Shown here in pieces: positions 1-42,128 of a stretch of DNA of 42,128 nt. This DNA is from a candidate division WWE3 bacterium. GTDB taxonomy: Bacteria > Patescibacteriota > WWE3 > UBA101185 > UBA10185. The DNA lies in contig JAAZNL010000025.1 of NCBI GenBank assembly GCA_012798315.1, forward strand, positions 1 to 42,128, given 5' to 3'. Position numbers and translations under genes: made by a program. Within the stretch, counting starts at the first letter, position 1. Each line of letters starts with the position of its first letter. The notes beneath the pieces were generated by a model. That model did not search any database, was not told the origin of the DNA, and saw nothing but the letters and a program-made list of their open reading frames with translations.

Positions 1-321
1 AAAAATAAAACATTTAATTTTTAAATTTAGAAGGCATGTATATATGGAGCGGGGATCAAATTTTGATAAACACGAGACGTCTTAATATGTATGTTTAACG
101 ACATCTATAGTAAGAAAACATTGAATTGAACTAAAACTGCGAATAAGTGTGTTCTAAATAGAAGGGAATAACAAACCCGCCTTTTTATATAAATATATAA
201 ATTTATTTCAAATACTCTTTTTAAAATTAGAATTAAATAAATAATAAAAATAATTAATGGGAATTAACCCAAGCCCCTTGCCTGGTCGACCAATTTTAGG
301 AGTGTATGCAGCCTTTGCGAC

Positions 322-330
322 TTATCCACA
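322..330 (+). promoter_or_regulatory. Consensus DnaA box TTATCCACA in the loop and arm of a small hairpin (311-335)
   Basis: Exact TTATCCACA at 322-330; GCCTTTG (311-317) pairs with CAAAGGC (329-335). Lies in a long AT-rich non-coding stretch. Confidence 0.45.
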
Positions 331-373
331 AAGGCCTCTTTCCTCCCCCGGAAAAGTATGACAAACCTCCTGA

Positions 374-429
374 AAAATATATGACAATATTACAGGTTAT
401 TTAAAATGTAAAATATATGACAATATTAC
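374..429. repeat. 20-bp direct repeat AAAATATATGACAATATTAC, two exact copies 36 bp apart
   Basis: Copies at 374-393 and 410-429; a weaker related AAAAGTATGACAA occurs at about 352-364. Confidence 0.85.
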
Positions 430-441
430 CGTGTTCAGACT

Positions 442-515
442 TAATTTTAGTAAAATCTTTATCACACTATAGGATCTTTTGCTAACCGCCCCGAACACTA
501 AAATTACCCTATAGT
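442..515. repeat. Two interlocking inverted repeats
   Basis: TAATTTTAGT (442-451) / ACTAAAATTA (497-506) and ACTATAGG (466-473) / CCTATAGT (508-515), in the order A-B-A'-B'. Confidence 0.75.
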
Positions 516-573
516 CATATGGGGGTTAATCCGGCTCTACATCTGCCCCACTCGCCTGTTCTGTACGGGTATA

Positions 574-1371
574 TCAATCAAAGATAAGGGTGAGTAAAAA
601 GAATAATAAAACGATTCCTAAATATTCAAAAATTATTTTTCTGTAAATTTCGTTTTTTAAATACCCGGTTATTGAGTAGTTCATCACGAACATTAGCGTG
701 GAACTAACCAGTAAGGCTCTCATAAAAGCTTCAGTTGGAAAGAAAGATACGGCTGTAGACATACCTGAAACTATGAAGGCAGAGTACACAGATAATAAAG
801 TGCCCTCCCCTACGCTGACATTTTTCATCCCTTTATCATATCTACTTGCCCAAATACTATAAAAACATAATATTACTGTTGTTAAAAATATAATTGTATT
901 TTGTAATAACGAATTGATGGGCAGTTTAAACACGCCCGCATAAAACGGTATAGCGATAACAATAATCATTATGTGCGACCAGGTTACGGCAACCCTATAT
1001 AGTGGAATTATTTCTTTACGCTCGTTGACAACCAAAAAAATATTATCTACCAACGAAACTACATAATATAAACCGGCATACCCTATTACTGTAATGATTT
1101 TAAAAACCAATGCAAGATTCGGAAAATACCTTAATGTCAAAAATACGCCATAAGAAAGAAACAAGGGTAGGATGGAACTTACTGCCAAAGATGTAATTTT
1201 AAGATTGGGATAATGAACTACAAAAATACTAAATAATAAATACCCCGTCACAACTAACAAAGTCAGAAACGTAGTTTTGATAACACCAAAACTTAAAAGG
1301 TACATTAAAATACCCAAAACCACTGAATTTATAAGAAATCTTTGTTTTCGTTCAATCTTAATTACGGCCAT
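574..1371 (-). CDS. Multi-pass membrane protein of unknown function
   Basis: 265-aa ORF with roughly 8 hydrophobic segments; overlaps the ruvC 3' end by 14 nt. Confidence 0.75.
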   Translation of the reverse strand: MAVIKIERKQRFLINSVVLGILMYLLSFGVIKTTFLTLLVVTGYLLFSIFVVHYPNLKITSLAVSSILPLFLSYGVFLTLRYFPNLALVFKIITVIGYAGLYYVVSLVDNIFLVVNERKEIIPLYRVAVTWSHIMIIVIAIPFYAGVFKLPINSLLQNTIIFLTTVILCFYSIWASRYDKGMKNVSVGEGTLLSVYSAFIVSGMSTAVSFFPTEAFMRALLVSSTLMFVMNYSITGYLKNEIYRKIIFEYLGIVLLFFLLTLIFD

Positions 1372-1861
1372 TTAAAAAGTTTTCCAAATCCTTTTTAACA
1401 AAACATAATGCAATTGCAATAGCATCGTTTGCATCGTCAGACTTAATTATACTTTCTAATCCCAAGCTTTCCTTAACTGCCGCCTGCATTTCTTTTTTGT
1501 TCGATCTGCCATAACCGGTTAGCACGAGCTTAGCTTGTAATGCGGTATATTCATACAGATACATTTTTTTGTTAGCAGCAGTAAGCATAGCCACTCCCCT
1601 TGCCTGTCCAACCGTTATTGCTGTTTTTACATTGGTATTAAAAAAGAGTTTTTCGATTACCATAACTTCCGGATTGTGTTTTTTAATAATTTCCGTTAGG
1701 TTTTTGTATAAAAGTTTTAGCCTGTGGTGCATTTCAGCTTCGGCAGGAGTGATTATGACATTCGTTTCTATAACAATTGGCGTAACCGTGGGAATTTTTG
1801 GTATTTCCAATATGCTATACCCCATGCGAGCTGTACCCGGGTCTATACCTAATATTTTCAT
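1358..1861 (-). CDS. ruvC: Crossover junction endodeoxyribonuclease RuvC
   Basis: MKILGIDPGTARMGYSI N-terminus; acidic residues in VMVIEKLFF and SDDANDAIAIAL. Confidence 0.95.
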   Translation of the reverse strand: MKILGIDPGTARMGYSILEIPKIPTVTPIVIETNVIITPAEAEMHHRLKLLYKNLTEIIKKHNPEVMVIEKLFFNTNVKTAITVGQARGVAMLTAANKKMYLYEYTALQAKLVLTGYGRSNKKEMQAAVKESLGLESIIKSDDANDAIAIALCFVKKDLENFLNGRN

Positions 1862-1876
1862 GCAAGAGGTTTTCCG

Positions 1877-2416
1877 CTAAAGATCGAAATTAAAATAAAT
1901 ATCCTGTATATCGTCGTGTGAATCAAGTTCATCTATTAACTTGAGTAGTGTCTGCTTAATGTCATCATTGGGAATTTCCATTTCGAACGAGGGATTTTCA
2001 GGATCTGAACTAAAAATGTATGCAGTACTTCCAGCGCCTCCCAAACTCCCCCCAAACTTGCTGAAAATTGTACGAATCTCAGCTACTGTTCTGTTCTTAT
2101 TATCTGTTATACCTTTTAAATAAAATGCCTCGCCATTAGGTCCGAACCCTTCATATATTACCTCGTGATATTCTACCCCATCGCCGCCGGCACCTGTGCC
2201 TTTTTTGATGGCTTTATCAATGTTTTCCTTTGGCATACGGGCTTCGCGGGCCTTTTCAAGGGCTAAACGCAAAGTTGCATTTGAATCGGGATCTCCCCCA
2301 CCCTGTTTAGCTGCTATGGTAATTAGTCTGCTCAATTTGGAAAAAGCCTGACTTTTCTTAGCGTCATTTACGGCTTTATCCCGCTTTATATTTGCCCATT
2401 TTGAATGTCCCGACAT
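1877..2416 (-). CDS. yebC: YebC/PmpR-family regulator, short form
   Basis: MSGHSKWANIKRDKAVNDAKK signature and C-terminal LIDELDSHDDIQDIYFNFDL; 179 aa. Confidence 0.93.
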   Translation of the reverse strand: MSGHSKWANIKRDKAVNDAKKSQAFSKLSRLITIAAKQGGGDPDSNATLRLALEKAREARMPKENIDKAIKKGTGAGGDGVEYHEVIYEGFGPNGEAFYLKGITDNKNRTVAEIRTIFSKFGGSLGGAGSTAYIFSSDPENPSFEMEIPNDDIKQTLLKLIDELDSHDDIQDIYFNFDL

Positions 2417-2482
2417 ACCTGATATCTTACCATTTTTGGGCTTTAGTTGACAAAAATATATTTTTTTGGTTAGCTCTTACTC

Positions 2483-3169
2483 ATGCAACTTAACATAACC
2501 CAATTAGCTAAGAAGGCTGTTTCCGCTGCACTAAAGTTAGAATGGCAAGTCGCGATTAAGGTAAACCAGGAAATTCTGGAAAAAGATCCTGATAATTTGG
2601 AGGCTAAGCTAAGACTTGGGAGAGCATATATATACACAAAAGAGCCAAACAAGGCTAAAAAGATGTTTAAGGAAGTCTTAAACGTTGACCCTATTAACCA
2701 GGTTGCCCTAAAAAACCTGAACTTACTTAAGGAAGATAATTTAGTACTTGCATCAGAATCCAACGTAAAAACAGACTCACTAATAAAGGAACCCGGTACT
2801 TCGGTTGAGGCAGATCTGGTAATAACTGCCAGAGGCATTAAGGCAGAAAGTCTAACCCCCGGCGAGCAGTTTAAAACCAAATTAAAAAGAAATTCCCTCG
2901 AAATTATAAGTACTTCCGGTAAAAACGAAACTGTATTAGGCGAACTAAATAACTCTGACATATCCTCCAGATTAAATGGTCTCGAAAAACAAGGCGGAAG
3001 ATTTGTTGTAAGTTACATTAAAGGTAGAGATAAAAATATTACATTACTCATAAAAACTTCTGTTCCGGTTTTTAAATCAGATAAACAGGACGTACGACCT
3101 TATATTAAAAAAGGATCACTTGATGAACCTGACATGGAAAATGAAGAGATTTTGGAACTCGGCGAATAG
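2483..3169 (+). CDS. TPR-repeat containing protein
   Basis: 228 aa; N-terminal TPR-like helices (NQEILEKDPDNLEAKLRLGRAYIYTKEPNKAKKMFKEVLNVDPINQVALKNL). TTGACA lies upstream at about 2448. Confidence 0.75.
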   Translation: MQLNITQLAKKAVSAALKLEWQVAIKVNQEILEKDPDNLEAKLRLGRAYIYTKEPNKAKKMFKEVLNVDPINQVALKNLNLLKEDNLVLASESNVKTDSLIKEPGTSVEADLVITARGIKAESLTPGEQFKTKLKRNSLEIISTSGKNETVLGELNNSDISSRLNGLEKQGGRFVVSYIKGRDKNITLLIKTSVPVFKSDKQDVRPYIKKGSLDEPDMENEEILELGE

Positions 3170-3180
3170 TTTAAAGGTTT

Positions 3181-3966
3181 TTATCTTAAATCATCATCAT
3201 CTAAAGAAGGATTCTGCGGCTGGGAATTGTTCCCGCCATTAAGAGATATTTCTGTTACAGCATCCCCGGAATTAGCGGTTAAATCCAACTTTCCAGTATT
3301 TGATTTTGAATTAGAAATTATCGGTTTTGGCGTGGCAACTGTCGGTTTTGGATTTGGTTTGGGAGCATTTGCAACTGGTGTTGGTGTAGAAATTTGTGTT
3401 TTTGATGAATACGTTTGTTTGGGCTGTTTTACCGGCGCAGAAGAATCTTTATGCTCAGTTAATCTTGGTTTAGCCAATCGGTCTAAAGTAGCGTATGGGG
3501 CATTAAGGTTCGCTGCAGGTATAAAAACAATTACCTCATCGTTCATCTGGCCTTGGTTGAAATCTATCGCAACATCGGAAACCCTATAGGATCCGGTATC
3601 CGTCAAAACCACCCATTTACCTTCTTTTTTAGAAAGTACTCCTTCCGTCTTCTTACGTTCTACCTTTTGAATTTGCTTAAAAACAGTGGCACCGTTATCC
3701 TCGATCATTTTTATCGTATCGCCATAAACTAAACGGGATTTAGCGGCATAATTAGCCGGAACATCATATTTATTTCCATTGGAATCCGTCATGTGAACGC
3801 CATCGAAAGTTCCTATTATACCTTCTATATTCTTGTATACATCGCGCTTAAGCTCTTTACCCAATGTATCCAGTATTTCCTTAATCTTATCCAGATTACG
3901 GTAGTTCTCCTCGAGAATTTTTTGTATATTCTCTACTCGTTTGTTAAATATTTCCGACTCGTTCAT
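3181..3966 (-). CDS. Conserved hypothetical protein with N-terminal coiled coil and Pro/Thr/Lys-rich C-terminal tail
   Basis: 261-aa ORF; 4-nt overlap with the upstream ATPase gene suggests translational coupling. Confidence 0.7.
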   Translation of the reverse strand: MNESEIFNKRVENIQKILEENYRNLDKIKEILDTLGKELKRDVYKNIEGIIGTFDGVHMTDSNGNKYDVPANYAAKSRLVYGDTIKMIEDNGATVFKQIQKVERKKTEGVLSKKEGKWVVLTDTGSYRVSDVAIDFNQGQMNDEVIVFIPAANLNAPYATLDRLAKPRLTEHKDSSAPVKQPKQTYSSKTQISTPTPVANAPKPNPKPTVATPKPIISNSKSNTGKLDLTANSGDAVTEISLNGGNNSQPQNPSLDDDDLR

Positions 3967-6506
3967 TTAGCTTCCTCCTTGTTAAAATTTGTTGTTTGAG
4001 CTTTTTTAGCCCGCATATCCTGCGCTATGGCTGCTCCTTTATCGAACTGTGTCTCCACCCATTTATTAATTTTGGATTCGACATATCCACGGTCAACACC
4101 ATAGGTCTCTCGGCTGTATTGTATCACTTTTTCCTTATTCGGCGACTTTGGTACTAGGAAATTCGGGTCTTCCCACGGTACTAAGATTCGGGCCGAAAAC
4201 GGATGTGAAGTCATACCATCTATCATTAGTTTTATATAAATATAAAACCTTTCAAGAGAAATTATATCTTCAGAATTAAAATACGGAGCAAATTCGCCTT
4301 CCAGCACTTTGGCATCAGGGGCACCTAAAGAAAATGTAGCAATAGTACCAACATTTCCGAAAACAGCTTTGAGAAGTGTTTCGGGCAGTTGAGCAGTAAA
4401 TTGGTGAGTCAGATACAATCCAAGTTTATATTTTCTGGATTCGGATAAGATTTCCTCAAAGCTGCCTGTAGCAAAGTTTTGAAACTCATCAACATACAGA
4501 TAGAACGGACGTCGTTTTTCGTACGGGATGTTAGCTCTCTGCAAGGCGAAAAATTGTATTCTCGAAACTAAAAGCGCGCCAAGTAAGTTTGCGTTATCGG
4601 CACCTATCTTACCTTTTGATAAATTCATTAACAAAATTTTGCCATCATTCATTGCGCCCCAAATATCCAGCGTGGAGTATCTCTGACCCAAAATATTTCT
4701 TATTGTGGTAGAAGCTAAGAACCTATTTACTTTATTTTGTATAGGTGCGATTGCGTCAGTGACAAGCTTTTGATTACCTTTCATTTCTTTAAATTCCGTT
4801 TCCCAAAATTTGTGAACCAACGGATCTTTGACCTGATGCAAAATATATTTTTGATAATTCGGATCTTCCATTAGTCGCGTAATACCAAGCATAGTTGTAC
4901 CAGGGACGTCAAGTAAAGTTAAAATTGCATAATTAAGCAGGTATTCAAGTCGCGGCCCCCAGGAATAATCAAAGTGTTGTTTAATAGCCGCAACGAGACC
5001 GGAGGCCATTAAATTCTTTTGTGATGGGTCACTCATTTCCAGCAAATTTAATCCCATAGGTCTTTCGGTGTCAGAAGGATCAAAATAAATTACATCTTTT
5101 ATTCTATGATCGGGAATTCGTTCCAAAACTTTTTCTATAGTTTCACCGTGAGGGTCTAAAACACCGACTCCCGCCCCGTTAGCAATGTCCTGGCTAATCA
5201 TAGATTCAAGAAGAGTCGATTTACCTGTACCGGACTTCCCTATCAAATACATGTGGCGCAGTCGGTCATCGCCATTAGCCAAACCGAACATCATTTTATT
5301 ACTTCTATAAGTTGTAGTACCTATATAATTGCAATCTGATACAGGCAGGTTGGCTGGCGGCTCTGATTTTCGGGAATATGTCCAGGATATATTTGGGGTA
5401 TCGATGTTTGACATGGGATAGTGATAAATCGTGGCTATTTCTTCCGTGTTCATTATTATTGCCTTTTCCGAGTCGAAAAACCTCTCCTTAAAGACATTCA
5501 ACTCCCGGATATTGCCGGAAACAGTATCCGCTTTAAATCCGTTTAAACTGGAAGACGTAAACTGTTTGAGTGCCGCTAAAATGGACCGCATATGAGTATC
5601 TGCCCTATCTTTATTTTCAGCTAAGGCAACTATTCTGATGACAACCTCGAAACCCATTCGGGATAGCTTGTTTTCTATTGCCTTCATTTCCAAATCCTGT
5701 GTAGGTGTGAGTTTTGGAGGCAAAGGTGTTTTATTGTCCGGACGTCTTGTGTCAACCTGGCTGGGTTTGTAAGTAAAAAAACCTGTTACAATTCCTGCGG
5801 CAACTTCAGCAGCTTCATTTGATACCAATTTAAGAGCCCCGGATATGGGGTTTACGTTACCACTACTAGCGGAACCGTCCCTGACCGATTTTACATATTC
5901 CGCTCCCGCTTTTTGCCAAGTATCAGCCAAAGGTTTGATAAGCATTTGTATCCACAATTCCTCGCTTTGTGTTACACCGGTAAGTGCTGAAGTTATACTT
6001 GAGAGAGGATCTATTTCAAAATCCCTAAAACTTTTTACCGGATAAAAATCCGGTTTGGTAAACGATACGTGTGAAACCTCGTAATACATTCCCTCACGTT
6101 TTTTCTGAGAAACATAGTCAGGTACTGCCCTTATTTGAGCTGATGGGTATTGAGCATATATTTGGCTTTCAACAAATTTTAAAATATGAGGGGGAACAAC
6201 TACGAAAAATTTTATACCGGTGTCGCCCGATGCGGCCATTTCAAAAGAAAAATGTTCTTGCGCTCTGGGATCATCCTTCAACAGACCGTGAATAGAGGCA
6301 AACATGTTTTCTGCAGATAATGATGAAAATTGTAAGTCTTTGGGCGATTCGTCGTTTTTGCTTAATTGGACCTCTAAAACCTCGAAGCCTTTTAATTCGG
6401 TCTGCGACACAGGAAGATCTTCCGATATGTTACGGAGACGAAGGTACATTAGGAATAGGAATATCAAAAAAAGAACTAAGACTATTAAAAAGTAGCTAAG
6501 AAACAT
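3963..6506 (-). CDS. Type IV secretion system DNA-binding domain / HerA-TraD-like ATPase with N-terminal TM segment
   Basis: N-terminal TM; Walker A GKSGTGKSTLL; VGVLDPHGE; Walker B-like FYLYVDEFQNF. Confidence 0.88.
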   Translation of the reverse strand: MFLSYFLIVLVLFLIFLFLMYLRLRNISEDLPVSQTELKGFEVLEVQLSKNDESPKDLQFSSLSAENMFASIHGLLKDDPRAQEHFSFEMAASGDTGIKFFVVVPPHILKFVESQIYAQYPSAQIRAVPDYVSQKKREGMYYEVSHVSFTKPDFYPVKSFRDFEIDPLSSITSALTGVTQSEELWIQMLIKPLADTWQKAGAEYVKSVRDGSASSGNVNPISGALKLVSNEAAEVAAGIVTGFFTYKPSQVDTRRPDNKTPLPPKLTPTQDLEMKAIENKLSRMGFEVVIRIVALAENKDRADTHMRSILAALKQFTSSSLNGFKADTVSGNIRELNVFKERFFDSEKAIIMNTEEIATIYHYPMSNIDTPNISWTYSRKSEPPANLPVSDCNYIGTTTYRSNKMMFGLANGDDRLRHMYLIGKSGTGKSTLLESMISQDIANGAGVGVLDPHGETIEKVLERIPDHRIKDVIYFDPSDTERPMGLNLLEMSDPSQKNLMASGLVAAIKQHFDYSWGPRLEYLLNYAILTLLDVPGTTMLGITRLMEDPNYQKYILHQVKDPLVHKFWETEFKEMKGNQKLVTDAIAPIQNKVNRFLASTTIRNILGQRYSTLDIWGAMNDGKILLMNLSKGKIGADNANLLGALLVSRIQFFALQRANIPYEKRRPFYLYVDEFQNFATGSFEEILSESRKYKLGLYLTHQFTAQLPETLLKAVFGNVGTIATFSLGAPDAKVLEGEFAPYFNSEDIISLERFYIYIKLMIDGMTSHPFSARILVPWEDPNFLVPKSPNKEKVIQYSRETYGVDRGYVESKINKWVETQFDKGAAIAQDMRAKKAQTTNFNKEEAK

Positions 6507-6521
6507 CTATAGACACACTTT

Positions 6522-6546
6522 CCCCCGCCCTTATTTGGGGCGGGGG
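6522..6546. other. Very GC-rich perfect hairpin in the intergenic region upstream of the ATPase
   Basis: CCCCCGCCC (6522-6530) - TTATTTG - GGGCGGGGG (6538-6546); no adjacent T-tract. Confidence 0.75.
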
Positions 6547-6576
6547 TAGAAAGGAGAGAGTACTAGAGCTATTCTA

Positions 6577-7650
6577 TTACAAGGTTTCAGCTAAGTCAAA
6601 TCCCAAAACGACAACAATATCTGCCCTATCGATTTCAGTATCTCTAAAGAATTCCCGGGCCTTTGACTTGGTCAATACGTTTTCAATACCAAAAATTGAG
6701 GCATATTTTCGGGTGCTTATGGAATCCTGCAGATCTGTAATAAGCACACTTTGTTTAATATCCTCATCGGAATTATTAACCGCTACCACTCTGCCCCCAT
6801 TGTTAGCGACTACGCGGGCGCCGAATGCGGCGAAACCGGCTTTGCCTGCTGCGTTCAAAATAGCCACAGAATACCCTTCTCTGGAAATCGGTGACAATGA
6901 CATAAGTTCGCGAACCTCCTGATCTATTACTTCCGTGTCCATAATATAGTTATTTAAATAAGGGTTATCTATCAACCTATCTGAAGGCAAAGTACGAATA
7001 AAAGAGGCTATTTTTAAAAACTCCTTAACTGAAAAATTTGACCGCAAATGGGTCGACATATTACTAATAAATTCTTTATCTATTAAATTAGATAACTCAC
7101 CAGTTCCCCAAAATTTGTCGGTGTGTTCGGCAGATTTATAATCAACTACAACATATCGCTCCGCCTTTAGTCCGAAAATAGGTAGCAAACTGGTTTCAAG
7201 TGTATTAATTCCGCTTTCCAATGTATCGGTCTCTTCGCTGTCATTTAGCTCGCTTACTAAAAATATGTTTGATAGCTTCTCAAGACCCAAGCGGCCCGGC
7301 ATATCTATTTCGTAATCTAGGGGAATTTCATACGTAAAAACACGCTCTCCCTCAATATCAAAAATTTTAAATTGGAGTTTTTGTATTTTTATGGGTGTAT
7401 CTGATAAATTCTCGGCTATTACGTATAAAACCGTGGGATAGGTATTTTCATCAAATGTAACTTCGCCGGGTGTAAGAGCGGATGCCAGATTGCGGTCTAT
7501 GAGCTTATAAACAGAATACCCGGATAAAATTAAAAAAGCGCCAAAAGTTAGTGCCAACACATACAAAACGCGCTTTATACGCTTCTTAGTATAATTCTTC
7601 TTCGTTTTGAGCTTAACAGCTCCTTTTTTGCGGGCAGCTTTGACGGGCAT
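6577..7650 (-). CDS. Membrane-anchored protein with LytR C-terminal-like (LytR_C) domain
   Basis: Basic N-terminus, single TM segment, C-terminal EGYSVAILNAAGKAGFAAFGARVVANNGGRV...DIVVVLGFD. Confidence 0.7.
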   Translation of the reverse strand: MPVKAARKKGAVKLKTKKNYTKKRIKRVLYVLALTFGAFLILSGYSVYKLIDRNLASALTPGEVTFDENTYPTVLYVIAENLSDTPIKIQKLQFKIFDIEGERVFTYEIPLDYEIDMPGRLGLEKLSNIFLVSELNDSEETDTLESGINTLETSLLPIFGLKAERYVVVDYKSAEHTDKFWGTGELSNLIDKEFISNMSTHLRSNFSVKEFLKIASFIRTLPSDRLIDNPYLNNYIMDTEVIDQEVRELMSLSPISREGYSVAILNAAGKAGFAAFGARVVANNGGRVVAVNNSDEDIKQSVLITDLQDSISTRKYASIFGIENVLTKSKAREFFRDTEIDRADIVVVLGFDLAETL

Positions 7651-7676
7651 GTCTGTTTATTATAATAGCAGAAATA

Positions 7677-8381
7677 CTATTTAAAGTAAGGCGTAAAATC
7701 GTTGGGCAGAGTAGATTTGAGTAAAAGATTACCACCTGTTTTTGGGTGTCTAAGTTCTATAGATAACGCGTGAAGCATAAGTCGAGGAAAATATTCGCTC
7801 GAATCCGCAAATTCTCTACGTGTGCAATAAATCTCATCGCAGGCTATCGGGTGGTTTAATGCCGCGCAGTGAACTCTAATTTGGTGCGTTCTGCCTGTTT
7901 TGGGTCTCACCGTAACCGAGGTATAAATACGATCTGCCTTACTGAATTCTTCAACTTTTTCTATATGTGTCTGAGATGTCCTTCCATCGGGAGAAATTGC
8001 AAATTTAAAGGGAAATTTTGGATTTCTTTTTATAGCTGCGTCTATATCAATAATCGGATCGGGTATCTGACCCATTAGCACAGCTTTGTATTCTTTTTTT
8101 ACCTGACGATCCTTGAACTGTTGCAAAATATCTTTAAACGTTTCCGGATCTTTTGCCATTAGTATTACACCGGAAGTATCTTTATCTAGACGATGTAAAA
8201 TACCCGAACGTGAGGTAAAATCCGTAATTTCAGTCTCATCTTCCATTTCTATCTGTTCCTCTACAAAATCTTGTAAAGTTACTCCGGAATGGGTAATAGA
8301 CCTGTTTACGACTAATCCGCTTGGTTTATCTAAAGCTACTAAATAATCATCTTCAAATATTATTGACGGCTGTATGTTCAT
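7677..8381 (-). CDS. RluA-family pseudouridine synthase
   Basis: SGILHRLDKDTSGVILMAKD catalytic motif, RPKTGRTHQIRVH. Confidence 0.93.
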   Translation of the reverse strand: MNIQPSIIFEDDYLVALDKPSGLVVNRSITHSGVTLQDFVEEQIEMEDETEITDFTSRSGILHRLDKDTSGVILMAKDPETFKDILQQFKDRQVKKEYKAVLMGQIPDPIIDIDAAIKRNPKFPFKFAISPDGRTSQTHIEKVEEFSKADRIYTSVTVRPKTGRTHQIRVHCAALNHPIACDEIYCTRREFADSSEYFPRLMLHALSIELRHPKTGGNLLLKSTLPNDFTPYFK

Positions 8382-8751
8382 CTTTTGTTAAATATAAAGC
8401 AACTTTCTCTAATATTTCAGACGGAAGCACTTCCGCTTTTATAATATATTCCTTAATTCCGTAGGTCTTACATTCCGCAATAAAATCGGCTTCATTAACA
8501 TTTGAAATTATTAATACAGGTTTAGATGACAGTTTTGTGTTAGCTGACAACTCTTTTAGCAGGCTTAAACCGTCCAATTTTGGGAGCATCACATCTAAAA
8601 GCATAAGGTCCCATTCTCCTCTGTTAATCTCCTCCCTGGCTAACAGACCATCTTCCACCGGAGTTACTATGTAACCTTCTTCCTCTAGGATTTTCTTGTA
8701 AATTTCCATAATACTTCGATTGTCTTCTATTAGCAGAATCCTGTTGTTCAT
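8353..8751 (-). CDS. Single-domain response regulator (CheY-like receiver)
   Basis: MNNRILLIEDNRSIMEIYKKILEEEG, DLMLLDVMLPKLDGL, KPVLIISN. Confidence 0.92.
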   Translation of the reverse strand: MNNRILLIEDNRSIMEIYKKILEEEGYIVTPVEDGLLAREEINRGEWDLMLLDVMLPKLDGLSLLKELSANTKLSSKPVLIISNVNEADFIAECKTYGIKEYIIKAEVLPSEILEKVALYLTKDEHTAVNNI

Positions 8752-9071
8752 ATTTTTTCCTCTTTATGTTTTTTAAATACAATTAGATAAAACAATTGGG
8801 CGCTCGATGTGCAAATCATTAAATCAAAAACATTGTATTTGAATAAACCAAAAAAGTCCAAATAATCATTCACACAACCGTCCCCCCATCTGTCTAACGC
8901 GTTTAAAATCGACCCGACAAGAAATACCGCTGTAGCAACTTTTCCTGTGTTTTGTTGTTTCACCAGGATTAACAAGTAAACCGAAAATAAAATCGCTATT
9001 ATGCCACTTAAAATTGCAAACTGCCGAAATTCCAGAAATTGGTTAAAAAAATACGAACAATTTTGAACCAT
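8748..9071 (-). CDS. LspA (signal peptidase II)-like membrane protein, N-terminally short
   Basis: 107 aa; GSILNALDRWGDGCVNDYLDFFGLFKYNVFDLMI resembles the LspA Asp-dyad region (N-x-x-DR ... N-x-x-D). Confidence 0.7.
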   Translation of the reverse strand: MVQNCSYFFNQFLEFRQFAILSGIIAILFSVYLLILVKQQNTGKVATAVFLVGSILNALDRWGDGCVNDYLDFFGLFKYNVFDLMICTSSAQLFYLIVFKKHKEEKI

Positions 9072-10081
9072 TATTTATCTAGCTTGGATGCACAATCTGC
9101 GCATTTTGTAGCTTCGGGATAAATTTTGAGTCTGGCTTTATCAATTGGATTTCCACACACTTCACAAACACCGTATTTACCCATTTTTATATATGCGAGT
9201 GCTTTTCGAATCTGAATTAGTACACCGGATATTACAGAACGATTAGCGTCAGTGAGTTCTCGCTTGGAGTCTTCAAGGATTGCTTCGTCCATATTTTCGG
9301 CGTTTTCTTCAGCACGCCCGGGTTGCATGTATGGATCTTCTTCCCTCAGTAATTTATCCTGTTTCTTCAATTCGTTCTCTTTGTTAATTAATTTATTCTT
9401 TAAATGTTTTAGTAAATCTGCAGGTAAACTTGTATTCATATTTCCCTTTTTTAATCTCAGATACAACAGTACAGAACTAATTGTAACCAACAATGAACCT
9501 ATGAGCAAATGTCCCTGCACGTCATAAAACGCAATAATGTAAAGCCCTAACAAACTATTAAGTAATACAAAAGTAACGCCGGAGGAGAATTTATAGCTTC
9601 GGTACGCTAAAACCAATTGATTTAAACCTACAACAATTAATACTACTAGAAAATAATTTACTCCACCGAATATCAAAAACTGACCCAGGCAGTAAAAAAC
9701 CGCCACAAATGACATTGCTATGGCAAATACGTCCGCAATCTTAAAATACGACCAACGGAGTCGTCTTGAGTAGATAATAACCGTTAAAATACTTATTATG
9801 TAAAAAGCCGATGCTACAAAAAGAATCGGATCTATCTTTAACAACAACGAGTTATAAGTATAAACAGATGCCCATAATAGGTAGCGTCTAAGAACTTCCG
9901 CACTTGCTAATCCTATAAAGACGGCGGTAAAAAAAACGTCGAATATTCGTTCAATTTCAAAGCCATCTTTTTTCCCTTCGTACCATACTACAAAAAAGAA
10001 GTATATAGCGGCGGCGGCCAAGAAAATTGTAATAGAAGGAATCTGCTGGCCTAACAAATTAATTGTCTGAGGTAGAAGCAT
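9071..10081 (-). CDS. Multi-TM (Lgt-like) domain fused to C-terminal DksA/TraR-type zinc finger
   Basis: About 7 N-terminal hydrophobic segments; C-terminal GKYGVCEVCGNPIDKARLKIYPEATKCADCASK (CxxC...CxxC). Confidence 0.75.
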   Translation of the reverse strand: MLLPQTINLLGQQIPSITIFLAAAAIYFFFVVWYEGKKDGFEIERIFDVFFTAVFIGLASAEVLRRYLLWASVYTYNSLLLKIDPILFVASAFYIISILTVIIYSRRLRWSYFKIADVFAIAMSFVAVFYCLGQFLIFGGVNYFLVVLIVVGLNQLVLAYRSYKFSSGVTFVLLNSLLGLYIIAFYDVQGHLLIGSLLVTISSVLLYLRLKKGNMNTSLPADLLKHLKNKLINKENELKKQDKLLREEDPYMQPGRAEENAENMDEAILEDSKRELTDANRSVISGVLIQIRKALAYIKMGKYGVCEVCGNPIDKARLKIYPEATKCADCASKLDK

Positions 10082-10083
10082 AA

Positions 10084-10635
10084 TTAAGCTGTTGAAACAT
10101 ACTCACCTGAGCGTGTATCTACTTTTATCTTATCACCAATTTTGGCAAAGGTAGGTACTTTGACAATCGCACCGTTTGCCAAAGTGGCATCTTTGAATAC
10201 GGTACTCACAGTGTTTCCCCTAAACCCGGGTTCGGTGTATGTAATTTCAAACACCATAGTAATTGGTAAGTCAACGGATACAGGTCGGTCCTCAAAATAC
10301 AAAACCTGGACGTTTATACCTTCGATTAAAAACCTTGCCGGCTCCCCTATTATATCTTCGGCAATATAAATTTGTTCATAGGTGTCGGGATCCATAAAAA
10401 CGTAGTCTTTTTCTTTGTACAAATATTGGGCATTTTTCCTCATTACGTCCGCGTCATCAACCTTTGCTGAAGCCAGGTAGCTTTTTTCCAAAACCTGACC
10501 GGTTAACAAGTTTCTGGCTTTAACCTTTACGTTTGCGCCACCCCTTGCAGACTTTATGTGTTCATACTTCATAACCAAGTATGGTGAATTATCTTCTTTA
10601 AATATTGTTCCTGTTTTTAGTTCATTAGCCAACAT
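10084..10635 (-). CDS. efp: Translation elongation factor P
   Basis: MLANELKTGTIFKEDNSPYLVMKYEHIKSARGGANVKVKARNLLTG; start trimmed to an ATG preceded by AAGGAAACG. Confidence 0.95.
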   Translation of the reverse strand: MLANELKTGTIFKEDNSPYLVMKYEHIKSARGGANVKVKARNLLTGQVLEKSYLASAKVDDADVMRKNAQYLYKEKDYVFMDPDTYEQIYIAEDIIGEPARFLIEGINVQVLYFEDRPVSVDLPITMVFEITYTEPGFRGNTVSTVFKDATLANGAIVKVPTFAKIGDKIKVDTRSGEYVSTA

Positions 10636-10686
10636 ATTCGTTTCCTTATATAAAAACAATGTAATACGGGCTGAGTAATAAAACTC

Positions 10687-10774
10687 TGGTGCCGCGGGTG
10701 AGAGTCGAACTCACATGGAGGTTGCCCTCCAAAGGTTTTTGAGACCTTCGCGTCTGCCATTCCGCCACCGCGGC
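10687..10774 (-). tRNA. tRNA-Leu (anticodon CAA), CCA encoded
   Basis: Acceptor stem GCCGCGG/CCGCGGC; anticodon arm AAGGT-CTCAAAA-ACCTT; T arm GTGAG-TTCGACT-CTCAC; variable arm; 3' ACCA. Confidence 0.95.
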
Positions 10775-10852
10775 ACGCACACCCAGGGTATTTTAGCATG
10801 AATACGCCCAATGACGTAACCCCCAAAGCTTATAGCGCTGATAAGGAACTTT

Positions 10853-12184
10853 TTATTCGTGTTTTTCTACTTCGTAAAACTTTGTGTATTCACCTTTAAA
10901 GAATAAATCTATTTCTCCTGTAGGACCGTTTCGGTGTTTAGCTAAATTCAATTTAAGATTACTTCTGTCATCCTCATTTGGCCTGTATAAAAACATAACA
11001 AGGTCGGCATCCTGCTCAATAGAACCGGAATCGCGCAAGTCCGACAGCTGTGGTTTTTTATCACCACCCCGTTGTTCCACTGCCCTGGATAATTGTGAGA
11101 GTGCTAAGACAGGTACTTTTAGTTCTCGTGCAAGGTTTTTTAAACCTAAAGATATTTCGGATACTTCCTGTACTCTACTCTCAGCCTTGTTAGCTTTCAT
11201 AAGTTGCAAATAATCCACCACGATCAAATCAATTTTATGCTCTAACATGAGCCTTCGTGCTTTTGTACGCATTTCCAAAACGCCTAATCCCGGGGTATCG
11301 TCAATAAATATTGGGGCTTCTGCAAGTTCGCCTGCCGCTATACCATACCTTTCAAAGTCCTCGGGTTCCAGGTTTCCTGTTGATATACGCCAGTTGTCGA
11401 TTCCTGCCTGGGACGATATAAGCCTGTCTACTATCATTTCCCTACTCATTTCCAAGGAAAACACCGCTATACCATTTTTTTTAGTTGTTGCAGCATACTG
11501 TGCAATATTCATTGCTAACGAGGATTTTCCAACGGAAGGACGCGCCGCCAGAATTATTAGGTTTTCTCTCTGCAATCCGGATGTCATTCTGTCCAATATT
11601 TTCAAGCCTGTAGGCACCCCCCGGAGTTCTCCTTTATTTTTTGACAATTCATCCAGTCGTTCAAAGGTAATTTCCAAGGTCTCCTTAATGGATATAAAAT
11701 CCTGGTGAACACTATCCTGGGAGACCGAATACAACAACTGCTCCGATCTATCCAGCAGATCAGACAACTCTGACTCCTTAAAGACCAGCTCGTTTATTTC
11801 TGCCGCGACACTAATTAAGGATCTTTTTATGGATGCATCTTTAATAATTTTTGCGTACGTTTCGACGTTTGCAACGGTTGGTACAGAGTTTACTAAGTCT
11901 GTCAAATAGCTAACACCACCGGCATTTTCCAATTCATTAATGGCCTTAAGCTGTGATGGAACAGTTATTAGATCGGCCGGTTCACGCTTTTCGTAAAGAG
12001 TTAATACAGCGTCGAATATTATTCTGTGGGCCTCTTTGTAAAAATGTTTGGGACGTAAAAACTCAACAACTTTAACTATAGAATCTTTGTCTAGTAATAA
12101 AGCCCCCAGAACTGACTTTTCAGCTTCCAGGTCATGCGGGGGCACGTACATAGGATCATTTGAACGAACTTGTTTTGAACTCAT
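10853..12184 (-). CDS. dnaB: Replicative DNA helicase DnaB
   Basis: PPHDLEAEKSVLGALLLD, ARPSVGKSSLAMNIA, SLEMSREM, LSDLRDSGSIEQDADLVMFLYR. Confidence 0.97.
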   Translation of the reverse strand: MSSKQVRSNDPMYVPPHDLEAEKSVLGALLLDKDSIVKVVEFLRPKHFYKEAHRIIFDAVLTLYEKREPADLITVPSQLKAINELENAGGVSYLTDLVNSVPTVANVETYAKIIKDASIKRSLISVAAEINELVFKESELSDLLDRSEQLLYSVSQDSVHQDFISIKETLEITFERLDELSKNKGELRGVPTGLKILDRMTSGLQRENLIILAARPSVGKSSLAMNIAQYAATTKKNGIAVFSLEMSREMIVDRLISSQAGIDNWRISTGNLEPEDFERYGIAAGELAEAPIFIDDTPGLGVLEMRTKARRLMLEHKIDLIVVDYLQLMKANKAESRVQEVSEISLGLKNLARELKVPVLALSQLSRAVEQRGGDKKPQLSDLRDSGSIEQDADLVMFLYRPNEDDRSNLKLNLAKHRNGPTGEIDLFFKGEYTKFYEVEKHE

Positions 12185-12185
12185 A

Positions 12186-12836
12186 TTAGTGACTTGGCTC
12201 AAGTACGAATATTTCTGTCTCTAAAGGTATGTCATTCTTACCTGATATTTTCAGCTTATCCAGTTTTTTTACATTATTTTCAACACCCATTTCATCCAAA
12301 AACTTGTCCAGACTATCTAAACCTTCCACTCCGGTAAGATCCGTAGTTTTGTAGTGCATTGGTATCACTATTCCGGGTTCTATGGAAGAAATTACTTTGG
12401 CGGCCAATTCGGCATCTATCGTAAATTTGCCCCCGACCGGAACCATCAAAATGTCTACCGTATCAATTTTTTCCAAAGTGGATTGTTCTAACTCATGACC
12501 TAAATCGCCCAAATGTAAAATTCTTACACCTTCGAGTTCGACTAAAAAAATAGTGTTAGGACCACTCTCAGCTCCGTCTTTTGCATCATGTTTAGTAGGA
12601 TATCCATTTATAAAAACACCCTTGGTTTCGTATTCACCGGGGGTGTCGATAAACAGCCTATAACCTGTTACACCTGATACATTATTATGATCAAAATGCT
12701 TGTGTGAAACTAACAAAATATCCGCATCCAATTTTGGAAGTTTATACCCTACTTTGGAATCGTAAGGATCAATAACGATCGTCGATTCTTTTCCTTTGAT
12801 TTTAAAGCATGAATGGCCTATGTATGTAATTTCCAT
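12186..12836 (-). CDS. MBL-fold (beta-lactamase superfamily) metal-dependent hydrolase
   Basis: MEITYIGHSCFKIKG, VSHKHFDHNN, LHLGDLGH, PMHYKT. Confidence 0.88.
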   Translation of the reverse strand: MEITYIGHSCFKIKGKESTIVIDPYDSKVGYKLPKLDADILLVSHKHFDHNNVSGVTGYRLFIDTPGEYETKGVFINGYPTKHDAKDGAESGPNTIFLVELEGVRILHLGDLGHELEQSTLEKIDTVDILMVPVGGKFTIDAELAAKVISSIEPGIVIPMHYKTTDLTGVEGLDSLDKFLDEMGVENNVKKLDKLKISGKNDIPLETEIFVLEPSH

Positions 12837-12896
12837 AAAAGTATATTAACACATTTTTCCGTGTTCAAATTCAAATTTGTAAAGTAAAATAAGTTA

Positions 12897-13925
12897 ATGC
12901 GATTCTCGGAACTGCCCAAAAAAGTCGTTTTATCTTATATTGGTCTGGTGGTCTCGTACGTAATTTGGTCCGCCGCCACGCCAATAATTAAACTTACACT
13001 AGATTTTATCCCCCCCTACACCTTTTTATTTTTACGGTTTTTAATTGTGGGAATAATACTTTTACCTTACGTTATATACCTTTTACAGGTTAACAGGGTT
13101 GCCCGTCAAGACTACCTGAATATTGCCCTTCTGGGTGTGTTTTCTCAAAGTTCGCTAATTATCCTTTTTGTTGCACTTCAATACACAACTTCCTTGGATG
13201 CTACGATAATCGGAATTTTGGGACCACTGTTATCAATGGTGGCGGGTCATTATTTTTACAAGGACCGTATAAATGCGAAAGTAAAATTGGGTACTGTAAT
13301 TACTTTAATTGGGGCGTTAATTGTTACTATTGAACCTTTACTCATATCAGGTGATTCCGTTGAAACAGTAGATTCTGTTAAACGGTTTTACGGCAATATT
13401 TTAATACTTATTTATAACCTATCCTTTTTGCTTTATGTGATTTGGGCAAAAATTAGTTTGGGACAGACACCACGTATTCTCAAAAAAACATTGCACTTTA
13501 TCCACTTGAAACCTATGAGCAAGGAATACCCCGCAGGAGTAACCACGGCCTTATCATTTTATGTAGGTTTGTTGACAATGATACCTGCGGCAATCGTTGA
13601 AAACTTAACCACATCCCCCGTAGACGTAATGAGTATGGGAGTAAAACCTATCATCGGACTGCTATATATGGCGGTGTTCTCATCCATTATAGCCTACTTC
13701 GCTTTCGAAAGGTCTCTCGATAACGTTACCGTATCTGACACAGCACTTATGGGATATACGCAACCTTTGCTAACACTTCCATTCGCGTATTTACTATTAA
13801 AAGAGCTGCCAACCCCGGGAATGGTTTTCGGGTGTGGAGTAATATTTACCGGAATATTGATTGCTGAAATTGGCGCACACGCAAGGGCAAAACTGGCTGA
13901 GGCGGCATCCTTGTCAGACGCCTAA
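12897..13925 (+). CDS. EamA/DMT-family transporter
   Basis: About 10 TM segments with two EamA-like halves; [40 protein letters not shown]. Confidence 0.88.
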
Positions 13926-13950
13926 AATACTGATATACTCTCTAACGCGT

Positions 13951-14292
13951 ATGAAGAAAAATATACACCCAAAAGTATACAACGAGGCCACGGTTACCTG
14001 TGTTTGTGGTAACCAATTTACTACAATTTCGACCCAGCCGTCACTGGCAGTGGAAGTATGCAGTAACTGTCACCCATTATTTACAGGACAACAGAAGTTT
14101 GTAGATACAGAGGGAAGAATCGACAAATTCAATAAAAAAATCAAACAAATGGAAGGCAAAGTGCAGGAACACAAAGCGAAAGTTGAATCCAAAGCTAAAA
14201 AACAGCAATCAGCAACAAATCAAAAAGCTCCTTCTCTTAGGGAACTAATGAAGCAAGTAAAAGAAGAAACCCCTGAAAAAACACAAGAGTAG
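13951..14292 (+). CDS. rpmE: 50S ribosomal protein L31 with extended C-terminus
   Basis: [28 protein letters not shown]...[27 protein letters not shown]; Zn-type Cys residues; start is ATG at 13951. Confidence 0.95.
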
Positions 14293-14301
14293 AATATAAG
14301 T

Positions 14302-15285
14302 ATGCAAGAAACCCTTCAAAACCTACAGGCAGAAATAGAGGCTGTATCCGGTCAAATTACCCAATACTATAACTTGGCTGATCAGGAACCGAACGAAGAT
14401 ATGAAGAAGCTTATTCTTGAAGAAGCACAGGCACTGGTCCAGCAAAAAAAAGATCTGGAAAATACCTTGAACAGCCTTGTAAACGGCAATAACAATGATG
14501 ATTCAGATATTCCGGATACCGACCCGATAAATCCTAACATTGCGATTTTGGAAATCAGAGCCGGAGCCGGAGGTGATGAAGCAGGGCTTTTTGCAGCCGA
14601 TTTATACAATATGTATACCCGTTTTTTCGAACGAAAAGGTTGGAAACATGAAGAAATATCTTTTTCGGAAAACGAAGCCGGAGGCGCAAAACTTGTGAGC
14701 GCCGAGGTGAGAGGTCTTGGCGTATATCCCCTTTTAAAAAACGAGTCAGGTGTGCATAGAGTTCAACGCGTACCCGTAACAGAATCAGCCGGCCGAATAC
14801 ATACATCCACGGCTACTGTTGCGGTTTTACCTCAGCTTAAAAAAGTAGATATCGAAATAAAACCGGAAGAATTAAAATGGGAATTCTTTAGAGCCGGAGG
14901 ACACGGCGGACAGAACGTTAATAAGGTTTCCACGGCGGTACGCCTAATTCATCTTCCTACTAATATCATAATCGAATGCCAGGAGGAACGTTCCCAAGGT
15001 AAAAACAGGGAAAAGGCCTTAAATGTTCTGTATTCGAAAATTTATACATTGATGCAGGAGCAACAGGTAAAAAAGGTTTCTGATCTTAGAACATCACAAG
15101 TAGGAACGGCCGATAGAAGCGAAAAGATCAGAACTTATAATTTTCCGCAGGACCGCGTGACAGATCACAGAATCAACACAAGCTGGCACAGCATTAATAA
15201 TATTATGCTGGGTTTCATCGATAATATTCTGGAAGATTGTTCCAATATAGACCCGAAGGCTGTTGAAACCGAAAACGAAGATTAA
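14302..15285 (+). CDS. prfA: Peptide chain release factor 1
   Basis: [10 protein letters not shown] (GGQ); PVT in the RF1-type PxT context [22 protein letters not shown]. Confidence 0.95.
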
Positions 15286-16445
15286 AGTTGTTCCGGCGCT
15301 TCTTCTAAAGTGGCTTTTACTTTTAATTGGTTTCCGTTTCTATCAATAGAAATCTCTATTGAATCGCCTACTTTATACTTCACCAAAACGGACCCTAACG
15401 GGCTTGTACCTGATAAAACTTTGCCATCGACAGCCGTAATAATATCTCCCCGTTTGATATCTGCTTTAGCAGCAGGGGTATTTGGGTATACTCGACTTAT
15501 GAACGCTCCTTCAGGAAGTCTACGCAGCTGAGCAACCTCATGAGAAATCATGACGTAGTTTACACCAATAAAAGGCCTAACCAAACGTCCTTCCTTTAAA
15601 AAAGTTTCTAATAAAGGTTTAAGCGTATTTACAGGAATAGCAAAGCTAATATTATCTGCACCAGGTGTTGTTGCTACATTCATGCCAATTACCTGACCCG
15701 CAGAATTTAGCAGTGGCCCTCCCGAGTTACCCGGGGTTAACGCAGCGTCTGGTTGAATTACACTATCGTAAGCCGTGGTAGATGTTCCAAAACCACCTGA
15801 AGCATTTATTGCCCTACCTATGCCGGAAACAACACCCACAGTTACCGTATTTTGAAAACGTCCTAACGCGTTACCAATTGCGATTGCTCTTTGACCCACT
15901 TTTAGTTGGTCGGAATCGCCTAAATTTACAGTGGGAAGATTTTTAGCGTCAATTTCCAGAATGGCTACATCCTGTACTGTATCCAAATGAACCTTTGAAA
16001 CATCATAGGTTTTACCATCTTTCATAACAACGGAATATTCGCCGTCCTGGGTATCAACCACATGGCTGTTTGTGATGACTAGACCGTTCGAATCGACTAT
16101 AAAACCGGTGCCTATACCCTCTTCGTTGGTAGACGGGCCGGTAAAAGGATCAAAACCATAGGTACGAACCACCACTGATACAACAGCGGGTGAAACTCTA
16201 TCAACAACGTCTATTATTGCGGATTCTTCCTGAACAATTTCCGACTTTATTATATTGTTGTAACCGGATTTCTTTTTATTAAAAATGTCGGAAAAAATGT
16301 TGCCTGTTTTATCAAAAACTTTAGAAATACTTTGACCTAGGTTAAACTTGCCGGACGAATTTGAAAACCTGCCAACAGCATAAATTACAGACAAAAAAAT
16401 AATAAGGGCTAAAACGCTTAATATTCTTCTTGTTCTGTTCTGCAT
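15282..16445 (-). CDS. HtrA/Deg-family serine protease with PDZ domain
   Basis: N-terminal TM; TNSHVVD (His), DVAILEID (Asp), GNSGGPL (Ser); C-terminal PDZ. Confidence 0.95.
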
Positions 16446-16499
16446 ACAACCTTAATACAAATCAAATAATTTTTTCTTTCGGCAACGTGTAGGTGAAAA

Positions 16500-17717
16500 C
16501 TATATCTGCTTGGCAAGTTCTAAGGCCTTATCCAACTGAGGATCTCTATTATTGTTAAAATCATCGTCTGTTCTATCTACCTTAATATCAGGCTCTATAC
16601 CTTTTTTGTGAACCCATTCCTTCTTAGGGGTTAACCACTTTGCTATTGTAATGTGTACTCCGGAACCGTCTTCGTAATCCTTAGCCGTTTGAATAGTACC
16701 CTTACCAAAAGATTTATTACCAATTAAAACCGCACCGATATTGTCATGCAAAGCCGCAGCGATAATTTCGGAGGCGGAAGCACTTCCTTCATCGATTAAA
16801 ACGTAAACTGCGGGTAGTTTCTGAAAAACACCAACTCTTTTGGCCATGCTCGGGGTCTGTTTACCCATATCACTTTCTTCGTATAGTACCGGTTTATCCC
16901 TGAAAAACTCCTCACCGATGTATACGGCAGCCGTTAGATACCCTCCGGGGTTGCCTCTTACATCAAGTATTACTGAGTCCAAATCCTTCATTTTTATATT
17001 TATCTCAGATACAATTTTTGACCATTCCGTATTAGTATCATCACCAAACCGACTAAGTTTTATGTAAGCAACGCCATCTCCTTTGTCCTCCCAGGTGATA
17101 CTCGGGACGTTGATTGTCCCTCTTGTTATTTTTACTTCCCGGGGGTCGTTTTTGTCCGTTTGTACTTTTAAAGTTACAGCCGTACCCGCCTCTCCTCGGA
17201 TTTTTGAAACTGCTTCGCTAATACTTATGCCAGCGGTAGATTCATCGTTTATAGATAAAATGTAATCTCCGGCTTTTAAACCGGCGGCTTTGGCGGGTGA
17301 TCCTTCCATGGGTGCGGCTATTATAAGGATACCGTCTTTCATGCCTAATTCAGCACCAATGCCTTTATATTCACCATTTAAATCTCCGTTTACGGCCTCA
17401 TTTACCTTTGGAGGTAAAAACGAGGTATACGGATCTCCTAATGACGCAACCATACCCTGAATTGCGCCATACATCATTTTTTGAGGATCAACAGGACGTT
17501 CCAAATATGTATTGGTCACATCGTTCCAAACATCCCAAAAAAGTTGAAAATCAACAGTTGTGTTTAATGCTGTTTTATTTTTGATTTCTATTGGAATTGG
17601 GTTTTTACGTAGCTGAAAAACATAACCACTATTGCCAAAGTAATAACCGCCGTAAAAACAACCTATGGCGATTAATATTACTAATAGTGTGCGCTGAAAG
17701 CGTTCAAAATTATTCAT
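16500..17717 (-). CDS. S41 carboxy-terminal processing protease (CtpA-type)
   Basis: PDZ (YKGIGAELGMKDGILIIAAPMEGSPAKAAGLKAGDYI), EGSASASEI catalytic Ser, GNKSFGKGT catalytic Lys. Confidence 0.95.
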   Translation of the reverse strand: MNNFERFQRTLLVILIAIGCFYGGYYFGNSGYVFQLRKNPIPIEIKNKTALNTTVDFQLFWDVWNDVTNTYLERPVDPQKMMYGAIQGMVASLGDPYTSFLPPKVNEAVNGDLNGEYKGIGAELGMKDGILIIAAPMEGSPAKAAGLKAGDYILSINDESTAGISISEAVSKIRGEAGTAVTLKVQTDKNDPREVKITRGTINVPSITWEDKGDGVAYIKLSRFGDDTNTEWSKIVSEINIKMKDLDSVILDVRGNPGGYLTAAVYIGEEFFRDKPVLYEESDMGKQTPSMAKRVGVFQKLPAVYVLIDEGSASASEIIAAALHDNIGAVLIGNKSFGKGTIQTAKDYEDGSGVHITIAKWLTPKKEWVHKKGIEPDIKVDRTDDDFNNNRDPQLDKALELAKQI

Positions 17718-17725
17718 GGCAGCCT

Positions 17726-18721
17726 TTATTCCAAAGTCAGTAGATTTGGTATTTTCACTTCAACTGTCTTCTGACTATCCGGGAACTTAACAAATATACT
17801 AAATTCTAAAACTCTGTCAACAACCCCAACCTCCCCGAAAAACTGCCTATCAAGCACTATAACGTTAGCACCCTTTTTCATGGGCTTTAAAGGAACATAT
17901 TTCTTTGCTTTCTCCACTTCATCAGATTCCTGAGTCGGCGGCGTTGGAATTCTTAAAAGGTTTTTCTCTCCGTAAAAAAACACATACCTGTTTGAAATTA
18001 AGTTTAGTAACTGGTAAATATCTTCAGGAGTAGCAACTTCTCCAAATCCTGTAAAAACACCTAGTGTAATGTTATTAGCTTTTGCGTAAGCATATGTTTC
18101 ACGGTCAGTACTGCCCGCTAAAACTCCTCCCCAACCGGATTTTACAGCCTGTTGTAGTAAAACCATATTAACGTGATTCCCAACGTACACAATTTTACCG
18201 TCAGCTGACTGAGCAGAAAACTGGTCCAAATAAAACTTTTCAAGGATGCTGGAAGGGTTTGGGAATACTATCAGCTCGCCGGCAAAAAATTTAGAAGAGC
18301 AAACAGGCAGGCAAATATCTTTTACAGGAGCTTTGATCAGGACAGATGATTTTTCTATTACTTTGTCTACCACTCCCCATACACCGGATAAAAGTGGATA
18401 CTTTCTTTCGGCTTCTCCAAACTCAAAACGATCCTGAGTATTCTTAAACAAATACCCATCATATTGCGACATAATTTTTTCTTTTCCATGAGACCCTAAC
18501 TCCATGTTTGCATAATAAAATTGTCCGTTCTTTTTAAACCCCTTGGGAGAGAATTTCTGCGGAAGGTATGTCGACCTTTGTGCATAGATACAATCGCCGA
18601 TATGATCAAATGGTTCTACTGTATCACCCTGTTTCACATATAAAGAACCTTGGACAGGCATTGCTCTTTCTATAAAAACGTCATATTTTTCTGTTACTCT
18701 GCGTAAAACCGGTACCAACAT
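17726..18721 (-). CDS. Conserved hypothetical with N-terminal barrel-sandwich-like segment and C-terminal KOW-like motif
   Basis: MLVPVLRRVTEKYDVFIERAMPVQGSLYVKQGDTVEP; C-terminal GANVIVLDRQFFGEVGVVDRV. Start trimmed to avoid an 89-nt overlap. Confidence 0.65.
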   Translation of the reverse strand: MLVPVLRRVTEKYDVFIERAMPVQGSLYVKQGDTVEPFDHIGDCIYAQRSTYLPQKFSPKGFKKNGQFYYANMELGSHGKEKIMSQYDGYLFKNTQDRFEFGEAERKYPLLSGVWGVVDKVIEKSSVLIKAPVKDICLPVCSSKFFAGELIVFPNPSSILEKFYLDQFSAQSADGKIVYVGNHVNMVLLQQAVKSGWGGVLAGSTDRETYAYAKANNITLGVFTGFGEVATPEDIYQLLNLISNRYVFFYGEKNLLRIPTPPTQESDEVEKAKKYVPLKPMKKGANVIVLDRQFFGEVGVVDRVLEFSIFVKFPDSQKTVEVKIPNLLTLE

Positions 18722-18722
18722 A

Positions 18723-19730
18723 TTATTTAATATCTCCTCCTGCCGAACGAATAAAAGAACTGTATTGTCTGTACGCTGAGGCAAAATCTGTCTTACCTGT
18801 ACGGGTGTCAAAAATTAGGCCTGATTTTCCTCCCGACACTATTCTTTCCACTTGAGGGTTTCCCGCCGGTTTGAGCATAATTTTTGTTCTTTCTTCTTTT
18901 GGGAGAGGAAGTACAAATATTTTGTCTTTCTCTAAATCAATTATCTGGCTTGTTCCAATCTGAGAAGCTATCAGACACTCTATACCGCTTGGAATCGAAA
19001 TTAAGGTCGCAAGTTTTTCGGGGTGAACGGTAATACCCGGATCTTTCCCTAAGTAAATCCTCAGAAGGTTTGTAAGAATAGTGCTATCATTTGAATCCAC
19101 AAAAATGTCGTATGCGCCGGTGCCCTGTAAGAGTTGAAGTATTAACATGGTGTTTACGTCCTCAATACCATGTAAAGTATTAAAACGACAACCTAAAAAT
19201 ACGATAGGTTTTTCAGCGGGAACTTTAAAATTTTGAACAGTTTGTAAAAGCTTGGAATCCATTTCCACGCGTGATACTAAGTCCGAGACCACAACCTGAG
19301 GATATAACGACAAATTTGCAGCAAAGTCCTCTTCAACCGGATCCTGTGTCTCCCCCGCCGGATACTGTAATGGTTTACTGCTAAAAATCTGGTCCTTTGT
19401 GGCCACAGCGTAGTTATTTATCATTATCGGGTAATACTGTTCCGTACGAAGCAATAGTTCGTACATAGAAATGTACATTTTTAAACCAAGATCTATTTTC
19501 GGGGGCTCTAAAAATCCGGATAAAATAACATCACAATCTGACAGTTTTAGGTCAACGTCTTTACACATTTGATCAAAAAGTGCGCGATAAAAGGAAGTTT
19601 CAGTGGTAAAAGCCGAAAACAGCTCAGGTGAATACACATATGGGTAATTCCAAAAGGTATATTCCTCTGAAGATTTGTATATTAATCCCGTAACATCATG
19701 GGCACCAATGTAGGCAGCTAAAACAGGCAT
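18723..19730 (-). CDS. Conserved hypothetical; C-terminus weakly resembles MutL/GlmL (glutamate mutase L) family
   Basis: C-terminal KIFVLPLPKEERTKIMLKPAGNPQVERIVSGGKSGLIFDTRTGK; ATG at 19730 sits 6 nt downstream of TGT-TATTAT. Confidence 0.6.
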   Translation of the reverse strand: MPVLAAYIGAHDVTGLIYKSSEEYTFWNYPYVYSPELFSAFTTETSFYRALFDQMCKDVDLKLSDCDVILSGFLEPPKIDLGLKMYISMYELLLRTEQYYPIMINNYAVATKDQIFSSKPLQYPAGETQDPVEEDFAANLSLYPQVVVSDLVSRVEMDSKLLQTVQNFKVPAEKPIVFLGCRFNTLHGIEDVNTMLILQLLQGTGAYDIFVDSNDSTILTNLLRIYLGKDPGITVHPEKLATLISIPSGIECLIASQIGTSQIIDLEKDKIFVLPLPKEERTKIMLKPAGNPQVERIVSGGKSGLIFDTRTGKTDFASAYRQYSSFIRSAGGDIK

Positions 19731-19790
19731 GCGTAAATAATAACAGAGATACGCGCATGGATAAAGCAATCATTTTGTCTATGTAGTAGT

Positions 19791-20054
19791 TTAAAGCGCG
19801 TGTTGATCGGTAAAAGGCAGTAAAGCCATGTAACGTGCTTTTTTAATTTCAGTTGCTAACTTTCTCTGGTATCTTGAACTGATGCCTGTATATTTATTAG
19901 GTACAATTTTGCCTCTGTCAGAAGTAAATCTCTTAAGAGTAAGCACCTCTTTATAATCCGGCTCAGTGCCTGTTTGCGTAAAATAGCAGCTATTAACCCT
20001 TTTTACGGATCTCGCAGTTCTTGTCGGTTTAGTATCTTTTTTCTCTTTTTTCAT
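19791..20054 (-). CDS. rpsR: 30S ribosomal protein S18
   Basis: DYKEVLTLKRFTSDRGKIVPNKYTGISSRYQRKLATEIKKARYMALLPFTDQH. Confidence 0.95.
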   Translation of the reverse strand: MKKEKKDTKPTRTARSVKRVNSCYFTQTGTEPDYKEVLTLKRFTSDRGKIVPNKYTGISSRYQRKLATEIKKARYMALLPFTDQHAL

Positions 20055-20061
20055 ATTTGCC

Positions 20062-20526
20062 TTATTTAGTTTCTTTTGGTGTATCTAAATCAAAATCCAA
20101 ATCACCGAAATCCATGTTGTCGGAACCACCTTCACCAAAACCGGTGTCCTCGTCGCCTATTATATCATCATCGTCCACAGAACCATCTTGTTTAATCTTG
20201 GATAGTATTATCATGTCATCGATTACGATTTCGGTTTTATACTTTTTAGAACCTTGAGGATCCTGCCAAGTTCTTGTTTGTAAACGACCTTCAACATACA
20301 CTTTAGTACCTTTTTTTAATAACTGGCCACAAATTTCAGCGAGTTTGTTCCAAGCCACAACGTTGTGAAAATCAGCTGCCTGTTTACGTTCACCGCTTGT
20401 TACCCATTCTCTGTTGGTAGCTATAACAAAACTTGCTACAGCATTACCCTGTGGAGTGTATCTCATTTCCGGATCACGGGTTAAGTTGCCAATTAACATT
20501 ACTTTGTTCAGATTTCTTGTTGCCAT
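20062..20526 (-). CDS. ssb: Single-stranded DNA-binding protein
   Basis: LNKVMLIGNLTRDPEMRYTPQGNAVASFVIATNREW; acidic C-terminus; SD AAGGAGAG upstream. Confidence 0.95.
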   Translation of the reverse strand: MATRNLNKVMLIGNLTRDPEMRYTPQGNAVASFVIATNREWVTSGERKQAADFHNVVAWNKLAEICGQLLKKGTKVYVEGRLQTRTWQDPQGSKKYKTEIVIDDMIILSKIKQDGSVDDDDIIGDEDTGFGEGGSDNMDFGDLDFDLDTPKETK

Positions 20527-20590
20527 AGTATCCCTTCTCTCCTTTGGAAAGTGCACATCTAAATATGCACATCCCTATTTATCTAAAATT

Positions 20591-20875
20591 TCAGCTTTTC
20601 GCTGTAACTAAATACCTAAGTAAATCAGGCAATAGACTTAATTTGTTTTTAAATTTGTCTAAAGCGCCGGAATCTAATTCCACAGTCAAAACGTCATAGT
20701 AACCGTCTGTGTTTCGATTTATTTCGTAGGCAAGTTTTCTTTTGCCCCAATAATCTTGTTTTATTATTTTGCCATTGAAAGACTTGACCAGATCCTGGAT
20801 TTGAGTAGAAAGGTCCTTCGCTCCCTGATCCGTAAGACTCGCTTTAGCTATTGTCATCAATTCGTATGTTTTCAT
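20591..20875 (-). CDS. rpsF: 30S ribosomal protein S6
   Basis: KTYELMTIAKASL, KIIKQDYWGKRKLAYEINRNTDGYYDVLTVEL; start trimmed to ATG. Confidence 0.94.
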   Translation of the reverse strand: MKTYELMTIAKASLTDQGAKDLSTQIQDLVKSFNGKIIKQDYWGKRKLAYEINRNTDGYYDVLTVELDSGALDKFKNKLSLLPDLLRYLVTAKS

Positions 20876-21003
20876 ATTGTCCTGATTAACAACCAAATTA
20901 TATAGTTGCTACCGCCCCATGTCTACCTAAGACTATATACTGACAGTAGATTTTTCAGTCAGTGAATATTACAAAAAAAGCTGTCATTATGCAACAATTA
21001 GTC

Positions 21004-22128
21004 TCACACACTAAAGTTGAACTCAACCACGTCTCCATCACGCATTATGTAGGTCTTTCCCTCTAGCCGTAATAGACCTTTATCCCTTGCCAATTTCAGA
21101 CTCCCCAAAGAAGCCAAATCCTCGTAGGCCACAATCTCGGCTGAAATGAATCCACGTTGAAAATCCGTATGGATAACGCCGGCAGCTTCGGGAGCCGATG
21201 AACCTTTTTTAACGGTCCATGCCCGTACTTCCTTAGGCCCCATGGTCAAAAATACCTGCAACCCAAGAATATCAAAACCTTTACGGATTACCTGATTAAG
21301 GCCGGACTCCCTTAATCCCAAATCCGACATAAAAGCATCTCTATCCGCCGGATCATCCATAGAGGCTATCTCTGACTCTATTTTTGCTGAAATCTTTATC
21401 CCGTTATAACGATCTATAACATCAGAATGAATAGATTTTATATCCGCTCCGGCTTCGGACTCAGAAACATTAAAAACATAAATCAAGGGTTTAAATGTTA
21501 AAAGATTATATTCCTTTAATAAATCCTTCTGTTTAGTACTTAGATTTAAACTGTTTGCCAACTTACCCTCCCCCAAGGCTTGCCTGACAGTAAGGAGTAA
21601 ATCGTATCTCTCTATACCCTCTGCAGTCTTATCGGATTTTAGCTCACGTTCGCCTTTTTCAAGTTTTTTATCTATAACCTGAATATCCGCTAAAATAAGT
21701 TCGGTATTTATTATTTCTATATCTGACGCAGGATCCGTGGCTCCTGCTCTAACCACATTGTCATCGTCAAAGGCTCGAACGACCTGGACAAGGGCGTCTA
21801 CCTCCCGAATATGACTCAAAAACGCGTTACCCAGGCCTTCACCTGACGAAGCTCCTTTTACCAAACCGGCAATATCATAAAATTTCACAACCGCAGGAAT
21901 AATCTGCTCCGGTAATTCCCTATCCCCTTGTCTTTGACCGTAATCAACTCTAACTATTTCTGCTAATCTATTTAAACGTTCGTCAGGTACATCTACAATT
22001 CCGATGTTAGGCTCTATTGTTGCAAAAGGATAATTAGCCGCCAAAGCAGCCTGTCTTTTAAGCAACGCGTTAAATAAAGTGGATTTACCTACATTCGGAA
22101 GACCCACAATTCCAAGGGATAAACTCAT
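21004..22128 (-). CDS. ychF: OBG-family GTPase/ATPase YchF
   Basis: MSLSLGIVGLPNVGKSTLFNALLKRQAALAANYPFATIEPNIG; TGS-like C-terminus. TGC-TACAAT ends 7 nt before this ATG. Confidence 0.96.
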   Translation of the reverse strand: MSLSLGIVGLPNVGKSTLFNALLKRQAALAANYPFATIEPNIGIVDVPDERLNRLAEIVRVDYGQRQGDRELPEQIIPAVVKFYDIAGLVKGASSGEGLGNAFLSHIREVDALVQVVRAFDDDNVVRAGATDPASDIEIINTELILADIQVIDKKLEKGERELKSDKTAEGIERYDLLLTVRQALGEGKLANSLNLSTKQKDLLKEYNLLTFKPLIYVFNVSESEAGADIKSIHSDVIDRYNGIKISAKIESEIASMDDPADRDAFMSDLGLRESGLNQVIRKGFDILGLQVFLTMGPKEVRAWTVKKGSSAPEAAGVIHTDFQRGFISAEIVAYEDLASLGSLKLARDKGLLRLEGKTYIMRDGDVVEFNFSV

Positions 22129-22176
22129 AACTTGCATTGTAGCAATATAGTGAGGAAGTGAAAATGGCGGGCAAGT

Positions 22177-22226
22177 AAAAAAAGGGAAACCTAACCGTTG
22201 TCTTTAAGACTTGAGATAGATTTCCC
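22177..22226 (-). terminator. Probable Rho-independent terminator (minus strand)
   Basis: Minus strand GGGAAA ... TTTCCC followed by TTTTTTT; overlaps the end of the 47-aa ORF. Confidence 0.6.
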
Positions 22227-22334
22227 TCCAGGATCACCCTTTTTTACATCGTGAGCTAAAATAAGGGTTTCAAGTATCGACGGAACTGATGTCGGTTGGA
22301 AACGAATTTTCTTGGTTTTCACACCGGGTTTCAT
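22191..22334 (-). CDS. Short ORF (47 aa), one nt after the preceding stop codon
   Basis: MKPGVKTKKIRFQPTSVPSILETLILAHDVKKGDPGGKSISSLKDNG; not in the supplied track (below length cut-off). Confidence 0.4.
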   Translation of the reverse strand: MKPGVKTKKIRFQPTSVPSILETLILAHDVKKGDPGGKSISSLKDNG

Positions 22335-22335
22335 T

Positions 22336-23487
22336 CTACTTCCCTACCCTTTCTAATATATATCCGAGTTCGCGATAGATGTGAGATTTGGCCTCATTAT
22401 AATCTGGATTGTCCTTATTGTCCATTTCGCTCAGTTGTTCAACTGAGTAGTTGGTGACTAAATCTCTGGGAAGTCTGATAACAATTCCCATTTCGTTATT
22501 TTTGGCTACCGCATACAAAAAATTAGCTTCTATGTCATATAAATCTAAATTAGAAGGTCTTTCGTAATCCCCTTCGTAAATTTTGGGCAAATTACCTTCA
22601 GTTACAACCCGACAGCTACCTTGGCCGTTCGAAATCTCCGCTTTCTTAACGTCAAAAAGAGCAAGTTCCTTTGAAAATTTGCCATCATGTATTGTCAGTA
22701 CAAAATCTGCGCCTTCGTTAACATCACGGAAAGCAGGCGGCTTTTGAAAAACCATGTCATAACCAACATCCGGAAAGTCATAACCTGAAACAATTCTTCC
22801 TGCAACAATCTCAGCCTTTATACCGTCAACCAACGATTCAACATGGTCAAATAAGCCTAATCTTTCCGTATGGGCTGCCGATACAAGTTTCATAGCCATA
22901 TCAAGAGCTTTGGGGTCAGATAATCCCAAGTTAACAGCACGCCCGATAGCTCCGGACTTAATAATATTGTCCATATTTAGTTTTCCTGCATTGGCTTCTG
23001 CCAAGACACAGATATCACAAGCGGTGACTAATATATCATTAACCTGATTAAATGTTCCTTCATCGGTAAATTCCTGCATAACACTTAAAAACCTTTTAAC
23101 ACCTAAGGCGCGCAGCCGAACGTCGGCATAATAAACTTCCGATTTACTGTTGCTGCCCACTAGCCTCTTTTCCAAAGACTTATTCATTGCATCCCAATAA
23201 CCATTAACCCACTCCATTGCAGTTTCATAACCGGAATTTTTTTCGGGTTTAGATAAAGTGGTCTCCTCTAACACTAATTTCTCAAGCACCTCATCAACCG
23301 AAATGCCTATTTTTTCTAACTCTTCTGTCGTAAGTCTTTCTAAATCATTTATGTTGTATGTAACCTCGGGGGGCTTAATATATCTTTCGGGGGATATGGG
23401 TGTAAATCTAGCCTTGCCTGATTCAGCAAGTCTTGAAAAATTATCGGTTAAAGTCGAATGTGGTAGAGCTTCATAACTTGCAGCCAT
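22336..23487 (-). CDS. Conserved hypothetical cytoplasmic protein
   Basis: 383-aa ORF; ATG preceded by TGC-TAACAT-taggtg. Confidence 0.65.
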   Translation of the reverse strand: MAASYEALPHSTLTDNFSRLAESGKARFTPISPERYIKPPEVTYNINDLERLTTEELEKIGISVDEVLEKLVLEETTLSKPEKNSGYETAMEWVNGYWDAMNKSLEKRLVGSNSKSEVYYADVRLRALGVKRFLSVMQEFTDEGTFNQVNDILVTACDICVLAEANAGKLNMDNIIKSGAIGRAVNLGLSDPKALDMAMKLVSAAHTERLGLFDHVESLVDGIKAEIVAGRIVSGYDFPDVGYDMVFQKPPAFRDVNEGADFVLTIHDGKFSKELALFDVKKAEISNGQGSCRVVTEGNLPKIYEGDYERPSNLDLYDIEANFLYAVAKNNEMGIVIRLPRDLVTNYSVEQLSEMDNKDNPDYNEAKSHIYRELGYILERVGK

Positions 23488-23555
23488 CACCTAATGTTAG
23501 CATATATTTAAACAGGCAATTTACGCCATCATTAAAATCTCTTATCATATTATCA

Positions 23556-25511
23556 ATGCCCGTTTTTAAGTTTGTTTTCAAAACAATATTCGGTTTTGGA
23601 TTATTAGTACTTGGTTCATATTCTACTTATGCTGCAGATATTACTGCCCCTGTAACTACACATGTAATGGATCCTTCTTCTCCTGACGGAGATAATGGTT
23701 GGTTCGTTACACCAATTAACTTTACTCTTACCGCAACAGATCTGGATAGCGGCGTCAGCCAAATAAATTACAGAATAGACGGCGGCACATGGCAGACTTT
23801 TTCTTTTGAAAATACTTTAAATTTGGCGCCTAATGCATCATTTGAAAACTATTCCGCGGGTTCATCCATATCTACAACTGATTGGGAAAAAACTACCAGT
23901 GATCCAGGTACATCTTACTCAAGAGATAACTCAACCACGCCTGCCGGCTTTGAGACTACTTCAATACGTGTCGGTTCTACATCGCCTGGCTGGCACGGGA
24001 TTAACCACGCCGCAACTTATGCGGCTGCTACACCTTTGGCTAACATGACCACAGGAATATGGGTAAAAACAGATAGCTTAACATCGACCGCTTATATCAA
24101 GGTTTATTCCGTTTCGTTAGACACGAATAATCTACCCGTTTACACTTACCTGGGTCAAAGTTCGGGAATATCAGGAACCAATGATTGGGCCAAACTTACA
24201 TACAATTTTGTGGTAACCGACCCTTTTTCTGTGGGTATTTACATAGATATCGGTTTTGACGGTTCCGGTACGGCCTGGTTTGATGCCGCCGAAATTACAT
24301 CGTCGCTTCAGACGCGCAATGTCGAATTTACCGTAGGTTCTGACAGCAGCAACCATACGGTGGAGTACTACTCTGTAGACCGCTCGGGAAACGCTGAAAC
24401 CTATAACTGCAGTACTGATGATAACTGTGTAACTTTTAAATTAGACCAAACACCTCCCGGCAATTGGCACGATTCCGGTGCTTTTAGAGGTTTACTTGGT
24501 TCTGATCATGCGTTGTATGTATATACAGTTGTTGAAGATGCTACCTCAGGCATATCCACTTTTACAGACAAATATATGTATCACACTGACGTAGAACCGG
24601 GTTTCGGCAGATTTTCAAACATTACAACCTGTTCTTCTACCTGGCAAAGCGACCAATGGGTGGTGCTAATATCGCCTCCTTTTATACCGGGTGTGCATTC
24701 AGCATATTTGTTAACGCCGAAAACCGAGTTTTGTAATAATGACTGGAAAACCTGTAAAACTGTTAGGTTTTTGGCAGAAGATTTAGCCGGTAATTCTGCC
24801 ACAAAAGACTATTGTATAAACGGTCCGTGGGTAAAATTCCGCGGCGGTGGGCTGGTCCGAAGTAACTCAGACATTAGTATGATATCTGAACCGGAGGAAG
24901 ATAACACGGATGGGGTGATAGAAGCAGAAGGCGATCTAGTTAACTTTTTCACATCAACAAAGGACTGGAAAATGATGCCCGCAGCAAGGCCTACCGAATA
25001 CGACTATGCCGGATTTAGAAACATTGTTAGAACCTCACCCACTACCAGAACTTCATTAACCACTACATCGGGTGTCTACCAAATTAATACTGACTTTGAA
25101 ATAAGTAACACGACATTACCAAATAATTTTGATTCCGCATCATTTAACCAAATTTATTTTATTAATGGAGACTTACTTATTTCAAAGAATGTCAAAGTGG
25201 CAACGGCTTCTACAGCTTTGTTTATCGTTAATGGAAAAGTCGAAATAGCCAAATCCGTCGACGAAATCGGGATAGCTGTTATGGCCGACGGCGATTTTTA
25301 TACCGCGTATGACATTGCAGAAGGCGAAGGCGCACCTACTCTAATTTTAGGCGGGATATTTTCTGCAAATAAATTTTGGTTCCAAAGAACTTTGCAAGGT
25401 ACTAACAACACAAAATATCCGTCAGAAGATTTTACATACCAGCCAAAGTATATTACTGCAATGAGAACCTATTTAGGCACAAACTCAATTCTTTGGAAAT
25501 CAGTGGAATAA
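23556..25511 (+). CDS. Secreted surface protein with Ig/OmpL47-like domain and CBM-like insertion
   Basis: Signal peptide MPVFKFVFKTIFGFGLLVLGSYSTYAADITAP; LDSGVSQINYRIDGGTWQTFSF and HTVEYYSVDRSGNAE flank NASFENYSAG...GTAWFDAAEI. Confidence 0.8.
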   Translation: MPVFKFVFKTIFGFGLLVLGSYSTYAADITAPVTTHVMDPSSPDGDNGWFVTPINFTLTATDLDSGVSQINYRIDGGTWQTFSFENTLNLAPNASFENYSAGSSISTTDWEKTTSDPGTSYSRDNSTTPAGFETTSIRVGSTSPGWHGINHAATYAAATPLANMTTGIWVKTDSLTSTAYIKVYSVSLDTNNLPVYTYLGQSSGISGTNDWAKLTYNFVVTDPFSVGIYIDIGFDGSGTAWFDAAEITSSLQTRNVEFTVGSDSSNHTVEYYSVDRSGNAETYNCSTDDNCVTFKLDQTPPGNWHDSGAFRGLLGSDHALYVYTVVEDATSGISTFTDKYMYHTDVEPGFGRFSNITTCSSTWQSDQWVVLISPPFIPGVHSAYLLTPKTEFCNNDWKTCKTVRFLAEDLAGNSATKDYCINGPWVKFRGGGLVRSNSDISMISEPEEDNTDGVIEAEGDLVNFFTSTKDWKMMPAARPTEYDYAGFRNIVRTSPTTRTSLTTTSGVYQINTDFEISNTTLPNNFDSASFNQIYFINGDLLISKNVKVATASTALFIVNGKVEIAKSVDEIGIAVMADGDFYTAYDIAEGEGAPTLILGGIFSANKFWFQRTLQGTNNTKYPSEDFTYQPKYITAMRTYLGTNSILWKSVE

Positions 25512-25524
25512 ACTGCGAGGTAAT

Positions 25525-26919
25525 TTACATCTTACGTTTTAGCTTAAACTTACCATCAGAAGCGTCTTCTACTATGTAGCCTTTTTCTTCTATCTGACGG
25601 CGCACCATATCTGCTTTATCCCAAATACCTGCTTTTCTGTATTCCCCACGCGTCTTTGCCAGATTAACCACATCCTGAGGTATTTCGTAACCAACATAGT
25701 TCTCAAGATTAAGCCCCAAAACTGCATCCATTTTTATAGCTGTGGCGATTTTAACCGGCTCGGGCAAATTACTCTTTAACGTATCCCACAATACTGCTAA
25801 CGCTTCCGGAATATTAAAGTCATTATTTACCGCCTGAATGAACAGTGAAAGGTGCCTTTCTGAAGGGCTGGCGTCTTCACTTTCTTTATATCCGGCTAAT
25901 ATGTCATATAACTTGTGAAGAGAATTTTGCGCTCCGAGTAAAGCTTCCCATGTAAAGTTTAATGTACTTCGGTAATGCGCTGACAGATAAAAATATCTCA
26001 AAGCCATTGCGTCATAACCTTTGTTTTCTATATCGACAACGGTAAACGCATTTCCTAAACTTTTACCCATACGTCCCCCGTCCACCTGCAAAAATGCGCC
26101 ATGCATCCAATAATTTACGAATTTTTTACCGGTCGCGCACTCGCTTTGCGCTATTTCGTTTTGGTGATGAATCATTCGCAGATCTTCTCCGCCCAAATGA
26201 ATGTCTATTGTCTCTCCTAATTCTTTCATGGCCATTGCAGAACACTCAAGATGCCATCCGGGGAATCCGATACCCCATGGGGAATCCCATTCCTGCCAAC
26301 GTTTAGTATCAGTAGGCGAAAATTTCCATAATGCAAAATCTGTCGGATTCTTTTTTTCAGGGTTAGGTTCGACCCGCGCGCCTTCTTTTATGCTTTCAGC
26401 CGATAAACCTGATAAAGCTCCGTATTCTTCGAATTTAGATGTGTCAAAATATATACCGTCCGAAGTCCTATATGTAAAACCCTGACGCTCAAGTGCACGT
26501 ACCAAATCTAATTGTTCGTGTATATACTCGGTAGCCCGTGTAAATTTAAAAGGTCTGATCAGGTTTAATTTATCGTATCCTTTGAGAAAATCGTTTATGT
26601 AGTAATCCGCAATTTCCCTGGCACTTCTGCCTTCTTTCTCAGCGGCAGCTTCAAGACGGTCATCCCCTACATCAGCATCACCGGCGTTATCCCCGGTTAA
26701 ATGACCAACATCGGTATAATTCATAATGTATTTAACTTTGAAACCGTTAAAAGCAAAAACACGGTTAACAATATCCCCCAGGGTATATGTCCTATAATTT
26801 CCAATCGTAACGTAATCGTAAACAGTAGGTCCGCACAGATACATTAAGACCATATCCGGCTTCATAGGTTTAAAATCCTCTACCTGCTTACTTAGTGAGT
26901 TATAAATCCTTATTGCCAT
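25525..26919 (-). CDS. cysS: Cysteinyl-tRNA synthetase
   Basis: YLCGPTVYDYVTIGNYRTYTLGDI, GWHLECSAM, HHQNEIAQSE, GGRMGKSLGN. Confidence 0.96.
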   Translation of the reverse strand: MAIRIYNSLSKQVEDFKPMKPDMVLMYLCGPTVYDYVTIGNYRTYTLGDIVNRVFAFNGFKVKYIMNYTDVGHLTGDNAGDADVGDDRLEAAAEKEGRSAREIADYYINDFLKGYDKLNLIRPFKFTRATEYIHEQLDLVRALERQGFTYRTSDGIYFDTSKFEEYGALSGLSAESIKEGARVEPNPEKKNPTDFALWKFSPTDTKRWQEWDSPWGIGFPGWHLECSAMAMKELGETIDIHLGGEDLRMIHHQNEIAQSECATGKKFVNYWMHGAFLQVDGGRMGKSLGNAFTVVDIENKGYDAMALRYFYLSAHYRSTLNFTWEALLGAQNSLHKLYDILAGYKESEDASPSERHLSLFIQAVNNDFNIPEALAVLWDTLKSNLPEPVKIATAIKMDAVLGLNLENYVGYEIPQDVVNLAKTRGEYRKAGIWDKADMVRRQIEEKGYIVEDASDGKFKLKRKM

Positions 26920-26939
26920 GAGTGTATTTTATCACACCG

Positions 26940-27554
26940 TTAAAATTGTGATCTGCCATCCAAAGCACGGGAAAGTGTAATATCGTCTGCGTATTCTATA
27001 TCGCCTCCAACCGGCAATCCGCGGGCTATACGGGATATTTTTAATATATCTTCACCCAGCCCTGACTCTCTTAACATTTTTGATATATACATAGCCGTGG
27101 CCTCACCTTCCATACTTGTATTAGTTGCCAATATTACTTCTACATGTTCGTCTGACATTGCTAACACACGATCTTTTAGTTCTCGGACAAACAATTCTTC
27201 GGGTCCTATATTGTTTAGAGGATCTATAATTCCATGAAGAACGTGATAAACCCCTTTAAAACCCGTCTTTTCTATTGCAAACGCATCTAGCGGGTTGGAA
27301 ACTACCAAAATTACGTTTTTTTCTCTCGAGGAATCTGAACAAACTGAACACATATTGTTTTCTGACACATTGTGACATACTTCGCACAATTTTGTGCCTT
27401 TTTTTAAATTCACCAGCGAATCGGCAAATTTCTGTAGTTCTTCTTCGGGAAAATGCAAAAGGTAAAAAGTCAATCTTTGTGCAGTCTTTGGGCCAATTCC
27501 GGGTAAACGTTCGAATGATTCTATGAGTTTAAGTATTGGTGTCGGTATTTTCAC
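26940..27554 (-). CDS. recR: Recombination protein RecR (GTG start)
   Basis: FERLPGIGPKTAQRLTFYLL, CEVCHNVSENNMCSVCSD zinc finger, TOPRIM region. Confidence 0.96.
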   Translation of the reverse strand: MKIPTPILKLIESFERLPGIGPKTAQRLTFYLLHFPEEELQKFADSLVNLKKGTKLCEVCHNVSENNMCSVCSDSSREKNVILVVSNPLDAFAIEKTGFKGVYHVLHGIIDPLNNIGPEELFVRELKDRVLAMSDEHVEVILATNTSMEGEATAMYISKMLRESGLGEDILKISRIARGLPVGGDIEYADDITLSRALDGRSQF

Positions 27555-27583
27555 TACGTAATTCTATTAAAAATAACAAAAAT

Positions 27584-29209
27584 TTAAAGTGGTAGTCCCC
27601 CGTCGAGCATAGAAAGTACTTTATCGCGGTCAAATTTTTCACCACCGGGTACTACAATGTTATGATCTGTTAAAACTCCCACTTCCCTATCAGACAGGTG
27701 TTTAGGCTTATTATTCGATAGCTCGCATTTAATACTAAGAGGAATTCCAAACAACTCAGCTAAAGCTTTCTCAACTATCACCCTGTTTTTGTTAGATTCC
27801 AAACGCTCTTTATGAAAGGAATAATACACCTCGATTAATATAAATTTGCCGTTTACTGCAAAAGGCTTACCAGCCTTTAGTAAAGCTTGAACCGTACTGT
27901 TTAGCTCCTTTACTTTATTTAAAATATCGTTCCATTTCTCATTTATTTGGTCAAGTGTAAACAATGCATTTTCTACAACTTCAACTTTTTCTGCTTTCTT
28001 AGATTCCTTGTCCGATTCCTTATACCCCTTGTCCGCGGAAGAAAGTTTTTCCGAAGAGACCTTAAATGCTTTGGTTGTAGAGCCGCCGGAAATTACAGGG
28101 TTTGGCGAACCGGGATCTGACGGTTTGGCTTCCGGCGCAAAAACCGTAGAATTTCCCTGTTGACCAATAATATTTAAAACGGCTATTTCCAGAGGTAATT
28201 GAGGCAAATATGCCATTTTTATTTGAGCGTGTGCCAACGATACCTGTTCCACTACAAAAACTAACCATGGGATATCGATACTTTCCATCAGCTTTTTGTC
28301 CTCAAACAACTCTTCAGGAAAATCCAACATATCAATACTGAAACCGGATTTTAATAACAACATGGATCTGACATAACGAAGAAGTTCGCCGACCCAAACA
28401 TATAAATCAATACCATCGTCAAAAGTCGAATCGACAATGTTCAAACTGTCCTTAGTATTTTTATCCCAAAGGCTTTTTACAAAATCCTCCATTGAATGCT
28501 TAGATGTCAGACTGATTAAGCTGTCTACACTAACTTCTCCTTCAACAACCTGTTGTAGTAAAGTCTCGGCATCCCGAAATCCTCCCACGGATGCCCGGGA
28601 AATTTTCTCCAGGTCTTCCCTGGATATTTTCGCTTTTTCGGACTTTGCAATTTTCGAAAGCTTTTCAACTAATTGAGCCGTGGTTGCCCGTTTAAATTTG
28701 AACATCTGACAACGTGATTTAATTGTTTCCGGAACTTTATGCAACTCTGTTGTACATAGAATAAACACGGTATTTTTGGGGGGTTCTTCTAACGTCTTTA
28801 AAAGCGCGTTAAACGCTTCCATGGTTAACATATGTACTTCATCTATAATGTAAACCTTGACCTTTCCGATGGCCGGTGCGAGTTTAATACGATCTTTAAG
28901 ATCTCTAATGTCGTCTATACCCCGGTTACTTGCCGCATCAATTTCATGGAGATCTATAAAGCTTCCTTCCTTAATGGCCATACATACAGAACACTCCCCA
29001 CACGGATCACCTTGTTTATCAACTTTTTCGCAGTTTAATGCTTTCGCAAGGATTCTGGCGGTCGATGTTTTACCCGTGCCTCTGGGACCTACGAAAAGGT
29101 ATGCATGAACGGTTTTACCTGTAGCTACCTGTTTTGATATAGCTTCAGCAACTTCATTTGGCCTAGCTATTTCGCTGAATTTTTGAGGTCGGTATTTTGT
29201 ATAGTACAT
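27584..29209 (-). CDS. dnaX: DNA polymerase III subunit gamma/tau
   Basis: MYYTKYRPQKFSEIARP, FVGPRGTGKTSTARILAKALNC, Zn Cys motif, EVHMLTMEAFNALLKTLEEPP. Confidence 0.96.
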   Translation of the reverse strand: MYYTKYRPQKFSEIARPNEVAEAISKQVATGKTVHAYLFVGPRGTGKTSTARILAKALNCEKVDKQGDPCGECSVCMAIKEGSFIDLHEIDAASNRGIDDIRDLKDRIKLAPAIGKVKVYIIDEVHMLTMEAFNALLKTLEEPPKNTVFILCTTELHKVPETIKSRCQMFKFKRATTAQLVEKLSKIAKSEKAKISREDLEKISRASVGGFRDAETLLQQVVEGEVSVDSLISLTSKHSMEDFVKSLWDKNTKDSLNIVDSTFDDGIDLYVWVGELLRYVRSMLLLKSGFSIDMLDFPEELFEDKKLMESIDIPWLVFVVEQVSLAHAQIKMAYLPQLPLEIAVLNIIGQQGNSTVFAPEAKPSDPGSPNPVISGGSTTKAFKVSSEKLSSADKGYKESDKESKKAEKVEVVENALFTLDQINEKWNDILNKVKELNSTVQALLKAGKPFAVNGKFILIEVYYSFHKERLESNKNRVIVEKALAELFGIPLSIKCELSNNKPKHLSDREVGVLTDHNIVVPGGEKFDRDKVLSMLDGGLPL

Positions 29210-29317
29210 AGGGAACTTGCTAAAAACTCTTATCACAATTAGTATACATAGCATCGGTCGACAATCAACCAACTTGCGTGTCTATTTTGATAAGCTCAAA
29301 CCCAAAGGGAGGGACAA

Positions 29318-29521
29318 ATGACGACTAAAGGCCAAACTTTCAATTTGGAGGAGTGTGATAGTATCGGGCCTCAATGGGATGCTCTGACTGAAATTCAACG
29401 TCTCGCGCAGCTTGAACAGTTGCAGATCCCGGGCAAAGTTCGTTATTGGAGTCAGCTTACACACGAGGAACGGCGAAAGATCTACAATGCGTGGCGAAAA
29501 TGGGGAGCCCGGTGCGAATAA
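29318..29521 (+). CDS. Small orphan protein, 67 aa
   Basis: Strong SD AAGGGAGGGAC before the ATG; higher GC than surroundings; followed by a terminator hairpin. Confidence 0.6.
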   Translation: MTTKGQTFNLEECDSIGPQWDALTEIQRLAQLEQLQIPGKVRYWSQLTHEERRKIYNAWRKWGARCE

Positions 29522-29543
29522 CACCTGCTACTCTATGATTCAG

Positions 29544-29590
29544 AAAGCGGAGATTTAAGGTAAAACCTTGATTTCCGCTTTAATTTTTTT
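29544..29590 (+). terminator. Rho-independent terminator for the small + ORF, overlapping the pth 3' end
   Basis: AAAGCGGA...AAGG-TAAAA-CCTT...TCCGCTTT followed by AATTTTTTT. Confidence 0.7.
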
Positions 29591-30049
29591 CAACTCTTCG
29601 TCAGTAAAATTCATAAGGACCCAAATATCTGTAGGAATATTCGTGTCCGGAGATCTGCCTATACCTATCCTAAACCGCCAAAAATTATTTGTGCCAAGCT
29701 TTTGGATAATATCCTCAACTCCCCTGTGTCCCGCGGAACTGGCAGATTTCTGGTGTTTTACACGGCCGAATTCCAGATCCACATCATCGTTTATTACTGT
29801 AATATCTTCAGGTTCAGTTTTATAAAAACTCGCTACCGCAGAAACAACACTTCCGGAATTATTCATAAAGTTTTGTGGTTTAATGTAGATCGTGTCTTCA
29901 AACAAAATTTTTTCGCATTTGAGCTTTTTGTCTATTTCCCAACCCAAACCGTGGTTGTTAGCAAATTCGTCTAATAGAATGAAACCTATATTGTGTCTGT
30001 TTTTTTGATATTTTTCCCCCGGATTGCCAAGGCCTACTACCATTTTCAT
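29555..30049 (-). CDS. pth: Peptidyl-tRNA hydrolase
   Basis: MKMVVGLGNPGEKYQKNRHNIGFILLDEF, KPQNFMNNSG, HRGVEDI. Confidence 0.95.
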   Translation of the reverse strand: MKMVVGLGNPGEKYQKNRHNIGFILLDEFANNHGLGWEIDKKLKCEKILFEDTIYIKPQNFMNNSGSVVSAVASFYKTEPEDITVINDDVDLEFGRVKHQKSASSAGHRGVEDIIQKLGTNNFWRFRIGIGRSPDTNIPTDIWVLMNFTDEELKKIKAEIKVLP

Positions 30050-30052
30050 AGT

Positions 30053-30358
30053 TTAATGATCGTCTCCATCGTGATGAACCCCAAGTAAATGCAAAATACC
30101 ATGTCCTGCAAGTTCGGAAATTTCCTGCTCAACATTATTTCCAAATTCTGCGGCCTGACGCGAGGCTTGTTCTTTATTTACAATAACATCGCCCAAATAA
30201 AAAGTTCCGTCCTCCAGTTCTTCGTTTATGTTGAATGAAAGTACATCAGTAGCGTACTCCTTATTGCGGTACTTTTTGTTTAATTTGGCAATTTCCTTAT
30301 CGTCAGAAATATACACGGAAATATGAATCTTTTTACCGTTAAGATCCTTTAGGATCAT
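30053..30358 (-). CDS. ybeY: Endoribonuclease YbeY
   Basis: GHGILHLLGVHHDGD Zn-binding motif; NKKYRNKEYATDVLSFN. Confidence 0.94.
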   Translation of the reverse strand: MILKDLNGKKIHISVYISDDKEIAKLNKKYRNKEYATDVLSFNINEELEDGTFYLGDVIVNKEQASRQAAEFGNNVEQEISELAGHGILHLLGVHHDGDDH

Positions 30359-30666
30359 ATTTGTACTTGAAGTTCTTCCGGAAACAATTTAACAAGATCC
30401 TTAAGAATAGCTAATTCTGCTTCCTCTGACGCCACAACACTATCTCTGTCTGCTTTTTTTGCCAATTCTATTGATTCATTCTTTTGCTTAATTATTTTCT
30501 TAAGTACCCTAAAAATCACTTCATCCGTTAACTCTTGTTTTTGCGGCCTAAGTTCTATTTCTTTGTTCTGAATCTGCGATATGAAATACCTCAACACCCC
30601 AAGCCTGGGCATATCCTTTGACTTGAGGTAATCGGTCTGCATTGTTTTTAATTGTTCTAATATCAC
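30355..30666 (-). CDS. YqeY/GatB-like protein, short form
   Basis: LGVLRYFISQIQNKEIE, VLKKIIKQKNESIELAKKADR; 103 aa. Confidence 0.85.
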   Translation of the reverse strand: MILEQLKTMQTDYLKSKDMPRLGVLRYFISQIQNKEIELRPQKQELTDEVIFRVLKKIIKQKNESIELAKKADRDSVVASEEAELAILKDLVKLFPEELQVQI

Positions 30667-30854
30667 TGGTGTGTCCTCTCGAAATAAAGCTTTTTAGCTA
30701 AATCCTTAGCTTTTTGTCTTTTCAATTCACTAGGTTTTCTATAGTGTTCTCTGTCTTTAATTTCCTGCAAAATACCTGCGCGTAAAACTTCCTTGTTAAA
30801 TCTGCGTAAGGCTTGGTCGAGACTTTCACCAATTCTGACTTTTATCTTTGTCAT
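30663..30854 (-). CDS. rpsU: 30S ribosomal protein S21
   Basis: MTKIKVRIGESLDQALRRFNKEVLRAGILQEIKDREHYRKPSELKRQK. Confidence 0.9.
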   Translation of the reverse strand: MTKIKVRIGESLDQALRRFNKEVLRAGILQEIKDREHYRKPSELKRQKAKDLAKKLYFERTHQ

Positions 30855-31073
30855 ATCTGACTTAGTTGAAAAATAAGCAATCCGCATTAGCGACTGCTAT
30901 CATTCATATAGTCCTAAGTGTCAAACACCTCCCAACTAAATAAAAACTATTTCAGTTCCGTACTTAACATAGTAAGTATAAATCCAAATGCAAATTTTAT
31001 CAAAAATGACAATAAGGGCAATAACTTGTTAATACGGTGCGATTATTTAGGAGCGTGAAAATGAGTCAAAAAT

Positions 31074-32219
31074 TTATAAGTTTGAAAACAAAACGTCTTT
31101 TATAGTTATTAATACCAGCAAACCCAGTAGAACCATAAAGCCTATCTTATGAATATTTAATTCGATATTAGGGTTAACTTTACGTTTTGTAATACCTTCG
31201 TAAATAACGAACACAAGGCGGCCGCCATCTAGCGCGGGAAAAGGCATAATATTCATAAAAGCCAGGCTCGCAGACATTAAAGCTACAAAGTCTAAAATTG
31301 TGTACACTACCCTATCACCGCCATAATCCAAAACCGAACCAACAATATTGTACATACCTACCGGACCGGCGACGCTTTCTGAAACAGGCTCAAGTGTTTT
31401 GTTTTTAAGTGAAAGGCTAACAACCTCCGACAAAGCCTTAAGAGAGTAATCCGTAACATTATATGTATGTAAAAAGCCTGCCAGGTACTTGTTGATACCA
31501 TTTGAATAGTCTATTTGAACGGCTTTAGATAAGTAAACACCAAGTACCGCGTCCCCGTTGCTATCTTTTTGAGGAATGGCTGTAACTTTACGGATATTAT
31601 TATTCTCCTTGCGGACGTCCATTAAAAAGACATACACCTCTTTGCCTTCCAAACCTTTTAATATCCTTCGCACGTCCTGGACGTTATTTACCGGTTCTCC
31701 GTTTATCTCCACTATAGCTTCACCCACTTCCATTTTGCTTTTTTCTGCGGCAGATCCTTCCTGTAGAGATGTAATGACCGACCCTACAACGTTTTCTTTA
31801 CCAAACCTGAAATTATAATCAAAAAACATGGAAATATAGGCGGTTTTAAATCCGGTGCTGCCTAATACAAAATAGAAAATCGTTATGGCTAACACCATAT
31901 TCATAAACACACCGGCCACTAAAACTAAAGAGCGTTGAAGCGGGGATTTCATCTGAAAACTGTGCGCATCGTTGGCAATCTGGGGGTTCTCAAGAACTTC
32001 TTCCGGATCTTCGCCTTCAAGTCGGACAAATCCACCAAACGGAAGTAAATTTAAGGAGTAAATAGTTTCACCGATGCGTTTACCGATCAATCTGGGAGGG
32101 ATACCTAAACCAAATTCTTCAACTTTTATACCGAGTTTTTTGGCCACAATATAATGACCAAATTCATGGACAAGAACCAATACAGATAAAATTAATCCGA
32201 AAATCAGTAAAGTCATCAA
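31074..32219 (-). CDS. rseP: RIP (site-2) metalloprotease RseP
   Basis: VLVHEFGHYIVAKKLGIKVEEFGLG (HExxH), PDZ, MPFPALDGGRLVF. Confidence 0.95.
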   Translation of the reverse strand: MMTLLIFGLILSVLVLVHEFGHYIVAKKLGIKVEEFGLGIPPRLIGKRIGETIYSLNLLPFGGFVRLEGEDPEEVLENPQIANDAHSFQMKSPLQRSLVLVAGVFMNMVLAITIFYFVLGSTGFKTAYISMFFDYNFRFGKENVVGSVITSLQEGSAAEKSKMEVGEAIVEINGEPVNNVQDVRRILKGLEGKEVYVFLMDVRKENNNIRKVTAIPQKDSNGDAVLGVYLSKAVQIDYSNGINKYLAGFLHTYNVTDYSLKALSEVVSLSLKNKTLEPVSESVAGPVGMYNIVGSVLDYGGDRVVYTILDFVALMSASLAFMNIMPFPALDGGRLVFVIYEGITKRKVNPNIELNIHKIGFMVLLGLLVLITIKDVLFSNL

Positions 32220-32233
32220 AGGTCAGTATACAA

Positions 32234-32782
32234 TTAAATGGTCATTAAGTCAGACTTTTTTGAATCGCCCAACTCATCGGCTTTAGCGGAAAAATCTTTT
32301 ATGAGTCTATCGTAATCTTCTTTAAGCTTAAACTTCTCGTCCTCACCAATTTCTTTGTCGGCGAACTGTTTCTCTACTTCCTTGAGCCCATCCTGGCGGA
32401 TGTTTCTCATTGTGTTTTTGCATTCCTCTACCTTGTTTGAAACTATTTTTACAAATTCTTTTCTGCGTTCTTCTGTTAATGAGGGAAATGGAACTCTGAC
32501 CCTGTCAGATTCGTCAACAGCGTTAAGTTTTAATTCACTTTCCCGCAAAGCTTTAGCAACAGCGGGTATTAAACTTTTATCCCAGGGTGTAACAACCAGA
32601 TTCTGAGGGTCTAGCACGCTAATAGAACCCACCTCTTTTAGCGCCATTTTAGAACCATATGCATCTACCATTACGCCTTCAATTAAGGCGGGTGTAGCAC
32701 GTCCGGTCCTGATCTGAGCCATCTCCGTCTTGAGAAATTCTACCGATTTTTCCAACTTAGATTTATAGTCGCTTATTGTCAT
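32234..32782 (-). CDS. frr: Ribosome recycling factor
   Basis: IRTGRATPALIEGVMVDAYGS, VPFPSLTEERRKEFVK, RNIRQDG. Confidence 0.96.
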   Translation of the reverse strand: MTISDYKSKLEKSVEFLKTEMAQIRTGRATPALIEGVMVDAYGSKMALKEVGSISVLDPQNLVVTPWDKSLIPAVAKALRESELKLNAVDESDRVRVPFPSLTEERRKEFVKIVSNKVEECKNTMRNIRQDGLKEVEKQFADKEIGEDEKFKLKEDYDRLIKDFSAKADELGDSKKSDLMTI

Positions 32783-32807
32783 GTATGAATAATATCACAG
32801 CTTACTA

Positions 32808-33263
32808 TTACTCTCTTACGTCGAATCGCACAAAAGATCTAATTTCAATTTTCTCGCCTACTTTGGCTGTCAATTCATTTATCAAATCCTTTATTTTCTT
32901 GGAAGGATCTCTAATATATTCAGCCTCTACCAATTCGTTAACGTCGGTGTATTCGGATGTACATACTTGCATTGCTATCTCATGTGCTACTTTTTTAAAA
33001 TCGTCAGTTTTTGCGACAAAATCAGTTTCACAGGCCAGTAAAACCAGACTCCCGGCTTTTCCGCCCATATGAATATAACTTTCCACCAATCCGTCTTTTG
33101 TTACTCTGTCGGCTTTTTTAGCAGCTTTTGACTCTGCCTTTTTCATAAGCATCTCGTGAGCTTTTGTATAATCACCTTGCGCTTCTTCCAAAGCGTTTTT
33201 TACTTCTAAAACACCTGCGCCTGTTTCTTCTCTAAGTTTTTTTATAGATTCGATATCTTGCAT
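32808..33263 (-). CDS. tsf: Elongation factor Ts, short form
   Basis: IKKLREETGAGVLEVKNALEEAQGD, LVLLACETDFVAKTDDF; 151 aa; SD AGGAGA upstream. Confidence 0.95.
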   Translation of the reverse strand: MQDIESIKKLREETGAGVLEVKNALEEAQGDYTKAHEMLMKKAESKAAKKADRVTKDGLVESYIHMGGKAGSLVLLACETDFVAKTDDFKKVAHEIAMQVCTSEYTDVNELVEAEYIRDPSKKIKDLINELTAKVGEKIEIRSFVRFDVRE

Positions 33264-33283
33264 TTTTTATCTCCTAATTTAAC

Positions 33284-34165
33284 TTAACTAATAGCTTCTA
33301 CTATATCTTTCTCAAGGGGTTTTTCCTTTTTTACGGCCTCTTTTATTACCTTATCTGCTACTTCCTCGGTAACCTCTACACCTTTAACAATAATCGGTCG
33401 TATTTCTTCAGCCTCTTCTTTTGCTTTTTTGTCGGCCGCAGCCTTGTCGGCTTTTATTTTTTCTTTATCTTTTTCGAACTCTTTGTATCCGTCTTCAATA
33501 GCATCAGCTAACGAACCTACAATTAAAGACAACGATTTTATGGCATCATCGTTGCAAGGAATAATGTAGTCCACTCCGGAAGGATCCGAGTTCGTATCGA
33601 CTAAAGATACTACAGGCACGTGCATTTTGTTTGATTCGTTAACAGCAGTTTTTTCTTTTCTCGGATCAACTACAACAATTGCCGCCGGAATACCGTTTAA
33701 ATTAGTTAAACCTCCCACGATTTTTTGAAGCTTCTCTACTTCTCTATCTATTAGTAATCTTTCTTTTTTAGTGTATTTGCTATATTCTCCGGCCTCTCTT
33801 TTGCGTATATGGGTCAAAAGTTTGTCGACATTCTTCTTAATGGTTTTGTAATTTGTCATAGTACCACCCAACCATCTTTCGTTTACCCACAAAGCTCCGC
33901 ATTTTTTGGCATTATCTTCAATAATTCCACGGGCTTGTCTTTTGGTACCGACAAAAATAATTTGGTCGCCTTTTTTGGCAACCTCGTGTAAAAATTCTGC
34001 AGCCTTAGCAATTAGCTTTTCGGTTTGCTCTAAATCTATGATATGAACGTTATCTTTGGCAGAGTAAATGTACTTAGACATCCTAGGATGCCATCGTCTT
34101 ACCTGATGGCCGTAGTGTGCTCCGGCTTCAAATAACTCTTCTATTTTTGGCGTTTTATATTTCAT
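33284..34165 (-). CDS. rpsB: 30S ribosomal protein S2
   Basis: LFEAGAHYGHQVRRWHPRMSKYIYSAKDNVHIIDL; charged C-terminal extension. Confidence 0.96.
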   Translation of the reverse strand: MKYKTPKIEELFEAGAHYGHQVRRWHPRMSKYIYSAKDNVHIIDLEQTEKLIAKAAEFLHEVAKKGDQIIFVGTKRQARGIIEDNAKKCGALWVNERWLGGTMTNYKTIKKNVDKLLTHIRKREAGEYSKYTKKERLLIDREVEKLQKIVGGLTNLNGIPAAIVVVDPRKEKTAVNESNKMHVPVVSLVDTNSDPSGVDYIIPCNDDAIKSLSLIVGSLADAIEDGYKEFEKDKEKIKADKAAADKKAKEEAEEIRPIIVKGVEVTEEVADKVIKEAVKKEKPLEKDIVEAIS

Positions 34166-34204
34166 TTTTTTATATACAGACAGTGCTAATTAAATAAATT
34201 TTTA

Positions 34205-34325
34205 GGAAAAATACTGGCAAAAGATAGAGTATTTTTCCCTTTTCGTCTATAAGACGGGAGCCTACGGCTCAATGTTGGGTTTTAACCCGCACCTGACGGT
34301 TATTCCTAACCAGGGAAATCAGGAC
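34205..34325 (-). ncRNA. Candidate structured small RNA (or rpsB leader), ~120 nt
   Basis: Serial hairpins at 34205-34238, 34244-34256, 34258-34270, 34277-34288 and 34292-34323; upstream minus-strand promoter TTGAAA-N17-TATTGT with TGT extension. Confidence 0.45.
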
Positions 34326-34331
34326 TAGTGA

Positions 34332-34360
34332 ACAATAACAGGTCTATGTGTAAATTTCAA
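34332..34360 (-). promoter_or_regulatory. Predicted sigma70-type extended -10 promoter for the topA-rpsB intergenic RNA
   Basis: Minus strand TTGAAA (34360-34355), 17-nt spacer, TATTGT (34337-34332) preceded by TGT. Confidence 0.55.
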
Positions 34361-34392
34361 GGGAAATGCGTTACTTCAAAGTTATCTGCCGG

Positions 34393-36606
34393 TTACATTA
34401 TTGACGAAACTTCCTCTGTCTTTGAAGTTTTTTCTTTTCGCTGCCTTACTTTTTTGGCTTTAGCCTTATCTGAATTCGGAACGTCTTTTGTGTTTTCGTC
34501 AGGTTTAGTCCAGCTGGACCAATCACATTCCGGATATCGGCTACAGCCGTAAAACTGCTTTCTTCTGGCTTTTTTAACTACCACATCTCCGACTTTGCAG
34601 CGGGGGCATTTTACATCAATCTTCTGTAAATAGGGCTGGGTTGTTTTACATTTTGGATAGTTACTGCAAGCTAAAAATTTACCATATTTACCGGTGCGCA
34701 TAATAAAAACCCCGTCGGCACAGTTCGGACATTTTCCGTAATCTTTTTTATCCGCTTCGCCGTTGGCAATTTCTTCTGCCGTAAAAATAGGTTTGGCAAA
34801 TTCGCATTCTGGATAACCCGAGCAACTGAGAAACTTACCGTACTTACCTAATTTAATAATCAGTTTCTTGCCGCACTCAGGACATAATTCATCGCTTTCA
34901 CCTAATGTTGTAATATCAGTTTTTTGCAGTAATTTGTCTTTTTCAATTAACTCCTTTTCAAAAGGTAGATAAAACTCCCTAATAACAGGCACCCACTCTC
35001 GCTCTCCTGCGGAAATTTCGTCCAGCTCATTTTCCATACCGGCTGTAAATTCGTAATCAACAATATCTGGAAAGTGGTTTACCAATAAATCATTAACCAC
35101 ATATGCTACGTCCGTAGGAAAAAAATAGCGACCTTCTCTCTGAACATATCCCCTGGCTTGAATGGTTTGAATTGTCGGTGCATACGTAGACGGTCTCCCT
35201 ACGCCTATATCCTCCAGTTGCTTAATTAATGTGGCATCGGAGTAACGTGCCGGTGGTTGTGTAAAATGCTGCTCAGGTAAGGTAGACTTTAACAACAAAC
35301 TCTCCCCTTCTTCGTATACAGGCATGGGCAATATTTCTTCATCGTTTTCTTCAATATTGACTTTTTTGCCCGCTGCCAGCCAACCGTCAAACTTAATAAC
35401 GGATCCGCTGGCCCTAAACATGTGATTTTTGCCGGATATAGTCTCTATTGTTGTCTGATCGTATGTCGCAGGGTTCATTTGTGACTCAACAGAACGCAGC
35501 CAAACAACACTATAAACTTTTGCTTCATCATCAGTAACATCACTGCTGGAATTTGGTACTCTGCTTAATTCTGTTGGTCTAATCGCCTCGTGCGCTTCCT
35601 GGGCGTTTGCGGATTTTGTTTTATATACTACGGACTCGTCAGGTAAATATTCCTTGCCAAATTCTTTAGATATATATAAACGGGCAGCTTCCAAAAACTG
35701 AGTTGAGAGATTAAGCGAATCTGTCCTATGGTAAGTTATGTATCCTTTTTCGAATAATTTCTGGGCAGCATCCATTGTTCGTTTAGCGGTAAATCCGTAA
35801 ACGTTTGCCATAGCCTGTTGAAGAGTAGATGTTCTAAGAGGAGGATTTGCTTTCTTTTTTCTTTCGGATTTTTTAATGCCGGAAACGCGAAATGTATCAT
35901 TATTTAACTCAGAAGTTATGTTTTCGGCGTCCTGAGAGGTAATAGTTTCATTAGATGAGACATAATTAGCAATGAAAGGTCTTTTATTTTTGGTATCTGT
36001 GAATTCTGCCTTTATTGACCAGTATTCTTCACTCTTAAACACCTGTCTTTCTCTCTCACGTTCAACAATTAACCTAACTGCCACGCTTTGTACACGGCCA
36101 GCAGAAAGGCCGTAGCGAACCTTTTTCCATAATAATGGCGATAATTTGTACCCAACGAGTCTATCGAGCACACGTCTCGCTTGTTGAGCGTTAACTAAAT
36201 CCATGTTCAGAAAGCCCGGATGTTCAAAAGCACTCTGAACCGCACTCTTTGTTAATTCGTGAAACACCACTCTTTCAAAATTTACCAAGGCCTGATCTTT
36301 TTTAGTCTTGGGCTTTAAAAGCTCCCTTAAGTGCCAGGCGATTGCCTCCCCTTCCCTATCAGGGTCGGTTGCCAGAAAGATTGTGTCTATACCCTTGGAT
36401 GATTTTTTTAAATCGTCTAAAACTTTTTTAGCTTTGTCCGAAACAACATAATCAGGAGCAAAGTCGTGTTCCACATCTATGGCCAAACCGCTTTTTGGCA
36501 AATCTCTAATATGCCCCATGGAAGCTTTAATTACGTAATCACTGCCTAAAATACCTGTTAATGTTTTCGCTTTTGTAGGTGATTCAACTATTACAAGTTT
36601 AGACAT
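34393..36606 (-). CDS. topA: DNA topoisomerase I with three C-terminal zinc-ribbon repeats
   Basis: MSKLVIVESPTKAKTLTGILG, FLATDPDREGEAIAWHL, GYITYHRTDS; CPECGKK, CPNCADG and CPRCKVG repeats. Confidence 0.97.
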   Translation of the reverse strand: MSKLVIVESPTKAKTLTGILGSDYVIKASMGHIRDLPKSGLAIDVEHDFAPDYVVSDKAKKVLDDLKKSSKGIDTIFLATDPDREGEAIAWHLRELLKPKTKKDQALVNFERVVFHELTKSAVQSAFEHPGFLNMDLVNAQQARRVLDRLVGYKLSPLLWKKVRYGLSAGRVQSVAVRLIVERERERQVFKSEEYWSIKAEFTDTKNKRPFIANYVSSNETITSQDAENITSELNNDTFRVSGIKKSERKKKANPPLRTSTLQQAMANVYGFTAKRTMDAAQKLFEKGYITYHRTDSLNLSTQFLEAARLYISKEFGKEYLPDESVVYKTKSANAQEAHEAIRPTELSRVPNSSSDVTDDEAKVYSVVWLRSVESQMNPATYDQTTIETISGKNHMFRASGSVIKFDGWLAAGKKVNIEENDEEILPMPVYEEGESLLLKSTLPEQHFTQPPARYSDATLIKQLEDIGVGRPSTYAPTIQTIQARGYVQREGRYFFPTDVAYVVNDLLVNHFPDIVDYEFTAGMENELDEISAGEREWVPVIREFYLPFEKELIEKDKLLQKTDITTLGESDELCPECGKKLIIKLGKYGKFLSCSGYPECEFAKPIFTAEEIANGEADKKDYGKCPNCADGVFIMRTGKYGKFLACSNYPKCKTTQPYLQKIDVKCPRCKVGDVVVKKARRKQFYGCSRYPECDWSSWTKPDENTKDVPNSDKAKAKKVRQRKEKTSKTEEVSSIM

Positions 36607-36647
36607 ACGTGTTTGAGTATAGCATGCGCATGCTTTCGGATTGCAAG

Positions 36648-36706
36648 AAAAAAAACCCCAACCTAAGTATGCTGATTTTGCTTGATTCAACACATTAGAT
36701 TGGGGT
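36648..36706 (-). terminator. Rho-independent terminator downstream of the 96-aa membrane ORF
   Basis: Minus strand ACCCCAATCTAA ... TTAGGTTGGGGT followed by TTTTTTT. Confidence 0.75.
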
Positions 36707-36743
36707 GCAGGAAGGTCTTAACCAATGGCGTTATAGTAAGGAG

Positions 36744-37034
36744 CTAAACACCACAAAGTTTGTCGAGCGCGGCTATAATTCCCTGTGGCATGTTAACAAT
36801 TACATGGAGCACCCAGTAGATAGGGAAACCGAAGGCATAAACCGTTGCCATGTAGTTAATACCAAACGGGAAAGCTAGTAAAAACGCCTTTTTCCAATTT
36901 ACTCCCTTTATTCCTTTTCCATCAAGAAGAAGAGGAAAACAAACCGTATAGAATGACGCAATAAGCCCTCCTAACGAGAAAAGGAAAAAGGCTATATTTG
37001 CGACAAAGCGCGCGAAGACCGTAAACGTTAACAT
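36744..37034 (-). CDS. Small membrane protein, 96 aa, unknown
   Basis: 2-3 hydrophobic segments; strong SD AAAGAGGAGT upstream of the ATG; own terminator. Confidence 0.65.
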   Translation of the reverse strand: MLTFTVFARFVANIAFFLFSLGGLIASFYTVCFPLLLDGKGIKGVNWKKAFLLAFPFGINYMATVYAFGFPIYWVLHVIVNMPQGIIAALDKLCGV

Positions 37035-37135
37035 GGTAGTTACTCCTCTTTCGCATCTGAATAAGTATGTTTTAAACCTTCACGATAACTAAATCTTACT
37101 ATAGGTCTGTGTTCTTGTCAAACCACGCTTTTTAC

Positions 37136-39022
37136 TTATTTAAACCATAAGTCCATTAATTCGCGAGCTATAGGAGTGGCATCGTCGCTGCCTGCTCCAC
37201 CGCCTTCCAAAAACACGGTAAGTGCAATGGAAGCATCGTAGTTCGAACTATTGTAAGGACCAAAGACAGTCAACCACGCGTGTGTTTTATCGGTACCATC
37301 ACTGGCAGTATACTCAGAAGTTCCTGTTTTTGCTGCTAGCGTTGTGCCATTATGTTTTAGAGGAAAATCGAACAAAGGGTAAGCGGTACCGCCAGGGGCT
37401 GCGACTGCGGCCATACCTTCACGTACTAAATCATAGGATTTGGTGTCTGTGAGATCCTCCGCTATCAAATTCGCCTTGGGCAAATTTACGCCATCAATAC
37501 TCTCTACAATGCGCGGAACGTATAGCTTTCCACCGTTAGCAAAATAAGAGGTAACATTGTTAACCTGCAAGGGTGTGCTTAATGTGTCGCCTTGACCTAT
37601 GGCAGTGATATATGTATCACCAAGATACCAAGCCCTTGCGGTCCCATCAGGTATATTTCCGGGCAACTCACCCTTAATATCTATCCCCGTTAAATGGCCG
37701 TATCCAAACTTGTTTGCCCATGACGCCAACTTTTGAATCCCCAACCCATTTATATTACCGTGACCGCCGCCTACGGTATAAAAATATGTATCGTTACTAA
37801 CCTGCAACGCCCTAACCAAATTGACATCTCCGTGTCCCCCAGCTTTCCAGTTTCTAAAAATGTAGGATCCTACCTGAATATAACCAGGATCAAAGACAGA
37901 AGTCCGTTCGGTAACAACACCTTCCATAAGTGCCGCGGAAGCTGTAACCATTTTAAAAGTGGAACCCGGGGGATATACAGCTGATACTGCGCGGTTAAAA
38001 AAAGGATAGTTACCGGCTTTAAGCAGCGCATCCATTTCAGCGGCGGTCATTCCGTACGAAAGTTTGTTAGAATCAAAAGTCGGATAGCTTACCAAAGCTA
38101 TTACCCCGCCGGTTTGAGGATCCTGAGCTACAACGACACCTGCCGTGGCTTTGCCCTCCAACACTTTTTCTTTTATCAAATCGTAAGCTTTATTTTGTAA
38201 ATCCAAATTCAGATACGTGTGAATATTCTTACCCGGAAAAGCGTTTTGTTCCGCGATTACCTTGTAAGACTCCCCTGACGAATCTACCTGGATCACCCTT
38301 TCTCCGGGGATGCCCCGCAACCTATCATCGTACGACTCCTCTATTCCGGCCTTGCCGACATACCTGGGCTGTAAATTTGTCTCATCCAGGCCAACATAGC
38401 CCAAAACATGTGCAAAGGATTCGGGAAAACGGTAATCCCTTAACGGCTGAACGGATATTACAAGACCCGGAAAGGACGCCAGTTTGCTTTCAATCGGTAA
38501 AACTTCTTCTTTTGTAAGGCCTTTTTCAATTACAATTACCTGCTTGCGGTCTTTTAAATCTAAATATGCTTCAGGTAAGCTTTTATTCTGAATTTTTTCA
38601 ACTTCATATAAAGTGCTTTCGCATATATCTAGCTGCCGACAATACATTGTATTAAGCTCTATAGAAAACGCCGGTTTGTTTCGGACTAAAACCTCACCTT
38701 CTCTGGAATATATAACTCCCCTTTCAGCCTGTATCTGAGCGTATCGTGTGTTATTGGATTTAGACAAAGTTTCGTACTTTTCACCCTTTAACACCTGAAG
38801 GGTAAATGCGCGAGTTATAAAAATCAAAGATGTAATAACCACCAGACACACAAAAAACATTGCGTGCCACAATTTATAATTATGCGAAAGATTATAAGAG
38901 CTGAGTTTTCTTGGCAAATTGTTACTCAAATCGGGATAGCCAAACACTTCCTTAAAAGAGTCAATGTTTCTTCGGAAAATTCCGGGATTAAACTGATCTA
39001 TGTCAAAGGGTAATTTTTTCAT
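37136..39022 (-). CDS. mrdA: Penicillin-binding protein 2
   Basis: N-terminal TM, PPGSTFKM (SxxK), SND (SxN), AAKTGTSE (KTG). Confidence 0.95.
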   Translation of the reverse strand: MKKLPFDIDQFNPGIFRRNIDSFKEVFGYPDLSNNLPRKLSSYNLSHNYKLWHAMFFVCLVVITSLIFITRAFTLQVLKGEKYETLSKSNNTRYAQIQAERGVIYSREGEVLVRNKPAFSIELNTMYCRQLDICESTLYEVEKIQNKSLPEAYLDLKDRKQVIVIEKGLTKEEVLPIESKLASFPGLVISVQPLRDYRFPESFAHVLGYVGLDETNLQPRYVGKAGIEESYDDRLRGIPGERVIQVDSSGESYKVIAEQNAFPGKNIHTYLNLDLQNKAYDLIKEKVLEGKATAGVVVAQDPQTGGVIALVSYPTFDSNKLSYGMTAAEMDALLKAGNYPFFNRAVSAVYPPGSTFKMVTASAALMEGVVTERTSVFDPGYIQVGSYIFRNWKAGGHGDVNLVRALQVSNDTYFYTVGGGHGNINGLGIQKLASWANKFGYGHLTGIDIKGELPGNIPDGTARAWYLGDTYITAIGQGDTLSTPLQVNNVTSYFANGGKLYVPRIVESIDGVNLPKANLIAEDLTDTKSYDLVREGMAAVAAPGGTAYPLFDFPLKHNGTTLAAKTGTSEYTASDGTDKTHAWLTVFGPYNSSNYDASIALTVFLEGGGAGSDDATPIARELMDLWFK

Positions 39023-39031
39023 ATCTTAGTG

Positions 39032-39484
39032 CTAACTCCGGCTTGCGAGTATTTGCTTAAACACGAGTGAAGCCAAATATGAAATAAGTGCAGATACAAA
39101 AGCCAACACCAGCAAAAGTAAATCAACCGGACTACCCTTTGCAAGAATAACCAAAGAGTAAATATAAGCAACAATAGTTCCGACGACCAGATGAGGAATG
39201 ACGCCTCTAAATAAATAATTACGGACTAAGATTAACAAATATACACCTGCCGTCATTATCAACGAAGATAAACCCAGACGCGTTCCCAAAAGAACGTCCA
39301 AAATTACACCCCCGACAAACACACTTTTCAGTGCCGTAACGGGTGCATCTACAAGTAGCCAGGCAAAACCCAACGCTAAAACCCAGTTAATTAACGCCTG
39401 TTTACCAAACAATGTCGGAAAAAATGCTGTTTGGAGCAGCGCGAAAATTATATTAATAAAAATAAGTGTTAGTATTTTTTTCAT
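39032..39484 (-). CDS. mreD: Rod shape-determining protein MreD-like
   Basis: 150-aa multi-TM protein between mreC and mrdA; 4-nt overlap with mreC. Confidence 0.85.
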   Translation of the reverse strand: MKKILTLIFINIIFALLQTAFFPTLFGKQALINWVLALGFAWLLVDAPVTALKSVFVGGVILDVLLGTRLGLSSLIMTAGVYLLILVRNYLFRGVIPHLVVGTIVAYIYSLVILAKGSPVDLLLLVLAFVSALISYLASLVFKQILASRS

Positions 39485-40260
39485 TTTTTAATCAGTACGA
39501 AAACCCTATCGATTCTTTTTACATCTAAAGCGGTCTGAAGTGTTGCTGATTTAAGAGGCTGTGTAGCATCTTCAAAAACTTCTGAAACCTTGCCAATGTA
39601 CAACCCTGGTATATAAATACCATCCTTACCTGAAGTAATAATCATGTCGCCTGTTTTTAGACGTTCTGAGGGTAAAATTTTTTCCAATACAACCGAGGAT
39701 CCATGCTTTCCTAAAACAATACCCTCGGTTTTTCTTTCGCTATCAATGTTATATGCAGTTATGCTTGTGTAAGGTGATGTTATCAATTCGACTTCTGACT
39801 CGATGGGATAAACGTTTGTAACTTTTCCGATCAGATAATTACCTAGTATGACGTTATCACCTGTCTGAACACCTTGTCGTGAGCCTTTGTCTATAATCAC
39901 TGTCGCAGTGGTCAAATCGGTAGGATTACCGCGGACATTTGCAAGCAACAACGGCCGATCTTTTAAACTATCTAAGGATAACCCAAGCTGATTTCGCAAA
40001 AGTTGATTTTCTTCCTCCAAGCGTTTTAGTTCTACAACTCTGGATTCCAAAATCAAATTATCTTCTAGAAGTTTTATGTTTTCTCTTCGTACACTTCGTA
40101 AATTAGAATAAAACAAACTGAAATCTTTTATACCTAAAGCTGTATTTGTTAATCCATATTGTAGCGGCGAGAAAAAATAACCGGCAAATTTATAAACCGG
40201 TTTATGTATGCCGAACAAGCTAAGAAATAATAAAAAAAGGCTTGCCAAAATATATTTCAC
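39481..40260 (-). CDS. mreC: Rod shape-determining protein MreC
   Basis: N-terminal TM, coiled coil, NVRGNPTDLTTATVIIDKGSRQGVQTGDNVI. Confidence 0.94.
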   Translation of the reverse strand: MKYILASLFLLFLSLFGIHKPVYKFAGYFFSPLQYGLTNTALGIKDFSLFYSNLRSVRRENIKLLEDNLILESRVVELKRLEEENQLLRNQLGLSLDSLKDRPLLLANVRGNPTDLTTATVIIDKGSRQGVQTGDNVILGNYLIGKVTNVYPIESEVELITSPYTSITAYNIDSERKTEGIVLGKHGSSVVLEKILPSERLKTGDMIITSGKDGIYIPGLYIGKVSEVFEDATQPLKSATLQTALDVKRIDRVFVLIKK

Positions 40261-40276
40261 AAAAACATTTTAACAC

Positions 40277-41320
40277 TTAGCCTCCTATTCGGACTTTGTG
40301 TAAAAGATCTTCATTTTCAAGCGCCCTAGCGCATCCTCTTACAACACATGTTAAAGGTTCTTTCGCAACTTTAACCGGAACTTTTAACTCCTGAGTTAAC
40401 AGTTTCTCTATTCCTCGCAGTTGCGATGTACCACCTGCTAAAACAATGCCTTCTCGTACTATATCCGCCATCAGTTCGGCTGGGGTGTCTTCTATCGCAT
40501 CCTTTATTGCATTAATAATTTGCGTTATCGGGGGTTTTAAAGCCTCGCGTATTTCGGAAGGGGTGATTTCGATGGAACGTGGTAAACCGGTTTTCAGATC
40601 TCGCCCTCTAAACACAGATTTATACTGAGATTCTCCCTCTAAGTCTATAACGTTACCGATTGCGATCTTTACCTCCTCGGCGGTACGTTCACCTAAAAGC
40701 AAGTTATATTTGTTTTTCGCATAGTTTACAATTTCCTGATCCATCTCGTCTCCTGCTATACGAATAGACCTATTTACCACAACTCCGCCCAGGGAAATAA
40801 CGGCTATCTCGCTTGTACCGCCTCCCATATCTACTACCATTGTCCCTTTTGGTTCCTCTACCTTAAGATCGGCCCCTAATGCCGCCGCCATAGGTTCTTC
40901 TATTAGATAAACCTTTCGGGCGCCAGATGCCTCAGCAGCATCTATAACCGCTTTACGTTCAACAGGAGTAACTCCAGACGGCACCCCAATCACAATCCTA
41001 GGTTTAGGTATTTTTGGAAATTTTGTGGGAATCTCGTGCACCTGGCGAATAAAATAGGTAATCATTTTTTCTGCAGCGCTAAAATCAGAAATAACTCCAT
41101 TACGAAGGGGTCTAATTGCCAAAATATTGGAAGGAGTTCTTCCCAACATCCGTTTTGCTTCGGAGCCAACCGCCAAAACCTCTTTTGTTTTTTTGTGGAC
41201 TGCTACAACACTAGGTTCACGAACTAATATTCCCTTTCCCTTAACGTATACCAATACATTTGCCGTACCCAGATCCATCCCAATGTCGTACGTCAAAAAG
41301 TTCATTAGTTTTTTCAGCAT
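40277..41320 (-). CDS. mreB: Rod shape-determining protein MreB
   Basis: DIGMDLGTANVLVYVKGKGI, MVVDMGGGTSEIAVIS, GIVLAGGTSQLRGIE. Confidence 0.97.
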   Translation of the reverse strand: MLKKLMNFLTYDIGMDLGTANVLVYVKGKGILVREPSVVAVHKKTKEVLAVGSEAKRMLGRTPSNILAIRPLRNGVISDFSAAEKMITYFIRQVHEIPTKFPKIPKPRIVIGVPSGVTPVERKAVIDAAEASGARKVYLIEEPMAAALGADLKVEEPKGTMVVDMGGGTSEIAVISLGGVVVNRSIRIAGDEMDQEIVNYAKNKYNLLLGERTAEEVKIAIGNVIDLEGESQYKSVFRGRDLKTGLPRSIEITPSEIREALKPPITQIINAIKDAIEDTPAELMADIVREGIVLAGGTSQLRGIEKLLTQELKVPVKVAKEPLTCVVRGCARALENEDLLHKVRIGG

Positions 41321-41355
41321 AACAAGGTGAGTTTAGCATACGAGAGTTGTTAAGG

Positions 41356-41361
41356 TATAAT
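41356..41361 (+). promoter_or_regulatory. -10 element TATAAT ending 6 nt upstream of the def start codon
   Basis: TATAAT-actcac-ATG. Confidence 0.6.
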
Positions 41362-41367
41362 ACTCAC

Positions 41368-41904
41368 ATGTCTGTTACGCCAATCGTAAAAGTACCTAGC
41401 AAGGTACTGACAAGTAAATGTGAAAAAGTCAAAAAAGGTGATCCTGAACTAAAACCGCTGGTGGAAAATCTCGTGGATACCCTTGATAACGCTCAAAACC
41501 CCCAGGGAGCCGGTTTAGCCGCCCCTCAGATAGGGGTGTTAAAGCGGGTCTTAATCGCCAGAAATTTTTATGAAGATCCGGGCAATACTAACTTAACAAA
41601 ATTTGAAAATGTAGTATTTATTAACCCTAAAATCGTAAGCCATTCCAAAGAAACTGATGTAGACTGGGAAGGCTGCTTAAGTATTCCTGATACTTACGGT
41701 AAGGTTCAAAGGTACAGTCAGGTTAAAGTTAGAACCGAAGACTTAGATGGGCAGGAGTTTACGGTAAAAGCATCAGGGTTTTTCGCAAGGACAATTCAGC
41801 ATGAAATTGACCATTTAGACGGCATATTATTTACCACCAAACTAATCGGGAATAAAGTTACCGAAGAGCAGTTGGATAATATAATAGCCGCAGAAGAGGA
41901 ATAA
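41368..41904 (+). CDS. def: Peptide deformylase
   Basis: GAGLAAPQIG, WEGCLSIPD, QHEIDHLDG; start trimmed to ATG at 41368. Confidence 0.96.
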   Translation: MSVTPIVKVPSKVLTSKCEKVKKGDPELKPLVENLVDTLDNAQNPQGAGLAAPQIGVLKRVLIARNFYEDPGNTNLTKFENVVFINPKIVSHSKETDVDWEGCLSIPDTYGKVQRYSQVKVRTEDLDGQEFTVKASGFFARTIQHEIDHLDGILFTTKLIGNKVTEEQLDNIIAAEEE

Positions 41905-41905
41905 T

Positions 41906-42128
41906 ATGAGTAATTTAAAGGTGGCATTTTTTGGCACCTCCGATAGATCCATAGCAATCCTGGAAGCCTTAAAATCCAATTTCACATTGTCTTTGTGCGT
42001 TACAAAAAGTGACGTCAACGTTGGAAGACACCAGGAGAAAAAAGAAACAGGTGTAAAAGCATGGGCTAAAGCAAATAACATTAAACTAGTTACTATCGGG
42101 TCTTTAAAAGGTTTAGAACTAGAGGATG
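41906..42128 (+). CDS. fmt: Methionyl-tRNA formyltransferase, 5' part (runs off window)
   Basis: MSNLKVAFFGTSDRSIAILEALKSNFTLSLCVTKSDVNVGRHQEKKETGVKAWAKANNI; directly after def. Confidence 0.85.
   Translation, partial: MSNLKVAFFGTSDRSIAILEALKSNFTLSLCVTKSDVNVGRHQEKKETGVKAWAKANNIKLVTIGSLKGLELED

Follow-up and report, generated by a model that had tools for sequence, protein, structure and literature searches.

In this WWE3 genome, a promoter element of the -10 type stands at a short and nearly constant distance from the start codon of many lead genes; it excludes Shine-Dalgarno (SD) sequences, and its position is conserved in relatives. From these features of the sequence we infer the 5' ends of the mRNAs and the mode of ribosome entry: leaderless or near-leaderless transcription is very probably widespread, beside SD-led initiation of operon-internal genes.

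The window, i.e. the whole stretch of 42,128 nt described below, corresponds to contig C54. The genome measures 0.9 Mb in 71 contigs, is 98.6% complete and has a GC content of 36.5%; 895,638 of its 899,492 bases were analysed, the ~4 kb left out being chiefly one contig end. A tree of CysS (one gene only) places the source near Beckwithbacteria and Dojkabacteria, within the Patescibacteria (CPR). Approximately 800 genes were called with a coding-potential model blind to both promoters and SD sequences; a second version of the caller was also made. A gene was categorized as a lead gene if its neighbour was divergent or if the preceding gene on the same strand lay more than 15 nt away, and as a tight-operon gene if that distance was 15 nt or less. 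The spacer is the number of nucleotides between the hexamer and the start codon. The sites found in the window are the following:

26926..26931, minus strand: -10 TAAAAT with TGA extension, 6 nt before the ATG of cysS (26919)
32789..32794, minus strand: -10 TATTAT with TGA extension, 6 nt before the ATG of frr (32782)
19737..19742, minus strand: -10 TATTAT with TGT extension, 6 nt before the ORF at 19730; -10 at 6/7 nt in the ortholog of the relative G010
23494..23499, minus strand: -10 TAACAT with TGC extension, 6 nt before the ORF at 23487
27561..27566, minus strand: -10 TAGAAT, 6 nt before the GTG of recR (27554)
16452..16457, minus strand: TATTAA, 6 nt before the ATG of htrA (16445); weak, outside the TANNNT consensus
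41356..41361, plus strand: -10 TATAAT, 6 nt before the ATG of def (41368)
12885..12890, plus strand: -10 TAAAAT, 6 nt before the ATG of an EamA-family transporter gene (12897)
12843..12848, minus strand: -10 TAATAT with TGT extension, 6 nt before the ATG (TAATAT-acttttATG) of the divergent, metallo-hydrolase-like ORF 12186-12836
14290..14295, plus strand: TAGAAT, 6 nt before the ATG of prfA (14302), overlapping the rpmE stop codon; doubtful
22136..22141, minus strand: -10 TACAAT with TGC extension, 7 nt before the ATG of ychF (22128)
2424..2429, minus strand: -10 TAAGAT, 7 nt before the ATG of yebC (2416)
23543..23548, plus strand: -10 TATCAT, 7 nt before the ORF at 23556; -10 at 6/7 nt in the G010 ortholog
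36616..36621, minus strand: -10 TATACT with TGC extension, 9 nt before the ATG of topA (36606); predicted leader of ~3 nt
41330..41335, minus strand: -10 TAAACT with TGC extension, 9 nt before the ATG of mreB (41320); predicted leader of ~3 nt
10790..10795, minus strand: -10 TAAAAT with TGC extension, upstream of the untranslated gene for tRNA-Leu
20062..20526, minus strand: ssb, SD mode, with AAGGAGAG before the start
32808..33263, minus strand: tsf, SD mode, with AGGAGA before the start

A preliminary description of the window had named 14 promoter-like hexamers, and all 14 lie at the distance it gave from an in-frame start codon; the SD sequences that it assigned to ssb and tsf are likewise present. 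The starts it proposed for the ORFs at 19730, 23487 and 23556 and for cysS, frr, recR, htrA, the EamA gene, prfA, yebC, topA and mreB were picked independently by coding potential, and that of def (41368) by the 4th-order version of the caller. Three cases are less clear-cut. For ychF the caller chose 22137, but 22128 (MSLSLGIVG) is the start common to most relatives. The htrA hexamer is indeed found at 6 nt, but it is not a TANNNT box. The prfA hexamer is also at 6 nt, but the gene starts 9 nt behind rpmE, a class where chance would account for about one third of the spacer-6 matches, and the -10 is present in just 10 of the 25 family orthologs. The TAATAT site of the 12186-12836 gene was absent from the earlier list; its G010 ortholog has a -10 at 6/7 nt.

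Genome-wide, 99 of the 511 lead genes (19.4%) have a TANNNT hexamer separated from the start codon by exactly 6 nt. The background in the same genes, taken at spacers 12 to 59, was on the average 19.1 per position with a maximum of 37 (binomial P ~5e-41), and dinucleotide shuffles gave 20.4 ± 4.4 at spacer 6 (maximum 36). The positional enrichment beyond AT content which had been named beforehand as the test of the proposal is thus there (99/511 against 19-20 expected), and so is the depletion in operon-internal genes: only 6.8% of the tight-operon genes have TANNNT at spacer 6. The other ATGs of the same upstream regions have it in 3.8% of the cases. That an AT-rich genome would provide TANNNT near starts often enough by chance has a vanishingly small probability. 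The raw count of TANNNT-N6-ATG over the whole genome seems to speak for it, being no higher than that of the reversed control (589 versus 646), but this count is uninformative because most matches lie away from gene starts; the roughly fivefold enrichment at a single spacer over the position, shuffle and non-start ATG controls, and the reproduction of the peak in relatives and in cross-validation, speak against it. A chance origin of the hexamer was ruled out by the positional, shifted-window and cross-validation controls.

EM fitting gave the motif TGnTAtAAT, an extended -10 preceded by a T-rich stretch. The offset weights of the motif are 0.56 at 6 nt, 0.17 at 7 nt, 0.14 at 8 nt and 0.12 at 9 nt, with almost nothing at 4-5 nt; the spacer distribution begins abruptly at 6 nt and tails off towards 9-12 nt. 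The mixture weight was 0.37 for lead genes, 0.41 for divergent ones, 0.55 for those 16-40 nt behind a same-strand neighbour and 0.08 for tight-operon genes; it fell to 0-0.03 when the window was moved upstream and to 0.008 with the mirrored motif. In a two-fold cross-validation, the motif trained on half of the contigs recovered the same peak in the remaining half. The TGn extension is present at 36% of the spacer-6 sites versus 8% of the other TANNNT hexamers. There are 19 instances of the strict form TGnTAnAAT at spacer 6 and one over all of spacers 0-5; beyond 13 nt its frequency falls to 0.26 per position, which is the reverse-strand rate. Taken with the EM positions, these counts indicate that most recognisable protein-gene promoters lie 6-12 nt before a start codon. 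Between 13 and 300 nt upstream there were 216 motif matches for 142 expected under a Markov model, a modest excess from which it follows that some leadered promoters may exist; with the reverse strand as control, no clear excess of the motif was found further upstream.

The distance to start codons is fixed, and operon-internal start regions are A-rich as well, both of which would suit a translation-initiation signal, or an A/T-rich start context such as that of Bacteroidetes, with no promoter function. We consider this reading highly improbable. When the matrix derived from protein starts was applied to the tRNA and tmRNA genes (likelihood ratio above 100, at most 90 nt upstream), 33 of 39 had a site, TGn included, versus 8 of 39 on the reverse strand, and there the distance from box to gene is variable. 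Since these genes are not ordinarily translated, the element is a promoter, not a ribosome signal. The depletion in tight-operon genes, although these are translated, the extended -10 form and the sharp edge at 6 nt argue in the same direction. The hexamer would then be the -10 of housekeeping sigma-70 promoters, often TGn-extended. The genome encodes a single copy of the primary sigma factor RpoD, with Pfam regions 1.1, 1.2, 2, 3 and 4, which is closely similar to SigA; its IRIPVHMVE segment of region 3.0 aligns with SigA, and it is this segment of sigma-70 that reads the TGn. There is one second, smaller sigma factor. A TTGACA-like -35 (at least 4 of 6 matches) shows a weak preference for a distance of 17 nt from the -10 (18/156 versus ~7 for background). 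The likeness to extended -10 sigma-70 promoters covers the TGnTATAAT sequence and the full-domain RpoD, and perhaps the weak -35 preference; unlike them, the element keeps to a set distance from the start codon at protein genes, while its position at tRNA genes is variable.

As to where transcription begins, the usual sigma-70 distance from the -10 to the start site is 6 nt. Of the 24 protein genes with spacer 9, 20 have a purine at the seventh base downstream of the hexamer (P 0.002), and in the tRNA promoters, too, purines are most frequent at this seventh base. Both results fit transcription starting 7 bases after the box; with a spacer of 6, that base is the one that opens the start codon. 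A T or pyrimidine at -1, as a signature of transcription start, had no specificity for the -10-led genes. With spacers of 6-7 nt, transcription would thus start at the first nucleotide of the start codon, and with those of 8-12 nt a few bases earlier. If real promoters were followed by 5' leaders of 1-6 nt, or if transcription began on another base, few mRNAs would be strictly leaderless; the clear tail at spacers 8-12 and the spacer of cysS, often 10 in relatives, lend something to this alternative, which we nevertheless regard as unlikely, because the dominant spacer of 6 is the usual sigma-70 distance and because the purine position agrees with a start at the seventh base. Under leaderless or near-leaderless transcription, about one third of the genes heading a transcription unit would be read from such mRNAs, 70S ribosomes presumably starting at the 5'-terminal AUG or GUG, and many operon-internal genes would rely on SD sequences or A-rich start regions.

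An SD sequence precedes 2% of the -10-led genes, 17.5% of the other lead genes and 28-29% of the tight-operon genes. Out of 508 lead genes, 153 have the TA box only, 72 an SD only, 3 have both and 280 neither. The two initiation modes that had been proposed, promoter-proximal -10 and SD, are therefore nearly mutually exclusive. The term 'widespread' used in the preliminary description holds for about one third of the lead genes and roughly one quarter of all genes, but not for the 280 that show neither signal: some of these are probably operon-internal behind larger gaps, for some the start was probably miscalled, and others may have weaker boxes. The 156 -10-led genes start with ATG (138), GTG (16) or TTG (2), the latter being rarer than in tight-operon genes (21/271, P 0.003). 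Operon-internal genes are A-rich from -10 to -1 and make modest use of SD. The genome encodes IF1, IF3, a four-domain S1 and S21, and the anti-SD of the 16S RNA is intact (3' end GGATCACCTCCTTTC, on contig C62), which implies that SD initiation is intact and that both modes coexist.

The spacer-6 peak is present in the relatives G009, G010, G019 and G021. It reaches 20.8% and 17.3% in two genomes of the same family (200 kb each). Among three other families of the same class, it was found in two (15.3% and 12.9%); the third, G018, of higher GC, gave 0/65. A genome of another class was intermediate (9.6% at spacer 6), and pooled named CPR loci showed an intermediate excess as well (6.7% at 6 nt and 8.1% at 7 nt versus 2.7%), while a control of 582 lead genes from other phyla, outside the CPR, displayed no peak (3.4% versus 2.5%). 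Here and there the box also occurs at loci of Saccharibacteria. At the level of single genes, a -10 lies within 6-12 nt of cysS in 21 of 25 family and class orthologs, with a spacer that is often 10, and of ychF in 18 of 25 family orthologs, an SD being found there in some orthologs. For frr it is kept at 6-9 nt in 8/8 same-family loci; many other CPR families have an SD instead. For these three genes the arrangement is conserved in sister genera though the remaining upstream DNA is unlike. Across the orthologs of four genes, the ratio of -10 to SD was 4:6 when the start is packed against the upstream gene and 58:12 elsewhere (P 0.007). Gene-by-gene agreement in the predicted leaderless state, for which few pairs were available, was mixed: it reached P 0.03 with the orthologs of G010 and was not significant with those of G009. 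A broader proposal can be put forward only tentatively, as a rather doubtful one: leaderless or near-leaderless transcription (0-6 nt) may be the general mode of all promoter-driven protein genes in the lineage, with leadered mRNAs rare, and may be an ancient feature of a large part of the CPR, gained and lost among families.

Patescibacteria account for a very large share of bacterial diversity, and to our knowledge hardly any of the rules of their gene expression have been measured. Leaderless genes as such are already known: those with a TA-like box ~10 bp upstream were reported in 207 of 953 bacterial genomes, and in Actinobacteria and Deinococcus-Thermus they make up more than 20% of the genes; no Patescibacteria were named among the leaderless groups of that survey (Zheng et al. 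2011, PMC3160421). The WWE3 genes resemble the TA-led genes of these two phyla in having a TA-like -10 ~10 bp upstream and no SD; in the low-GC genomes of the survey the box takes the form TAtAAT and a TG peak appears (PMC3160421), which is also the case here. Unlike Actinobacteria and Deinococcus-Thermus, the present genome belongs to another phylum, has a GC content of ~37% and is below 1 Mb; its predicted leaderless share of about one quarter of all genes (from 0.37 of lead and 0.08 of tight-operon genes) is comparable with that of Actinobacteria. In Mycobacterium, leaderless translation needs an RTG at +1 (PMC4633059); the RTG starts and the coexistence with SD-led genes are shared features, and the mycobacterial -10 is identical at leaderless and leadered genes (PMC4633059). 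There the evidence came from TSS mapping, ribosome profiling and mass spectrometry (PMC4633059), whereas for WWE3 it comes from the sequence. The A-rich -10 to -1 region and modest SD use of the operon-internal genes recall non-SD initiation in Bacteroidetes; unlike the latter, the WWE3 lead genes use a promoter-proximal box.

In the searchable literature, outside which most subscription papers fall, leaderless transcription in CPR appeared only as an incidental remark on YchF and in reference lists, and no start-site map of any Patescibacterium was found; its occurrence in Patescibacteria thus appears to be unreported. It may be that GeneMarkS-2 and similar gene finders already treat CPR genomes in this way, without comment. 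If the lead genes are leaderless, SD-based gene finders would misplace start codons, UTRs and promoters at many genes; in the few tractable members, expression cassettes would need their -10 placed 6-7 nt before the ATG; and the lineage would offer a mixed leaderless and SD system for studying translation by a reduced ribosome. Orthologs of ychF and the like switch mode between genera, so that the evolution of the mode can be traced gene by gene.

The placing of a -10 hexamer 6 nt before the start codon varies even within the class of the host. The peak at this spacer was absent from a same-class relative (G018, loci L249-L253; 0 of 65 lead genes), the GC content of which, 0.48, is above that of the host genome; the zero count suggests that the arrangement was lost or gained inside the class. 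Small numbers of -10 boxes of the leaderless type were also found in loci of Elusimicrobia (L146 and L154), Saccharibacteria (L158 and L215) and Giovannonibacteria (L176); in the pooled Elusimicrobia, 5/37 lead genes gave a spacer-6 match.

Over the whole host genome, the base preceding the start codon is rarely G (2-8%) and often T (~50%). Since both biases are common to all gene classes, leaderless starts alone are insufficient to explain them.

Two features of the window deserve description:

41321-41367, divergent gap between mreB and def, 47 bp from start codon to start codon
21004-22128, minus strand, ychF, with a -10 hexamer 7 nt upstream of its start

Each of mreB and def has a separate -10 adjoining its start codon; as predicted from sequence, the gap is a close packing of two back-to-back promoters. 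Among the ychF loci of the host's family, 18 of 25 carry a -10 at 6-12 nt upstream of the start, and four relatives have a Shine-Dalgarno sequence in its place. YchF is a reported regulator of leaderless-mRNA translation, acting as an inhibitor in E. coli (PMC9031893); in the window, its gene has its own promoter-proximal -10.
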